This document shows, in pieces, positions 1 through 64,000 of a stretch of 64,000 nucleotides of DNA. Below the pieces are notes generated by a model that was not told where the DNA came from, did not search any database, and worked only from the letters and a program-made list of their open reading frames with translations. Both the position numbers and the translations under genes were made by a program. How positions within the stretch are numbered: the first letter of the stretch is position 1; each line of letters starts with the position of its first letter. Source of the DNA: Promicromonospora iranensis (GTDB lineage Bacteria; Actinomycetota; Actinomycetes; Actinomycetales; Cellulomonadaceae); the NCBI RefSeq assembly GCF_028994805.1, contig NZ_JAJQQP010000011.1, forward strand, positions 1 through 64,000. The letters run 5' to 3'.

Positions 1-135
1 GACGGTCAGCGAAGCCACACCCGACAAGGGTTAAAACTTTGGCATTGACTATCAAGCACACTGTTGAGTTCTCAAACAACCGACGCACACCGTCAAAGTC
101 GCAATCTTTCCGATCGCTTCCCTGTCCGGGGCAGT
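1..135 (-). promoter_or_regulatory. Leader of a 16S rRNA operon (rRNA gene lies off the left edge)
   Basis: Read on the minus strand, positions 80-50 give TTGTTTGAGAACTCAACAG followed by TGTGCTTG. This is the conserved antitermination/processing block found in actinobacterial rRNA leaders just upstream of 16S rRNA. Two promoter-like sites lie upstream of it (142-170 and 233-261) and no protein-coding signal crosses it. The 16S gene itself is not in the window, so the operon is inferred to start left of base 1 and to read leftwards. Confidence 0.82.
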
Positions 136-141
136 GCCTGT

Positions 142-170
142 AACTTACCAGGCCCTTTCGGACTTTCCAA
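142..170 (-). promoter_or_regulatory. rRNA operon promoter, leader-proximal
   Basis: On the minus strand there is a -35 box TTGGAA (165-170), a 17-base spacer and a -10 box TAAGTT (142-147), embedded in CTGGTAAGTTACAGG. The same TCTGG/CCTGG-TAAGTTAC core recurs at the second site, which supports tandem rRNA promoters. The transcript would start near 135 and run into the leader. Confidence 0.7.
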
Positions 171-232
171 ATCCTCGCCAGCCTCTCAGCCGGGAGAATT
201 CTTCGATCATCCGAATCATTTCCGATTTCCGT

Positions 233-261
233 AACTTACCAGATTCTTTCGGCCGATCAAA
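233..261 (-). promoter_or_regulatory. rRNA operon promoter, distal copy
   Basis: On the minus strand the -10 box TAAGTT (233-238) is preceded by CTGG, as in the proximal copy. Upstream are TTTGAT with a 17-base spacer (256-261) or TTGATC with 16. The motif CGAAAG lies in the spacer of both copies. Tandem promoters are normal for rRNA operons. Confidence 0.62.
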
Positions 262-653
262 TTCGCTTCCGTTCTCAGAACTGGAAGGAATTGCACCTGC
301 CTGCCGAATTCGGCACCACATCCTGTTCCGGGGAACACAAAGTTCCCTGGTCCTACGATGTGGGTTTCAACCCCGGCGCGGCCACCCAGCCGTTTCCGTC
401 TGGTGTCCGTCTGCCCGTCGGGCTGACCTGGAGAACATTACACACGTTCCCCCGTGGGCGCCACTTCGCTCGGAGTGGCCCGCGACACACTACGTTTCCG
501 CAGGTCAGGGGCTGTTTTGAACATGTCATGACACCCCTTCGCACCACGCTTGTGACGGGGGACACGCCTCCGGGTGTCCAGCACCCTGCGCCGACCCTCG
601 GCGAACCCTCCGTTGGCCCGCTCCGCACCAGCATTTTCTGTTCTGGCACCTCG
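262..653. other. Non-coding stretch between rRNA promoters and the GNAT gene
   Basis: About 390 bases. Open frames cross it on both strands but show no start with a ribosome-binding site and no recognisable domain. A further upstream rRNA promoter is possible (TAATGT on the minus strand near 431-436) but its -35 box is not convincing. I see nothing else I can name. Confidence 0.4.
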
Positions 654-1355
654 ATGCACCGCGACAGGGCCCGGTACTACGTTCGGGACGTGACACCCGA
701 GCCCCGGGCGACGTTCCCCGCCCCCACCGAGACCACCGACACGACCCCGACCGTACCGAGCACCACGCCCGGTCCAGCAGGCCGACCGACGTCGGCACCG
801 GCGACGCGTCCCGGCGTCGTCCGCAGGGCTACCGCCGACGACACGGCCGAGACCGCGTGGCTGGCCGCCCTCACCTTCCCCCTCGCCTGCCCGCCCGAGG
901 CCGCACGCGCCGAGATGGCGACGCACATCGCGCAGAAGCTGACCCCCGCCCACTTCCACGAGTGGGCCATCAGCGACCGGCACGCACTCCTCGTGTACGA
1001 CGACGGCGCGCGCCTGCTCGGCTACGCGCTCCTCGTCCTCGGCTCCCCCGAGGGCGCGACCGAGGCCGCGACCGTCAGAGAGGCGAGCGGGCGCGTGGCT
1101 CCCTACGTGGAGCTGTCCAAGATCTACGTCCAGCCCGACGTGCAGGGTGGCGGCATCGCCGGTGAGCTCATGCGGGCGGCCTCCGACGCGGCAGCCGAGC
1201 TCGGCCCCGGTCTCCCCTACTGGCTGGGGACGAACGCCCAGAACCTGCGCGCCCAGGCCTTCTACCGAAAGCACGGCTTCGAGGTGATCGGCAGGCGCAC
1301 CTACGTGGTGGGCGGCCTGGAGCACGACGACGTGGTGCTTCTCCGCACCCGGTAG
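654..1355 (+). CDS. GNAT family N-acetyltransferase
   Basis: Predicted acetyl-CoA-dependent N-acetyltransferase, 233 residues from this ATG; substrate unknown. The GNAT fold begins at about residue 54 (GVVRRATADD). The acetyl-CoA loop is visible as VQPDVQGGGIAGELM (residues ~160-174), followed by the late-strand signature AFYRKHGFEVIG. The first ~50 residues are rich in Thr, Pro and Ala and match no domain, so the start is uncertain: in-frame ATGs lie at 528 and 654 and a GTG at 690, none with a clear Shine-Dalgarno. It is a single gene, convergent with the isomerase at 1434 and separated from it by a strong hairpin. Confidence 0.75.
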   Translation: MHRDRARYYVRDVTPEPRATFPAPTETTDTTPTVPSTTPGPAGRPTSAPATRPGVVRRATADDTAETAWLAALTFPLACPPEAARAEMATHIAQKLTPAHFHEWAISDRHALLVYDDGARLLGYALLVLGSPEGATEAATVREASGRVAPYVELSKIYVQPDVQGGGIAGELMRAASDAAAELGPGLPYWLGTNAQNLRAQAFYRKHGFEVIGRRTYVVGGLEHDDVVLLRTR

Positions 1356-1373
1356 CGAGAAGCACCGCAGCGA

Positions 1374-1415
1374 GAGGGGTGTGGCCGACGCCGGACGGCG
1401 TCGGCCACACCCCTC
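1374..1415. terminator. Bidirectional hairpin terminator
   Basis: Perfect 19-bp inverted repeat (1374-1392 and 1397-1415) with a 4-base loop GGAC, centred on GTGTGGCCGACGCC. It sits between two convergent genes, 18 bases from each stop codon. There is no T-run, as is common for actinobacterial terminators. Confidence 0.8.
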
Positions 1416-1433
1416 ACCCAGCTGCTTGCTTGC

Positions 1434-2459
1434 TCAGCAGCGCTCGGCGCGCAGCGACCGGATCTCGTCGTACGACCGCTCGGCGTTGCCGAACGAGTCG
1501 ACCGGGAAGCCCGGCGCCGCCACCGAGGCGGCGTTGTCCTGCTCCCAGATGCCGTGCCGGCGTCCCGAGCCCGCGAGCGCCGACAGGAACTCGGTGTACG
1601 GCAGGTCGCCGGCCCCGAACTCCACGATGTCGTAGCCGCCCGTGTTCGCCGGGTTCGCGTCGCCGTCCTTGAGGTGCAGGAGGGGGTACCGGTGCGGGTT
1701 GCGCTTGACATAGTCCACCGGCTCGAAGCCCGGGTACCGGTGCTTGCCCACGAACGCCCAGTACACGTCCATCTCGAGGTACACCTTCGCGGGGTCGGTG
1801 TTCTCGTAGAAGACGTCGTAGAGGCGCACGTCCGGGTTGTCCGTGGCGAAGCTGAACTCGCCGTCGTGGTTGTGCTGGTAGAACTTCAGGCCTCGGGCGG
1901 ACGCCGCCTCCCCGAAGCCGTTGAACTGCTCGGCGGCGGCGAGGTAGCCGGCGACCGTGCGGTTGTTCGTGGGTGCCTGCGCGGTGCCCACGTGCTCCGT
2001 GCCGAGGATCTCGGCGATGTCGAGCTCGCGCTCCATGTTGTTCGCGAAGTCGCCGATCCCGCGGTGCGAGCCGACGGCCCGCAGGCCGTTGTCGTCCAGC
2101 AGCTGCCGGATCTCCTCGGGGGTGATCGGGCCGACCTGCCCCTGCGTGTACCCGGCGAACTCGATCTCCGCGTACCCCATGTCGGCGAGCCGCTCGAACA
2201 CGGTACGGAACCCGAGCGAGGAGACCTTGTCCCGGATCGAGTAGAGCTGGATGCCGATGTGGCCGGCGGGCACGAGCACCCGGCCCCGGCTCGCGGTCGC
2301 CGCTCCGGTCGCCGCTCCGGTCGCCGCTGGGGGGGCGAGGGTCGAGGCGGCCGCGCTGCCGGCGAGACCGGCACCGGCCAGCGTGGCCGCACCGACGGCT
2401 ACGGTGCCGCCGGCCAGCCTCAGGAAGTTCCTGCGGTTGACGTCAGTGCGTGATTCCAT
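1434..2459 (-). CDS. Tat-exported sugar phosphate isomerase/epimerase (xylose isomerase-like TIM barrel)
   Basis: 341 residues. It begins with a twin-arginine signal (NRRNFLRLAGG, RR at residues 9-10, then an Ala/Gly-rich hydrophobic stretch), so it is probably exported folded. The barrel starts near residue 70 (GIQLYSIRDK). Putative metal ligands are in HNHDGEF, YLEMDVYWA and LLHLKDGD. Family members isomerise or epimerise sugars, or cleave 3-keto-glycosides; the substrate cannot be read from sequence. Start: ATG at 2459 preceded by GGAGAG. The TGA of the upstream GSDH-PKD gene overlaps this ATG by one base, so the two are translationally coupled and probably act on the same substrate outside the membrane. 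Confidence 0.85.
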   Translation of the reverse strand: MESRTDVNRRNFLRLAGGTVAVGAATLAGAGLAGSAAASTLAPPAATGAATGAATASRGRVLVPAGHIGIQLYSIRDKVSSLGFRTVFERLADMGYAEIEFAGYTQGQVGPITPEEIRQLLDDNGLRAVGSHRGIGDFANNMERELDIAEILGTEHVGTAQAPTNNRTVAGYLAAAEQFNGFGEAASARGLKFYQHNHDGEFSFATDNPDVRLYDVFYENTDPAKVYLEMDVYWAFVGKHRYPGFEPVDYVKRNPHRYPLLHLKDGDANPANTGGYDIVEFGAGDLPYTEFLSALAGSGRRHGIWEQDNAASVAAPGFPVDSFGNAERSYDEIRSLRAERC

Positions 2460-5129
2460 CACTGCTCTCCTTCGGTCTGAGCGGCCCCGGTCGGGCCGGT
2501 CGAGCTCTGTGCTGCCGCCGGGGGCGTCCCCACGCCCGCGCCGACCATCGTCACCGCGTCGACGTCGAGCGTGCCGGTCGTGGTGAGGTACAGCGTCCCG
2601 GTGCCCTCGGGGGCGTCGAACGCCAGGTCGACGTCCTGCCACGCCGTGCCGGTCACCTTCGCCGTCGCGAACGGCTTGGCCGTGGGTGAGCCCCAGCGGA
2701 GCTCGACCTTGCCCTTGCCCCGCACCTTCGCGGTGGCGCTGTCGATGCCCGACAGGCTGACGCGTTCCAGGGCCAGCGAGTCGCGCTTGGCCAGACCCGC
2801 CACGTAGGCGCCGGCCGAGGCCGCCTCGTCCTCGACCACCTCGGCACCCTGGACGGCTCCATGCTCGGCCTCCTGCAGCTTCGGGTTCAGGCGCAGCGTG
2901 GCCTCACCCTTGGCGGGCGGCAGACCGTTGGCCCCGTTGTCGGTGTAGGTGACGACGACGGCGCCGTACAGGTGCGCGCCGGGGCCGTGCTCCGGGGAGT
3001 TCGGGTCGGTCGGGAAGACACCCGTGCAGCCCGTGCCGGACACCTCGGGGTGGGCGTGCTCGTCGTGGCCGAGCCCGTAGGACCACGCGACCCGGCTGCA
3101 GACCGTCTCGCCACCGTCCTCGGCGTCCTGCGTGCTGACCTGGAACGGCACCGCGTCGCCCCACTCGAAGAACCCGCCGTCGGCCGGGAAGTCGACCGTG
3201 ACCTCGGGTGCCTGGTTGCCGACGCTGATCTCCCGCGAGGTGAGGGAGAACTTGGCGCGCGCGTCGGTGACCCGGAGGCGGGCCGTGTACACGTCGAGCT
3301 CCGTGTAGGTGTGGGTGGCCCGGACACCGCTGGCGTCGAACGAACCGTCACCGTCGAAGTCCCACTCGTACGTGAGCGCGTCACCGTCGGGGTCGGTCGA
3401 GGCGGACGCGTCGAACGTGACCTCCACGGGCGCGGAGGACGACGACGAGGGCGTGGTCGTGAACCGCGCCTGGGGCGCCTTGTTGCCCTCCGCGTAGTCG
3501 ATCCGGTACAGCCCGGAGTCCGGGTTCTGGCGGAAGAAGCCGTCGCCGTACTCCAGGACGTACAGCGAGCCGTCCGGGCCGAACTCGAGGTCGATCGGGT
3601 TGTCGTTGCGGGGCATGCCCGCCGCCTCGACCGCGGCGTTCGGGAAGAAGTCCTCGATCTCGCCGACCTCGAACGTGGCCCAGTCCACGCTGAACGCCGC
3701 GTAGTAGTCCTGGGAGAACTCGCCGAAGAACGCCTTGCCGTCCCAGTGCTCCGGGAACTTGCCGGGCGCCGTGCTCTCGGGGTCGTAGTGGTAGACCGGA
3801 CCGCCCATGGGGCCCTGCCCGCTGCCCGAGCCGAAGTTCACGAGCTCGTCACGCGGCTGCTGCCCGGGCTGGTCGCCGTAGTGCAGGGTCGCCGCCCGCG
3901 ACGGCGGGAGGTCGGTGAGGCCCGTGTTCCAGCGGGAGTTGTTCTGCGGCGCGTCGCAGTCGAAGAACTCGCGGGGGGGTGGCGGTCGCGAAGTCCCACT
4001 CGTTGTAGGCCGCGTTCGGGCCGTGGCAGTACGGCCAGCCGGAGTTGTGCGGGTCGTCGAGGCCCACGGCGTTCCACTCCACGTAGCCCATCGGCCCGCG
4101 GTCGGGGTTCGCGGCACCGGCGTCGGGCCCGTAGTCACCCCAGGTCAGCGAGCTCGTCTCGGGGTCCACCTCGATGCGGAACGGGTTGCGCACGCCCATC
4201 ACGAAGATCTCGGGACGCGTGCCCTCCGTGCCCGGCGCGAACAGGTTCCCCTCGGGGATGTCGTAGGTGCTGCCCTCGCCCGGCGGTGCGCCGGCCGGGA
4301 TCTCGTCCTTCACGTCGATCCGCAGGATCTTGCCCCGCAGGTCGTTCGTGTTGCCCGCCCCGCGACGGGCGTCGAAGCCCGGGTTCATGTTCGGTGCGTC
4401 GTTGTTCGGGGCGTAGCCGCTGGCACCCGGGGTACCGGCCGGGGTGTTGTCCCCGGTCGACAGGTAGAGATTGCCCTCGGCGTCGAAGTCGATGTCGGCG
4501 CCGACGTGGCAGCACTGGCCGCGCTGCACCTCGACGTCGAGGATCGGCTGCTCCGAGGCCGGGTCGAGGGCGTCACCCGTCCAGGTGAACTTCGACAGGC
4601 GGTTCACGCCCACCCAGCGGTCCCAGTAGCTCTCGTCCTCGCCCGCGGGCAGCGAGTTGGGTGCGTTGCCCGACGGTGTGTCCGCCGTGCCGTCCCCATC
4701 GGCGTCCCGCGGCGCGTACACGAGGTAGACCTCGTTGCTCTCCGCGAAGTCCGGCGCCAGGGCGATGCCCTGCAGCCCGTCCTCCGAGTTCGCGTACACG
4801 TCGAGGGTGCCCACCAGCGTGGTGACGCCCGTCGCCGGGTCGGTCACGCGGATCTCGCCGTTGCGGGCCGTGTGGAGCACCCGCTTGTCGGGCAGCACGG
4901 CCATGTCGATGGGCTCACCGACGTCCTTGGTGAGCAGGACCTTCTCGTAGCTGCCCCAGTCCGTGTCGGCCGTGGCGGCAGCCTCGGCGTCCTGGGTCTC
5001 GGTGTCGTGGCCCTCGTGGGCGGACGCCGCCGGCGTGGCCAGGAGAGCCACGCCGACCAGCGAGGTCGCGGCGAGCGCCGCGAGAGTCTTCTTCCGCCGC
5101 GCACGGGCGGGCGCCTGGATAGTCTTCAT
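2459..5129 (-). pseudogene. Secreted GSDH-type sugar dehydrogenase with PKD and C-terminal carbohydrate-binding-like domain; one-base frameshift
   Basis: It would encode about 889 residues if one base were removed from the C7 run (minus strand) at 3973-3979. As written, the frame breaks after DFATATPP and resumes as REFFDCDAPQNN. The full product has a signal peptide (residues 1-37, ending ATPAASA), a glucose/sorbosone-dehydrogenase beta-propeller (~55-500, with QCCHVG near 203-208 where family members carry the catalytic His), a PKD domain (~555-650, TYEWDFDGDG) and a C-terminal beta-sandwich (~755-870). The close relative at 7132-12744 aligns without the break (DFATGQSGAAFDC). Start: ATG at 5129 with GAGGAG upstream. 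Its stop overlaps the start of the Tat isomerase. A sequencing error, a recent mutation, or +1 slippage on the C-run are all possible, so it may still be functional. Confidence 0.8.
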
Positions 5130-5309
5130 ACGTGATGCAGCTCCTCATCGAGTTCGTCACGCCGGCCGGGCCTCGTCCGCATCCCATTCGTCCGGGGCCC
5201 GGTCTTCCTGTCGCACCGGCGCCGCGCTGCGCCGCCGGTGGTCCCTCTCCCTACCTGGTCGTACCTCCCTGCTCAGTGCGTGTACGGCGGGCGTCGGCCT
5301 GTCAGGGCC

Positions 5310-6311
5310 TCAGCGGGTCGAGAACGCGGCGTCGAACGCTGCGTCGGGGGCGTCGTACGCGTGCGAGCGCACGAACTGGAGCGCCTCGGGCGCACCGACG
5401 AGGCGGTCCATGCCTGCGTCCTCCCACTCCACGGAGATCGGGCCGTCGTAGCCGATCGTGTTGAGCATCCGGAAGGCGTCCTCCCACGGGACGTCCCCGT
5501 GCCCGGTGGAGACGAAGTCCCAGCCGCGGCGGGGGTCCGCCCACGGCAGGTGCGAGCCCATGCGGCCGTTGCGACCGTTCGTCATGCGCTTCTTCGTGTC
5601 CTTGCAGTCCACGTGGTAGATCCGGTCCTTGAAGTCCCAGAGGAAGCTGACCGGGTCCAGGTCCTGCCACACCATGTGGCTGGGGTCCCAGTTCAGGCCG
5701 AACGCCTCGCGGTGGCCGATCGCCTCGAGGGTCCGGACGGTGGTCCAGTAGTCGTAGGCGATCTCGCTCGGGTGCACCTCGTGAGCGAACTTGACGCCCA
5801 CCTCGTCGAACACGTCGAGGATCGGGTTCCAGCGGTCGGCGAAGTCCTGGTAGCCGGCCTCGATGGCGGCGTCCGACACCGGCGGGAACATCGCCACGTA
5901 CTTCCAGATCGCCGAGCCGGTGAACCCGATGACCGTCTTGACACCGAGCTTCGCGGCGAGCCGGGCGGTGTTCTTCATCTCCTCGGCGGCGCGCTGCCGC
6001 ACGCCCTCGGGGTCGCCGTCACCCCAGACGCGGTCGGAGACGATGTCCCGGTGCCGCTGGTCGATCGGGTCGTCACAGACTGCCTGGCCCTTGAGATGGT
6101 TGGAGATCGCCCACACCTTCAGGCCGTGCCGCTCCAGCAGCTCCAGGCGCCCGGCGACGTACTCGTCGTCGTCCCAGCGCCACGGGTCCAGGTGGTCGCC
6201 CCAGCAGGCCAGCTCGAGGCCGTCGTAACCCCACGACGCGGCGAGCCGCGCCACCTCCTCGAGCGGTAGATCGGCCCACTGGCCGGTGAACAGGGTGATC
6301 GGTCGTGTCAT
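5310..6311 (-). CDS. Sugar phosphate isomerase/epimerase (xylose isomerase-like TIM barrel), cytoplasmic
   Basis: 333 residues, no signal peptide. The barrel begins [19 protein letters not shown]. Putative metal-binding positions appear in [33 protein letters not shown] and the final [10 protein letters not shown]. Such enzymes (IolE/IolH-like and 3-keto-glycoside lyase-like) work in sugar and cyclitol breakdown. Start ATG at 6311 has a strong AGGAGG ten bases upstream. Together with the Gfo/Idh dehydrogenase at 12861 it would supply the intracellular half of the locus; that assignment is inference. Confidence 0.85.
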
Positions 6312-6333
6312 CTTTTTCTTTCCTCCTGTGCGT

Positions 6334-6354
6334 GACGATCCGGCGTCGCCGGTC
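6334..6354 (-). terminator. Weak hairpin, possible attenuator
   Basis: CCGGCG and CGCCGG arms around a single T, extended by ACGA/TCGT with a bulge. It lies between the stop of the exported protein (6373) and the ribosome-binding site of the isomerase (6311). Short and without a T-run, so readthrough is likely. Confidence 0.3.
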
Positions 6355-6372
6355 GTGCCCTTCGGTCTTCGG

Positions 6373-7020
6373 TCACGTTTTCCCGCGGCGCAGGCGGACG
6401 ACGGCCGCCGCCCCTCCGGCGACGACGAGCGCCCCCAGCACCCAGCCGGTCCAGGCCGGCACGCCGCCGGACGACGGCGCCCCGTCGCCGGCCGCCGCGG
6501 CCGCGCCGGCGGCGTCCGCGTCCGGGTTGGTCCCTGCGGCTCCTGGACCCGACGGCGCGGGCCCGGACTCTGCCGGCGCGGAGTGTGCGGTGTCGGACTG
6601 TGCGGGGTCGGACGCCTCGTCCTCGGACGGCGGGGCGGCCGGTGCGGCGACGTCGACCTGTACCTCTACCTTCGCCTTCTTCGGTTCCGTCGCCCGCGCG
6701 GTCACCGTCCAGTGCCCTTCGCCGAGCAGCTCGGGGTCGGAGCGGTACCAGCCGACCCCTTCGGAGGCGGAGACGAGCGTGACGGGGCCGACCTCGTCAC
6801 CGGCGTCCGAGACCGCCTGCACGACGACGACGGCCGACTCCTCGACGGGATGCCCGTCCCCTGCCCAGGTCAGTGCGGCGGAGACACCGCCGGCGCCATC
6901 GGTGCCGAGCTCGATGTCGATCTTGCCACCGTGTGCGGCGGCCGGAGCCGTGGCGGCGGGCACGACGGCGAGACCGAGCGCCAGCAGGAGCGCCGCGCCG
7001 AGGGGGGTGAACCGTTTCAT
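6373..7020 (-). CDS. Exported membrane-anchored protein of unknown function
   Basis: 215 residues. An N-terminal signal peptide ([20 protein letters not shown], cleavage near AAAHG) is followed by an Ig/FixH-like beta domain of about 100 residues that includes [12 protein letters not shown]. Then come a Pro/Ala/Ser/Asp-rich linker (~120-175) and a C-terminal transmembrane helix ([16 protein letters not shown]) ending in basic residues, so it is anchored facing outwards. There is no sortase LPXTG. Start ATG at 7020 has GAGAGGAAC upstream. It lies between the ThuA-GSDH gene and the cytoplasmic isomerase. The beta domain resembles YtkA/FixH-like sandwiches, but I would not assign a function. Confidence 0.7.
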
Positions 7021-7044
7021 GCTCGTTCCTCTCCGACTCACGAG

Positions 7045-7083
7045 GGCCCGGAGGTCAGCAGCGCTGCCCGCTGACCTCGGGCC
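7045..7083 (-). terminator. Hairpin between exported-protein gene and ThuA fusion
   Basis: Arms GGCCCGGAGGTCAGC (7045-7059) and GCTGACCTCGGGCC (7070-7083), one bulge, 10-base loop. Second of two hairpins after the ThuA fusion; it leaves only ~25 bases before the next start codon. Confidence 0.5.
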
Positions 7084-7093
7084 ATGGTGCGAC

Positions 7094-7124
7094 GGGGCGT
7101 GCACCGGTGATCGGTGCACGCCCC
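7094..7124 (-). terminator. Terminator hairpin after the ThuA-GSDH gene
   Basis: Perfect 13-bp stem GGGGCGTGCACCG (7094-7106) / CGGTGCACGCCCC (7112-7124) with a 5-base loop, seven bases beyond the stop codon at 7132. Confidence 0.65.
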
Positions 7125-7131
7125 CGGGCTG

Positions 7132-10100
7132 TCAGTCGCACCTCTCTTCGACGGTCACGATGAGGCGTGCCTTGCCGGACGGGCTGAGCTCCCAGTCCCC
7201 GGCCGCCGTCAGCTCCGCACCGCGGTTCGGCGTGGCGATCACCCGGTAGTCACCCGGGGCGAGGTCGCCCAGGTCACGAGCCTTGCCGTCCGCCTCGCCG
7301 TCGACCCAGCGGTGCACGACGTAGCTGCGCACCCCCGGCAGCTCGACCGGATCGATCGAGCCACCGGCGTCGCACGTCGCGGCCACGACCACGACGTCCG
7401 GCGTGTTCGGGTCGGGGCACTCCGGCTCCTCGAGCGTCACGAAGAGCACGGCGAGCCCGTTGTCCCGGACCTTCCAGTCGCCCTCGCCGACGAGGGCGTA
7501 CCCCTCGGCCGGGCGGGCCGCGATCCGGTACGTCCCCGGAGCCACGTGGTCCAGGTCGTCCAGGACGTCACCGGCCGAGCCGTCGACCCATTCGCGCACC
7601 ACGTACGAGCGCACGCCGGCCACCTCGGCCGGGACGAGTGCGCCCGCGGTGACGACCTCGGCCCCGGAGGGCCCGTACGAGCACGTGGGCTGCACGACGT
7701 CGACCGCAGGTGTCGCCTCGGTGAGCTGTGGCTCGGCGATGGTGAACTCGACGGTGTCGCCGACCACGGTCTCGCCGTCCGCCGAGGCCCGCACCTGGAC
7801 GGTGTGGGCGCCGGCCGCCGAGATCTCCAGCGGTGCCGTGTACTCGGCCCAGCCCCCGTCGTCGACGTTGACCTCTCGGTACACCTGCGCGCCGTCCGGC
7901 CCGCCGGTCGTCTCCACCGTGACGGTCACCGGTCCGAGCCACTGGCCGTCCGGGCCGTCCGGCTCAGCCGGCGACACCGTGCCCGTCACCTCGAGCGGCT
8001 CGGTGGCGTCCGTCGTCCGGAAGTACTCGAACGTGGCCGTGGCCGCCGACTGCTGGGAAGCCCCGAGGGCGTACAGGCCCACCCGGGCGTCCTGCAGCCC
8101 GTCGTGGGTCACCGGATCGGCGAGGGCCGTCCAGTCCTCGCCGTCAGCGCTGTACTCACCGGTGAAGGTGGTCCCTTGCTTCGACAGCCGCAGGTGCCAC
8201 ACGCCCGACGTGAGGTCGTTCGCGCCCGGCTGCGGGTCCTGGACCACGGCGTCGACCTCGCTGCGGAGCTCGATGCGCTGCGCGACCGGGTCTCCGGCCA
8301 CGTTGTCCGTCACGAGGTCGAGCTTGACGTAGTTGTCGTCGTCCCCGTACCCGATGAGACCGCCCTGCTGGTACTGCTGGTCGAAGTCCGACCCGTCCAC
8401 CCGGGTCTCGACCGTCCAGTCGTCCTCCGGCAGGTCCTGCACGACGATATTCGGCGTGCCGGAGTTGCTGCCCGTGTAGATGTCCGTGGCGGTCGTGTCG
8501 ATCTCCAGCGCGCCACCGGTCACCCGGTAGCCCGTCGGATCCTCCCGCACCACGTCCCAGCGGCAGCCGTCGAGGGTGTCCCCGTCGAACTCGTCCGCGG
8601 GCCCGGGGGTCCCGGCCGTGTCGTCCGGGGTGATGTGGAACCAGTCGAACTGCGCGTCCACCACGTCAGCCGCCGATCCGGCACCCGCGAGCGCGAAGAG
8701 CCCGATCCGCGGATCGACGATGCCGTCGAGCGACTTGGTCTGGGGCATGGCCGTGAACTCCACGCCGTCCGCGGAGTACGACGCCGTCAGGTCCTCGCCG
8801 TCGCTGCTCGCCAGCCGCACGTACACCGTGTCGGGGTACGCCTCGCCGAGCGCCGCGGTGTTGGAGTCCCCGACCTCGTTCGGTGTGCCGCCCTCCTCAC
8901 GGATGTACTGGAAGACGCGGGTGGCCGGGTCGGCGGGTGCCGAACGCCCCTGGATCACCATCTTCGCGTAGTTGTCCGCGTCGCCGTAGATCAGCAGCCC
9001 CGCCTGCTGGTACTGCGCGTGGGCCGGGATCGTGACCTTGGCCGTCGCGGTGAACGGACCGTCCGGCAGGTCCTGCAGGACGAGGTTCGGGACTGCCGTG
9101 TTGTCCGTCCCGTAGATGTCCGAGGTGCTCGCCGGAACCGTGAGGGTCCCGTCGGCCACCTGCAGGTCCTGGTTGCGGTCGAGCACCGTCCAGCGCTCCG
9201 GGTCGAGCTCGTCCCCGAGGAAGTCGTCCGACCGGCCCGCCAGGCAGGGCGTCGGCTCCGGAAGGGTCCCGGTGACCTCGACCATGACGTACTCGACGGC
9301 ATAGGCGCCGCCCTCGTCGGTGACGCGTACCTGGAGCCGGTAGGTGCCCGGCTCCTCGTAGGTGTGCTCGAAGGCGGAGGTGCCGTCGACGAACCCGTCA
9401 CCGAGCCCGGCGTCCCAGGCATAGGTCAGGTCGCCGGTCCCGTCGGGGTCGGTGGCCTCGGCGGTGGCGGTCACGGTCAGCGGGGCGTCGCCCGAGACCG
9501 GGTCGACCGTGAGCTCGACGTCCGGCCTCTCGTTGTCGGTGACCCCTCGGCCGTCGATCTCCATCCAGTTGGCGTTGATCCCGCCGGAGAGCAGGACGAA
9601 GTGCAGTGATCCCGAGCCGGACGGCACGTCGGTCAGCTCGGTACGGGCGTCGACGTACTGCTGCCAGTCACCTGTGCTCGGCACCGTGATCCGGCCGATC
9701 TCGGGACCGTCGGGCGCGTCCCAGCGCACCGAGACCTCCCCGCCGGCGGCGCCGGAGGCCGCGCGCAGCGAGATGGCGTCGACGCCGGCCAGGCCCACCG
9801 GTTCGTGGGCCCAGTAGTCACCGGGCTCGATGTACCCGATGTTCTGGCCGCCACCCGCGGTGTCGCCCGTCTGCTCGATCTGGACGCCCGGGTCGCCGGT
9901 GCCGTCGCCGATACCGTCGACTCGTCCCGTGCCGGTGAAGAACTCCGACTGGACCAGCTTGGGCTGCAGCACCTGCAGGTCGGTGGCCGTCAGCGGTGCG
10001 CCGGCGGCACCGCCGTCGTCCGTGTAGAACGCCTCGATCACCCAGAAGATGTTCGCCTCGATGCCGTGGCCCTCGTCGCGGGCCGTCTGGATGACGCCCT

Positions 10101-12744
10101 CGCAGCCGGTCAGCTCGTCGAACGGGTGCGCGTGCGAGTCGTGGCCGAGCGAGGTGAACAGCGAGACGTCCTCGCAGCTCACGTCCCCGTCGGGGTCGTC
10201 GACGTCGATCTCGTAGCGGACCTGGTCGCCCCACTCGAAGAAGCCACCGTTCTCGGGGAAGGTGATCGTCACCTCGGGGGCGACGTTGCCGACCACGATC
10301 GTCACGTTCGCCACCCCGGTCTGCCCGGCGGCGTCGGTCGCGACGAGCTGGGCGGTGTAGCGGCCGTTCTCCGTGTAGGTGTGGGTCGGGTTCGCCTCGG
10401 TGCTCGGCTCCGACCCGTCGCCGAAGGTCCACTGCAGCGTGATCGGTTCCCCGGCCGGGTGCCGGGTGCCCTCCGACGAGAACTGCACGGTCAGCGGGGC
10501 GAGGCCGTCGGTCACGTCGGCGGAGGCCTGCGCGATCGGTGCCGGCTCACCCTTGACGTAGTTGACCCGGTACACGCCCGAGCTGTCGTTGTTCCCACCG
10601 AAGCCAGAACCCCAGTCGACGACGTAGAGCGCGCCGTCGGGCCCGAAGTCGAAGTCCATCGGCCGGTCGAACCCGGCCGCCGGGTCGAAGATCTCCGGCA
10701 GGACCCGGTTGATGTCCACGAGGTCGTCCCGCTGCTCGCCGGCCAGCTGGAACGAGTACATCCGCCCCTGGTTCCACTCCCCGAACAGCGCCTTGCCGTC
10801 CCAGTAGGCGGGCCACTTGACGTCGGACTCCAGCTCCGGGTCGTAGGAGTAGACCGGGCCGCCCATCGGGGCACCGCCGCCGCCGATCTCCGGGAACAGC
10901 GGGTTGGTCCCGTATCCGTACCAGACCTCCGCCTCCACGGCGGGCGGCAGCTGCGTGATGCCGGTGTTGTTCGGCGAGTCGTTCACCGGACCGCCGGCGC
11001 AGTCGAACGCCGCACCGGACTGCCCGGTGGCGAAGTCGTAGGCGCGGTAGTCGGCGTTCGCTCCCGTGCAGTACGGCCACCCGTAGAACCCGGGCTCGCT
11101 CACGACGTTCCACTCCACCGTGCCGGCCGGCCCACGGGCCGCGCTCGCCGAGCCGGCGTCCGGGCCGTAGTCGGCCACGAGCACGTTGCCGTTCGCCGGG
11201 TCGACGCCGATCCGGAACGGGTTGCGGAAGCCCATCGCGTAGATCTCGGGGAGCGTGTCCGCCTCCCCCGGAGCGAACATGTTCCCCTCGGGGACCGTGT
11301 ACGAGCCGTCGTCCTGAGGGGTGATCCGCAGCACCTTGCCGCGCAGGTCGTTGCTGTTGGCCGACGTCCGCTGGGAGTCGTAGTTCGCCCGCCCGGCCCG
11401 CTCGTCCAGCGGCGAGTACCCCTGGGACTCGAACGGGTTCGTGTTGTCGCCGGTGGCCACGTACAGGTTGCCGTCGGCGTCGAACACCATGTCGCCGCCC
11501 GCGTGGCAGCAGGTCTGGCGCTGCGTCGGGATGACCAGCACGGTCTCCTCGGTGGCCGGGTCGATCGTGCCGACTGCCGCGTCGTACTCGAAGCGCGAGA
11601 CCCGGTTGTGCGGGCCGTCCTCGCCGACGTCCTGCGGCGACCAGAACAGGTACACCCAGCCGTTCGACGCGAAGTCCGGGTCGAGCACGATGCCGGTCAG
11701 CCCGTCCTCGTTGGACTGGGTCACGGACAACGTCACCGCGGTGCTCGTGGTGCTCGACCCGGGATCGATCACCTGGACGCGACCGTCGCGCTCGACGTAG
11801 AAGACGGTGCCGTCGTCGGCCACGTCCAGCATCATCGGGTTCGCGGTGTCCTCGTCGAGCGGCACCATCTCGTAGCTGTCGCTCTGCGTCGCGGCGCAGT
11901 CGGAGTCGACGACCCCGGCCGCGGTCTGCAGCCCGCCGAGGAGATGCTCGAGGAACTCCGGCTCGGCGTACGAGGCGTCGGTGTGCCCGCCACCGGTGTA
12001 CCAGGACCGGCCCCCGTCGTAGTCCTGACACCAGGCGATCGGGTGCTCCGCGCCCATCGCGCCCGTCCCGGCGTCGTAGGTGGACTCGTCCAGCGAGGCG
12101 AGGACGTGCACCTCGTCGCGGGGGTTGGTACGGAAGTTGTACCACTCGTCGTGGCGGTCCCAGCGGTCGGGGAGGTGCGCGGTGGACTCGTGCGCGTGGT
12201 CCTCGACCTTGATGGTGGCGTCCTGGTTCTGCGGGTGCGAGTTGAAGTAGGCACCCACCAGCTCGCCGTACCAGGGCCAGTCGTACTCCGTGTCGGAAGC
12301 CGCGTGGATGCCGGCGTAGCCGCCGCCACCCTGGATGTACCGCTCGAACGCGGCCTGCTGCTCGCCGTCGAGCACGTCGCCCGTCGTGGACAGGAAGACG
12401 ACCACCTCGTAGTCGGCGAGGCCGTCGTCGGTGAAGACGCCGGCGTCCTCGGTGGCGGTGACCGTGAAGTCGTTCGCCGCACCGAGCTCTGTGATCGCCG
12501 CGATGCCGGCGGGGATGGAACCGTGCCGAAAGCCCGCAGTCTTCGAGAAGACGAGGGTGTCGAAGGGTTCGGCTGCCGCATCACCAGGGGCGGCGGCCGC
12601 CCCGATGCCGGGCAGTGCGACCGGTTCCGGCGCCGTGGCCGGCTGTGCGGCCGACGTCAGCGCCACGGGGATGCCAAGAGCGGTCACGGCTGCTGCCACG
12701 ACCACCGACCGCAGAACGCGGCGGGCTCGTTGCACGTTTCTCAC
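7132..12744 (-). CDS. Secreted ThuA-GSDH-PKD multidomain protein (1870 aa)
   Basis: Very large exported protein: signal peptide (~1-36), ThuA/class-I-amidotransferase-like domain (~60-275, FDTLVFSKTAGFRHGSIPAG and GGGYAGIHAASDTE), GSDH beta-propeller (~290-735, TCCHAGGDM carrying the presumed catalytic His), PKD (~740-820), a CBM6-like module (~930-1065), a second PKD (~1075-1160), two similar beta-sandwich modules (~1170-1370 and ~1385-1575), an Ig-like module (~1580-1660) and two C-terminal repeats of about 80 residues (VRSYVVREWVDGSAGDV and VRSYVVHRWVDGEADGK). ThuA proteins act on 3-keto sugars in trehalose/maltitol use, and GSDH proteins oxidise sugars, so an oxidative attack on an extracellular carbohydrate is inferred. 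The start is GTG with GAGGAG upstream. It is the intact relative of the frameshifted gene at 2459-5129. Confidence 0.88.
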   Translation of the reverse strand: MRNVQRARRVLRSVVVAAAVTALGIPVALTSAAQPATAPEPVALPGIGAAAAPGDAAAEPFDTLVFSKTAGFRHGSIPAGIAAITELGAANDFTVTATEDAGVFTDDGLADYEVVVFLSTTGDVLDGEQQAAFERYIQGGGGYAGIHAASDTEYDWPWYGELVGAYFNSHPQNQDATIKVEDHAHESTAHLPDRWDRHDEWYNFRTNPRDEVHVLASLDESTYDAGTGAMGAEHPIAWCQDYDGGRSWYTGGGHTDASYAEPEFLEHLLGGLQTAAGVVDSDCAATQSDSYEMVPLDEDTANPMMLDVADDGTVFYVERDGRVQVIDPGSSTTSTAVTLSVTQSNEDGLTGIVLDPDFASNGWVYLFWSPQDVGEDGPHNRVSRFEYDAAVGTIDPATEETVLVIPTQRQTCCHAGGDMVFDADGNLYVATGDNTNPFESQGYSPLDERAGRANYDSQRTSANSNDLRGKVLRITPQDDGSYTVPEGNMFAPGEADTLPEIYAMGFRNPFRIGVDPANGNVLVADYGPDAGSASAARGPAGTVEWNVVSEPGFYGWPYCTGANADYRAYDFATGQSGAAFDCAGGPVNDSPNNTGITQLPPAVEAEVWYGYGTNPLFPEIGGGGAPMGGPVYSYDPELESDVKWPAYWDGKALFGEWNQGRMYSFQLAGEQRDDLVDINRVLPEIFDPAAGFDRPMDFDFGPDGALYVVDWGSGFGGNNDSSGVYRVNYVKGEPAPIAQASADVTDGLAPLTVQFSSEGTRHPAGEPITLQWTFGDGSEPSTEANPTHTYTENGRYTAQLVATDAAGQTGVANVTIVVGNVAPEVTITFPENGGFFEWGDQVRYEIDVDDPDGDVSCEDVSLFTSLGHDSHAHPFDELTGCEGVIQTARDEGHGIEANIFWVIEAFYTDDGGAAGAPLTATDLQVLQPKLVQSEFFTGTGRVDGIGDGTGDPGVQIEQTGDTAGGGQNIGYIEPGDYWAHEPVGLAGVDAISLRAASGAAGGEVSVRWDAPDGPEIGRITVPSTGDWQQYVDARTELTDVPSGSGSLHFVLLSGGINANWMEIDGRGVTDNERPDVELTVDPVSGDAPLTVTATAEATDPDGTGDLTYAWDAGLGDGFVDGTSAFEHTYEEPGTYRLQVRVTDEGGAYAVEYVMVEVTGTLPEPTPCLAGRSDDFLGDELDPERWTVLDRNQDLQVADGTLTVPASTSDIYGTDNTAVPNLVLQDLPDGPFTATAKVTIPAHAQYQQAGLLIYGDADNYAKMVIQGRSAPADPATRVFQYIREEGGTPNEVGDSNTAALGEAYPDTVYVRLASSDGEDLTASYSADGVEFTAMPQTKSLDGIVDPRIGLFALAGAGSAADVVDAQFDWFHITPDDTAGTPGPADEFDGDTLDGCRWDVVREDPTGYRVTGGALEIDTTATDIYTGSNSGTPNIVVQDLPEDDWTVETRVDGSDFDQQYQQGGLIGYGDDDNYVKLDLVTDNVAGDPVAQRIELRSEVDAVVQDPQPGANDLTSGVWHLRLSKQGTTFTGEYSADGEDWTALADPVTHDGLQDARVGLYALGASQQSAATATFEYFRTTDATEPLEVTGTVSPAEPDGPDGQWLGPVTVTVETTGGPDGAQVYREVNVDDGGWAEYTAPLEISAAGAHTVQVRASADGETVVGDTVEFTIAEPQLTEATPAVDVVQPTCSYGPSGAEVVTAGALVPAEVAGVRSYVVREWVDGSAGDVLDDLDHVAPGTYRIAARPAEGYALVGEGDWKVRDNGLAVLFVTLEEPECPDPNTPDVVVVAATCDAGGSIDPVELPGVRSYVVHRWVDGEADGKARDLGDLAPGDYRVIATPNRGAELTAAGDWELSPSGKARLIVTVEERCD

Positions 12745-12818
12745 CTGGAGCTCCTCATTGAGTCGGGTCAGTACTAGTGCGGTGCACGTGCTACTGCTAC
12801 TGCTGGGGTGCGGGTGGT

Positions 12819-12853
12819 GCTCAGGGCAGTGCGGTCACCGCACTGCCCTGAGC
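12819..12853 (-). terminator. Terminator after the ABC/Gfo-Idh operon
   Basis: Near-perfect palindrome with 17-base arms (GCTCAGGGCAGTGCGGT and its complement) around one base, eight bases beyond the stop of the Gfo/Idh gene at 12861. It separates the importer operon from the ThuA fusion, which must then have its own promoter in 12745-12818; I cannot pick that promoter out. Confidence 0.75.
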
Positions 12854-12860
12854 CCGGAAC

Positions 12861-14039
12861 TCAGACGAGCGACACCCACCCCCCGCCGCCGGCAGCGCTG
12901 CGCTCGACGGCGTCCAGCACCCGCTGGACCGCCAAGCCGTCACTGAACGACGGCGTCGGCTGCCGCCCGGCGGCCAGATCGCCGATCAGGTCGACGACCT
13001 GGTGCGTGAACGCGTGCTCGTAGCCGAGACCGTGGCCCGGCGGCCACCAGGCGCCGCCGTACGGGTGCTCCGGCTCGGTCACGACGATGCGGCGGAAGCC
13101 CGCCGTCGCCGCGTCGTCCGCCGCGTCGAAGAAGTGCAGGAGGTTCATGTCCTCGAAGTCGAACGCGAGCGAACCCTTCGAGCCGTTGATCTCCAGCCGG
13201 ATCGCGTTCTTGCGGCCCCAGGCGAACCGGGTGGCCTCGAAGGTCGCCAGCCCGCCGCCGGACATCCGCCCGAGGAAGACCGCGGCGTCGTCCACCGTGA
13301 CCTTGCCCGTGCGGCCGCCGTCGGCCACACCGGACAGGCCCGAGGACGACGACGCCTCCGGGCGCTCGTGCACGAACGTCTCGAGCAGGCCGCTCACCCC
13401 CGTGAGCGACTCCCCCGTGACGTACTGCGCGAGATCCACCACGTGGGCGCCGATGTCGCCCAGCGCGCCGGAACCCGCCTTCTGCTTGTCGAGCCGCCAG
13501 GACATCGGCGCCTGTGGGTCGGCAATCCAGTCCTGCAGGTACTGCGCACGCACGTGCCGCACCTGGCCGATGCGCCCCTGCTCGACCAGCTGCCGGGCCA
13601 GGGCGATGGCGGGCACGCGGCGGTAGGTGAAGCCCACCATCGCGCGCACGCCCCGCTCCGCGGCGGCCTCGGCCGCCGCGGCCATCGTCTCCGCCTCGGC
13701 CACGCTGTTCGCGAGCGGCTTCTCGCACAGGACGTGCTTGCCCGCCTCCAGCGCCGCCACGGCGATCTCGGCGTGCGTGTCGCCGGGCGTGCAGACGTCG
13801 ATCAGCCCGATGTCGTCCCGCCCCAGCAGGTCCTGCCAGCCGACGACCGCCTCGTCCCAGCCCAGCTTGTCGGCCGCCGCACGGACCGCGGTCTTGTCCC
13901 GCCCGGCCACCGCGCGCATGCGCGGCGCCAGGGCCAGGTCGAAGAACCGCGGCGCCGTGCGCCAGGCCTGCGAGTGTGCCGCCCCCATGAACGCGTAGCC
14001 GACCATGCCGACCCCGAGCTCGCTCTTACCGCTACTCAT
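12861..14039 (-). CDS. Gfo/Idh/MocA family NAD(P)-dependent oxidoreductase
   Basis: 392 residues, cytoplasmic. The N-terminal Rossmann fold has VGMVGYAFMGAAHSQAW, and the family hallmark EKP motif is present (HVLCEKPLANS, ~residue 100). The C-terminal alpha/beta domain includes GDIGAHVVDLAQYV with the usual His/Asp pair. Relatives include inositol dehydrogenase and ThuB, which oxidises disaccharides at C3. Start ATG at 14039 with GGGAGG upstream. It is the last gene of the importer operon (ATPase, permease, binding protein, dehydrogenase), which suggests it oxidises or reduces the imported sugar. Exact substrate unknown. Confidence 0.9.
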   Translation of the reverse strand: MSSGKSELGVGMVGYAFMGAAHSQAWRTAPRFFDLALAPRMRAVAGRDKTAVRAAADKLGWDEAVVGWQDLLGRDDIGLIDVCTPGDTHAEIAVAALEAGKHVLCEKPLANSVAEAETMAAAAEAAAERGVRAMVGFTYRRVPAIALARQLVEQGRIGQVRHVRAQYLQDWIADPQAPMSWRLDKQKAGSGALGDIGAHVVDLAQYVTGESLTGVSGLLETFVHERPEASSSSGLSGVADGGRTGKVTVDDAAVFLGRMSGGGLATFEATRFAWGRKNAIRLEINGSKGSLAFDFEDMNLLHFFDAADDAATAGFRRIVVTEPEHPYGGAWWPPGHGLGYEHAFTHQVVDLIGDLAAGRQPTPSFSDGLAVQRVLDAVERSAAGGGGWVSLV

Positions 14040-14114
14040 ACCGCGCCTCCCGCCACTGTTGTCTCACCGCCGTGTCGCACACCCGAACCGGGCGCCGTTC
14101 GCTGCGTCACCGGG

Positions 14115-15170
14115 TCAGGAGTCGAAGCCGATGGGCAGGTACTCCTCGACGTTGTCCGCCGTGACGACCGGTGCGAAGAGCTGGACGGTGCGGGGCACGC
14201 CGATCGAGGCGAGGTCGCCGATGGTCTTGTTCTGCGCGATCAGGCGGGCGAGCTTGACGCCGTCGGCGGCCTGGGTGGACGGGTAGACGACCGTCGCCTG
14301 AACCACGCTGTCGCCGGACTGGATCTCTTCCATCATGTTGCTCGACCCTGCGCCGCCCACGAGGAAGAACTCGTCGCGGCCGGCGTTCTCGATGGCCGCG
14401 AGGACGCCGACACCCTGGTCGTCGTCGTGGTTCCAGATGGCGTCGATCTCGGGCTCGGCGGACAGCAGGTTCGCCGTCTGCTCCTCGCCACCCTCGACCG
14501 TGAAGTCGGCGGCGACGCGGGCGTCGACGTCGAGACCGCAGTCGTCGAGCGCGTCCTTGAAGCCGGTGCTGCGGTCGGTCGTCAGCGGCAGGGAGTCGAT
14601 CCCGGCGATCTCGGCGACCACCGCGTCCGGGTTGTCACCCAGCTGCTCGCAGATGTAGGTGCCGGCGCTCACGCCCATGCCGTAGTTGTCACCCAGCACC
14701 GTGGTGCGTGCGGCGAACGGGCTGGTGAACTCACGGTCCACGTTGACGACCGGGATCCCTGCCTCCATGGCCTCGAGCGCCACCTCGGTGAGCGCTGCAC
14801 CGTCGAACGGCAGCAGCACGATCGCGTCCACACCGTCGGTGATGAAGCCCTCGATCTGGCTGATCTGCACGTTCACGTCGTTGGTGCCCTCGGCGACGCG
14901 GAGCTCGACGTCCTCGTACTTCTCGGCCTCTGCCTCGGCGGCCGAGGTGATGGCACCCATCCAGCCGTGGTCGGCGGCCGGCGCGGAGAACCCGATGACC
15001 ACCTCGTCGCCGGGCTCGTCGTTGTCGGTCGTCGTGACGGGGCCGGTAGCGGCCGTCTCCTCGTCGCGGGGCTCGTTGCTGACGCAGCCGGTGACGACGA
15101 GCGCTGCGCAGGCCGCTGCGATGAAGGCGCCGGAAACCCTGCGCGTACGTACTGCTGTTGAAGAAGTCAT
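14115..15170 (-). CDS. Sugar ABC transporter substrate-binding lipoprotein (RbsB-like)
   Basis: 351 residues. Signal peptide with lipobox VVTGC (Cys29), then a disordered acidic linker and a periplasmic-binding-protein fold of the ribose/galactose class (VVIGFSAPAADHGWMGA, DAIVLLPFDGAAL, IPVVNVDREF). It would be lipid-anchored on the cell surface and deliver a sugar to the permease. Start ATG at 15170 with GGGAGA upstream. It lies third in the operon, after the permease. Confidence 0.92.
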   Translation of the reverse strand: MTSSTAVRTRRVSGAFIAAACAALVVTGCVSNEPRDEETAATGPVTTTDNDEPGDEVVIGFSAPAADHGWMGAITSAAEAEAEKYEDVELRVAEGTNDVNVQISQIEGFITDGVDAIVLLPFDGAALTEVALEAMEAGIPVVNVDREFTSPFAARTTVLGDNYGMGVSAGTYICEQLGDNPDAVVAEIAGIDSLPLTTDRSTGFKDALDDCGLDVDARVAADFTVEGGEEQTANLLSAEPEIDAIWNHDDDQGVGVLAAIENAGRDEFFLVGGAGSSNMMEEIQSGDSVVQATVVYPSTQAADGVKLARLIAQNKTIGDLASIGVPRTVQLFAPVVTADNVEEYLPIGFDS

Positions 15171-15253
15171 CGTGATCTCCCTTGATCCGGGGTCGTGCTC
15201 TGGGGTTGGCTGAAACAGGTACTGGGTAGGACTGAGGCCGCTGGAGCGGCGGC

Positions 15254-16231
15254 TCAGGTGCTCGTCGCCTTCTCGCGTGCGGCGAACCACTGCTGCAGGA
15301 GCACCGCGCCCACGATGATCGCGCCCTTGGCGATCGCCTGGACCGAGCTGTCGATGTTGTTCAGGATGAAGACGTTGGTGAGCGTCGAGAAGATCAGGAC
15401 GCCCAGCACGGTGCCGGTGATGGTGCCGCGGCCGCCGGCCAGCAGCGTGCCACCCACGACGACCGCCGCGATGACATCGAGCTCCAGGAGCGTCCCGTTC
15501 GTCGAGGAGCCCGCTGTGGTGCGAGCCAGCGCCATCACGGCGCCGATGCCCGCCGTCAGGCCGGTGAGCCCGTACAGGTAGAGCGTGTGCCGCTTGATCT
15601 TGATGCCCGCGAGCCGAGCGGCCTCCGGGTTGCCGCCCACCGCGACGGTTCGGCGGCCGAAGGTGGTCCGGTTCATCAGGAACCACCCGGCGACCGCGAC
15701 CACGATGAAGATCCACACGATCACCGGCAGGCCGAGCAGGTCGGCGCGGAAGGTATCGAGGAACGGATCCACCTCGACGAGCTGCGTACGCCGTCCGGCG
15801 ATGAGTTCGGCGAGGCCCCTGGCCGCTGCCAGCATCGCCAGGGTGGCCATGAAGGCCGGCACCTTGCCGTACGCGACAAGTGCGCCGTTCACCAGGCCTG
15901 CGGCCAGACCGACGGCCAGCGCGGTGACCACCATGACCCACCAGCCGTAGTCCTCCGCCAGGTACTGGGTGGACAGCGTGGACGCCCAGACGGTGGACAG
16001 GCCGAGCACCGAGCCGACCGACAGGTCGATGCCACCACCGGTGATGACGAACGTCATGCCGATGCTCACCACGCCCGTCGTGGCCGCGAGAGCGAGCAGC
16101 GTGGTGATGTTGCCGACCGAGGCGAACCGACCACCCGTGGTGACGATCCCCACCACGCACAGCAGGAGCAGGGCGAGCACGAGGCCACCCATTCGCAGAG
16201 CCGGCCCTGACAGGGCCGATCGTCCTCTCAC
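15254..16231 (-). CDS. Sugar ABC transporter permease (RbsC-like)
   Basis: 325 residues and about nine hydrophobic segments typical of the ribose/xylose permease family (GMTFVITGGGIDLSVGSVLG and RTTFGRRTVAVGGNPEAARL are characteristic). It forms the membrane channel with the dual-domain ATPase encoded just upstream. The GTG start at 16231 overlaps the ATPase stop by four bases (GTGA), so it is translationally coupled. Confidence 0.93.
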   Translation of the reverse strand: MRGRSALSGPALRMGGLVLALLLLCVVGIVTTGGRFASVGNITTLLALAATTGVVSIGMTFVITGGGIDLSVGSVLGLSTVWASTLSTQYLAEDYGWWVMVVTALAVGLAAGLVNGALVAYGKVPAFMATLAMLAAARGLAELIAGRRTQLVEVDPFLDTFRADLLGLPVIVWIFIVVAVAGWFLMNRTTFGRRTVAVGGNPEAARLAGIKIKRHTLYLYGLTGLTAGIGAVMALARTTAGSSTNGTLLELDVIAAVVVGGTLLAGGRGTITGTVLGVLIFSTLTNVFILNNIDSSVQAIAKGAIIVGAVLLQQWFAAREKATST

Positions 16232-17766
16232 GGGACACTTCCTTCCATGACCATATCGAGCACGGCGTGCTCGTCGATGTCGTCGGCGGGGCTGTCGTGG
16301 ACCGCCCTGCCGTCGGAGATGACCAGGACCCGGTCTGCCAGGCCCAGCACTTCGGGGATCTCGCTGGACACGACGATGACGGCGGCGCCGTCATCGGCCA
16401 GCCGGCGGATCAAGTTGTAGATCTCGGAGCGAGCGCCCACGTCGACGCCCCGGGTGGGCTCGTCGAGCAGCAGGACGCGGCAGCCGTGCACCAGCCAGCG
16501 GGCGAGCAGCGCCTTCTGCTGGTTGCCGCCGGACAGCGTGCGCGCGTCGCGGTCCACGGAGGCCGGCCGCAGGTCGAGCGCCTCGACCTGCTCCTGCGCC
16601 GCCGCGCGCTCGGCCTTCTCGTCGAGCCAGCCGCTGTGGGCGAGGCGCGCGAAGGTGGACAGGGTGATGTTCCGGTACACGGGCTCGTCCAGGAGCAGGC
16701 CCTGGCTCTTGCGCTCCTCCGGGCACAGGCCCATGCCCGCGGCGACCGCCGCGTCGACCCCGCCACGCAGGCGCTTGCCGCCCAGGCGCACGGTGCCCGA
16801 TGTCGCGCGGCGGGCCCCGTAGATGGTCTCGAGGATCTCGGAGCGGCCGGAGCCGACGAGGCCCGCCAGACCGACGATCTCGCCGGCCCGGACGGTGAGC
16901 GAGACATCCTTGAAGACGTCGCCGAGCCCGAGGTCGGTGACCTCGAGGACCGGCGCTGCGGCCTCCGGCACGCCGGGGCGCTTCGGGAACGAGTACTCGA
17001 CCGCGCGACCCGTCATGAGCTTGATCAGGTCGTCCGTCGGCGTGTCCGCGACGGACAGGCTCGTCGCGACCGTGCGGCCGTCCTTGATCACCGTGATGCG
17101 GTGACCGAGCTGCCGGATCTCCTCGAGCCGGTGCGAGATGTAGATGACGGCGACGCCGTCGGCGGTGAGCTCGCGCACGATCCGGTGAAGGTTCTCGACC
17201 TCCTCGGAGTCCAGCACGGCGGACGGCTCGTCCATGACGACCACGCGCGCGTCCCGGGACAGCGCGCGGGCCAGCGAGACGATCTGCTTGCCGGCCGCCG
17301 GCAGGCTGCCCACCTCGCGGTGCGGCGAGATCTCCGGGTGCCCGAGCCGCTTCAGGATCTCCCGGGTGTTCCGGGCCGCGTCGGACCGGCGGGTGACACC
17401 GCCCCGGGCGAGCTCGTGCCCGAGGTAGATGTTCTCGGCGACCGTGAGCCCGTCGACGACGTCCAGCTCCTGGTAGATCGTCGCGATGCCGAGGCCGAGG
17501 GCTGCCACCGGATCCGGGATGGTCACCGGTTCGCCGTCGAGCAGCACCTCGCCCGCGGTGGGCTGGTGCGCTCCGGCCAATACCTTGATCAGGGTGGACT
17601 TGCCCGCCCCGTTCTGACCCAGCAGGCAGTGCACCTCGCCCGGGCGGACCTCGAGGTCCACACCGTCGAGCGCCCGCGCGCCGGGGAACTCCTTCACGAT
17701 GCCACGCATCTGCAGCAGGGGCTGCTGCGCCTGTTGCTCTGCCCCAGGGGGGTCCACGTCGACCAT
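16228..17766 (-). CDS. Sugar ABC transporter ATP-binding protein, two ATPase domains (RbsA-like)
   Basis: 512 residues with two ABC domains. The first (~20-240) has Walker A GQNGAGKST and Walker B VVVMDEPSAVLD, with a degenerate signature (LPAAGKQ). The second (~265-510) has an altered Walker A (GLVGSGRSE, normal for this family's second domain), signature LSGGNQQKALLARW and Walker B LLLDEPTRGVD. It powers import with the permease and lipoprotein downstream. The ATG at 17766 lies only six bases after a good -10 box and has no Shine-Dalgarno, so its mRNA is probably leaderless. It is the first gene of the operon and has the ROK-type palindrome over its -35 box. Confidence 0.93.
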   Translation of the reverse strand: MVDVDPPGAEQQAQQPLLQMRGIVKEFPGARALDGVDLEVRPGEVHCLLGQNGAGKSTLIKVLAGAHQPTAGEVLLDGEPVTIPDPVAALGLGIATIYQELDVVDGLTVAENIYLGHELARGGVTRRSDAARNTREILKRLGHPEISPHREVGSLPAAGKQIVSLARALSRDARVVVMDEPSAVLDSEEVENLHRIVRELTADGVAVIYISHRLEEIRQLGHRITVIKDGRTVATSLSVADTPTDDLIKLMTGRAVEYSFPKRPGVPEAAAPVLEVTDLGLGDVFKDVSLTVRAGEIVGLAGLVGSGRSEILETIYGARRATSGTVRLGGKRLRGGVDAAVAAGMGLCPEERKSQGLLLDEPVYRNITLSTFARLAHSGWLDEKAERAAAQEQVEALDLRPASVDRDARTLSGGNQQKALLARWLVHGCRVLLLDEPTRGVDVGARSEIYNLIRRLADDGAAVIVVSSEIPEVLGLADRVLVISDGRAVHDSPADDIDEHAVLDMVMEGSVP

Positions 17767-17772
17767 GGAATG

Positions 17773-17801
17773 AACGTAGAGGGACTTTTGGCGACGGTCA
17801 A
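17773..17801 (-). promoter_or_regulatory. Promoter of the sugar ABC operon
   Basis: Minus-strand -35 TTGACC (17796-17801), a 17-base spacer and -10 TACGTT (17773-17778), six bases before the ATG at 17766. The spacing implies a transcript that starts at or very near the start codon. Confidence 0.75.
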
Positions 17802-17810
17802 GCAAAAGTC
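17783..17810. promoter_or_regulatory. Probable ROK operator (28-bp palindrome)
   Basis: Arms GACTTTTG (17783-17790) and CAAAAGTC (17803-17810) are perfectly inverted, with a 12-base centre that contains the -35 box of the ABC operon. The same layout recurs at 22205-22232 (22 of 28 bases identical). The adjacent divergent gene is a ROK regulator, so repression of the operon and autoregulation are the natural reading. Confidence 0.75.
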
Positions 17811-17841
17811 GCAACTTCGTTGACCATGATTGACTAGAGGC

Positions 17842-19023
17842 ATGGTGGAAGTGGCACGGGAAGTGTTTCAGCAGGCGCCCAAGGTCTCCGGAGCGGGGGA
17901 CATGTTCCAGCTCTTGCGCGACGGTCGGCCCCGCACGCGGGCCGACCTCGCAGCCGTCACGGGGCAGGCCCGGTCGACCGTCGCGGCGCGCATCGACCTG
18001 CTCATGACGGCCGGGCTCATCGCTCCGGCCGGCGAGGCTTCCTCGACCGGGGGCCGTCCGCCGGCGACGTTCGCGTTCGCGCCGTCCGCCCGGGTGGTGC
18101 TGGGGGTCGACCTCGGTGCGACGCACGCGCGGTTCGCCGTGACCGACCTCGCGTCCACCATCCTGGCGCAGCGTGAGCTGCCGCTGCTGATCACCGACGG
18201 CCCCGACGCGGTGCTCGACCAGGTCGCGCAGACGGGCGCCGAGCTGCTGAGCGAGGCCGGCCGGTCTGCCAGCGAGCTCGCCGGGGTCGGCGTCGGCCTG
18301 CCGGGGCCGGTGGAGCACGCGACCGGCAAGCCGAACAACCCGCCGATCATGCCGGGCTGGGACGACGCCGACGTGCCCGCGATCCTCGGCGCCCGGTTCC
18401 ACGCGCCGGTGCTCGTGGACAACGACGTGAACATCATGGCGCTCGGCGAGCACCGGGCCGCCTGGCCCGACGTCGCGGACCTCCTGTTCGTCAAGGTCGC
18501 CACGGGTATCGGCGCCGGCATCATCGCCGACGGCGCGCTCCGGCGCGGCGCCCAGGGCTCGGCGGGCGACATCGGGCACGTCGCGGTGCCGGGCGTCACG
18601 GACGTCGTCTGCCGGTGCGGCAACATCGGCTGCCTCGAGGCGATCGCGAGCGGGCTGGCCGTCGCGAACGCGCTGGAGGGCGCAGAGAAGCCCGCCGACG
18701 TCGTCGCCATGGTGCGGGCCGGCGACGTCCCCGCGAGCCAGGCCGTCCGCCAGGCCGGCCGCGACATCGGCGCCGTGCTCGCCACGAGCGTCAGCCTGCT
18801 CAACCCGTCGATGATCGTGATCGGCGGCATCCTGGCCGACGCCGGCGAGCACATCGTCGCCGGCATCCGCGAGGTGGTCTACCAGCGGTCCCTGCCCCTG
18901 GCGACGCAGCACCTGCGCATCGTCACCGCCCGGACCGGCACCCAGGCCGGTGTCCTCGGCGCGAGCGCCATGGCGGTCGACCAGGCGCTCTCGTCGGAGG
19001 CCGTCGACCGTCTGGTCGCCTGA
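17842..19023 (+). CDS. ROK family transcriptional regulator
   Basis: 393 residues. The N-terminal winged helix (~15-75: RTRADLAAVTGQARSTVAAR) is followed by a ROK sugar-kinase-like fold. Visible are the phosphate loop GVDLGATHAR (~84-93), DNDVNIMALGE (~192-202) and the zinc motif CRCGNIGCLE (~256-265). The ROK sugar contact ExGH is GDIGH here, with Asp for Glu. It probably binds an imported sugar and releases the palindromes at 17783 and 22205. The start is uncertain among TTG 17830, ATG 17842 and GTG 17851; AGAGG lies just before 17842. It is divergent from the ABC operon and convergent with the DUF1080 gene. Confidence 0.9.
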   Translation: MVEVAREVFQQAPKVSGAGDMFQLLRDGRPRTRADLAAVTGQARSTVAARIDLLMTAGLIAPAGEASSTGGRPPATFAFAPSARVVLGVDLGATHARFAVTDLASTILAQRELPLLITDGPDAVLDQVAQTGAELLSEAGRSASELAGVGVGLPGPVEHATGKPNNPPIMPGWDDADVPAILGARFHAPVLVDNDVNIMALGEHRAAWPDVADLLFVKVATGIGAGIIADGALRRGAQGSAGDIGHVAVPGVTDVVCRCGNIGCLEAIASGLAVANALEGAEKPADVVAMVRAGDVPASQAVRQAGRDIGAVLATSVSLLNPSMIVIGGILADAGEHIVAGIREVVYQRSLPLATQHLRIVTARTGTQAGVLGASAMAVDQALSSEAVDRLVA

Positions 19024-19050
19024 CCCTGCCGAGGTAGAACCAGGGCGAGA

Positions 19051-19105
19051 CAGAACTCTGGCGAGACAGCGCCCGGTCGCCGGGCTCTGTCTCGCCAGAG
19101 TTCTG
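19051..19105. terminator. Bidirectional hairpin, family-A relative
   Basis: Outer arms of 19 bp (CAGAACTCTGGCGAGACAG and its complement, 19051-19069 / 19087-19105) enclose an inner stem GCCCGG-TCG-CCGGGC. It lies between the convergent ROK gene and DUF1080 gene. The repeated unit GGCGAGACAG, preceded by GCCGAGGTAG at 19029, resembles the GGCGAGGTAGTC unit of the hairpins at 29705, 40601 and 61513. Confidence 0.8.
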
Positions 19106-19119
19106 CTTCGGCAGCTCGG

Positions 19120-22100
19120 TCAGCCGGCGTCGCCCAGGTCCTTGACCCGGATGTCGCGGTAGCTCACCGCCTCGCCCTGACCGTGGTTCTGCAGGCCGAT
19201 GAACCCCTGGCTGAGGTCGCGCGCGGGGTCGGTGCTGACGAAGTCGTTCACCAGCTCACCGTTGAGCAGGACCTTGATGGTCTGCCCCTCCACCCGGATC
19301 TCGTAGGAGTTCCACGAGCCCACCGGCTTGAGCGCCCGCTCCACGGCCTCCGGGTCGGCGCCCTGGAACGTGTAGATCGCGCCCGTGGTGCGGTCCGACT
19401 CGTCGGTGGCGTCGATCTGGATCTCGTAGCCCTGGTTGACGGCGACCCACGGGTCGTTGCCCGGGTCCGGGAAGCCGACGAAGACACCGCCGTTGTCGTC
19501 CTTCTTGAGCTTCCAGTCGAGCTTCAGGCTGTACTCGTTCAGCTCCGTGGAGTGCCAGAGCAGACCCATGCCGCCGCTGCCGCGGATGGTGCAGTCGCTC
19601 TGTCGGCCGAACGAGCCCGGACCAGCCATGTTCCAGCCGTCCAGCGAGGCCATCGTGCCGTCGAACAGCGCGGTGTAGCCCCGCTCGTACCGCTTCGCCT
19701 CGCAGATGTCGTCACCGCCGCCGACCTTGAGGAAGTCGAGGTTGACGTTGCCGTCGTCGTCCTCGTCGTAGCGCAGGGTGATGGTGTTGTCGCCCTTGCG
19801 CAGGTCCAGCGACCGGGTCGCGGTCGCCCAGGTCTTCCAGGTGCCGGTGGACTCCAGCGCCCACGGCTCGACCTCCTCGCCGTTGACGAGCACCGACAGC
19901 GTCTTGGTGCCCTCGAACGGGTTGGGTCCGTTGGCGTACCGCAGGTGCACCGGGACGCTGCCCGCGCGGCGCGCGGTGGTCGTGAAGGTCGCCGAGGCAC
20001 CTTCCTGGTTGAACCCGGCAGCGAACCCGGAGCCGGAGTAGCCGTTGTGCTCGTTGGCCACGTTGGCGCTGCCGCGGAGCGTCGCCTCCTCCGCCTCCTG
20101 GAATCCTGTCGGTGCCTTGTAGCCGGGGATCGCGTTGAGCGTGTACCAAGCCTCGGTGTTCCACAGCTCGCGGCCCTCGACGTCCGCGAACGGACGCGGG
20201 CTGCGCAGGTGCACCACGTACCCGGGCTGGCGCCCGTCCACCGTGAGCGTCACCTTCGTGCGGTCCTTGGAGACCTTGGCGCGCGACACGAACAGCTGCT
20301 GCTCGTCGACCTTCGGCCCGCCGTAGGCGCGCGTGGGCACGTAGCGCCAGTGGTCCATCCGGAACGCGGCGTTCGGGTCCTCGGCGATCTTCGCCACCGT
20401 CTCGTCCGAGAGCGGCTGCGTGTACTCGACCTCGAAGCCCTTCTTGGTGGCCCGCATCTCGGTCATGTCGAAAGCGTCCTCGCCGTTCGGCGTGAGCTTC
20501 TGCAGGCCGTAGCGCAGCTTGCCCGGCTCGCTCCAGTTGCCGCCCTCGCCGATGCCGCCGACGTACAGGGCGCCGTCGGGCCCGACCACCGTGCGGTTGA
20601 CGCCGGCCTCCAGGCCTGCCGTGTGCCGGAACACCGCACCCTGGTACTCACCCTCGACCTTCTCGAGGAAGCCGCGCTGCAGACCACCGTAGGTGACGTC
20701 ACCGAACACGAGCTGGCCCGCGTACGGACCTTCCTCGAGCTGCACCGGACCGCTCGGCGAGTTGCCGATCTCGTTCTGGGGCACCCACAGGGCGGGCGGC
20801 GAGACGGACTGGTCGTCGAACGGTCCCGCCGGGTTGGTGAAGTGGTTGAAGAACTTGCCCTCCTCGACGTGCACCAGCTTCGAGCTGGGCAGCCAAGCGC
20901 CCTGGTTGTCCATCACGAACAGCTCGCCGTCGGGGCCCTTGACCATGCCGTTGGGCGTGCGGAGACCGCCGGCCACGTACTCGAGCTCACCGGTCTCGCG
21001 GTCGATCTTGATGGTCGTGCCGCGGTTCTCGGCCGGCTGCGGGTCCGTGGTGGCGCCGCCGTTGTTGATGGCGACCGACAGGCTCACGTAGAAGTTCTCG
21101 TCGTCGTGCAGCAGGCCGAACGCGAACTCGTGGAAGTTCTCGCCGAACGGCCACTCGGCCACCGTGCGGTGCTCGTCGTAGAAGCCGTCACCGTCGGGGT
21201 CCGTGAGCTCTGTGAGCTTGTCACGCTCGGAGACGTAGATCGAGTCCTCGATCACGGCGATGCCCATGGGGTTGAACAGGTCGGTGGCGACCTTCTCGTA
21301 GGTCACCTCGTCCTTCGAGGTCTCGCCCGTCACGTTGTCGAGCAGGAACACCTCGCCCGGCTCGGGGTTCTCGACCCAGCCGCCGGGGCTCACCGAGCCG
21401 GACGTGACCACGGCGAGGCGGTCGTCGTCGGTCCAGTCGAGCCCGGCGACCATGGGCTCGAAGCCCTCCGGGCGCAGGTCGGTCAGCGAGTAGCCCGGGT
21501 ACACGGAGTCGAGGCGCATGCCGTCGCCCGCCGTCTCGTCCGACCCCTCGCAGTACTTGGTGCCCGGTGCCGTCACGCGCACGACGCCGGCCTCGGTGCT
21601 CAGCACGCTCTCGGGGACGACGACGTAGTCCGTCGTGCCCGGCGGACGCCACTCGAGCTTGAGGATGTTGTCGTTGGTGTTGTCGAAGTACTCCACCCGC
21701 AGGTCGTGGAACCCCGCCTCGAGAGCGACGGTGCCCTCCTTCGACTCCGCGCCGTGCAGGCCGTCGTTGTCGATCACCTCGGCGTCGTCGATCACCAGCC
21801 GCGAGCCGTCGTCGCTCGTGAGCCGGAACTCGTAGTTCCCGGTGGACGGCACCGACAGGTTGGCGAGCGCGTGCGCGATGAAGCGCTCGCCCATGCCGAA
21901 GTCGGCCTCCGTGGCGTAGTCGATGGTCGGCTTCAGCTGGTCGACGTTCGGCGTCTGGCCGGAGCGGAGCGTGCACAGCTCGCTCAGGTCGCGCGCCATG
22001 TCATACGTCCTCAGGGTGACGCCGGGCTCCTGCGGCGGCAGGTCGTCTGCCGCCGACGCGGCGGGGACGGTCCCTGCCAGCATCACTGCTGTCAGCGCAA

Positions 22101-22158
22101 CGGCAGTCGCGCCTGCGGCAGCCTGTCTCGCGCGGATTCTGGTTCCACGTTGTTTCAT
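19120..22158 (-). CDS. Secreted PA14-propeller-CBM-DUF1080 multidomain protein
   Basis: 1012 residues. Signal peptide (~1-36, ending VPAASA), PA14 domain (~45-195, YEFRLTSDDGSRLVIDD and HDLRVEYFDN), a GSDH/DUF7133-like beta-propeller (~205-560), a CBM6/35-like module (~670-800, FQEAEEATLRGSANVANEHN) and a C-terminal DUF1080 / 3-keto-disaccharide hydrolase domain (~815-1012, GYTALFDGTMASLDGWNMAG and GVFVGFPDPG). DUF1080 enzymes cleave 3-oxidised glycosides, so the fusion could oxidise and split a glycoside outside the cell; that is inference. Start ATG at 22158 with GAGGAG upstream. Its promoter carries the palindrome also seen at the ABC operon, so both respond to the ROK regulator. Confidence 0.88.
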   Translation of the reverse strand: MKQRGTRIRARQAAAGATAVALTAVMLAGTVPAASAADDLPPQEPGVTLRTYDMARDLSELCTLRSGQTPNVDQLKPTIDYATEADFGMGERFIAHALANLSVPSTGNYEFRLTSDDGSRLVIDDAEVIDNDGLHGAESKEGTVALEAGFHDLRVEYFDNTNDNILKLEWRPPGTTDYVVVPESVLSTEAGVVRVTAPGTKYCEGSDETAGDGMRLDSVYPGYSLTDLRPEGFEPMVAGLDWTDDDRLAVVTSGSVSPGGWVENPEPGEVFLLDNVTGETSKDEVTYEKVATDLFNPMGIAVIEDSIYVSERDKLTELTDPDGDGFYDEHRTVAEWPFGENFHEFAFGLLHDDENFYVSLSVAINNGGATTDPQPAENRGTTIKIDRETGELEYVAGGLRTPNGMVKGPDGELFVMDNQGAWLPSSKLVHVEEGKFFNHFTNPAGPFDDQSVSPPALWVPQNEIGNSPSGPVQLEEGPYAGQLVFGDVTYGGLQRGFLEKVEGEYQGAVFRHTAGLEAGVNRTVVGPDGALYVGGIGEGGNWSEPGKLRYGLQKLTPNGEDAFDMTEMRATKKGFEVEYTQPLSDETVAKIAEDPNAAFRMDHWRYVPTRAYGGPKVDEQQLFVSRAKVSKDRTKVTLTVDGRQPGYVVHLRSPRPFADVEGRELWNTEAWYTLNAIPGYKAPTGFQEAEEATLRGSANVANEHNGYSGSGFAAGFNQEGASATFTTTARRAGSVPVHLRYANGPNPFEGTKTLSVLVNGEEVEPWALESTGTWKTWATATRSLDLRKGDNTITLRYDEDDDGNVNLDFLKVGGGDDICEAKRYERGYTALFDGTMASLDGWNMAGPGSFGRQSDCTIRGSGGMGLLWHSTELNEYSLKLDWKLKKDDNGGVFVGFPDPGNDPWVAVNQGYEIQIDATDESDRTTGAIYTFQGADPEAVERALKPVGSWNSYEIRVEGQTIKVLLNGELVNDFVSTDPARDLSQGFIGLQNHGQGEAVSYRDIRVKDLGDAG

Positions 22159-22193
22159 GAAATCTCCTCGGTCGGCATTGACCATGCGGCTAG

Positions 22194-22223
22194 AACCTAC
22201 GAGGGACTTCTGCCGGTAGTCAA
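22194..22223 (-). promoter_or_regulatory. Promoter of the DUF1080 gene
   Basis: Minus-strand -35 TTGACT (22218-22223), 18-base spacer and -10 TAGGTT (22194-22199). It leaves a short leader of about 30 bases containing the GAGGAG ribosome-binding site. Confidence 0.68.
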
Positions 22224-22232
22224 GCAAAAGTT
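22205..22232. promoter_or_regulatory. Second probable ROK operator
   Basis: Arms GACTTCTG (22205-22212) and CAAAAGTT (22225-22232) with a 12-base centre overlapping the -35 box. They match the site at 17783-17810 in 22 of 28 positions, in the same orientation and the same place relative to the promoter. Confidence 0.72.
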
Positions 22233-22395
22233 GTAAACCAGACACCGTTACCGGTGCACGCTAGGGCGCCGAACCGCACGTCCCGCGTCGATCCGGGCCC
22301 CGATCGACCGGCAACTTTCGGCTCGACTACGTCGTGGACTGACGACCGCGTGGGTCGACGCGGGGTGGGTCGGGCGGCGGGGTGGGAGCGTCTGG

Positions 22396-23796
22396 TCACG
22401 TCATACCGTTCGCGGCCACAGCCGACGCGCATGCTCCCGTGCGGGACGGTCTGGGTCCCGCCCCGAACGCATCGGCGCCGAGCTGAGCGAAGTGCCGCAC
22501 GACCGGCAGGTCGAGCGCCCAGCCTGCGAGCGCCCAGCCGAGGTGGACGTGCCCCAGCGCGCGGGCGATCGCGGCGACACCCTGGGCCCGCACCACGAGC
22601 GTCGGCCCGGACGCCTCACCCAGCACGCCGGACACCTCGTAGGTGACGCGGTACACGACCTCCGGATGCTCTGCCGCCGGACGAACCCGCAGGTGAACTG
22701 GGTTGTGGCGCACGAACCAGCGGGCGACGCCAGTGCACTGTGCGCAGTCCGCCGCGACCCACAGCGTGGCCGCGGGCATCACGGGCGCCGGACGCCAGCG
22801 CGGCAGCCAGGACCGCACCGATGCGCGATAGTCCCGGTAGGGCTCGCCGAACGCGTGCCGTAGCTGCTCCCCCTCGTGCCACTCGCCCAGCCCTGCGGAG
22901 TATCCGACGGCGACCAGGGTGCCGAGCAGGAGCGCGGGCTCGCCGAGGGTGAGCGCGAGCCCTGTGTAGGCGGCGGCGATGGTGGTCTGCATCGGGTTGC
23001 GCAGGTATGCGTAGGGCCCCGAGGTGACCAGGCGGGACGGCGGGTCGTACGGCAGGGGTGTGCCGCGCCCGGCAGCGGCGAGCTCCCGCATCGCTGCCAG
23101 GCCCGGCAGGCACGCGAGGAGCGCGAGCTGGACGCCCGTCGACGTGACGACCGGGGGCCAGTGCGGCTCCGGCGACAGCGCGACGACGGGAAGGGCGAGC
23201 AGGAGGCCGCCCGCCCATACCGCCTGCGCCCATGCCCGAACAACGAGGTGCCTCCGGTGCAGCGTCCAGCGGGCCAGGAACAACGCCGGGGCCAGGGCGG
23301 TCACGACCCCCACCGCCTCGCCGACCAGCCAGGCGTCACCGAGCACGACCACGGGCTGACCGAGCGGCATGACGGCCAGGTCCAGCCAGACCAGGGCGGC
23401 GGCAAGGAGCAGGAGCGGCCCGCGGCCGGTGCCCGGACCGGACCTGGCCGGGCGAGCGGTCCGGACAGTGCTCGGGTCTCGTTCGCCCCTCAGAGGGCTC
23501 AGGGCCAGGGCGGGCACGGCACCCCAGAGCAGCGACCAGCCGAGCCAGAGGTCGACGGGCACACCGAGCCAGACGGCCCCTGTCGCGTGGAACGTCCACC
23601 AGCCGAACGACGGCGCGACGATGTTCAGCGGCAGGAGCAGCAGCGCGGCCCAGGCCGTCGCGGTGACCGCCGCACCGACGGCGCGCGGGCTCGGCGTCCG
23701 CCAGGCACAGAGGGCGACCACCGCGAGCAGGGGTACCGCTACTGCCGCCCCCCGCACGATGACGGCGGCCGTGGCCGGTTCGAGCAGACCAATCAC
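22396..23796 (-). CDS. Membrane methyltransferase-like protein (ICMT/PEMT type) with C-terminal thiol-type domain
   Basis: 466 residues. About eight hydrophobic segments occupy the first ~330 residues. The isoprenylcysteine methyltransferase/NnrU-like core is at ~250-335 (RLVTSGPYAYLRNPMQTT, GEPYRDYRASVRSWLPRW). The last ~120 residues form a soluble domain with a CAQC pair (ADCAQCTGVARWFVRHNPVH) resembling DCC/thioredoxin-like thiol proteins. The methyl acceptor is unknown; substrate inference is not justified. The GTG start overlaps the stop of the upstream SRPBCC gene by four bases (GTGA), so they form an operon under the TetR-linked promoter. Confidence 0.75.
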   Translation of the reverse strand: MIGLLEPATAAVIVRGAAVAVPLLAVVALCAWRTPSPRAVGAAVTATAWAALLLLPLNIVAPSFGWWTFHATGAVWLGVPVDLWLGWSLLWGAVPALALSPLRGERDPSTVRTARPARSGPGTGRGPLLLLAAALVWLDLAVMPLGQPVVVLGDAWLVGEAVGVVTALAPALFLARWTLHRRHLVVRAWAQAVWAGGLLLALPVVALSPEPHWPPVVTSTGVQLALLACLPGLAAMRELAAAGRGTPLPYDPPSRLVTSGPYAYLRNPMQTTIAAAYTGLALTLGEPALLLGTLVAVGYSAGLGEWHEGEQLRHAFGEPYRDYRASVRSWLPRWRPAPVMPAATLWVAADCAQCTGVARWFVRHNPVHLRVRPAAEHPEVVYRVTYEVSGVLGEASGPTLVVRAQGVAAIARALGHVHLGWALAGWALDLPVVRHFAQLGADAFGAGPRPSRTGACASAVAANGMT

Positions 23797-24875
23797 GCGC
23801 CCGCCCGCTCCGCCGCGTGCTCCGCCGTGGCGTGCTCCGCCGTGCTCGCGAACGTCTCGATCAGGTACTCGGAGGCCAGGCCGGACGCGTAGTGCTGGAT
23901 CGGGCCGAAGTACCAGGAGGGGTCGAAGGTGCGCGTGTACTCGAGGGCCCAGGTGACCCGCGTGCGACCGGCGCCGGCCGCCTCCCACGTGACGTCCGCG
24001 GCGTGCAGGTCCATCCAGCGAGCCAGGGTCGTGTCGGAGGTGACGTCGAGGCGCAGATGGCCCCCGGTGGCAGACACCTGGGATTGCGCGACCCGCAGCG
24101 ACATCGCGCGCGGCGTCGTCCCCGTGTTGATCCCCAGGCTGCGGCGCGGGCTGAAGGTCACGTGCCGCTCGTCGCCCACCCGGAGCCCGCTGCCGGTGGC
24201 GGACACCGGCTCCGGGAACGGGACCGCTCGCAGGAACGGGGCCTCGAACTCGCCGTAGGTGGGCGGGGCGGCCAGCGCGGCGGCCACCTGCTCGGGCGTC
24301 GCCTGCACGACGACGGTCGCGACGCCCGTGTCATCACGCGGCAGCAGGCTGAACCCGCCGATCCCCTCGGCCATCAGGAGAAGGAGCAGCGGCGCGACGG
24401 CGAGCGCCCGGCCGCGATGGTTGCGCGACCTCTGGATGGTGGATCCGATCGCGGCCGCCACGCCGTAGAACAGCGGCGCGGCGATGACCAGGCACACCAC
24501 ACCCTCGTTCAGGAACGGGCCCGCGAGCGCCAGGCCCACCGTCGTCGTCGCCAGGGCGGTGCCGACCGCGCTCCGGGGCCGCGCGGTGAGGATCACCGTG
24601 AGAGCGATGACCGCTGGGATGCCCACGTAGAAGAGGGCCGTCTGCTGCGCGTCCGCCGAGTCGAGGAGCTTGGCCACGAGCATCGCGGCGAACAGGGCGA
24701 GCGCGACGCCGGCCAGGAGCAGCCGGGCGCGCCGTGCCTCCGGCGCCAGCGGAGGGCGAGAGGTGTGCGGCGGTTCAGGATCGGCATCCCATTCCTCGTC
24801 GGACCGAGTGTCCCGGCGGGCCTGCCGTTCCGGGTCGTGGTCAGCATCCCGGGGTGGGTTCGTCGGTTCGCGCAC
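23793..24875 (-). CDS. Membrane protein with C-terminal SRPBCC/START-like domain
   Basis: 360 residues. A hydrophilic N-terminus rich in Arg, Asp, Glu and Pro (~1-48) is followed by four or five transmembrane helices (~50-190). The C-terminal domain (~195-345: VVVQATPEQVAAALAAPPTY, and TRVTWALEYTRTFDPSWYFG) has the ligand-binding SRPBCC look. The GTG start at 24875 is chosen because GGAGGAACCC precedes it; longer frames would read through the TetR palindrome. Function unknown. It is co-transcribed with the methyltransferase-like gene and divergent from tetR. Confidence 0.72.
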   Translation of the reverse strand: MREPTNPPRDADHDPERQARRDTRSDEEWDADPEPPHTSRPPLAPEARRARLLLAGVALALFAAMLVAKLLDSADAQQTALFYVGIPAVIALTVILTARPRSAVGTALATTTVGLALAGPFLNEGVVCLVIAAPLFYGVAAAIGSTIQRSRNHRGRALAVAPLLLLLMAEGIGGFSLLPRDDTGVATVVVQATPEQVAAALAAPPTYGEFEAPFLRAVPFPEPVSATGSGLRVGDERHVTFSPRRSLGINTGTTPRAMSLRVAQSQVSATGGHLRLDVTSDTTLARWMDLHAADVTWEAAGAGRTRVTWALEYTRTFDPSWYFGPIQHYASGLASEYLIETFASTAEHATAEHAAERAGA

Positions 24876-24929
24876 GGGTTCCTCCGTCGTTGCCGCACCG
24901 CCTACCGCCTGTGCGTTTTGATCGATCGA

Positions 24930-24947
24930 TTTAATCAAGTGATTAAA
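24930..24947. promoter_or_regulatory. TetR-type operator
   Basis: 18-bp inverted repeat TTTAATCA-AG-TGATTAAA in an AT-rich island between the divergent membrane operon and tetR. TATGAT at 24951-24956 could be a -10 box for tetR. AT-rich ATCGATCGAT lies beside it. Confidence 0.68.
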
Positions 24948-24981
24948 GCATATGATCAAGCGACGACGGAGGGAGCTGACG

Positions 24982-25602
24982 ATGGCCCAGACCGGGCGCA
25001 GGACGGCCGAGGAGACACGCAAGCGGCTGCTGGACGCGGCGGACCAGGTGCTACGCGAGCAGGGCTACGCCGGGGCGACGGCGAGATCCATCGCGACGGC
25101 GGCCGAAGCCAACTCGGCGCTGGTCTTCTACCACTTCGGGGGCGTGGACCAGCTCCTCCTGGCGGCGCTCGACCGCGCGACCGAGGAACGCATGACGCTG
25201 CACCGCGCCACCGCGGCGAAAGCCCGGACGGTCGAGGAGCTCGTCGAGGCAGCGACCACCATCTACCGCACCGACCTGGAGCGTGGGTATCTCGCGCAGT
25301 TCGGCGAGCTCGTCGCCGCTGCCGTCACCAAGCCGGCGTTGCGGGCCGAGATCAGCGTGCGCGCGGAGCCCTGGGTCGGCTTCGTCGCCGAGCAGTGGGA
25401 ACGTGTCGTCGGCGGATCACCGCTCGGCAAGCTCCTGCCTGCACGGGACGTCGCCGACGCCGCCATCACCTTCTACCTGGGTGTGAACCTGTTCTCGGTG
25501 ATCGACCCGGACCGGCAGCGGACCGACGGCGTCTTCGCCCTCGCCGCTCGTCTCGCACCGCAGGCCAAGCTGCTCACCATGCGGCTGCCGGGCCGCCGGT
25601 GA
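24982..25602 (+). CDS. TetR family transcriptional regulator
   Basis: 206 residues. TetR helix-turn-helix at ~10-55 (TRKRLLDAADQVLREQGYAG, TARSIATAAEANSALVFYHF) and a C-terminal ligand domain of the TetR_C type (TDLERGYLAQFGELVAAAV). Start ATG at 24982 is preceded by GGAGGGAGCTGACG; the earlier ATG at 24952 would begin inside the probable -10 box. It is likely to repress the divergent SRPBCC/methyltransferase operon and itself through the 24930 palindrome. Convergent with ligA, only 10 bases between the stops. Confidence 0.9.
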   Translation: MAQTGRRTAEETRKRLLDAADQVLREQGYAGATARSIATAAEANSALVFYHFGGVDQLLLAALDRATEERMTLHRATAAKARTVEELVEAATTIYRTDLERGYLAQFGELVAAAVTKPALRAEISVRAEPWVGFVAEQWERVVGGSPLGKLLPARDVADAAITFYLGVNLFSVIDPDRQRTDGVFALAARLAPQAKLLTMRLPGRR

Positions 25603-25612
25603 GCCCGCCCGC

Positions 25613-29695
<4,083 letters not shown>

Positions 29696-29704
29696 CACCG
29701 TCGT

Positions 29705-29777
29705 GCCGAGGTAGTCGTCTGGCGAGGTAGTCCCCAGCGAGAGCAGGGTGACTACCTCGCCAGACGACTACCTCGGC
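29705..29777. terminator. Family-A hairpin, 28-bp perfect stem
   Basis: Arms 29705-29732 and 29750-29777 are perfectly complementary with a 17-base loop. Each arm contains the direct repeat GAGGTAGTC twice (separated by GTCTGGC). It lies between the convergent monooxygenase and P450 genes, four bases from the P450 stop. Same repeat words as at 40601 and 61513. Confidence 0.82.
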
Positions 29778-29781
29778 GGGG

Positions 29782-31044
29782 TCAGCGCTCGGTGCGCGGG
29801 CCGCCCTCGGTGAGCGGCGACGTGAACCGGACCGGGAGGCTGCGCGGGTAGCGCGACCACGGTGAGACCGACATCTTGAGCGAGTCCGCCGACACCGAGA
29901 GCTCCATGTCGAGGATCCGGCGCAGCAGGGTGTCCACGGCGATGCGGCCGATGAGCGGGCCGATCCGGTGGGCGGGGCACGCGTGCGCACCCGCGCCCCA
30001 CGTGAGGTGGAACCGGCTGCCGAGCTCCTCCCACGGGTCGTCCGTACGGATGGCCCGGTCGGCGTTCGCGGCGGCGACGGCCGGCACGAGGGCATCGCCG
30101 TACGCGATCCGGCGTCCGCCCAGCTCGCAGTCCTGGCGGGCGAACCGCGGCAGCACGTGCGGAGCCGGCGGGTTGCGGCGCGACACCTCGTCCAGGGCGT
30201 CGTCCAGGTCGATCCGGCCGCGGCGCACGCGCGCCGCGAACGCGGGATCGGTCAGGATCATGTGCAGCGTGCTGGCGATCCACGCGATCTCCGCGTCGTG
30301 CCCCAGGCTGAACATCACGCCGATCGAAGCCATCACCTCGACGTCGTTCTCGTGGTTCGGGTGGTTCACCAGGGCCGTGGTGAGGTCCTCGCCGGGCTCG
30401 GCCCGGTGCGTCGCCACGAGCACCGCCAGGAGCGACTCCTGCTCGATCGCGGCAGCGCGGGCCTTCTCCCTGCCCGCGTACACCGCCTCGGTGAGCTCGT
30501 GCATCTTGTTCCCGTCGGACAGGCTCATGCCGAACATCTCGGTCATGACCATCACGGGGACCGCCACGGCGTAGTCCTTCACGAGGTCTGCCTCGCCGCG
30601 GGGCATCAGGCGGTCGATGATCGCCTCGCACGTCACCGCGACGGTGCGGGCCAGGCGCTTCTCGTCGATGGCGCCCAGAGCGTCGTCGAGAGGGGCACGC
30701 AGCCGGCGCTGCTGCATCCCGTCGAGGTAGTAGGCGCTCTCGCGGGGCGCCAGGGCGGCGAACACCCCGGAGTCCGGGGGCAGGGCACGCTCCTGGACGT
30801 ACCGCCAGTTGCGGGAGTTGCGGGAGAACAGCAGCTCGTTGCGCATGACGCTGCTCGCCTCGTCGTACCCCAGCACGAGCCAGGCGGGCACACCCGGCTC
30901 CAGGTCCATCGGCGCGACCGGACCCCACTCGTCACGGAGCTGCTCGTACAGCTTGTGCGGATCCCGGGCCGTCGTGATGTCCGACAGCTGCATCCGGTCC
31001 GAGATGTCTTCCAGCCGGAGGTGCAGTCTGTTGGCCAGTGTCAC
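29782..31044 (-). CDS. cvnE: Conservon-associated cytochrome P450
   Basis: 420 residues, last gene of the conservon. The heme-binding region is TWGAGAHACPAHRIG with the ligand Cys near residue 355; the usual Gly two after Cys is Ala. ExxR is present (DEVSRRNPP). The I-helix reads MFSLGHDAEIAWIAST and lacks the typical (A/G)GxxT oxygen-activation motif. Conservon P450s of Streptomyces are also atypical, and the biochemical role in the signalling complex is unclear. The GTG start overlaps the GTPase stop by four bases (GTGA). Confidence 0.88.
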   Translation of the reverse strand: MTLANRLHLRLEDISDRMQLSDITTARDPHKLYEQLRDEWGPVAPMDLEPGVPAWLVLGYDEASSVMRNELLFSRNSRNWRYVQERALPPDSGVFAALAPRESAYYLDGMQQRRLRAPLDDALGAIDEKRLARTVAVTCEAIIDRLMPRGEADLVKDYAVAVPVMVMTEMFGMSLSDGNKMHELTEAVYAGREKARAAAIEQESLLAVLVATHRAEPGEDLTTALVNHPNHENDVEVMASIGVMFSLGHDAEIAWIASTLHMILTDPAFAARVRRGRIDLDDALDEVSRRNPPAPHVLPRFARQDCELGGRRIAYGDALVPAVAAANADRAIRTDDPWEELGSRFHLTWGAGAHACPAHRIGPLIGRIAVDTLLRRILDMELSVSADSLKMSVSPWSRYPRSLPVRFTSPLTEGGPRTER

Positions 31045-31652
31045 GCGTTGACCTTCTGGAACACCGGGAACGTCATGGCGTGCTCGACGAGGGTGATCAG
31101 GGTGAGTACCGCGGACTGCCGGTCCCGCGCGTCGCACTCGACGATCGGGGTCTCCGGCAGCAGGTCGAGCGCCGCTCGGACCCGCTCCAGCGGATAGTTC
31201 GGCGAGTCCGGGAACTGGTTGACGACCACCGCGAACGGGATCTTGGTGCGCAGCTCCAGCTGGTCCAGCACCTCGAAGCTGTCCTCGAGGTGCCGGGTGT
31301 CGATCATGACCAGCGCACCGACGGCGCCGTCGGCCAGGCCCGCCCACAGGTCCCAGAAGCGGCGCTGGCCCGGGGTGCCGAACAGGTACAGCGCGATGTC
31401 CTCGGTCACGGTGATGCGACCGAAGTCCATCGCGACCGTCGTCGTCTCCTTGTTCGGCTGCCCCGGGTCGATGCCCACGCTCGCCGTGGTGATGCGCTCC
31501 TCGGTGCGGAGCGGGTCGATCTCGCTCACCGCACCGATCAGCGTCGTCTTGCCCACCCCGAAGGCGCCGACCACCAGCACCTTGACCGACCGGGCGACGG
31601 TCGGTGCCAGGTGCTGGCCGGACGCTGTGCGGTCAGAGCTTGCGGAGTCCAT
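31041..31652 (-). CDS. cvnD: Conservon small GTPase
   Basis: 203 residues, MglA/Rab-like ATP/GTP-binding protein. P-loop VVGAFGVGKTTLIGA (~27-41), G3-like FGTPGQRRFWD (~90) and a degenerate G4 VVNQFPDS where NKxD would be expected. In conservons it works with the membrane kinase and roadblock protein in a G-protein-like complex. Its start lies 20 bases inside the DUF742 gene, so it is translationally coupled. Confidence 0.9.
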   Translation of the reverse strand: MDSASSDRTASGQHLAPTVARSVKVLVVGAFGVGKTTLIGAVSEIDPLRTEERITTASVGIDPGQPNKETTTVAMDFGRITVTEDIALYLFGTPGQRRFWDLWAGLADGAVGALVMIDTRHLEDSFEVLDQLELRTKIPFAVVVNQFPDSPNYPLERVRAALDLLPETPIVECDARDRQSAVLTLITLVEHAMTFPVFQKVNA

Positions 31653-31986
31653 CGAGAATCTTCTCCAGGATGTCCTTGCCGGGCAGGACGTGCGCTTGAT
31701 GGTTGGAACGAATCGTCAGGTTCCCCGAGTCGACCAGGTCGGAGACCATGACCGCCACGAGGCTCACCGGAAGCTGCAGGTACGCAGCGACCTCGGCGAG
31801 CGCGAGCGTCCCGCGGCACAGCTCGACCAGCTCGCGCTCCAGCCGGCTCGCCGTCGAGAGCACGGGCCGGCTCTCGACGGCCCGCACGAGTGTCTCCGGT
31901 CGCAGCGTGTTGCGCGACGGATGTGCCCGCCCCGAGGTGAGCACGTACGAGCGCACCGGGTGGTCGCGGTACTCCTCGGTGTCCAT
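31633..31986 (-). CDS. cvnC: Conservon DUF742 protein
   Basis: 117 residues. DUF742 winged-helix-like protein: VRSYVLTSGRAHPSRNTLRP at the N-terminus and AEVAAYLQLPVSLVAVMVSD forming the helix-turn-helix-like part, then NLTIRSN. Start ATG at 31986 with GGGGGCGACGGG upstream; a longer in-frame extension has no ribosome-binding site. A 110-base gap separates it from the roadblock gene and shows no clear signal. Confidence 0.9.
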   Translation of the reverse strand: MDTEEYRDHPVRSYVLTSGRAHPSRNTLRPETLVRAVESRPVLSTASRLERELVELCRGTLALAEVAAYLQLPVSLVAVMVSDLVDSGNLTIRSNHQAHVLPGKDILEKILDGLRKL

Positions 31987-32096
31987 CCCGTCGCCCCCTG
32001 TTGGTCGGTCAGGTATCGGTCGAGCTGGTGGTGCCTGATACGCCAGAGCCTCTTCAGGCCCAGGTGGTGCTTTCCGCAAAGGTGCCTGGGGCGGGA

Positions 32097-32510
32097 TCAG
32101 CTGGAGATCCGCTCCGTGCCCAGCGTGCGCTCTCCGATCATGAGCACCTGGGCCTGCATCTGCTGGGCGATCAGCGCCGGGTCGATCACCGTCTCGGTGA
32201 CGACCGCGAGGCGGGAGCCGTCACCGGCTCCGCGGACGAAGAGGAACCCGCCGTCGAACTCCACCATCACCTGGCGGATCGTCTCGCTGCTCCCGAACTC
32301 CCTGCTCATTCCCATGCCCAGTGCGACAAGTCCGGCACATGCCGCAGCTACCTTGTCGGCCACGTCCAGCGGGGTCTGGTCCGTCCGAACCTTCATCAGT
32401 CCGTCCGAGGTGAGCACCACAACATGCTTGACCCCCCGTACACCACTGATGAGCTCGAGCATCCAGCTGTTGCCGTCGGTGCTCGTCATGCCGTCGGCCT
32501 GCGTAGTCAT
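32097..32510 (-). CDS. cvnB: Conservon roadblock/LC7 domain protein
   Basis: 137 residues, a single roadblock/LC7 domain (WMLELISGVRGVKHVVVLTS, LMKVRTDQTPLDVADKVAAA). Roadblock proteins act as GTPase-activating partners of MglA-like GTPases, which fits cvnD downstream. The start overlaps the kinase stop by four bases (ATGA). Confidence 0.92.
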   Translation of the reverse strand: MTTQADGMTSTDGNSWMLELISGVRGVKHVVVLTSDGLMKVRTDQTPLDVADKVAAACAGLVALGMGMSREFGSSETIRQVMVEFDGGFLFVRGAGDGSRLAVVTETVIDPALIAQQMQAQVLMIGERTLGTERISS

Positions 32511-34186
32511 CGGTCCTCCGAAGTTCCGCCGGCTCCAGCCGACGGTTCGCTGCTGTCAGGTGAGTCCCCGAACCGCGCCTCGCTCGAACTGAAGAAGGCA
32601 CCCATCCACTCACCGGCCTCTTCGGCCGTCTGAGCGGGACCAGGAGCTTCGGTACGGGGCTCCGTGGCCTTGGTCCGGCCGGGCGTATCCGCCTCTCCAC
32701 GGCGCGATCGCCGTTGCGGAAGCGCAGACGGCTCGGGGAACTCGTCGTCCTCGGGGCGGGCTCGCCCCGGACGCAGGGGCAGCTCGCCAGGGGCCTGCAC
32801 CGGGGCACCTGCCACAGGCGTCTCCTCCTCTTCGTCGACCACGTCGCCGGGCGCGCTCAGCGGCTCGACGGGAACCACGGTCGCCGGGTCGGGCGCCGCG
32901 GGCGCGGGCCACTCGTCGTCGTCCGCGGGCTTGGCGCTGGGCAGCTCGGGCGCGAGCGGCGCCTCGACGACCGCGGTGGCGCTGCGGCGGGACCCGAGTG
33001 CCGAGGCCCCGCTGGTGTGGTTGCCGGCGCTCGGCAGGGTGGCCGCCGGCGTGAGCATGCCCGTCGGCACCACTGCCTCGGTGAGCTCCGCCGGGATCAT
33101 GACGATGGCGCGGAGGCCGCCGTACACCGACTCGGTGACGTCCACGCGGAAGCCGTGGCGCCGGGCGTAGGTGCCGACGACGGCCAGGCCGGTCTGCGGG
33201 ATCTCACCGAGCTCGGTGATGCTGATCTCGCGCTTGCCGGAGGCGATGTCACGCGCCTGCTCGAGCTGCTTGAGGTCGAGGCCCACACCGCAGTCGTCGA
33301 TCTCGACGACCGCGCCACGCTGCACCTGACGCAGCGAGACCAGCACCTGCGTGGTGGGCGGCGAGGACTGCGTGGCGTTGGACAGCAGCTCGGCCACGAG
33401 GTGGATGAGCGGCTCGACGATGCGCGCGGAGACGGCGACGCCGGGGTCACCCGACACCTCGACCCGGTGGAACGCCGTGATGCGGCTGGCAGCGCCCTTG
33501 ACGACGTCGGGCAGCGGGAGCGGCTCGCTCCACTGCTGGCCCGGCCACTCGCCGCACAGGGCCGCGAGGCTCTGCGCCTGCCGTGCCTGCTGGGCAGCGG
33601 CGTGGTCGACGCGCATGGACGTCTGCAGGATGTCCGGGTCGGTGGGGTGGCGCTGCACCATGCGCGCCGCCTCCTCCTGGATGCGGTGCGCGGCGGCCTG
33701 GACCTTGCGGCTCAGGGCCACCACCGCGACCTGGACGGCATCGCGACGGGCGACGCGCTCCTCCTGCACCCGGGCGAGCATGGCCGCGGCCTCGTCGAGA
33801 CGGGCCTGGGCGCCGGCATCACCCGGAAGGTGCGGGAGCGGCGGGGCGGGCTCGCTGTCGAGGAACGCGGGCAGCTGCTCCTTCGCGAGCGCGTCGAGCG
33901 CAGCGGACGCCGCCCCGGCGCGCTCCTCGGCCCGGCGGTACGCCAGGACCAGGTCCTCGTGCGCGGCGAGATCGTCCCGCGAGGAACGGGCGGCGATCAG
34001 TGCGGCCGCCACGGCAAGCCCGACGGCGGCGATGCCGACGAGCCATGCGGGCCACGTGGAGGAGGCTCCGGTGGCGGTGAACAGGACGGGTGCTACGAGT
34101 ACATAGGCGAGCACGCCGGCGACGCACACCCAGGGCGCGACCTGGCGCAGCCTGCTCGGCGGAGGAGAAGAAGACATCGAGCTCAC
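32507..34186 (-). CDS. cvnA: Conservon membrane sensor histidine kinase
   Basis: 559 residues. Two transmembrane helices (~15-35 and ~45-65), then a cytoplasmic coiled region and an HATPase_c domain (~280-390) with N-box ELLSNATQSS, G1 IDDCGVGLDL and G2 TGLAVVGTYA. The C-terminal ~170 residues are acidic and Pro/Ala-rich, probably disordered. No standard phospho-accepting H-box is obvious. The extracytoplasmic loop is only ~10 residues, so it may sense the membrane or a partner. GTG at 34186 is chosen because GGGGGATC lies nine bases upstream; ATG 34177 is an alternative. First gene of the conservon. Confidence 0.9.
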   Translation of the reverse strand: MSSMSSSPPPSRLRQVAPWVCVAGVLAYVLVAPVLFTATGASSTWPAWLVGIAAVGLAVAAALIAARSSRDDLAAHEDLVLAYRRAEERAGAASAALDALAKEQLPAFLDSEPAPPLPHLPGDAGAQARLDEAAAMLARVQEERVARRDAVQVAVVALSRKVQAAAHRIQEEAARMVQRHPTDPDILQTSMRVDHAAAQQARQAQSLAALCGEWPGQQWSEPLPLPDVVKGAASRITAFHRVEVSGDPGVAVSARIVEPLIHLVAELLSNATQSSPPTTQVLVSLRQVQRGAVVEIDDCGVGLDLKQLEQARDIASGKREISITELGEIPQTGLAVVGTYARRHGFRVDVTESVYGGLRAIVMIPAELTEAVVPTGMLTPAATLPSAGNHTSGASALGSRRSATAVVEAPLAPELPSAKPADDDEWPAPAAPDPATVVPVEPLSAPGDVVDEEEETPVAGAPVQAPGELPLRPGRARPEDDEFPEPSALPQRRSRRGEADTPGRTKATEPRTEAPGPAQTAEEAGEWMGAFFSSSEARFGDSPDSSEPSAGAGGTSEDR

Positions 34187-34500
34187 CGAGCCGATCCCCC
34201 TAATAGTTGTCTCGTCAGAGTTTGGGAAGACCGGACACGGCGGAATACCGCGACCTGCTCCACGAACTCGGCTGGAGAGGGCGAACAACCCCCTGGAGTG
34301 CAGTTTCTACCACAGCGCGTCCCGGGCGTGGAAGGGCACGACCGTGGTGCGACCAGCGAAAATATGTGCCATTGAGGAATGAGGCTGCCTCGTGGCGCAA
34401 TAACACCACATTACGGCTAAAAGCGGACGCGCGCGATGCGGGAGCGTGGGACACGGCCCGGGACGACGGCGGCCCGGACGGGCCGCGTAGGGTGCTCTTC
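34187..34500. other. Divergent intergenic region between cvnA and the S9 peptidase
   Basis: About 314 bases, locally AT-richer around 34358-34430 than its surroundings. On the plus strand TAGGGT (34488-34493) lies seven bases before the peptidase ATG. On the minus strand TAGAAA (34304-34309) with TTCCAC 18 bases upstream could serve cvnA, but this is weak. No RNA gene or repeat was recognised. Confidence 0.45.
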
Positions 34501-36669
34501 ATGAGCGTCGAGCACACCCAGACCGCCCCCCGAACCGCTCTCCCGGACACCCCCCTCGACCCCTCCGGCCCCGACCCGTTCGCGTGGCTCGAGGACGTCG
34601 ACGGCGAGACCGCCCTGACCTGGGTCCGCGAGCGCAACGCGCACAGTGCGGAGGCCCTCGGCGGTCCCGCCTTCACCGAGACGGAGCGGGCGGTACGCGA
34701 GGTCCTCGACTCGGACGACAAGATGCCGCACGTCTCCAAGGTGGGCGAGCACTACTACAACTTCTGGCAGGACGCCGAGCACGAGCGCGGGCTGTGGCGC
34801 CGGACGACCCTGGACTCCTACCGGACCGACGACCCCGAGTGGGAGATCGTCCTCGACCTCGACGCCCTGGCCGAGCAGGAGGGCGAGAGCTGGGTCTGGC
34901 ACGGCGCGAGCGTCCTGCGCCCGACGCCCGAGCAGCTCGCGGCGGGCGAGCCGCGCCGGCACGCGCTGGTCGACCTGTCCCCCGGCGGCTCGGACTCCGA
35001 CGTGACGCGCGAGTTCGACCTGGTCACGAAGCAGTTCGTGCCCGAGAGCGACGGCGGTTTCGTCCGCGCCCAGGCCAAGGGCGGGCTGTCCTGGGTCGAC
35101 GCGGACACGGTCTACGTGTTCACGGACTTCGGCGAGGGCACCATGACGCCGTCCGGCTACCCCCGGCAAGTGAAGCGGTGGCGCCGCGGCACTCCCCTGG
35201 CCGAGGCGACCCTCGTCTACGAGGGCACCGACCAGGACATGTACATCAGCGCTTCGCGCTCGCACACCCCGGGCTTCGAGCGGGACCTGGTGCACCGCGC
35301 CCTGCGGTTCTACGCCAACGAGACCTACCTGGCGACGAACGTGGGCACGCCCGACCAGACGCTCACCAAGATCGACGTGCCGGACTCGGCGAACGTCGGC
35401 CTGCACCGCGAGTGGATGATGGTCCGGCTGCGTGACGACTGGGCGCTCGGCGACACGACCTACCGTGCCGGGTCGCTGCTCGTCGCCCCGTTCGACGACT
35501 TCATGGCGGGGTCGCGCGACCTGACGGTCCTCTTCGAGCCGACGCCGACGACGTCGCTCGCCGGGATCACCTGGACGCGGCACCACCTGGTGCTCAACGT
35601 GCTCGACGACGTGAAGAACCTGCTCCACGTGCTCACACCGCCCGCCGACGGTGCGGGCTCGACCGGTGAGCAGGAGTGGACCCGCTCCGACCTGTCCGTG
35701 GGCGGCGAGCTGCTGACGGTCGGCGTCGGCGCGGTGGACGTCGTCGACTCGGACGACGTCTGGGTGGTCACCACCGGCTACCTGACGCCGTCGACCCTGG
35801 CGCGCACCACGGTCGGGACGCGGGAGCAGGCAACGCCCGAGGTGCTCAAGTCCGCGCCCTCGTACTTCGAGGCGGCTGGGCTGGAGGTCCGCCAGCAGTT
35901 CACCGAGTCGGACGACGGCACGCGCGTGCCGTACTTCGTCGTCGGCCGCGCGGACCGCGTCTCCGGTGAGGCCGGGCCGGCGCCCACCCTGCTGTGGGGC
36001 TACGGCGGGTTCGAGCACGCGATCCTGCCCGGGTACTCGGGCACCGTCGGCCGGTCGTGGCTGGCGCGGGGTGGCGTGTACGCCGTGGCCAACATCCGGG
36101 GCGGCGGTGAGTACGGGCCGGCCTGGCACCAGGCAGCGCTCAAGGAGAACCGGCACCGCGCGTACGAGGACTTCGCCGCGGTGGCACGCGACCTCGTCGC
36201 GCGGGGCATCACCGTCCCCGCACAGCTCGGGATGGAGGGCCGCTCGAACGGCGGGCTGCTCGCCGGCAACATGCTGACGCAGTACCCGGACCTGTTCGGG
36301 GCGATCATCGTCGGCGTCCCGCTGCTCGACATGAAGCGGTACTCGCACCTGCTCGCGGGCGCGTCCTGGATGGCCGAGTACGGCGACCCGGACACCGACG
36401 AGTGGGAGTTCCTCCAGAGGTTCTCGCCGTACCACCTGTTCGACGCCGGCCGGGAGTACCCGCCGGTGCTGTTCACGACGTCGACCAAGGACGACCGGGT
36501 GCACCCCGGCCACGCCCGCAAGATGGCCGCGCTCATGCTGGCCGCGGGCAAGGACGTGACGTACTACGAGAACATCGAGGGCGGCCACGGCGGGGCGGCC
36601 AACAACGCGCAGGCCGCGCACATGGCCGCGACGCACTGGACGTTCCTCTGGAACCGGCTGAGCGCCTGA
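34501..36669 (+). CDS. S9 family prolyl oligopeptidase-type serine peptidase
   Basis: 722 residues, cytoplasmic (no signal). An N-terminal seven-bladed propeller (DPFAWLEDVDGETALTWVRE is the family start) is followed by the C-terminal alpha/beta hydrolase: oxyanion region WGYGGFEHA, nucleophile in GRSNGG (Ser ~582), Asp in DDRVHPGHARKM (~664) and His in EGGHGGAAN (~695). It cleaves short peptides after proline or, in oligopeptidase B-like members, basic residues. The ATG sits seven bases after TAGGGT without a Shine-Dalgarno, suggesting a leaderless mRNA. Single gene, convergent with the MetE-like gene. Confidence 0.93.
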   Translation: MSVEHTQTAPRTALPDTPLDPSGPDPFAWLEDVDGETALTWVRERNAHSAEALGGPAFTETERAVREVLDSDDKMPHVSKVGEHYYNFWQDAEHERGLWRRTTLDSYRTDDPEWEIVLDLDALAEQEGESWVWHGASVLRPTPEQLAAGEPRRHALVDLSPGGSDSDVTREFDLVTKQFVPESDGGFVRAQAKGGLSWVDADTVYVFTDFGEGTMTPSGYPRQVKRWRRGTPLAEATLVYEGTDQDMYISASRSHTPGFERDLVHRALRFYANETYLATNVGTPDQTLTKIDVPDSANVGLHREWMMVRLRDDWALGDTTYRAGSLLVAPFDDFMAGSRDLTVLFEPTPTTSLAGITWTRHHLVLNVLDDVKNLLHVLTPPADGAGSTGEQEWTRSDLSVGGELLTVGVGAVDVVDSDDVWVVTTGYLTPSTLARTTVGTREQATPEVLKSAPSYFEAAGLEVRQQFTESDDGTRVPYFVVGRADRVSGEAGPAPTLLWGYGGFEHAILPGYSGTVGRSWLARGGVYAVANIRGGGEYGPAWHQAALKENRHRAYEDFAAVARDLVARGITVPAQLGMEGRSNGGLLAGNMLTQYPDLFGAIIVGVPLLDMKRYSHLLAGASWMAEYGDPDTDEWEFLQRFSPYHLFDAGREYPPVLFTTSTKDDRVHPGHARKMAALMLAAGKDVTYYENIEGGHGGAANNAQAAHMAATHWTFLWNRLSA

Positions 36670-36702
36670 CGCCTGGACCGCGCTCGTACGCGGTTGCGCC
36701 GC

Positions 36703-36772
36703 CCCTCTTCGAGGCCTAGGTTTCTCCGCTCTGAAGCGATTCAGAAGGGAGAAACTTAGACCTCGAAGAGGG
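36703..36772. terminator. Family-B bidirectional hairpin
   Basis: 33-base arms (36703-36735 and 36740-36772) around the loop GCGA, with about four mismatches. The core CTAGGTTTCTCCGCTCTGAA is shared with the hairpin at 44255. It lies between the convergent S9 peptidase and MetE-like genes. Confidence 0.82.
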
Positions 36773-36798
36773 TGGCCCCGGCGGCCTCAGGGGTGCGG

Positions 36799-37836
36799 TC
36801 AGGCCTCCGCGCGTTCCGACAGGGTTTCTGCCACGCGGCCGAGGTTGGCCAGCTCCGCGCGGTGGGCGTCGGTCGAGCCGAGCGACCTCCGGTGCGCGGC
36901 CAGGAGCGTCACCTCGGTGAGCTGCGCGGCGGGCAGACCGATCCGCCGCCAGGGGACCGCGACGAGGTCGGCCAGCTCGCCGAGCGCCGGTCCCGCGCAC
37001 TGCGAGACCTGTGCGGGCGGCAGCCCCGCCCAGAGCCCGGTGCCCCGCTCCATGGCGCGTGCCACCAGCTCCCAGGCGTGCTCGTTCCAGCCACCCGGCC
37101 CGACATCGGCCAGGTCGAGGCCCAGCGCGTCGGCACCGGCGAGCACCACGGGCGGCACCCCGACCCAGGTGCTGCCGAGGTGGACGACGGAGCGGGCGCC
37201 GGCGTCGCGCACCGCCGCGAGCACGGGCTCCAGCCCTTCCACGATCTCGGGCCCGGCCACCGCCCGCAGCCGCGAGAACCCGGAGAACGTCGGCAGCACG
37301 CCCGCGTGCACCTGACCGAGCAGCGGTTCCGCGAGCTGGACGGTGACCTCGGCGCCGGGCACCTGGGCCACGATGTCGGACACGAGCGTCCGCAGGCTCC
37401 CGGCGAGCGCGAGGCCGAGATCCGCCCGGGCGCCGGTGTCGGCCAGGACGCGGTCCCCGCGAGCGGACCACAGCTGGGCCGCCAGCGTCCAGGGCCCCAG
37501 CATCTCCACGGTGAGCCGTCCCGTGTGGCCGTGGGCCGCGATCGCGAGGGCCTCGAGGTCCTCGCGCCAGAACGTCTCGGCCCGCCGCGCGTCGACGCCC
37601 GGCCGCTCGGTGAGCTTCCAGCCGTGCGGTCCCAGCTCGACGGGCATCTCGGCGAGCCGCACCGCCGTCCGCCCGAGGGTGTCCGCCCCCGGACCGCGCT
37701 GCTCCAGCTGCGTCACGAAGGGGATCGCGTCGACGCCCGTGGGCAGCTCCGCGAGCTCGTCCAGCGCCGTCTGCTGCGCCTCGAGCACGTCGCGCTCGCC
37801 TCCGGGCCACGGCCCGTGTCCGGTCACAGCGGTCAT
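36799..37836 (-). CDS. Cobalamin-independent methionine synthase-like (MetE C-domain/UROD fold) protein
   Basis: 345 residues, about half of MetE; corresponds to a MetE-like barrel of the actinobacterial type found beside mnmA and ligA. Recognisable parts: RLTVEMLGPWTLAAQLW, VTVQLAEPLLGQVHAGVLPT and SVVHLGSTWVGVPPVVLAGA. The zinc-ligand Cys of genuine MetE is not evident apart from SQCAGPALG near the C-terminus, so methionine synthesis is doubtful; a thiol- or tRNA-thiolation-linked role is suggested only by location. Start ATG at 37836 with AAGGAG upstream. Downstream of mnmA, same strand. Confidence 0.75.
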   Translation of the reverse strand: MTAVTGHGPWPGGERDVLEAQQTALDELAELPTGVDAIPFVTQLEQRGPGADTLGRTAVRLAEMPVELGPHGWKLTERPGVDARRAETFWREDLEALAIAAHGHTGRLTVEMLGPWTLAAQLWSARGDRVLADTGARADLGLALAGSLRTLVSDIVAQVPGAEVTVQLAEPLLGQVHAGVLPTFSGFSRLRAVAGPEIVEGLEPVLAAVRDAGARSVVHLGSTWVGVPPVVLAGADALGLDLADVGPGGWNEHAWELVARAMERGTGLWAGLPPAQVSQCAGPALGELADLVAVPWRRIGLPAAQLTEVTLLAAHRRSLGSTDAHRAELANLGRVAETLSERAEA

Positions 37837-37891
37837 CAGCTCTCCTTGTTCAGATGTCGGTCCTCTACAGCGACCCACGCAACACCGCGCA

Positions 37892-37939
37892 CGGGACCGG
37901 TCCCGCGGCTTGAGACCGGTCGGTCGGTCGATCGACCGA
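37892..37939 (-). terminator. Two short palindromes after mnmA
   Basis: CGGGACCGGTCCCG (37892-37905) and TCGGTCGATCGACCGA (37924-37939) lie between the mnmA stop (37959) and the MetE-like gene. Perfect but short and loopless, so either weak terminators or protein-binding sites. Confidence 0.35.
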
Positions 37940-37958
37940 TCGTCCCTACGGACCGAAG

Positions 37959-39257
37959 TCAGCGAGCCCGGTCCGCGGCGGGGGCAGCCGGCGCAGGTGC
38001 CCGCCAGGCTCGGGAGACCGTCGCCTGGCCCAGCACCCGCGTACCGCGGTACACCACGACCGACTGTCCCGGCGCGACACCCCGCAGGGGCGCCCCGGTC
38101 AGCTCGATCTCCATCGCGGGTGCGGACGGCTCCACCCCGGCCGCGGACGACGCCGACCGCTCACCTTCCGGTACGCCGTCACCATACGCGGCGCCGGAGT
38201 GGTCGATCGACCGCACCCGCGCCGGGACGGGGGCACCGTGCGCGCGCACCTGCACCTCGGCGTCGAACCACCCGTCCGCGTCCGGGACGACGTCGGTGGT
38301 CTCGACAGGGTCGACCGACGGGGTGGGCTCGACCAGCGGAGCCGGCTCCAGCACCCCGTCGAACCACAGGGCCTTCTCCCCCGCGATCCGGTCGACGCTC
38401 AGCAGCTCGGCGGGACCCACCACCACGGTGTTCGTAGCGGGCTGCACGTCGACCACGTACCGCGCCTTGCCGTCGGCGGCCGGCCGCCCGAGCCCGAGCC
38501 CCTTGCGCTGCCCCACCGTGAACGAGTAGGCGCCGTCGTGCTCGCCCACCACGTCGCCGTCGGTGTCGACCACGGCACCCGGCCGGGAACCCAGGCGGGA
38601 CTGCAGGAACCCGCGGGTGTCACCGTCGGCCACGAAGCAGATGTCGTAGGAGTCGGGCTTGGCGGAGACCGACAGCCCGCGCCGTGCCGCCTCGGCCCGC
38701 ACCTCGTCCTTCGACGCGAACCCGCCCAGCGGGAACATCGCACGCGCGAGCCGCTCCGGACCGGCGACGGCCAGCACGTACGACTGGTCCTTGGCGGCGT
38801 TGGGCGAGCGGTGCAGCTCGCGCACGGTGCGCCGCACGCCGTCGGGCAGCGCGACCTCACGGGTCACGATCTGCGCGTAGTGGCCCGTCGCGACGGCGTC
38901 GAAGCCGAGGGCCGTCGCCTTGTCCAGCAGGGCCTCGAACTTGATGTGCTCGTTGCAGCGCACGCACGGGTTGGGCGTGCGGCCGGCCTCGTACTCCGAG
39001 AGGAAGTCGGCCACGACCGTCTCCTCGAACCGCTCGGACAGGTCCCACACGTAGTACGGGATGCCGAGCACGTCGGCCGCGCGGCGGGCGTCACCGGCGT
39101 CCTCGATGGAGCAGCAGCCGCGCGACCCCGTGCGGAACTGGTCCCGGTTCCGGGAGAGCGCCATGTGCACACCCACGACGTCGTGCCCCGCCTCGACCGC
39201 GAGCGCCGCGGCGACCGCGGAGTCCACGCCGCCCGACATGGCTGCGAGCACCCGCAT
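37959..39257 (-). CDS. mnmA: tRNA-specific 2-thiouridylase MnmA
   Basis: 432 residues; adds sulfur to uridine 34 of certain tRNAs. PP-loop [15 protein letters not shown] at the N-terminus, the catalytic Cys pair in [12 protein letters not shown] (~105) and the second Cys in [11 protein letters not shown] (~205), plus GHYAQIV and [13 protein letters not shown]. The C-terminus has Pro/Val-rich insertions (~315-335 and ~365-395) that make it longer than the usual ~360. Its ATG overlaps the TGA of the cysteine desulfurase by one base, which fits sulfur hand-off between them. Confidence 0.95.
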
Positions 39258-40540
39258 CACACACCCCCGATCGAACGGCCGGACACCAGGCCGGCGGCCT
39301 GCGCCCTGGCCACGACCTGGGGCAGTGCGGCGACGAGCCGGTCGACGTCGGACCCCGTGGAGGTGGCCCCGAGCGTGAAGCGCAGGGCACCACGGGCCTC
39401 GGCCTCGGGAACGCCCATGGCGAGCAGCACGTGCGAGGGCTGGGGCACACCCGCCTGGCAGGCCGAGCCGGTGGAGGCCTGCACCCCTGCGGAGTCGAGC
39501 AGGTACAGCAGGGAGTCGCCCTCGGCGCCGGGGAAGGTGAAGTGCGCGTTGCCGGGCAGCCGGTCGGCCGATCCCGGCTCGGGGCCGCGCAGCACCGCGG
39601 AGGGGGCGGCGACGCGTACGCGGGCGACGAGGTCGTCGCGCAGGGCGGACAGCCGGGCGGCGCGCTGCGGCAGGCACTCGACCGCATGGCGTGCGGCGAC
39701 GCCGAAAGCGGCGATCGAGGCGGTGTCGAGCGTCCCGGAGCGCACGCCACGCTCCTGGCCACCGCCGTGCAGCACCGCGTCGAGCGCGAGGTCGCGCCGC
39801 GCGAGCAGGGCACCGACACCCACGGGGCCGCCCAGCTTGTGGCCGCTGACGGTCATGGCGTCGACGCCGGACTCGGTGAAGTCGACCTCGACCTGGCCCA
39901 CGGCCTGCACGGCGTCGGTGTGCACGGGGACGCCGTACGGGCGCGCTGCGCGCACCACGTCGCGGATCGGTTGCAGCGTGCCCACCTCGTTGTTGGCCCA
40001 CATGACGCTGATCAGAGCGGTCTCGTCACCGTGCGCGGCGAGCTCGGCGCGCAGGGCGTCGAGGTCGAGCCGGCCCTCGCCGTCGACGGGCAGGAGCACT
40101 ATCTCGGCACCCGCGTGGCCGGCCAGCCAGAAGGCGGGATCGAGCACCGCGTGGTGCTCCACGGCGGAGACGAGGACCCGGCAGCGGCGGGTGTCCTGCG
40201 CACGGCGTCCCCAGAAGATGCCCTTGATCGCCAGGTTGTCCGACTCGGTGCCGCCCGCCGTGAAGATGACCTCGCTCGGCCGCGCGCCCAGGAACTTCGC
40301 GAGCGTCTCGCGGGCCTCCTCGACGGCGCGCCGTGCCGTGCGGCCCGCGGAGTGCAGCGACGACGCGTTGCCCGTGCGCTGCGCCTCGGCCACGAACGCG
40401 GCGAGCGCCGCGGCCGACATGGGCGTGGTCGCGGCATGGTCGAGGTACGCGCCGTCCGGCTCGCGCGGCGGTTGGCCGTGCGCGCCGCTCGCCGTCAGGG
40501 GCGTGCGTGCGGGATCGGGAGGCGGGTTCGTCACGGTCAT
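39257..40540 (-). CDS. Cysteine desulfurase (IscS/NifS-like)
   Basis: 427 residues, PLP-dependent; removes sulfur from cysteine for tRNA thiolation and Fe-S use. N-terminal [18 protein letters not shown], the PLP lysine in [17 protein letters not shown] and the catalytic Cys loop [15 protein letters not shown]. The start ATG (40540) lacks a clear Shine-Dalgarno; the extra N-terminal ~30 residues before YLDHAATT are Pro/Arg-rich, so a later start is possible. Operon with mnmA. Confidence 0.94.
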
Positions 40541-40600
40541 CAAGTCTACGAACGCCGGGAAGGCCCTATCGCATCCCGGAGGTGTGACATGCCCGGCTCC

Positions 40601-40730
40601 GCGAGGTAGTCCTCTGGCGAAGTAGTCAGCCGGCGAGGTAGTCATGAGGCGAGGTAGTCACCCCACCTGGGTGACTACCTCGCCCTGTGACTACCTCGCC
40701 AGCCGACTACCTCGCGGGCTGACTACCTCG
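40601..40730 (-). repeat. Family-A element: eight copies of an 11-base word in a large palindrome
   Basis: Four forward copies of GCGAGGTAGTC (one is GCGAAGTAGTC) are followed by four inverted copies GACTACCTCGC, spaced about 16 bases. The two halves (~60 bases each) form an imperfect hairpin around CCCACCTGGG. It lies six bases downstream of the PhoX stop and upstream of the desulfurase. Probably a terminator that grew by unit duplication. Confidence 0.85.
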
Positions 40731-40736
40731 TGGGGG

Positions 40737-42908
40737 TCAGCGCTTGCGGTAGACCTGCACCACCGTGGGGCGCGGGCCCCGGAAGTCGCCGGCCTCCACC
40801 GGCGTACCCTCGGCGATGTAGTCGGGGAAGAAGGACTGCGGCGCGGCGAACGTGCCGTCCTCACCCGGGTGCTGCACGTTGACGTAGACCATGCCGTCGC
40901 GGGAGTCGATGATCGGGCCGCAGGTCTCGGCGCCGGCCGGCACCGAGAGGAACTGCTGCACGTGCCCGCGCTCCCGGCCCACGACCGGCACCTTGAACAG
41001 GCCGTCGCACTTGGCGATGCCGCTGGAGCTCGGCTGGCCGTCGGTCGAGATCCAGAGGTTGCCCTCGGCGTCGAACGCGAGGTTGTCCGGGCAGGAGATC
41101 GGCGAGACCCGGTCCTTCGGGTAGCCCGCGAAGTACGTGCCCTCGACCGCGGGGTCGCCGGCGACGAGCAGCAGGTTCCACGTGAAGCGGGTGGAGGTCT
41201 GGTCACCCGAAGGGATGATCTCGACGACGTGTCCGTCGCGGTTGCCGTTGATGGTGGCGCCGTTCTGGACCTTGTGGTCGCGGGGGTTGATCTCCGTGGC
41301 GGCTTCCCTGGCGTTGCCCGGCGTGCGGCCCGAGTTGTTGGTGCACGCCACGTAGATGCGGCCCGTGACCGGGCTGATCTCGACGTCCTCGGGACGGTCC
41401 ATCTTGGTGGCGCCGACCTTGTCCGCGGCCATGCGGGTGTAGACCAGCACCTCCTCGACGGACATGCCCGCCACCTTGCTGCGGCCGTTCACGACCAGCG
41501 GGAGCCACTCGCCGGAGCCGTCGAAGGCGCCGTCGGAGGGGAGCGCGCCGGAACCGTCGATCTCGGCGGCCGGCGAGTCGCCGGTGAACTTGGCGACGTA
41601 GAGGTCGCCCTCCGAGAGCAGCGTCTTGTTGTGGGCGCGGGCCCAGCGCGAGCTGCCCTTGGCCACGCGGTCCTTGGAGACGAACTTGTAGACGTAGTCG
41701 AACGCCTGGTCGTCGCCCATGTAGGCGACGGCGTGGCCCTTGCGGGACAGGGTGACGTTGGCGCCCTCGTGCTTGAACCGGCCCAGGGCGGTGTGCTTCA
41801 CGGGCGGCGCGGACGGGTCGTGCGGGTCGAGCTCGACGATCCAGCCGAAGCGGTTGGACTCGTTCTCGTACCCGGCGCCGCCGCCGAAGCGCGGGTCGTC
41901 GGCCTCCCAGCCGTAGCCGCTCGATGCGGGGATGCCGTACCGAGCGTCGGCGGCGGGGTTGGCGCCGGCGGCCGCGAAGTAGCCGTTGAAGTTCTCCTCG
42001 CCCGACAGGACGGTGCCCCACGGGGTGGTGCCGCCGGCGCAGTTGTTCATGGTGCCGAGCACGCGGGTGCCGGTCGGGTCCGCGGACGTCTTGAGCAGGT
42101 CGGTGCCGGCCGCGGGGCCGTCGATGACGAACTCCGTGTCCATGTGGAGACGGCGGTTGAACGGGCTGATCCGCTGGTACGACCAGGGCTTGCCCGGCGC
42201 CTTGCGGCGGACCTCGACGACGGCCATGCCGTGCGCCGCGCGCTCGATCGCCCGGGCGTAGGCGTTCTTCGTGCCCGTGACGTTCCCGGCGGCGTCGGTC
42301 TCCCAGTACTTCGCCGTGGGCGGGAACATGATCGCCGGGTTGGTGTACTCGAGGTTCGAGACCAGGAGGCCGCGGGTGCCGCGCCGCTTGTCGCCGACGT
42401 CGAACGGCAGGATGTCGAGGTAGTCGCAGTTGTAGCCGAACTGCTTGGCGGCCTGCTCCGGCGACTGGTTGTTCGGGTCGAAGGTACGTGCGCCCGGGAG
42501 GATCGGGTCGCCCCAGCGGATGATCGGGTCCCAGGTGTAACCCTCGGGCACCACGAGCGCGTCGACGTCGACGGGCTGCGGGTCGATCGCACCGAAGGCC
42601 AGGCCGCGTCCACCGCCGTGGCCGGGGAAGCGCCCCTCGGGCAGGGTCGCGGCGGTGGCGGACGGCGCGTTGTCGACACCCTGCGCCCCGATCACCACGG
42701 CGCCGGCGGCGACCGCCAGGGTGCCGAGCATCGCGCGGCGCGACAGCACCGAGCTCACGACGTCCTTGAAGTACTCGTTGGCGCTCTCGTTGGGGGCGGG
42801 GTGGAGGCACGCGTCGTTGCACTTGAGACGGCACGTCACAGGGCTGCGCTTGCCGCGCGCGTGCGTGTGCACCGTGAGCAGCGAGCGGTGTTCGGGGGCG
42901 ATCGTCAT
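40737..42908 (-). CDS. phoX: PhoX-type alkaline phosphatase (DUF839), Tat-exported
   Basis: 723 residues. A long N-terminal region (~57 residues, with Cys-containing CRLKCNDACLH) precedes the twin-arginine motif SRRAMLGTLAV. The PhoX/DUF839 propeller follows: GLLVSNLEYTNPAIM, the Cys-containing GTMNNCAGGTTPWGTVLSG (where PhoX enzymes bind iron), ATKMDRPEDVEISP and SCPDNLAFDAEGNLW. It would release phosphate from phosphoesters outside the cell. Start ATG at 42908 with GGAGAAC upstream. No convincing PHO box was found, only one GTTCATC at 42997-43003 on the minus strand. Confidence 0.88.
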   Translation of the reverse strand: MTIAPEHRSLLTVHTHARGKRSPVTCRLKCNDACLHPAPNESANEYFKDVVSSVLSRRAMLGTLAVAAGAVVIGAQGVDNAPSATAATLPEGRFPGHGGGRGLAFGAIDPQPVDVDALVVPEGYTWDPIIRWGDPILPGARTFDPNNQSPEQAAKQFGYNCDYLDILPFDVGDKRRGTRGLLVSNLEYTNPAIMFPPTAKYWETDAAGNVTGTKNAYARAIERAAHGMAVVEVRRKAPGKPWSYQRISPFNRRLHMDTEFVIDGPAAGTDLLKTSADPTGTRVLGTMNNCAGGTTPWGTVLSGEENFNGYFAAAGANPAADARYGIPASSGYGWEADDPRFGGGAGYENESNRFGWIVELDPHDPSAPPVKHTALGRFKHEGANVTLSRKGHAVAYMGDDQAFDYVYKFVSKDRVAKGSSRWARAHNKTLLSEGDLYVAKFTGDSPAAEIDGSGALPSDGAFDGSGEWLPLVVNGRSKVAGMSVEEVLVYTRMAADKVGATKMDRPEDVEISPVTGRIYVACTNNSGRTPGNAREAATEINPRDHKVQNGATINGNRDGHVVEIIPSGDQTSTRFTWNLLLVAGDPAVEGTYFAGYPKDRVSPISCPDNLAFDAEGNLWISTDGQPSSSGIAKCDGLFKVPVVGRERGHVQQFLSVPAGAETCGPIIDSRDGMVYVNVQHPGEDGTFAAPQSFFPDYIAEGTPVEAGDFRGPRPTVVQVYRKR

Positions 42909-43033
42909 CGGAGGTTCTCCGGTCCGAGCTGGGGGGTAGGTCGTCGTCAACCTAGAAGCAGGCGGTGTCCGACCTGCGTCAGGTCCGGTACGTCCAGATG
43001 AACGGGACGTGTCCAGAAAGTGGGTCGTGCTCC

Positions 43034-44194
43034 TCAACCGAGGATCGCGCGGCTCGTGACGTCGCGCCACCCCTCGGCGCGCAGCAGCTGCTCCGCCCCG
43101 CGCGAGCGCAGACCGCGCTCGCACACCACGACGACCGGCCGGTCGACCGGGTGGTCGAGCAGCTCCGGCGGCAGGTTCCCGACCGCGAGGTCCTCCAGCC
43201 GTGCGAAGACCGCACCGGGCACCGCGCCTGGGCGCAGCCCGACGTCGAGCAGCAGGACGCCGGGCGCCTCGGGGTCGCTCCGGTTTGGCTCGGGGGCACC
43301 CGGCCTCGGCCCGGGCGGCGACTGCCGGGGAGCCGCCGCGGGCTCCGGCGGCGGCGCGAGCGCCGACCCCTCGACGACCTGCGAGGCCTGCACGGCCTCG
43401 GCGGTCAGCGCGGCCTCGGGAGTCGGTGCGGCGGCGGACGGCGGCGGCGCCAGCTCGATCGTGTCCCACGCGGAGGTGCGCGCGTCGTAGGCCAGCAGCC
43501 GCCCCAGCGCCGGATCGCCGGTACCGGTCAGGACCTTGACCGCCTCGACCGCCATCGTCGAGCCCACGACGCCGCACGCGGGGCTCAGCACGCCCACCGT
43601 CGCGCACGACTCCCCCTCGGGCGGCTGCGGACCGAACACGTCCGGGTAGGTGATCGCCCGCCCCTCGGGAGCCGCCGACCAGAAGACGCTGACCTGGCCG
43701 TCCCAGCCCAGCACCGTGCCCCAGACGACGGGCAGGCCCAGGGCCGCCGCCGCCTCGGCGACGGCGTAGCGCGTCTCGAACGTGTCCGAGCCGTCCACCA
43801 CCAGGTGGTACCCGCTGAGGATCGCCGTGGCGTTGTCGCGGGTCAGCCGCTCGCGGTGAGCGATCACCTCGACGTCGGGGGCCAGGCCGCGCAGCACGTC
43901 GGCGGCCGACTCCGTCTTGGCGCGTCCGACGTCGGCCACCGCGTGCAGCACCTGCCGCTGGAGGTTGGAGGCCTCGACGACGTCGTCGTCGATGATGCCG
44001 AGCGTGCCGACGCCCGCGGCGGCGAGGTACTGCAGCACCGGCGACCCGAGGCCGCCCGCGCCCACCACCACGACGCGGGACGCGGCCAGGCTCTCCTGCG
44101 CGGCGAGGCCGAACCCGTCGAGCAGGAGGTGCCGCGCGACGCGACGCCGCTCGGCGGGCGCCAGTGCACCCCGGTCGGTCTCGAGCTGCTCCAT
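43034..44194 (-). CDS. ThiF/MoeB-like adenylyltransferase with C-terminal rhodanese-like domain
   Basis: 386 residues. E1-like domain (~30-260) with nucleotide loop VVGAGGLGSPVLQYL, IDDDVVEASNLQRQ and LVVDGSDTFETRY. The catalytic Cys is in GESCATVGVLSPACGVVGS. The Zn-binding CxxC normally found before PPPG is replaced by PDVFGPQPPEG. A Pro/Ala-rich linker (~265-310) leads to a rhodanese-like end with VVVVCERGLRSRGAEQLL (Cys ~358). Such proteins activate sulfur-carrier proteins (MoaD/ThiS) and transfer sulfur. Lies two genes from the desulfurase. ATG at 44194 chosen as the first Met of the conserved part; no clear Shine-Dalgarno. Confidence 0.88.
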   Translation of the reverse strand: MEQLETDRGALAPAERRRVARHLLLDGFGLAAQESLAASRVVVVGAGGLGSPVLQYLAAAGVGTLGIIDDDVVEASNLQRQVLHAVADVGRAKTESAADVLRGLAPDVEVIAHRERLTRDNATAILSGYHLVVDGSDTFETRYAVAEAAAALGLPVVWGTVLGWDGQVSVFWSAAPEGRAITYPDVFGPQPPEGESCATVGVLSPACGVVGSTMAVEAVKVLTGTGDPALGRLLAYDARTSAWDTIELAPPPSAAAPTPEAALTAEAVQASQVVEGSALAPPPEPAAAPRQSPPGPRPGAPEPNRSDPEAPGVLLLDVGLRPGAVPGAVFARLEDLAVGNLPPELLDHPVDRPVVVVCERGLRSRGAEQLLRAEGWRDVTSRAILG

Positions 44195-44254
44195 CCGCCC
44201 ATTCCACCACGTCGCCGGAGCGGCTCCGTCCGGGGCGGGCACCCTCGGCGGCCG

Positions 44255-44322
44255 CCTCTTCGAGGTCTAGGTTTCTCCGCTCTGAAACGGTTCAGAACGG
44301 AGAAACTTAGGCCTCGAAGGGG
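44255..44322 (-). terminator. Family-B hairpin after etfA
   Basis: 32-base arms (44255-44286, 44291-44322) around the loop ACGG, with about four mismatches. It shares CTAGGTTTCTCCGCTCTGAA and GAGAAACTTAG with the element at 36703. It follows the etfA stop by 18 bases. Confidence 0.8.
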
Positions 44323-44340
44323 TACCTCGGATCGAGCCGA

Positions 44341-45318
44341 TCAGGCCTTGCGCTTGCGGATCTCCGCCGCGGCCTGCGGGAGCACGTCGGCGAGCTGCCC
44401 GACGACGGCGAAGTCGCAGATCTCGAAGATCGGCGCCTCCGGGTCGCTGTTCACGGCGACGATCACCTGGGACGCCTGCATGCCACCGCGGTGGTGCGGC
44501 GCGCCGGAGATGCCCGCGCCGATGTAGACGCGCGGGGCCACCGTGACGCCGGTCTGACCCACGTACGTGTCCCACCAGCCCTCGAACGCCGCGTCACGCG
44601 ACGCCCCGACGGCGGCGCCGAGCGCGTCCGCCAGGTCTTCGACGGGCCCGAAGTCGCCGTCGGTGCCGCGCCCGCCGGCCACGACCACCGCCGCCTGGTC
44701 CAGCGGCGGGCGGCCGCTCGTGTCGGTCCTGACGGTGCGCGACAGCAGCGCTACCGGGGACCGCGTCACCTCGACGGCGAAGCCCTCGGTCACCGGCTCG
44801 ACGGCGGCCTCGGCGGGCTGCGCCACCGCGGAGTTGGCCCGGACGGTCACCACGGCGACGTCGGTGGTCACCACGCACTCGGTGTCCCACGAGCCGGCGA
44901 AGACGCGCTTGCCGGCCACGATCCGACCGCCCTGGTCGCGCAGGGCGGCGGCATCGATGACGAGGCCCGCGCGGAGGTCGTGGGCGGCGAGCGCCGCCGC
45001 CTCCTTCGCGGCGAACGACGTGGGCAGCAGCACCACGTCGGCGTCGGTGAGGCGCACGGCGGCGGCCAGGCCCGCCGCGACGACGGCGGGCAGGTGCCGC
45101 TCGTCACCGGTCACGCTGGTGCCGTCGCGGGCGGGCTCGGCCTGGTGCACGGTCTCGACGCCGTACGCGCCGAGCTGTGCGAGCACCTCGACGGTGGGCG
45201 CCTCCAGGGCCACGGCCTCGACCCGACCGAGGCCGCGCGCGATGGTGAGGAGCTCGAGCACGCTGGTGCGGACCTCGGTCGCGGGGTCGAGCAGGACCAG
45301 GACTGTGCGGTTGGTCAT
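44341..45318 (-). CDS. etfA: Electron transfer flavoprotein alpha subunit
   Basis: 325 residues. The N-terminal ETF domain (TVLVLLDPATEVRTSVLELL) is followed by the C-terminal FAD domain (~200-320: AAVVVAGGRGTDGDFGPVED, GQTGVTVAPRVYIGAGISGA, AVNSDPEAPIFEICDFAVVG). With etfB it carries electrons from acyl-CoA or other dehydrogenases to the respiratory chain. Start ATG at 45318 with GAGAGAGACG upstream; 47 bases after etfB. Confidence 0.96.
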   Translation of the reverse strand: MTNRTVLVLLDPATEVRTSVLELLTIARGLGRVEAVALEAPTVEVLAQLGAYGVETVHQAEPARDGTSVTGDERHLPAVVAAGLAAAVRLTDADVVLLPTSFAAKEAAALAAHDLRAGLVIDAAALRDQGGRIVAGKRVFAGSWDTECVVTTDVAVVTVRANSAVAQPAEAAVEPVTEGFAVEVTRSPVALLSRTVRTDTSGRPPLDQAAVVVAGGRGTDGDFGPVEDLADALGAAVGASRDAAFEGWWDTYVGQTGVTVAPRVYIGAGISGAPHHRGGMQASQVIVAVNSDPEAPIFEICDFAVVGQLADVLPQAAAEIRKRKA

Positions 45319-45365
45319 CGTCTCTCTCAAACTGAGCTTGTCTGGTCTGACACTGCGGTTCCGCG

Positions 45366-46193
45366 TCAGACCAAGTCGTTGCGGATCAGGAAGTCGGCCA
45401 GCGCCACGCCGCCCTCGCCCTTGTCGGTGACGATCTCGGGCTCGGCGCGCTCGGGGCGCGGGGCGGCGGACAGCGTCTCGGTACGCGCGCCGGCGGTGCC
45501 TGCCGCGGCGGGGTCGAGCCCGAGGTCGGCCGGGGTCCACACCTCGATCTCCTTGCTGCGGGCCGCCATGATGAGCTTGAACCCCGGGAAGCGCGGCTGG
45601 TTGGCCGTGTCCGTCACGGACAGGACGGCGGGCAGCGGGCCGGACAGGCGCTCGGTCACGTCGTCGATCTCGCGGGTGATCGTCAGCACACGCTCCGAGC
45701 CCTCCGCGGGGGCCAGCTCGACCTTCTTGGCGAGGTTGAGCGTGGGCAGGCCGAGCTCGGCGCCGAGCAGCGTCGGGACCACGGAGCCGAGGCCGTCGAG
45801 GGCGGCCATGCCGGTCACCACGAGGTCCACCGGAGCCTCCTCGCCGAGCTTCCGCACGGCGGCGGCGAGCACGGCGGCGGTGCCGAAGTAGTCGGAGCCG
45901 GCCAGCGTGTCGTCGGACACACGGATGCCCCGGTCCACACCGAGCTGGAACGCCTTGCGGAGTGCGACGTCGCCGTCGGGCCCGGCCATGGTGACGACGA
46001 CCACCTCGCCGTCGTCCGGTCCGATGCGGCCGGACTCACGCTCGGCCTCGACCAGCCGCAGGGCGGCCTCGACGGCGTTCTCGTCCAGCTCGTTGAGGGT
46101 GCCCTCGCCGGCGTCGCGCACTACCCGACAGTCCCGGAAACCACGCTCGGTGTTGATGTCCGGGACGTACTTGGCGGCGACGACTATGCGCAT
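45366..46193 (-). CDS. etfB: Electron transfer flavoprotein beta subunit
   Basis: 275 residues. The N-terminus MRIVVAAKYVPDINTERGF and NELDENAVEAALRL are typical; the AMP-binding part lies around VVVVTMAGPDGDVALRKAFQ, and VTGMAALDGLGSVVPTLLGA is the family signature. The ATG is six bases after TACCGT with no Shine-Dalgarno, suggesting a leaderless transcript for the etfBA operon. Divergent from glgX (73 bases). Confidence 0.96.
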   Translation of the reverse strand: MRIVVAAKYVPDINTERGFRDCRVVRDAGEGTLNELDENAVEAALRLVEAERESGRIGPDDGEVVVVTMAGPDGDVALRKAFQLGVDRGIRVSDDTLAGSDYFGTAAVLAAAVRKLGEEAPVDLVVTGMAALDGLGSVVPTLLGAELGLPTLNLAKKVELAPAEGSERVLTITREIDDVTERLSGPLPAVLSVTDTANQPRFPGFKLIMAARSKEIEVWTPADLGLDPAAAGTAGARTETLSAAPRPERAEPEIVTDKGEGGVALADFLIRNDLV

Positions 46194-46199
46194 GGGGTA

Positions 46200-46205
46200 A
46201 CGGTA
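46200..46205 (-). promoter_or_regulatory. -10 box for leaderless etfB
   Basis: Minus-strand TACCGT six bases before the etfB ATG; the -35 is not recognisable. Confidence 0.45.
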
Positions 46206-46266
46206 CGACGTCGCGCGGGATGGGACGGATCTCGTCCACGATGCCGTCTCTGCAACGATTGGCCCC

Positions 46267-48594
46267 ATGGTGCAGTCTCCACGAGCAGAACCACAGCGCG
46301 CGCCGGGCGACCCGGCACCCCGCCCGGTCGTCCGGCCCTTGATCCGACCGACGGCCCGGCGCAGCCACGTCCCGCCCCTCGGCGTCTACGTCACACCCGA
46401 CGGCGGGATCGACGCGGCCGTCCTCGCGTCGCACGCCACCGCCGTCGACCTGTGTCTCATCGACGTCACCGATCCGGCCCTGGACGAGCACGACCCGAAC
46501 CGGTACACGGAGCGGCGGGTCGAGATGGTGGGCCCGGTGTACGGCGTCTGGCACACGCACGTGCCGGACGTCGCCCCCGGGCAGCGCTACGGCTTCCGGG
46601 TGTACGGGCCGTGGGACCCCGAGGCGGGGATGCGCCACAACCCGGCCAAGCTGCTGGTCGACCCGTACGCCCGCGGGTTCGCCGGCCGGCTGCGCTACGG
46701 GCCGGAGGTGGTGGGGTCCGTGTCCACGGAGCGGGAGCCGGGCTGGTGGCTCGGCGACCCCTACGGCGCGCCCGACGAGCGGGACTCGCTGGCGTACGTG
46801 CCGCACTCCGTCGTCGTCGCGCCGCTGCCGCCGCCCGCTCCCCTGTCGCGACCGCGCGTCCCCTGGGCCGACACCGTGATCTACGAGGCGCACGTGCGCG
46901 GTCTGACGATGCTCCGCGAGGACATCCCGGCAGAGCTGCGCGGCACCTACGCGGGCGCGGCGCACCCGGCGATCGTCGAGCACCTGCTGAGCCTCGGCGT
47001 GACCACGATCGAGCTGCTGCCGATCCACAAGAGCGTGGCCGAGCCGCGGCTGGCCGCCAACGGGCTGCCGAACTACTGGGGCTACAGCACCCTCGGGTTC
47101 TTCGCCCCCAACGCCGCGTACGCCACGCGGGCGGCGCAGGAGCAGGGTGCCGAGGCGGTCCTCGACGAGGTGCGCGGCATGGTGCACCTGCTGCACGAGG
47201 CAGGCATCGAGGTGCTGCTGGACGTGGTCTACAACCACACCTGCGAGGGCGGTGACGACAGCCTCCACGTGGCCTGGCGCGGTCTCGACAACCCGGTCTA
47301 CTACCTGCACGACGGCGCCTCGCCCGCCGCCCTCGCGGACGTCACCGGAACGGGCAACTCGCTGGACTTCCGCCGCCCGCGCGTGATCCAGATGGCCCTG
47401 GACTCGCTGCGGTACTGGGCCGAGACGGTCGGTGTGGACGGCTACCGGTTCGACCTCGCGGTGACGCTGGGCCGCGGGACCGTCGGCTTCGACCCGGACC
47501 ACCCGTTCCTGGTGGCCCTGCAGACGGACCCCGTGCTGTCGGGCCTCAAGCTCGTGGCCGAGCCGTGGGACGTCGGCCCGGGCGGGTGGCAGACCGGGTC
47601 CTTCCCGCCGCCCATGGCGGAGTGGAACGACCGGTTCCGCGACGCCGCCCGCGGCTTCTGGCTGGACGCACCCCGGCAGGGCGCCCGCGGGCAGGAGATG
47701 CTCGGCCTGCGCGACCTCGCGACCCGGCTCGCCGGGAGCGCCGACCTGTTCGGGCCGGGTGACCCGCCCCTGGTGCGGGGGCCCGTCGCCTCCGTGAACT
47801 ACGTGACGGCGCACGACGGCTTCACGCTCGCGGACCTGGTGGCCTACGACCACAAGCACAACGAGGCCAACGGAGAGAACAACCGGGACGGGACGAACAA
47901 CAACCTGTCGTGGAACCACGGGATCGAGGGGCACACCTCGTCGGGCGACGACGCCACCACCGAGCCGTGGCAGGCGATCGTGCCGCCGCGACGCCGGTCG
48001 CAGCGCAACCTGCTGGGCACGCTGCTGCTCTCCGCGGGCACCCCCATGCTCACCGCGGGCGACGAGTTCGGCCGCAGCCAGGGTGGGAACAACAACGCGT
48101 ACGTGCAGGACAACGAGGTCTCCTGGCTGCCATGGGCGCTCGACGACGCGGCGACCGACCTGCTGGAGACCACCCGGTACCTGCTGCGACTGCGGCGGGA
48201 GCACCCGGCGCTGCGGGCCGACTCGTTCTTCCTGGGCTCGCCCCGGCCGAACGAGTCCGACCCGGACCTGCTCTGGTTCTCCGACGCCGGCGTACCGATG
48301 GAGCCGGCCACCTGGAACCAGACCTGCCGGCGCGTGCTGCAGATGCTGCGGCCGGGCCCGGCGGCGGGCGACGCGGACGTGCTCCTGGTCGTGAACGGCA
48401 GCCTGGACGACGCCCACGTGACGCTGCCTCCGCACCCCCGCGCGGACGGCGCACCGTGGCAGCTCGTCTGGGACTCGTCCTGGGACTTCCCGTCCGTGCC
48501 CGAGGACGAGGCGGGCCCGCGGACCACGGTGACGCTGGACGCGCTCAGCCTCCAGGTCCTGCTCTCGCCAGGCGTGGATTCACCCCGGACATGA
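46267..48594 (+). CDS. glgX: Glycogen debranching enzyme (GlgX/TreX-type GH13)
   Basis: 775 residues; hydrolyses alpha-1,6 branches of glycogen. N-terminal CBM48-like domain (VWHTHVPDVAPGQRYGFRVY), then the GH13 barrel: region I LLDVVYNHTCEG, region II GYRFDLAVTLGR (nucleophile Asp ~396), region III LKLVAEPWDVG (Glu ~432) and region IV NYVTAHDGFTLADL (Asp ~516). The first ~35 residues are Pro/Arg-rich and extra. The ATG has no Shine-Dalgarno and AACGAT lies seven bases before it, possibly leaderless. It is followed at 46 bases by a FAD dehydrogenase. Confidence 0.94.
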   Translation: MVQSPRAEPQRAPGDPAPRPVVRPLIRPTARRSHVPPLGVYVTPDGGIDAAVLASHATAVDLCLIDVTDPALDEHDPNRYTERRVEMVGPVYGVWHTHVPDVAPGQRYGFRVYGPWDPEAGMRHNPAKLLVDPYARGFAGRLRYGPEVVGSVSTEREPGWWLGDPYGAPDERDSLAYVPHSVVVAPLPPPAPLSRPRVPWADTVIYEAHVRGLTMLREDIPAELRGTYAGAAHPAIVEHLLSLGVTTIELLPIHKSVAEPRLAANGLPNYWGYSTLGFFAPNAAYATRAAQEQGAEAVLDEVRGMVHLLHEAGIEVLLDVVYNHTCEGGDDSLHVAWRGLDNPVYYLHDGASPAALADVTGTGNSLDFRRPRVIQMALDSLRYWAETVGVDGYRFDLAVTLGRGTVGFDPDHPFLVALQTDPVLSGLKLVAEPWDVGPGGWQTGSFPPPMAEWNDRFRDAARGFWLDAPRQGARGQEMLGLRDLATRLAGSADLFGPGDPPLVRGPVASVNYVTAHDGFTLADLVAYDHKHNEANGENNRDGTNNNLSWNHGIEGHTSSGDDATTEPWQAIVPPRRRSQRNLLGTLLLSAGTPMLTAGDEFGRSQGGNNNAYVQDNEVSWLPWALDDAATDLLETTRYLLRLRREHPALRADSFFLGSPRPNESDPDLLWFSDAGVPMEPATWNQTCRRVLQMLRPGPAAGDADVLLVVNGSLDDAHVTLPPHPRADGAPWQLVWDSSWDFPSVPEDEAGPRTTVTLDALSLQVLLSPGVDSPRT

Positions 48595-48628
48595 CCGGGC
48601 GCTTGCCCCACGGGCCTTATGTCCTGGT

Positions 48629-48634
48629 TAAGGT
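48629..48634 (+). promoter_or_regulatory. -10 box for leaderless FAD dehydrogenase
   Basis: TAAGGT six bases before the ATG at 48641, no Shine-Dalgarno between; -35 not clear. Confidence 0.45.
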
Positions 48635-48640
48635 GCGTTC

Positions 48641-50356
48641 ATGACTGACTCCGTCCACAACAACGGCGTTGCCGCCGCGTCCGACACCGACGTCATCGTC
48701 ATCGGCGCGGGGCTGTCGGGGCTTGTCACCGCGACCGAGCTGACGGCGTCGGGCAAGCGGGTGATCCTGCTGGACCAGGAGCCCGCGGCGTCGCTGGGTG
48801 GGCAGGCCTGGTGGTCGTTCGGTGGCCTGTTCCTCGTGGACTCCCCCGAGCAGCGCCGCCTCAAGGTGAAGGACTCGTTCGACCTCGCCTTCGCCGACTG
48901 GCTCGGCTCCGCCCAGTTCGCTCCGGGAGCCGAGCGCGGTGAGGGGCCGGACCGGTTCGGGTACCGGTGGGCCAAGGGATTCGTCGAGTTCGCCGCCGGC
49001 GACCTGCGGCCGTGGCTGCATGCCAAGGGGGTGCGCTGGTTCCCGTTGGTGCAGTGGGCGGAACGCGGCGGGTATCCGGCCGGCGACCACGGCAACTCCG
49101 TGCCGCGCTTCCACGTCACGTGGGGCACGGGGCCCGCCGTCGTCGCACCGTTCGTCGTGGCCGCCCGCGAGGCGAACCGGGCCGGCCTGCTGGACCTGCG
49201 CTTCCGCCACCGGGTCACGTCCCTGGTCACCACGGACGGCCGGGTCACGGGGGTCCGCGCGGAGGTCCTGGCCGACGACGGCGTCGGCCGCGGCGAGCCC
49301 TCCACCCGTACGGTGACCGGCGAGGTGGAGCTGTCCGCGCAGGCCGTGGTGGTCGCGAGCGGCGGGATCGGCGCGAACCACGACCTGGCGCGCGCCCACT
49401 GGTCGGCGGATGCCGGGCGCCTGCCCGCGCGGATGCTGTCCGGCGTGCCCGACTCCACGGACGGGCTCATGCTCGGCGTCGCCTCGGCGTCCGGCGCGGC
49501 TCTGGTGCACGAGGACCGCATGTGGCACTACCCCGAGGGCATCGCGAACCACTCGCCGGTCTGGTCCCAGCACGGCATCCGGATCCTGCCCGGCCCGTCG
49601 TCGCTGTGGCTCGACGCCGACGGCGGCCGCCTGCCCGGCCCGCTGTTCCCGGGCTTCGACGCGCTCGGGGCGCTCCGGCACGTGACCACGCGGGGCGACG
49701 ACCACTCCTGGTTCGTGCTGAACAAGACCATCATGGAGAAGGAGTTCGCGCTGTCGGGCTCCGAGCAGAACCCCGACCTGACCGGCAAGTCCGTGCCGCT
49801 CCTGCTGGAGCGGGTACGCGGGAGGTCGGTGCCGGTGCGGACGTTCGCCGAGCAGTCGGAGGAGTTCCTCTGGGCGAGCACGCCCGCCGAGCTCGCCGCG
49901 AAGATGAACGCGCTCACCGAGGCTACCGAAGGGTCGGCCGGGCACATCGACGCCGACGCGCTGGCCGCCCTCATCACCGCCCGCGACGCGCAGGTGGCGA
50001 CGGGACTGGGCAAGGACCCCCAGGTCGTGGCGACGTCGGCCGCGCGGCACTTCATCGTGGACAAGGCGATCCGGGTGTCGCCCCCGCGCGCGCTCACCGA
50101 TCCCCAGGACGGGCCGCTGCTCGCCGTCCGGCTGTCGGTGCTGACCCGCAAGACGCTCGGCGGCATCTGGTGCGACGAGACCGGACGCGCCCTGACGCCC
50201 GCGGGGGACGTGCTGGAAGGCCTGTGGGCGGTGGGCGAGGCCGCCGGCTTCGGCGGCGGTGGCTCGCACGGGCACCGGGCGCTGGAGGGCACCTTCCTGG
50301 GCGGCTGCCTCTTCACGGGCCGCACGACAGGACGTGCCCTGGCAGAGGCGCTGTAG
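48641..50356 (+). CDS. FAD-binding dehydrogenase (KstD/fumarate-reductase-like flavoprotein)
   Basis: 571 residues. N-terminal FAD motif VIVIGAGLSGLVTATEL, the family-typical GGQAWWSFGGLFLVDSPEQ and the C-terminal FAD-contacting GLWAVGEAAGFGGGGSHGHR followed by GTFLGGCLFTGRTTGRA. It belongs to the predicted oxidoreductase branch near 3-ketosteroid dehydrogenases; substrate not known. The start is leaderless-like. Convergent with tyrA (43 bases between stops). Confidence 0.88.
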   Translation: MTDSVHNNGVAAASDTDVIVIGAGLSGLVTATELTASGKRVILLDQEPAASLGGQAWWSFGGLFLVDSPEQRRLKVKDSFDLAFADWLGSAQFAPGAERGEGPDRFGYRWAKGFVEFAAGDLRPWLHAKGVRWFPLVQWAERGGYPAGDHGNSVPRFHVTWGTGPAVVAPFVVAAREANRAGLLDLRFRHRVTSLVTTDGRVTGVRAEVLADDGVGRGEPSTRTVTGEVELSAQAVVVASGGIGANHDLARAHWSADAGRLPARMLSGVPDSTDGLMLGVASASGAALVHEDRMWHYPEGIANHSPVWSQHGIRILPGPSSLWLDADGGRLPGPLFPGFDALGALRHVTTRGDDHSWFVLNKTIMEKEFALSGSEQNPDLTGKSVPLLLERVRGRSVPVRTFAEQSEEFLWASTPAELAAKMNALTEATEGSAGHIDADALAALITARDAQVATGLGKDPQVVATSAARHFIVDKAIRVSPPRALTDPQDGPLLAVRLSVLTRKTLGGIWCDETGRALTPAGDVLEGLWAVGEAAGFGGGGSHGHRALEGTFLGGCLFTGRTTGRALAEAL

Positions 50357-50399
50357 GCCACCCGCGGGGCGGTGGAGCCCGGGCTGCTCCCCGGCAGCA

Positions 50400-51470
50400 C
50401 TACCGCAGCAGCGCCGTGCCGTTCTCGAACCCGATCACCACGGCGCCCGCCGCGCAGCGGCCCACCAGCTCCGCCGGCCAGTCGCCGGTCAGCGGCACGA
50501 CCTCGACGTCTGCCCCGACGTCCGGGCCGACGTCGGACCCCTCCGCACCGTCACCCGGGCGCAGGCCCGTCACGCGCGGGCCGGCCGGGCGGCCGATCAG
50601 CTCGCGCACCGCGTCGGGACGGTCGAAGAACCAGTGCGTCGGCGCGTTGGAGTCGAGGTCGTCCGCGAGCCGCTCGAGGTCCCGGGCGGCGAGCCGCAGC
50701 ACGGGGGCCACCCAGGCGGCGTTCTCCGTGACCATCGCCTCGGTACGGCGCGGGTCGGTGAACCCGACCCGGGTCCCGTCCCGGAACGAGCCCGCCGCGA
50801 GCCCCAGCGCCAGGTCCCGCACCGGTGCGCCGGACACGGCCCCGAGCAGCTGGTTGGCCAGGACGTGCGGCACGTGCGAGACGAGGGCGGCCGCCTCGTC
50901 GTGCAGCTCGTCGGTGAGCACGGCAGCCGTCCCGCCGAGCGGACCCGTGACCAGGCGCAGCACCCGCTCCAGCCGACCGGGGTCGGTCCCCGCCACGCCG
51001 GCCTCGGCCGCCGCGCACGTCACCGCCCACGGGATGCCCTGCATCAGCTCGGCCGACGACGCCGCGAACCCGCTCCGCTCCGTCCCCGACATCGGGTGTG
51101 CCCCGACGTAACGGCCGGCCAGACCGGCGTCGGCGACGGCCTCGCGCACCGGCGTCTTCACCGAGCCGACGTCGGTCACCGTCGGGTCCCAGCCCGGCTC
51201 GCCGGCCAGTGCCTCCGCCAGCTCCCCCGCGACCGTCCGCATGGCGCGCAGCGGCGCGGCGAGCACCACGATCTCGGGACGGTGCAGCGCCAGCCCGGCG
51301 ACGTCGTCCACCACCGAGAGGCCTGCCGCGCGAGCCTCCTCGGTCGAGACCGGGTCCGTCGCGACCACCGGCACACCCGCCGCCTGCAGCGCCTTGGCCA
51401 GCGAGCCCCCGATCAGGCCGAGGCCGACGACGCCGACCGGCCCACCGTGCGCACCGATGCCGCTCACCAC
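50400..51470 (-). CDS. tyrA: Prephenate dehydrogenase
   Basis: 356 residues; converts prephenate to 4-hydroxyphenylpyruvate for tyrosine. NAD motif VGVVGLGLIGGSLAKAL, TVTDVGSVKTPVREAV, catalytic His region YVGAHPMSGTERSGF and the helical domain (DELHDEAAALVSHVPHVLAN). The C-terminal ~60 residues are variable. Two adjacent GTGs (51470 and 51467) can start it; 51467 gives a GTGA overlap with pheA. Last gene of the three-gene aromatic operon. Confidence 0.95.
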   Translation of the reverse strand: MVSGIGAHGGPVGVVGLGLIGGSLAKALQAAGVPVVATDPVSTEEARAAGLSVVDDVAGLALHRPEIVVLAAPLRAMRTVAGELAEALAGEPGWDPTVTDVGSVKTPVREAVADAGLAGRYVGAHPMSGTERSGFAASSAELMQGIPWAVTCAAAEAGVAGTDPGRLERVLRLVTGPLGGTAAVLTDELHDEAAALVSHVPHVLANQLLGAVSGAPVRDLALGLAAGSFRDGTRVGFTDPRRTEAMVTENAAWVAPVLRLAARDLERLADDLDSNAPTHWFFDRPDAVRELIGRPAGPRVTGLRPGDGAEGSDVGPDVGADVEVVPLTGDWPAELVGRCAAGAVVIGFENGTALLR

Positions 51471-52444
51471 AGCAGACCCCGGTCCCGCGCCTGTCCGGTG
51501 TCCTTGGCGGAGACCGAGCCGACCGGGACGTGGTCGGGATCGAGGACCCCGTCGAGCGCCCGGAAGCCGGCGCCGGCGGGGAACAGGCCGAGCGTCTTGA
51601 GGGAGTCACCGGCGGCGAGCAGGTCGCTCATCACCTCCCGGGCGCCCTGGTCCCACGGCGCCTCGTCGAACGTCACCACGAACACGTACTTGCTCTCCTG
51701 GGCCTTGAGCGGCCGGGTGATCAGGCTCGACATGTTCACGCCCCGGTCCCCGAACGCGGCGGTGATCCGCGCCAGCACCCCCGGCCCGGTGACCGCGGGG
51801 GTGATCGCCAGCATGGTCTTCCAGGCCGTCGCGCCCGTGGCGCGCGACCGCGCCAGCTGCGCGTCGGCAGCGGTCCGCCGGGTCAGGACGAGAAACCGGG
51901 TGCGGCCGCCACGAAAGTCCTCGACGGCCTTCGCGTACGTCTCGAGCCCGTAGAGCTCACCGCAGATCGTGGGGCCGAGCGCGATGGTCCCTGGCCCCGC
52001 GTCGCGGCACGCGGCCGCGTTGGACGACGCCGGAGCGGTCGCCAGCCCAGTGCCCGTGACGAAGCCCGCGCACTGCGCCAGACCGTGCGGGTGCGCGGAC
52101 ACCACGGTCAGCTCGCCGTGGTCGGGGCGCACGAACGCGTCGAACGACACGTCGAGCGCCACCTCGTCCACGGCGACGACGTCCGCACTGGAGAGCAGCG
52201 TGTCCAGCGACGGCACCACGTAACCCTCGACGGAGGACTCGATGGCGACGACCCCGACGTCGGCGGCGCCGTCGGCCACGACGTCGTGCACGCTCTTGAC
52301 CGTGTCCAGCGGTTCGGCGGTCACGTCGCCCGCGGTGCCTCCGGACATGGCGTGCCGGCGCGCCCACTCCAGCGCGGCCTGGTGCGTGAACGTGCCTTCC
52401 GGCCCCAGGTAGGCGACCCGGGTGCCGCGCTCGGTGCCCGCCAT
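51464..52444 (-). CDS. pheA: Prephenate dehydratase
   Basis: 326 residues; makes phenylpyruvate for phenylalanine. N-terminal RVAYLGPEGTFTHQAALEWA, DVGVVAIESSVEGYV, the TRF motif in GGRTRFLVLTR and a C-terminal ACT regulatory domain (~215-290, AITPAVTGPGVLARITAAFG) expected to bind phenylalanine. Its ATG overlaps the TGA of the ACT-like gene upstream by one base; its stop overlaps tyrA. Confidence 0.96.
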   Translation of the reverse strand: MAGTERGTRVAYLGPEGTFTHQAALEWARRHAMSGGTAGDVTAEPLDTVKSVHDVVADGAADVGVVAIESSVEGYVVPSLDTLLSSADVVAVDEVALDVSFDAFVRPDHGELTVVSAHPHGLAQCAGFVTGTGLATAPASSNAAACRDAGPGTIALGPTICGELYGLETYAKAVEDFRGGRTRFLVLTRRTAADAQLARSRATGATAWKTMLAITPAVTGPGVLARITAAFGDRGVNMSSLITRPLKAQESKYVFVVTFDEAPWDQGAREVMSDLLAAGDSLKTLGLFPAGAGFRALDGVLDPDHVPVGSVSAKDTGQARDRGLLW

Positions 52445-53283
52445 CAGGCCCACCGCGGCGTCAGCGCGTCGGGCCCCGGCACGAACACCTCGCCGGGCAG
52501 CACAGCCAGCGTGCGGTGCGCCACGCCCCGCTCGGTGAGCGTGGCGACCAGGACGGTCAGCACGGCCGACGTCGGGCAGGAGAACGACGTGAAGAACACG
52601 TGCGGCCCGGCCGACGACGGCTGGCTGCGCAGGTGGTCGAGGTCGAGCCCGGCATCCGCGATGAGCGCGAGCGTCGGCTGCAGGGAGCCGAGATGGTCGT
52701 CGGCCGGGCCGAAGGCGAGCCAGACCTGCGCCGGGTCGACGAACTCCGGCCAGTCGGCACGGGACTCCAGGAGCCCGTACCAGACGGGTCCGCCCTCGGC
52801 GAGCGCGGCGCTGTCGGGCAGCTCGGTGAAGCCCGCGGGGACCCGGGGCCGCTCGATCACGAGCGACCCGCCCTCGCCCGCCAGGGCGATGCGTTCCTCG
52901 ACGGTGGCTCGCGTGGGCACCAGGCGAGGACTCGCCCCGAGGCTCCGCAGGACGCCCGCGCAGTCGCGCATCCCGGCCTCGTCGATCACGACCTGGCCCC
53001 CCGCGGCGCCCGCTCCGACCCAGACCCACTGGCTGGGCACGGCGACCGCACCCGTCACGATGAGCGACGACGCGCCCTCCAGGAGGGCACGTTCGAGGCC
53101 TGGCGCGGGGTGCTCCGGGTGTCCCAGGTGCACCACCGCCGCCAGGGCCTCGATGCCGGCCACCGTGGCGAGCGTGTCCGCCGTGGTGCCGAGGTCCAGC
53201 AGTTCGACCGGGTCGTTCCAGCCCGCCATCTTCGCGGCAAGCACCGCGTGCGCGGGGGATTCCCGCTCGCTACGTCCAAGCAT
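52444..53283 (-). CDS. Unknown protein with degenerate ACT-like C-terminus, first gene of the tyrA-pheA operon
   Basis: 279 residues, no signal peptide or membrane helix. I do not recognise the N-terminal ~190 residues (LAAVVHLGHPEHPAPGLERA, RPRVPAGFTELPDSAA). The region ~195-260 (LGSLQPTLALIADAGLDLDH, then GPHVFFTSFSC) has the order and spacing of an ACT domain, resembling the end of prephenate dehydratases. It is coupled to pheA by a one-base stop/start overlap, so a regulatory or catalytic role in phenylalanine/tyrosine synthesis is inferred. It could be a decayed PheA paralogue turned regulator. Confidence 0.65.
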   Translation of the reverse strand: MLGRSERESPAHAVLAAKMAGWNDPVELLDLGTTADTLATVAGIEALAAVVHLGHPEHPAPGLERALLEGASSLIVTGAVAVPSQWVWVGAGAAGGQVVIDEAGMRDCAGVLRSLGASPRLVPTRATVEERIALAGEGGSLVIERPRVPAGFTELPDSAALAEGGPVWYGLLESRADWPEFVDPAQVWLAFGPADDHLGSLQPTLALIADAGLDLDHLRSQPSSAGPHVFFTSFSCPTSAVLTVLVATLTERGVAHRTLAVLPGEVFVPGPDALTPRWA

Positions 53284-53323
53284 GTGCGAAACCTACCGCC
53301 GGTCGGCCGTCCAGGCCTGACCG

Positions 53324-56300
53324 CTAGTCACACACCACCGGGTTGTCGGGGTTGTAGGAGTGGCTGAACGAGTTCTCCTTGGCCAGCTCGTCGCCCCGGT
53401 AGACCTTGCGGTTGATGCTGATGGAGAATCCGTCCTCACCGCCCGGGTACGGCTGGCAGTCCGCCGAGGAGTCGTGGACCACGGACGTGGGCACGACGTT
53501 CTGCTTGCCGCTGCTGGACTCCTCGACCCGGTAGTGCTTGGTGCTCCAGATCTTGACCCAGAGCTCGCCCCCCGCCACGTAGGACTGCATCACGGCGCCG
53601 TAGGGCGTGTCGTTCGTGAACTTCATGTCCTTGGCGCCCACGTAGATCGTGGCCTCGCGGCCCGCGGGGTAGCGGGGGAACCAGAACGAGTGCGCGTGAT
53701 GCTCGACGTCCTCGTACCCGGCGAAGAAACCTGCGTTGAACGTGGTGGTGGCCATCTGCGACAGGCCACCGCCGACCGCCTCCACGTGCTTCCCGTCCTC
53801 GACCACGCCGGCGTCGAAGTACCCGTTCGCGAGCGTGATCGGCGCGAGGGCCTCCAGCAGCGAGAAGGTCTCACCCGGCTTGATCAGGTCACCGGTGATC
53901 ATCTCGGCACCGCGCACCAGGTTCTGGGTGCGTACCGGCTCGTTGGTCAGCGGCGTGTGGAACTCCGAGACCACTTCCTTGACGCCCAGGGCCTCCAGTG
54001 ACTCGACGGTCTCCGTCGGGTCCTGCTCGACGAGCTCGACCGACGTCTCCCGGTCGTCGCTCGTCGCGGCGACGCGCACGGCCTTGCCCGCCTCGGCGGG
54101 ATCGAGCGTGGTGCCGGTCTTGCCCCCGACCACCGTCGGCTTGCCGCCGGCGAACTCGAAGTGGGCGTCGGACGGCACCTCCAGCAGGTTCTGGGTACCG
54201 TCGACGATGGCTTCGACCGTCGCCTCCCGGTCGACGATGGCGACGAGCCTGCCGTCGCGCTGCTCGAACCGGATCAGTCCGGCCAGCGTCTCGGGCGACA
54301 GCACCGGTGACTGGCCGCCGACCGACACCGTGACCGGCGCCGACACGACCTTCTGCGCCACCGCGAAGCTGTTGTCCGTCTCCTGCTGCGTGACCGCGGG
54401 CTCGACCGGCTCGACCGGCAGCTCGAACGGGCCCTCCTGGACGATCCAGCGCTCCTGGATGATCCGCGCGGTCTCGCTCGCGACGACCCGTGAGCCCTCC
54501 TTCGCGTCGGTCTTGACCGGCTGTCCGTCGACGAACGAGACCGACCCGTCCACGGGCTCGACCGCGAGGGACTCCTCGAGGCCCGCCACCGCGGCGTCGA
54601 ACTTCTTCTGGTCGACGGCGAGGACGAGCTCGTGCTCGGAGCCGCCGAACATGTGCGCCCACATCCGCGTCGGGCTCAACGAGAACTCGGTGAGCTCCGC
54701 CGCCGTCGCCTCGGCGTCGATCGCGAGACCGCTCGGCTCCGGGGAGAGCTGGGCCTTGCCCTCTCCCGCGGTGAGCTCGATCGGCTCCTTGACCCGCGGG
54801 GCGAGCTGCTCGGTGAGCGCGGCCGCCGCCTCGGTCTGCGTCATGCCGCCGACGTCGACGCCCGCCACCGTGGTGTCGCGCGGCGCCTTGTCGCTCACAC
54901 CCCACGCCACCAGGGCGTAGACGGCGAACAGCACGACCACGGCCAGCACGGAGAGCAGCGCGATCTTGGGTCCCCGGCTCGGGGCGCCGTCGCCGGAGAG
55001 GCCGAAGAACTCGCCCTCGCCGGACGCTCCCTGGCCGTGCGGGCCACCGGAGCCGTGCGGACCGCCGGGACCGCCCGGTCCACCGGGACCCTGCGGTCCG
55101 CCGAGCGCCTGCGCGGAGGTGGTCTGTGGCGCCCCTTCCGGACGCACCGGCGCCCAGCGCGTACCGGCCAGTGGGCGCGACACTCGCTGGATCGCTCCGG
55201 TGAGCGGCTTCAGGAAGGAGTTCTGGCCCGCCTCCGGCGGCCGCACCGCACCCGGGCCTGGACCCGGAGGCACCGCATCCTGCTGCGGAAGGAGCGAACG
55301 AGGCGGCACCGACGGCGGGGCCGGCGGTGTGGGCGGTGTGGGCGGTGGTGTGGACGGTGCTGCGGCAGTGCTCGCCGCTGCGCCGGCCGCTGCCGAGGTT
55401 CCGGCGGCCGCCGCCGCTGCGGTGGCGGCTGCGGCACCGGCACCTGTCGTGCCCGATGCCTGCTGCCCAGGCACCGCTGTCCCCGGCGCAGGGGCGCTCG
55501 GCGCCGCCGTGCTGGGCGCCGCCGTGCTGGGCGGCTCGGTGCTGGACGGCTCGGTGCTGGACGTCTCTCGGCCGGGGCGCGCGGCGCTCGGCGTGCTGGT
55601 GCTCGACGTGCTGGCGCTCGGCCTGCTGGTGCGCGGCACCGGAGTGCTCGATTCCGGCTTGCCGGCCGTGGCCTCGGCTACCGTCGCCGGGTCGGGCGTG
55701 GCGTCCTGCGGGGTCGAGCCCACCGGGCCGTCCGACGAGCCGGCCCTGGGGCCGGCGACGGGAGCGCGACCTGAAGGAGCAGGAGCGGCCGGGGCAGGAC
55801 CTGTGGGAGCAGGAGCAGTTGGTGCAGGACCAGTTGGTGCAGGACCAGCGGGGGCCGGTCCGGCTCCCGCGGCACCGGCCGCGGCCGCCGCCGCTCCTGC
55901 CGCACCGGCTGCCATTCCCGCGGCGCCGAGGGCCCCTGCCGCGGGCGCCGAGCTTCCGGACGCTGAGCTGTCGGGGGCAGAGCTGTCGGGGGCAGAGCTG
56001 TCGGGCGCAGAACTGTCGCGGGCAGAACTATCAGTGGCAGAGCTGTCGGAAAGGGGTTCCGCCGAAGCGGCCGGCGTCTCGTCCGCGGCCTTGCCGGTGC
56101 CCGTGACGGCAGCGGACTGCGCTGCGGGCGCTGCCGCCGCAGGCTCGGCCGGCGTCGCGGGCACGGCCTGGGGTGGCGTGGCCAGGGCTTCCGCGCCGTC
56201 CGCCGCGGGCGCCGTCTTGGGCGGACGGTCGAACGCGAAGACGCGCGGCGTGTACCCCTTCCTCGGCGCCGCTGCCTTGGTCTGCGGCGTCGCCAGCTTC

Positions 56301-56983
56301 TCCACGACGGTCTGCAGCACTGCGACCGGGTCAGGCTCATCGGCGGTCGGCGCGGCCTGCTCGTCCGACGGCTTGCTCTGCGCGGAGCCGGTTGCGGGCT
56401 TGTTCGGTACCTCCGGTTTGTCCGGCGGCGCAGCCTTGTCAGCCACCCGAGGCTCGCTCGGCGGCGCAGCCTTGCTCGGCGCAGCCTTGCTCGGGGCCGC
56501 CTTGCTCGGCGCAGCCGGCTGGGGAGCCGTGGGCTCGGCCGACGGGTCGGGCTCGCCAGAAGCCTCCGGCGTGCTCGACGGCGCGGGCTCGGCCGACGGG
56601 TCGGGCTTGCTCGGTGTGTCGGCCGGCACCTCGGCGTCCGCTCCGGTGCTGCTGGGGGCGTTCTCGGGTGCCGCAGACGCTGCTGCGGGCGGCACGACGG
56701 GCGGGCGCGGGGCCTGGGGGGCCTCGGACTGCTCCGAAGGGGTCACGGGCTGGGCCTTCTCTGGGGATCTGGGGGCCGGCTGAGCGGTCGGGTGACCGGC
56801 CGGTACTGAGGATTGCGCTGCCCCGGGGTCGGTCAGTCGTACGGGGGGCTTCGCCGGCTGTCTCGGCACGCTGCCAGGGCGCGTCCGAGACAAGCGGGGA
56901 GGCGTCACCGGGGCAGGCTTCGTCCCGGCGCTCTCGTCTGACGTCGGCTCGAGCGGTTCGTCACGCTCGGTCGGCTGACCCAT
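53324..56983 (-). CDS. Very large VanW family protein with low-complexity N-terminus
   Basis: 1219 residues. Residues 1 to ~665 are almost entirely Pro/Ala/Ser/Glu/Gly with no globular domain. One transmembrane helix (~669-692, ALLSVLAVVVLFAVYALVAW) follows, then extracellular peptidoglycan-binding-4-like repeats (~705-990) and the VanW domain (~1010-1180: LIKPGETFSLLEALAPITLA, GGGLSQMATTTFNAGFFAGY, HAHSFWFPRYPAGREATIYV). VanW proteins occur in glycopeptide-resistance clusters and cell-wall systems; their biochemical role is not settled. ATG at 56983 with GGAG upstream; the frame extends further but that part looks like noise. Tandem repeats in the low-complexity part are listed separately. 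Confidence 0.85.
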   Translation of the reverse strand: MGQPTERDEPLEPTSDESAGTKPAPVTPPRLSRTRPGSVPRQPAKPPVRLTDPGAAQSSVPAGHPTAQPAPRSPEKAQPVTPSEQSEAPQAPRPPVVPPAAASAAPENAPSSTGADAEVPADTPSKPDPSAEPAPSSTPEASGEPDPSAEPTAPQPAAPSKAAPSKAAPSKAAPPSEPRVADKAAPPDKPEVPNKPATGSAQSKPSDEQAAPTADEPDPVAVLQTVVEKLATPQTKAAAPRKGYTPRVFAFDRPPKTAPAADGAEALATPPQAVPATPAEPAAAAPAAQSAAVTGTGKAADETPAASAEPLSDSSATDSSARDSSAPDSSAPDSSAPDSSASGSSAPAAGALGAAGMAAGAAGAAAAAAGAAGAGPAPAGPAPTGPAPTAPAPTGPAPAAPAPSGRAPVAGPRAGSSDGPVGSTPQDATPDPATVAEATAGKPESSTPVPRTSRPSASTSSTSTPSAARPGRETSSTEPSSTEPPSTAAPSTAAPSAPAPGTAVPGQQASGTTGAGAAAATAAAAAAGTSAAAGAAASTAAAPSTPPPTPPTPPAPPSVPPRSLLPQQDAVPPGPGPGAVRPPEAGQNSFLKPLTGAIQRVSRPLAGTRWAPVRPEGAPQTTSAQALGGPQGPGGPGGPGGPHGSGGPHGQGASGEGEFFGLSGDGAPSRGPKIALLSVLAVVVLFAVYALVAWGVSDKAPRDTTVAGVDVGGMTQTEAAAALTEQLAPRVKEPIELTAGEGKAQLSPEPSGLAIDAEATAAELTEFSLSPTRMWAHMFGGSEHELVLAVDQKKFDAAVAGLEESLAVEPVDGSVSFVDGQPVKTDAKEGSRVVASETARIIQERWIVQEGPFELPVEPVEPAVTQQETDNSFAVAQKVVSAPVTVSVGGQSPVLSPETLAGLIRFEQRDGRLVAIVDREATVEAIVDGTQNLLEVPSDAHFEFAGGKPTVVGGKTGTTLDPAEAGKAVRVAATSDDRETSVELVEQDPTETVESLEALGVKEVVSEFHTPLTNEPVRTQNLVRGAEMITGDLIKPGETFSLLEALAPITLANGYFDAGVVEDGKHVEAVGGGLSQMATTTFNAGFFAGYEDVEHHAHSFWFPRYPAGREATIYVGAKDMKFTNDTPYGAVMQSYVAGGELWVKIWSTKHYRVEESSSGKQNVVPTSVVHDSSADCQPYPGGEDGFSISINRKVYRGDELAKENSFSHSYNPDNPVVCD
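55962..56051 (-). repeat. 15-bp tandem repeat inside the VanW gene
   Basis: Six units with 15-base period, plus-strand consensus GGGCAGAGCTGTCGG, encoding a repeated five-residue D/S-S-S-A-P pattern on the minus strand. The first units are nearly identical and the later ones diverged, as in a recently expanded tract. Confidence 0.8.
56466..56515 (-). repeat. Short 15-bp tandem repeat (KAAPS) inside the VanW gene
   Basis: Three to four copies of GCGCAGCCTTGCTCG-like units, encoding KAAPSKAAPSKAAP. Codon-level identity points to slippage. Confidence 0.7.
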
Positions 56984-57194
56984 CGGCACGCTCCGTGCAA
57001 CTACCCGAGACGCGGGCTCTCCGCGTCCCCAAGGGCGCACCTGACCTGCGGCGAATCCGCTGGACGGGGTCGCCCTGCCGGGCATCCTATCCAGCGAGAA
57101 TCCTGCCCAAGGCCGCGTACCGGGCGCCCCGAGGTGGAGGTTGTGTATCAATCCTGACCACCATCCTGAACCAGCCTGCGAAGGACCGCAGACG

Positions 57195-57611
57195 TCAGGC
57201 AGCAGGCCGGTCTCGGCGTGCTGGCACCTCGGCGAACCACGACGACGGCAGGAACGCGACGACCGCCAGGACCGCCACACCCGCGTACGACCAGACCATG
57301 CCCAGCGCGCCCGCCGGGACAACGACGTCGCCCCCGGAACCGGGCAGCGACAGGGCCTGCACCATGGCGACCCAGCCGACCCCGAATCCCAGCAGCGTGC
57401 CGTAACCCGCCCAGGCGCGTGCGAGCACGCCTGCCGCGGCCGTCAGAGCCAGCGCGAGAACCAGGCCGAGGTACCAGGACTCGTCGCCGAACCGGTGCAC
57501 CACCGTCCCGAGGCCGCCCATGACCACGCCGAGCAGCACGGCGAGCACTGTGCGCACGATCGTTCGTCCCAGGTGACGTCGGGGTGAGTTCACCCCACCA
57601 TTGTCCAGCAT
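57195..57611 (-). CDS. Small integral membrane protein, unknown
   Basis: 138 residues, four hydrophobic segments (VLAVLLGVVMGGLGTVVH, LGLVLALALTAAAGVLARAW, YGTLLGFGVGWVAMVQALSL, MVWSYAGVAVLAVVAFLPSS). It resembles the DUF6113-like actinobacterial membrane proteins, but I would not assign a function. Start is ATG 57611 or GTG 57593; neither has a strong Shine-Dalgarno. Divergent from the LURP-one gene by 40 bases. Confidence 0.7.
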   Translation of the reverse strand: MLDNGGVNSPRRHLGRTIVRTVLAVLLGVVMGGLGTVVHRFGDESWYLGLVLALALTAAAGVLARAWAGYGTLLGFGVGWVAMVQALSLPGSGGDVVVPAGALGMVWSYAGVAVLAVVAFLPSSWFAEVPARRDRPAA

Positions 57612-57651
57612 TCACCTGGGAGGACACTGCGAATGTGCCACACTCCGGCGG

Positions 57652-58221
57652 GTGAATACGCTCCAGGCACAGACACGGCTCATCGTTCGACAGCGCATCC
57701 GCATGATGGTCAACCAGTACGAGGTGCACGGGGCCAACCCCGACGGCACCGAGGGCGAGCTCTACGCGTTCGCGCAGCAGAAGCGCATGGCCTTCCGCGA
57801 GCAGGTGACGCTCTACACCGACGACACCAAGCGCGAGCCGGTCCTCGGGTTCAAGGCCCGCCAGATGATCGACCTCGGCGCCACCTACGACGTCGTCGAC
57901 GGTGGTGGAGCCCCGGTCGGCTCGTTCCGCAAGGACTTCGCCAAGTCGCTGCTCCGCACCACCTGGCACGTCGAGCAGCCCGGGCTGGGCACGGCTACCG
58001 GGGCCGAGCGCAGCATGATGGTCGCGATCATCCGCCGGTTCAGCGAGATCGACTGGCTGCCCTACCACTTCGACTTCCTGATCGACGGCCAGCCGGCGTT
58101 CTCCGTGGAGAAGAAGTGGGGCCTGCGTGACCGGTACGTCGTCAACATCCACGACCCGCGCATCGACCGTCGGCTCGTGACCGCCATGGCGATCGGCCTG
58201 GACGCTCTCCAGGAGCGCTGA
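57652..58221 (+). CDS. LURP-one-related (tubby C-terminal-like) protein
   Basis: 189 residues, cytoplasmic. The LOR beta-barrel with central helix is seen in ELYAFAQQKRMAFREQVTLY, PVLGFKARQMIDLGATYDVV and HFDFLIDGQPAFSVEKKWGL. Family members resemble phospholipid scramblases and tubby proteins, and their bacterial role is unknown. GTG at 57652 lies seven bases after CACACT, possibly leaderless. The stop is 21 bases from that of the mshB-like gene. Confidence 0.82.
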   Translation: MNTLQAQTRLIVRQRIRMMVNQYEVHGANPDGTEGELYAFAQQKRMAFREQVTLYTDDTKREPVLGFKARQMIDLGATYDVVDGGGAPVGSFRKDFAKSLLRTTWHVEQPGLGTATGAERSMMVAIIRRFSEIDWLPYHFDFLIDGQPAFSVEKKWGLRDRYVVNIHDPRIDRRLVTAMAIGLDALQER

Positions 58222-58242
58222 CCGGGCGGTGGCCCCACAGGC

Positions 58243-59397
58243 CTATCCCGTCGACCCGACGAGGTAGGTCTCGAACGTGAGGATCGGGGCGAGCACGCCG
58301 TTGGACAGGGCATACCACCCGGCGACCACATCTTCGGGCCGCGCGAGGACCGTAGCGTGCTGGACCTGCGAGGCATGAGCCCGCAGCCCCCCGACAACCC
58401 GCCCGACGACTCCCGCGATGTCCACCCGCACCACCCGGCCGGACCGCGTGATCGGCAGGACGTCAGATGATCGGCAGCCCGAGCTGCCGACGACCTGACC
58501 TTCTGCCGACCACGCGGCGAGGTCGGGTCTCGCCAGCGGGGGCAGCGGGACCGTCGGGTCCGGGAACGTGAGGGATTCCGGTGCGGTGAGTGCGGTCGCC
58601 TCCGGGTGGGCGGCGAGCGTCGCTCGTGCCGACCGCAGCTCGTCCGCCGGCACGACGGCCTGCCACAGCTCGGCGCCGGCCCAGGGCGCGGCCCACCGTT
58701 CGACGACGGCGTCCGGCGCGCCCTCCCCCACCGGCGCGCCTCCGCCGTCGGGCCACCAGGCCGGGTCCGCGGCGAGCTCGAGCGCCCGCACCGTCACCTG
58801 GTGCGCGCGCACGTGGTCGGGGTGTCCGTAGCCACCGCCGGGCTCGTACGTGGCGACGACGGCGGGCCGCCGCGCGCGGACCAGGGTCGCGAGCCGGCCG
58901 GCGGGCTCGTCGAGCGGCACCCGCGCGAACGCCGTCGGCGGGGAGTCCGGTGCCGGGCCGGCGACGCCGGGCGCCACCCAGGTCATGCCCGAGTCCTCGT
59001 AGCGCACGCCGCCTGACGCGTCCGGCACACGGCTCGACCCGCTCACTCGAGGGCCCGGCAGCGGGAGCGTGTCCAGGAAGGCGTGCTCGACCGCACCGTC
59101 GCCGCCGCCGCCCAGCTGTGTCAGGGCAGCGGCCAGCTCGGTCTCGCGGTAGGCGCCGAGCGCCGGTCCGTCGCCCTCGAGGCCGGCGCGGCCCTCCGAC
59201 GTCGTCCCCGGAAGGGCGATGACCTCACCCCGTTCCCCGCGGGTGCAGGTCACCACGCACGCCGGCCGCCCGGCCGCCGCGAAGGCGGCCAGCAGCCCAC
59301 CGGTGGTCAGCGTCTCGTCGTCCGGATGAGCATGCACGGCCAGCAGCCCACCCAACGCACTGAGTGCTGGATATTCGTCCCTGGAACGAGCATCCAT
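58243..59397 (-). CDS. mshB: N-acetylglucosaminyl deacetylase, MshB/PIG-L family
   Basis: About 384 residues, zinc-dependent deacetylase. The zinc motif LLAVHAHPDDE (~19-29) and GGGYGHPDHVRAHQ (~190-203) match the mycothiol enzyme MshB, which removes acetyl from GlcNAc-inositol. The extra C-terminal ~90 residues (VVRVDIAGVVGRVVGGLRAH) are unassigned. Mycothiol is expected in this phylum; the closely related mycothiol-conjugate amidase is an alternative. The best upstream ATG (59397) falls in the loop of the typA terminator hairpin and lacks a Shine-Dalgarno, so the start is doubtful. Confidence 0.82.
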   Translation of the reverse strand: MDARSRDEYPALSALGGLLAVHAHPDDETLTTGGLLAAFAAAGRPACVVTCTRGERGEVIALPGTTSEGRAGLEGDGPALGAYRETELAAALTQLGGGGDGAVEHAFLDTLPLPGPRVSGSSRVPDASGGVRYEDSGMTWVAPGVAGPAPDSPPTAFARVPLDEPAGRLATLVRARRPAVVATYEPGGGYGHPDHVRAHQVTVRALELAADPAWWPDGGGAPVGEGAPDAVVERWAAPWAGAELWQAVVPADELRSARATLAAHPEATALTAPESLTFPDPTVPLPPLARPDLAAWSAEGQVVGSSGCRSSDVLPITRSGRVVRVDIAGVVGRVVGGLRAHASQVQHATVLARPEDVVAGWYALSNGVLAPILTFETYLVGSTG

Positions 59398-59418
59398 GGG
59401 CGAATATCCAGCACTCAG
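59360..59418 (-). terminator. Terminator hairpin after typA
   Basis: 18-bp perfect stem CTGAGTGCTGGATATTCG (59360-59377) with its complement (59401-59418) and a 23-base loop containing the possible mshB start. It follows the typA stop (59432) by 13 bases. Confidence 0.78.
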
Positions 59419-59431
59419 CGAAGCGTGGCGG

Positions 59432-61375
<1,944 letters not shown>

Positions 61376-61512
61376 GGAGCACTCATTTCCAGAAGGGAGG
61401 TCAGGGGCGCGGACTCTGGCCCGAAGCGGACCGGTCTCGCAGCACCACCCATCCTACCCGCGAATCGAAATCACCAGGTGTCGACCGTGTCACTGTTCCG
61501 AGAACACCCCGT

Positions 61513-61598
61513 GCCGAGGTAGTCATCTGGCGAGGTGGTCACGTGGCGAAGTAGTACTACCTCGCTACATGACCACCTCGCCAGATGACTACCTCGGC
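61513..61598 (-). terminator. Family-A element: 86-bp near-perfect palindrome
   Basis: Two 43-base halves (61513-61555 and 61556-61598) are complementary except for three positions. Each half holds GCCGAGGTAGTC, GGCGAGGTGGTC and GCGAAGTAGT-like words. It lies 16 bases after the stop of the peptide ABC ATPase. Confidence 0.83.
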
Positions 61599-61614
61599 CG
61601 GGGTCGTGCGGGCG

Positions 61615-63360
61615 TCAGCCGCCGATCTCCAGGCTCGCACCCGGGATGGCCGCCAGCAGGTCCTGCGTGTACTGCTGCTGCGGGTTGTCGAACACCTCGT
61701 CGGTGGTCGCGTGCTCCACGATGCTGCCGTCCTTCATCACGGCCACGAGGTCGGCGATCTGCCGCACGACCGCGAGGTCGTGCGTGATGAAGAGGTAGGA
61801 CAGCCCCAGCTCGGCCTGCAGGTCGTTGAGCAGCGTGAGGATCTGCGCCTGGACCAGCACGTCGAGCGCCGAGACGGCCTCGTCGAGCACGAGCACCTCG
61901 GGCTCGAGCGCCAGCGCACGCGCGATGGCGATGCGCTGCCGCTGGCCGCCCGAGAGCTCGTTCGGGAACCGGCGCATGGTCGCCTGCGGCAGGGAGACCA
62001 TGTCGAGCAGGTCGCGGACGCGCGCCTCGCGGGACTTGCGGTCGCCCACCCGGTGCAGGGCGAGCGGCTCCTCGATGGACCGGAAGACCGAGTACGTCGG
62101 GTCCAGCGACCCGTACGGGTTCTGGAACACCGGCTGCACCCGACGGCGCAGCGCGAACTGCTCCTTCCGGGACATCTTCGCCACGTCCTTGCCGTCGAAC
62201 AGCACCGTGCCCGACGTCGGTTCGAGCAGTCCCAGCACCATGTTGGCCGCCGTGGACTTGCCGGAGCCCGACTCGCCCACCAGGGCGAGGGTGTGGCCCT
62301 TGGGCAGCGCGAAGTCGATGCCGTCGACCGCCGTGAAGTCGGAGTGCGCGCCCGGTCGGGAACCTCGGATGTGGAAGACCTTGGTCAGGTCCTTCGCCAC
62401 GACGACGTCCGACACCGTGGCCTCGACCTCGTCCGCGTGGCCCGCGAGCAGGTCCGCGGCCTCCGTGCCGCGCTCGTGCGCGGACTGGATGCGACGCGAC
62501 GCCAGCGACGGCGCCGAGGCCACGAGCCGCTTGGTGTACTCGTGCTGCGGGTCCTGGAGGATCTGCGCCGCCGGGCCGGACTCCACGATCTTGCCCTTGT
62601 ACATCACGATGAGGTGCTCGGCGCGCTCCGCCGCCAGGCCCAGGTCGTGCGTGATGAACAGGACGGCGGTGCCGAGCTCGGCGGTCAGGACCTCCAGGTG
62701 GTCCAGGATCTTCTTCTGCACCGTGACGTCCAGGGCGGAGGTCGGCTCGTCGGCGATCAGCAGCTTCGGCCGCGAGGCCAGGCCGATCGCGATGAGCGCA
62801 CGCTGGCGTATACCACCGGAGAACTCGTGCGGATACTGGCGGGCCCGGCGCGTGGCGTCGGGCAGGCCGGCCTCGCCGAGCAGCTCGGCGACACGCGCCG
62901 TCCGCTCCGCCTTGGAGCCCTGGAAGCCGTTCGCGACCAGGGCCTCGTCGATCTGCGTGCCGATGCGCCACACCGGGTTCAGGTTCGACATCGGGTCCTG
63001 CGGCACCAGGCCGATCTCGCTCCCGCGCAGGTCCTCGGTCTCCTTGCGGTTCAGGCCGACGAGCTCGCGTCCGCCGAACGTGATGGACCCGCCGGTCACC
63101 TTGCCGGTGCCCGGCAGCAGGTCGATGATCGCGTGCGCGGTGGTCGACTTGCCCGACCCCGACTCCCCCACGATGGCCACGGACTGGCCCGGGTAGACGC
63201 TGAGGTCCACGCCGCGCACGGCGTCGACGGTCCCGGTGGCCGTGGTGAAGGAGATCTGCAGGTCACGGATCTCGAGCAGCGGACTGCCGTCCTCACGCTT
63301 CTCGGCGGGCACCGGGGCATCCTCGGTGGATCCGTCGGTGAGGCTGATCGTGGTGGTCAT
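61615..63360 (-). CDS. Peptide ABC transporter ATP-binding protein, fused DppD-DppF type
   Basis: 581 residues with two full ABC domains: first Walker A VGESGSGKSTTAHAI (~63), signature EFSGGIRQRALIAIGL and Walker B LLIADEPTSALD; second Walker A VGESGSGKSTAANMV (~365), signature ELSGGQRQRIAIARAL and Walker B VLVLDEAVSALDVLV, where Ala replaces Pro/Thr. It drives uptake of di- or oligopeptides or nickel-type substrates, as in Dpp/Opp systems. Its ATG overlaps the permease stop by four bases (ATGA). Confidence 0.93.
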   Translation of the reverse strand: MTTTISLTDGSTEDAPVPAEKREDGSPLLEIRDLQISFTTATGTVDAVRGVDLSVYPGQSVAIVGESGSGKSTTAHAIIDLLPGTGKVTGGSITFGGRELVGLNRKETEDLRGSEIGLVPQDPMSNLNPVWRIGTQIDEALVANGFQGSKAERTARVAELLGEAGLPDATRRARQYPHEFSGGIRQRALIAIGLASRPKLLIADEPTSALDVTVQKKILDHLEVLTAELGTAVLFITHDLGLAAERAEHLIVMYKGKIVESGPAAQILQDPQHEYTKRLVASAPSLASRRIQSAHERGTEAADLLAGHADEVEATVSDVVVAKDLTKVFHIRGSRPGAHSDFTAVDGIDFALPKGHTLALVGESGSGKSTAANMVLGLLEPTSGTVLFDGKDVAKMSRKEQFALRRRVQPVFQNPYGSLDPTYSVFRSIEEPLALHRVGDRKSREARVRDLLDMVSLPQATMRRFPNELSGGQRQRIAIARALALEPEVLVLDEAVSALDVLVQAQILTLLNDLQAELGLSYLFITHDLAVVRQIADLVAVMKDGSIVEHATTDEVFDNPQQQYTQDLLAAIPGASLEIGG

Positions 63361-64000
63361 CGCTTCCTCGCCTTCGGGTCGAGGGCGTCGCGCACCACGT
63401 CGCCCATCATGATGAAGCCGAGCACGGTGAAGGCGAGCGCTGCGGCCGGGTAGAACATGATGTCCGGGTTGGTGCGGATCGAGCTCCGCCCGGTGGACAG
63501 GTCACCGCCCCAGGACACGGTGGACGGGTCCAGGCCGATGCCGAGGAACGTCAGCGTGGCCTCGGCCACGATGAAGGTGCCGAGCGCCACCGTGGAGTAC
63601 ACGATGATCGGCGCTGCCGAGTTGGGCAGCACGTGCCGCCAGAGGATTGCGGCACGACTCATGCCGAGCGCCTTGGACGCCGTCACGAACTCGTTGTTCT
63701 TGACGCTCAGGACGGCACCGCGGGTGATACGGGCGATGGTCGTCCAGCCGAAGGAGGCGAGCACCAGGGCCACCGCCAACGAGGTGCGGGTCGGCACGAT
63801 GCTGAGGATCACGATCGCGGCGAGCACGAACGGCACCGCGAAGAAGACGTCCGTGATGCGCGACAGGATCGTGTCGGTCCAGCCGCCGTAGTAGCCGGCG
63901 ATGGCGCCGATCGTGGTGCCGAGCACCACGACGAAGCTCGTAGTGAGCACGCCGACCAGCACTGACGCGCGCGCACCGAACAGCGTGCGGGCATAGATGT
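63357..64000 (-). CDS. Peptide ABC transporter permease (DppC/OppC-like), partial
   Basis: At least 213 residues; cut by the right edge. The frame remains open to base 64000 and begins inside the conserved IYARTLFGARASVLVGVLTT region, so the N-terminal ~80 residues are missing. Four or five transmembrane helices and the inner-membrane permease loop (ASKALGMSRAAILWRHVLPN, i.e. EAA-like A...G) are present. It forms the channel with the ATPase encoded next to it. Confidence 0.92.
   Translation of the reverse strand, partial: IYARTLFGARASVLVGVLTTSFVVVLGTTIGAIAGYYGGWTDTILSRITDVFFAVPFVLAAIVILSIVPTRTSLAVALVLASFGWTTIARITRGAVLSVKNNEFVTASKALGMSRAAILWRHVLPNSAAPIIVYSTVALGTFIVAEATLTFLGIGLDPSTVSWGGDLSTGRSSIRTNPDIMFYPAAALAFTVLGFIMMGDVVRDALDPKARKR

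What the first reader, a model, noticed from the sequence alone, without database searches (positions are those of the whole stretch)
1434..22158. Candidate oxidative (3-keto) glycoside degradation locus with giant secreted fusions
Seen: a ThuA-GSDH fusion, a GSDH-PKD protein, a PA14-propeller-CBM-DUF1080 protein, two xylose-isomerase-like barrels (one Tat-exported), a Gfo/Idh/MocA dehydrogenase, an ABC sugar importer and a ROK regulator in 21 kb. Known: ThuA/ThuB handle 3-keto disaccharides, DUF1080 proteins hydrolyse 3-keto-glycosides, and isomerase-like barrels can eliminate 3-keto-glycosides. Inference: a glycoside is oxidised and split partly outside the cell, then imported and finished inside.
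Basis: partly seen in the sequence, partly recalled or inferred. Interest (0 to 1): 0.72.

Follow-up and report, generated by a model that had tools for sequence, protein, structure and literature searches.

The report
Regulon for extracellular oxidative sugar breakdown
A soil bacterium carries a gene set, apparently under one switch, that probably oxidises sugar-linked compounds outside the cell, cuts them and imports the pieces, and in relatives the same switch sequence also stands before a laccase and the 'ebo' cluster of unknown function.

Summary
In detail: all named genes lie at 1434-22158 in a Promicromonospora-like genome. The GSDH-PKD gene is frameshifted here at a C7 run but open in 8 of 8 congeneric loci. 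The cytosolic barrel resembles 2-hydroxy-3-keto-glucal hydratase, the Tat barrel a 3-keto-glycoside eliminase, the Gfo enzyme levoglucosan dehydrogenase. Core genes are present in 32-35 of 36 actinobacterial loci, and ThuA, GSDH and DUF1080 are fused in two domain orders. New: a palindromic site, ACTTTTGCTTGAC-N6-CARAAGT, precedes both window units. Genome-wide (three mismatches) it occurs four times, each at a ThuA/GSDH/DUF1080 locus. In nine relatives the 10 sites outside the locus precede such units (7), ebo clusters (2) or a two-domain laccase (1). EboE is in 13 of 15 genomes with the strongest ThuA-GSDH/GSDH matches (12 over cut-off) and 1 of 281 others; ebo genes lie inside the locus in several lineages. 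Chemistry is not shown: the propeller keeps the catalytic His but not all PQQ ligands, and 14 of 15 such genomes lack PqqE over cut-off. Bold reading: ebo makes the redox cofactor or mediator, and the laccase re-oxidises it.

The parts
1434..2459 (-). Tat-exported AP_endonuc_2 barrel, candidate extracellular 3-keto-glycoside eliminase (lyase)
   Evidence: matches 8tcd/8tcs/8tct and AtOGE 8bvk (E 2.7e-8); HNH, EMD, LLHLKD and WEQD motifs in the order of the AtOGE Mn ligands and base given
2459..5129 (-). secreted GSDH-PKD-CBM6 gene, broken here into ORFs 3849-5129 and 2459-4138
   Evidence: open in 8 of 8 Promicromonospora loci
3973..3979 (-). C7 run where the reading frame changes
5310..6311 (-). 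cytosolic AP_endonuc_2 barrel, candidate 2-hydroxy-3-keto-glucal hydratase
   Evidence: 2zds 568 bits; 8ro4 '2-hydroxy-3-keto-glucal hydratase' 127 bits with HE.HP.E, DPSH, KD and EWE conserved in the printed alignment
6373..7020 (-). small secreted protein: signal peptide, conserved AHGG and DGHPVE, C-terminal membrane segment
   Evidence: similar protein in 26 of 36 loci
7132..12744 (-). 1870-aa secreted ThuA-GSDH-PKD-CBM6-PKD-GH43_C2-DUF1349 protein
12861..14039 (-). Gfo/Idh/MocA dehydrogenase, levoglucosan-dehydrogenase-like, candidate 3-keto-sugar reductase
14115..15170 (-). lipoprotein-like sugar-binding protein (Peripla_BP_4)
15254..16231 (-). ABC permease (BPD_transp_2)
16228..17766 (-). 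ABC ATPase with two ABC_tran domains
17784..17809 (-). operator/promoter site ACTTTTGCTTGACCGTCGCCAAAAGT before the ABC unit
17830..19023 (+). ROK regulator, divergent from the ABC unit
19120..22158 (-). secreted PA14-propeller(DUF7133-like)-CBM35-DUF1080 protein
22206..22231 (-). second copy of the operator, ACTTTTGCTTGACTACCGGCAGAAGT, before the DUF1080 gene

Best explanation
The locus is the core of a ROK-controlled regulon for oxidative glycoside breakdown that begins outside the cell. Proposed steps: (1) CBM-bearing secreted GSDH propellers, fused to ThuA, oxidise a bound glycoside, probably at C3 (inferred). (2) The DUF1080 domain hydrolyses, and the Tat-exported barrel eliminates, the 3-keto-glycoside (inferred from relatives of known activity). 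(3) The monosaccharide-type ABC importer takes up 3-keto-sugar or 2-hydroxy-3-keto-glucal (inferred). (4) The cytosolic barrel hydrates the glucal and the Gfo enzyme reduces 3-keto-glucose to glucose (sequence support, no assay). (5) ROK represses the units through ACTTTTGCTTGAC-N6-CARAAGT (site shown, binding and repression inferred). In the wider regulon the site also precedes a Tat-type two-domain laccase, which could pass electrons to O2, and ebo clusters, whose exported product may serve the secreted oxidases (hypothesis).
Against: No activity or expression data. The GSDH profile aligned to sGDH keeps His144, Arg228, Asn229 and (in the window protein) Arg406 but has Met for Arg408 and Asn for Lys377 (my reading; the roles of these residues are recalled); Lys377 is also missing from 7cdy. 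PqqE is under cut-off in 14 of 15 genomes with strong matches. GSDH2, the Tat barrel and the PA14-DUF1080 gene are in only 8 to 11 of the 36 loci, so they are accessory. GSDH2 is broken in this assembly. DUF1080 by itself is only weakly enriched near barrels (4 of 20 against 0.84 expected within 10 kb), and 2 of 16 fusions had no barrel within 15 kb. The Gfo enzyme is below the levoglucosan-dehydrogenase cut-off (374 of 650 bits). L031 and L038 and the g8 regions lack this operator, as does the C7 unit of the own genome.
Confidence: 0.6

Rival explanations
1. The propellers are binding or scaffold modules, not oxidases, as in hedgehog-interacting protein. Oxidation is done by another enzyme (cytosolic Gfo after import, or the laccase with a mediator), and the secreted proteins only bind and cleave.
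Confidence: 0.17
2. The locus serves inositol or another cyclitol: barrel, Gfo, SBP and importer resemble iol genes, and the ebo cluster in actinobacteria has a myo-inositol-phosphate-synthase-like enzyme.
For: Matches to iolE/iolG models below cut-off; INO1-like gene in the ebo cluster; CUT2-type importer (class recalled).
Against: The iol models matched are far below their cut-offs (iolE 44.6 of 290, iolG 110 of 355 bits). The closest matches of named activity are the 3-keto-glucal hydratase for the barrel and levoglucosan dehydrogenase for Gfo. Secreted CBM, DUF1080 and eliminase-like parts have no role in inositol use that I know of.
Confidence: 0.1
3. The secreted proteins act on the ebo product itself (for example a glycosylated isoprenoid-cyclitol), so this is a maturation or turnover system for a secreted metabolite rather than a food pathway.
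For: Ebo clusters lie inside the locus in Nocardiopsis, in g8 genomes and in G204. EboE co-occurs strongly. In Nostoc ebo feeds a periplasmic oxidation (PMC6282210).
Against: The importer, hydratase and reductase point to catabolism. The own genome has ebo on another contig. G031 and G258 have the fusion without EboE. CBM6/CBM35 suggest polymer-associated substrates.
Confidence: 0.13

Closest known systems
Agrobacterium GlycDH-AtOGE-AtHYD-Gfo operon (PMC10628242; passages read)
   Same: Oxidation, elimination, hydration and reduction with two barrel enzymes and a Gfo reductase; homologues of hydratase and eliminase are found here.
   Different: There the oxidant is a flavoenzyme. Among the locus genes scanned here none is a flavoenzyme; PQQ-type propellers fused to ThuA or DUF1080 are present, and the eliminase-like barrel is exported.
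Bacillus smithii levoglucosan operon lgdA-B1-B2-C (PMC7676230, abstract and outline; PMC10066097, passages)
   Same: Gfo/Idh C3 enzyme, two AP_endonuc_2 enzymes, ABC importer; ROK regulators are reported among lgdA neighbours.
   Different: In what I read no large secreted CBM fusions, DUF1080 or ThuA are mentioned there. The Gfo enzyme here is below the LGDH cut-off.
Bacteroides BT2157/BT2158 and Caulobacter LacABC-DUF1080 3-ketoglycoside pathways (PMC9007349 and PMC11300592, passages)
   Same: Glycoside oxidised outside the cytoplasm to a 3-keto form and cut by a DUF1080 protein (proposed for Caulobacter).
   Different: The oxidants there are BT2158 or LacABC, here probably GSDH-type. Here the domains are fused with CBMs in a Gram-positive and linked by an operator to laccase and ebo.
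ebo cluster (PMC6282210, abstract and passages; PMC5133447 and PMC9235831, passages)
   Same: EboA, B, C, E and F homologues; ebo is needed for an oxidation step outside the cytoplasm in Nostoc.
   Different: In the actinobacterial clusters seen here an INO1-like gene stands in place of EboD and an extra barrel gene is present. No link to glycosides appears in the passages read.

Membership tests
Oxidation-elimination-hydration-reduction glycoside operon | dedicated C3 oxidant | tested here: inconclusive
   GSDH fold and catalytic His present, PQQ ligands partial, regiochemistry unknown
Oxidation-elimination-hydration-reduction glycoside operon | eliminase homologue with Mn ligands and His base | tested here: met
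   E 2.7e-8 to 8bvk; HNH/EMD/LLHLKD/WEQD order against H132, H134, D163, H189, E233. No residue alignment to 8bvk was printed (one search failed), so the match of motifs to residues is my reading.
Oxidation-elimination-hydration-reduction glycoside operon | 2-hydroxy-3-keto-glucal hydratase homologue | tested here: met
   8ro4, E 1e-35, query residues 16-328
Oxidation-elimination-hydration-reduction glycoside operon | Gfo/Idh/MocA reductase in the operon | tested here: met
Oxidation-elimination-hydration-reduction glycoside operon | enzyme activities | not testable with these tools
   needs purified proteins
PQQ-dependent sugar dehydrogenase (GSDH) | GSDH propeller | tested here: met
PQQ-dependent sugar dehydrogenase (GSDH) | full PQQ ligand set of sGDH (K377, R406, R408; recalled) | tested here: not met
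   aligned residues N, R, M in the window protein (my reading). Lowers membership, not the works-like claim, since 7cdy also lacks the Lys.
PQQ-dependent sugar dehydrogenase (GSDH) | host makes PQQ (not obligatory) | tested here: not met
   PqqE under cut-off in own genome and in 14 of 15 genomes incl. own, found in G161 at 492 bits; the PqqC search had no positive control
3-keto-disaccharide hydrolase PF06439 | full-length domain over cut-off | tested here: met
   131 bits, profile 1-187 of 187, cut-off 26.8
Levoglucosan dehydrogenase NF052479 | score over 650 bits | tested here: not met
   374 bits
ROK regulator | ROK domain and operator in target promoters | tested here: inconclusive
   domain met; site found; binding untested
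ebo cluster in the own genome (contig C23) | EboE over cut-off with EboA, B, C, F beside it | tested here: met
   EboE 432 bits against cut-off 250; gene order in L137
ebo cluster in the own genome (contig C23) | EboD of the sugar phosphate cyclase (DHQS-like) type in the cluster | tested here: not met
   an INO1-like gene stands there: Pfam myo-inositol-1-phosphate synthase in L127 and L131, homologue (53% identical to the L116 one) in L137. An EboD elsewhere in the genome was not sought.

The most novel reading that the evidence does not exclude
The ebo cluster makes and exports a prenylated redox cofactor or mediator for the CCH-type secreted GSDH propellers, replacing PQQ; a secreted two-domain laccase re-oxidises it with O2, so that ebo, laccase and 3-keto-glycoside enzymes form one extracellular oxidative glycoside system under one ROK operator. 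This would give the orphan ebo cluster a biochemical role, and would re-explain its need in the periplasmic oxidation of the scytonemin monomer.
Probability: 0.25. Interest if true: 0.93.

Novelty: new variant of a known kind. Interest (0 to 1): 0.74.

Why it matters
3-keto-glycoside breakdown is described, in the papers seen, from Bacteroides, Caulobacter, Agrobacterium, gut C-glycoside and levoglucosan systems. This shows an actinobacterial form in which oxidant-like and cleaving domains are fused and secreted with carbohydrate-binding modules. Its regulon gives an experimental handle on two open questions: what ThuA and CCH-type GSDH proteins do, and what the widely conserved ebo cluster makes. 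The co-occurrence of EboE with the strongest ThuA-GSDH/GSDH matches (13 of 15 genomes, 12 over cut-off, against 1 of 281) makes the ebo question testable in culturable soil actinobacteria.

Tried and rejected
Ideas dropped. (a) Plain chance clustering: rejected. (b) PQQ enzyme supplied by the host: weakened. (c) Plain inositol locus: iol models under cut-off. (d) GSDH-PKD as an intact protein: not in this assembly. (e) A fold for the PA14-DUF1080 protein: the model failed (mean pLDDT 39), so its propeller was not compared with folds. (f) In one search the listed rows cover mainly residues 231-681 of the model; ThuA relatives appear only in the Foldseek list (4pxy TMt 0.76).

Weak points of counts. 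In one search, 20 of the 25 DUF1080 rows were used: left out were two under the cut-off (G268, G097:C45) and three further copies in a frame already counted (one in G097:C3, two in G162:C6); the barrel list includes three rows under the cut-off. EboE counts: 14 of 296 genomes at E 0.001, of which G279 is under the curated cut-off (two fragments). The group 'best match E below 1e-100' (15 genomes; in five of them the best match covers only the GSDH part) was set after seeing both lists: 13 of 15 against 1 of 281, p 9e-20; over cut-off only 12 of 15, p 8e-18. With the threshold set beforehand (E 1e-20, 38 genomes) 13 of 38 against 1 of 258, p 4e-12, or 12 of 38, p 4e-11. No p is corrected for relatedness; 8 families have strong matches and 7 of them have EboE (6 over cut-off), and one other family has EboE alone. 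The pattern and the nine relatives were chosen because they carry the locus, so the 16 sites inside it are partly by construction; the 10 others are the test. In one search presence means a tblastn match in the fetched stretch, not checked gene order; the fusion is there by construction and several contigs end early. The CCH/HNGG comparison looked at one locus in each of 30 genomes: CCH in 12, of which 10 in EboE genomes (G279 among them); HNGG type in 5, none in EboE genomes; L081 and L083 (EboE genomes) showed neither pattern and L082 (EboE genome) a third type. The weak site before the own ebo cluster has three mismatches; of 20 regions scanned three others (L104, L110, L139) also held a site within three mismatches.

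Literature. Ten searches. No listed paper held both ThuA and DUF1080; 3-keto-glycoside with DUF1080 gave none, although PMC9007349 covers DUF1080 under the spelling 3-ketoglycoside. One search was an any-term search with 6,283 papers of which 25 were listed, so it does not exclude a paper that links ebo and glycosides. PMC11501099 (passages) reports that BT2157 and BT2158 deletions had no defect on raffinose-family sugars. The Nature 2024 paper on 3-keto-glycan breakdown was not found (one search listed three papers that hold the phrase from its title); that 8tcd, 8tcs and 8tct come from that line of work is recalled, not checked.

Full report
Where it is. The window is contig C3, bases 1-64000, of a 5.84-Mb genome in 31 contigs. 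Its closest named relative here is Promicromonospora iranensis: 94-99% protein identity for the locus genes, 71% for the small protein.

Observation. The GSDH-PKD gene is split across two frames at a C7 run, while in the eight Promicromonospora loci it is open throughout.

What the enzymes resemble. [quoted passage not shown] The Tat barrel matches 8tcd, 8tcs and 8tct, then 3l23 and 3obe, and AtOGE 8bvk. AtOGE binds Mn through H132, D163 and H189, with E233 weakly coordinating, and needs H134 (PMC10628242 passages). The Tat barrel has HNH, EMD, LLHLKD and WEQD in that order. The Gfo enzyme matches 4h3v and 6a3f; that 6a3f is a levoglucosan dehydrogenase is recalled, but the NCBIfam LevoglcsnDh hit at 374 bits (cut-off 650) is. 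The importer has the two-domain ATPase, BPD_transp_2 and Peripla_BP_4 make-up that I know as the monosaccharide (CUT2) class. Import of a cleaved monosaccharide therefore fits better than import of the intact glycoside.

Linkage in relatives. Of 41 loci found with the fusion protein, 36 are actinobacterial ThuA-GSDH loci; of the other five, L041 has ThuA without GSDH and L043-L046 have only a weak GSDH match. Among the 36: ROK 34, ATPase 33, permease 33, SBP 32, Gfo 35, hydratase 33, small protein 26, DUF1080 15, Tat barrel 11, PA14 propeller 10 (presence in the fetched stretch; the GSDH2 count there is a cross-hit). Gene order is as in the window in the loci I read; Kribbella L031 lacks a close ROK and Streptomyces avicenniae L038 lacks the set. 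In a sample of 296 genomes of the phylum, 38 match the fusion query at 1e-20. Of 16 contiguous fusions in 10 genomes, 12 have an AP_endonuc_2 gene within 10 kb against 0.69 expected. Triple fusions occur as ThuA-GSDH-DUF1080 (L032-L034 and L042; own C31) and as GSDH-ThuA-DUF1080 (L116, L120, L121). Own contig C7 carries PA14-propeller-DUF1080, a barrel and GSDH-CBM6-PKD side by side, without this operator.

The operator. The upstream regions of the ABC unit and of the DUF1080 gene share ACTTTTGCTTGAC-N6-CARAAGT, an inverted repeat around a -35-like TTGAC. None of 100 shuffles of the window holds it. With up to three mismatches the whole genome holds four sites and the reversed control none: two here, one before the C14 ROK/ABC/ThuA-GSDH locus, one before the C31 unit. 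In 34 of 36 related loci a site with up to four mismatches lies within 450 bases upstream of an ATPase, Gfo or PA14 gene. In nine relatives' whole genomes a core pattern with one mismatch gives 26 sites and the control 0. Sixteen are in the known loci. I fetched the other ten. Seven precede GSDH/ThuA/DUF1080 units: L128 GSDH plus barrel; L130 PA14-DUF1080; L132, L134, L135 ThuA-GSDH-DUF1080; L133, L136 ROK/ABC-ThuA-GSDH. Two precede ebo clusters (L127, L131) and one a multicopper oxidase (L129).

The laccase. In the C31 unit and in L132, L134 and L135 the operator is followed first by a gene for a two-domain multicopper oxidase (351 aa in C31, with a Tat-like SRRSVL start) and then by ThuA-GSDH-DUF1080 (Pfam run on three of the four). 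The L129 protein is 64% identical to it. So the 30 sites (26 plus 4) all stand at genes of one apparent system. An O2-reducing electron sink fits an extracellular oxidation, but is inferred.

The ebo link. EboE (NF035939) is in 14 of 296 genomes, 13 over the cut-off. Thirteen (12 over cut-off) are among the 15 with the strongest ThuA-GSDH or GSDH matches, one among the other 281. Within genus g8 five genomes have both, while G023, G182 and G193 lack EboE and lack a strong GSDH match. A seven-gene cluster (INO1-like, EboC, barrel, EboA, EboB, EboE, EboF) lies between the DUF1080 fusion and the hydratase in five of five Nocardiopsis loci, between DUF1080 and the Tat barrel in L116 and L122, after the fusion in L120 and L121, and between Gfo and GSDH in L138. 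In eight of the 14 EboE genomes it lies in the same fetched region as a GSDH match (only 32% identical in L141); in G000, G097 and G268 it does not; G161, G150 and G279 were not fetched for this. The own cluster (L137) has a weaker site, three mismatches, about 80 bases before its INO1-like match. Published work finds ebo needed for periplasmic oxidation of the scytonemin monomer and reads it as export (PMC6282210), proposes an isoprenoid-cyclitol product (PMC5133447), and shows that an EboC homologue farnesylates quinoline acids (PMC9235831). The export reading is the authors' own and competes with a cofactor role.

Mechanism and certainty. Shown: gene content, co-location, fusions, shared site, co-occurrence. 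Supported by relatives: hydratase, eliminase-like barrel, DUF1080 hydrolase, Gfo reductase. Inferred: C3 oxidation by GSDH, ROK binding, laccase as sink. Unknown: ThuA's reaction, the substrate, the ebo product. The boldest reading not excluded is that ebo supplies the redox cofactor or mediator; it predicts that ebo deletion abolishes GSDH activity.

Known or new. The pathway type is known; the secreted fusions with GSDH, the regulon and the ebo/laccase link were not found in the papers seen (searches and their limits under Tried and rejected). I file it as a new variant of a known kind.

Noticed in passing
window 6373-7020; L006, L008, L011, L012, L015, L017, L021, L025, L027, L028, L104, L107: Small protein with AHGG right after the signal peptide, a DGHPVE-like stretch and a C-terminal membrane segment (CopC-like in layout, recalled); no Pfam match at 0.001 or NCBIfam match at 0.01. 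Possible metal or redox role.
   Followed up: partly
GSDH2 N-terminus near window 5129; L031, L116, L128: Mature N-termini of several GSDH/ThuA proteins begin AHEGH, AHPGH or AHDG, a recurring His-rich start.
   Followed up: no
L127, L131, L116, L137 and others: These actinobacterial ebo clusters carry an INO1-like gene in place of the DHQS-like EboD and an extra barrel gene between EboC and EboA.
   Followed up: partly
L067:9991-11046 and L129:8070-9062: Two-domain laccase-like gene under the same operator; on own C31 it is the first gene before ThuA-GSDH-DUF1080.
   Followed up: yes
window 1 and the contig ends of L007, L009, L010, L020, L021, L022: The fusion gene ends about 6-7.5 kb from a contig end in several Promicromonospora assemblies, which suggests a repeat (rRNA operon?) next to the locus.
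   Followed up: no
own genome contigs C1, C2, C3, C5, C7, C12, C14, C26, C27, C29, C31: Expansion: 9 GSDH, 8 ThuA (two in one frame) and 5 DUF1080 matches in one genome.
   Followed up: partly
L011, L015, L027, L028, L029, L030, L035, L037, L040: A second Gfo-ATPase-permease-permease operon follows the hydratase, with its own operator copy.
   Followed up: partly
G150: The only one of 14 EboE genomes without a ThuA-GSDH match at 1e-20; a useful test case for the ebo hypothesis.
   Followed up: no
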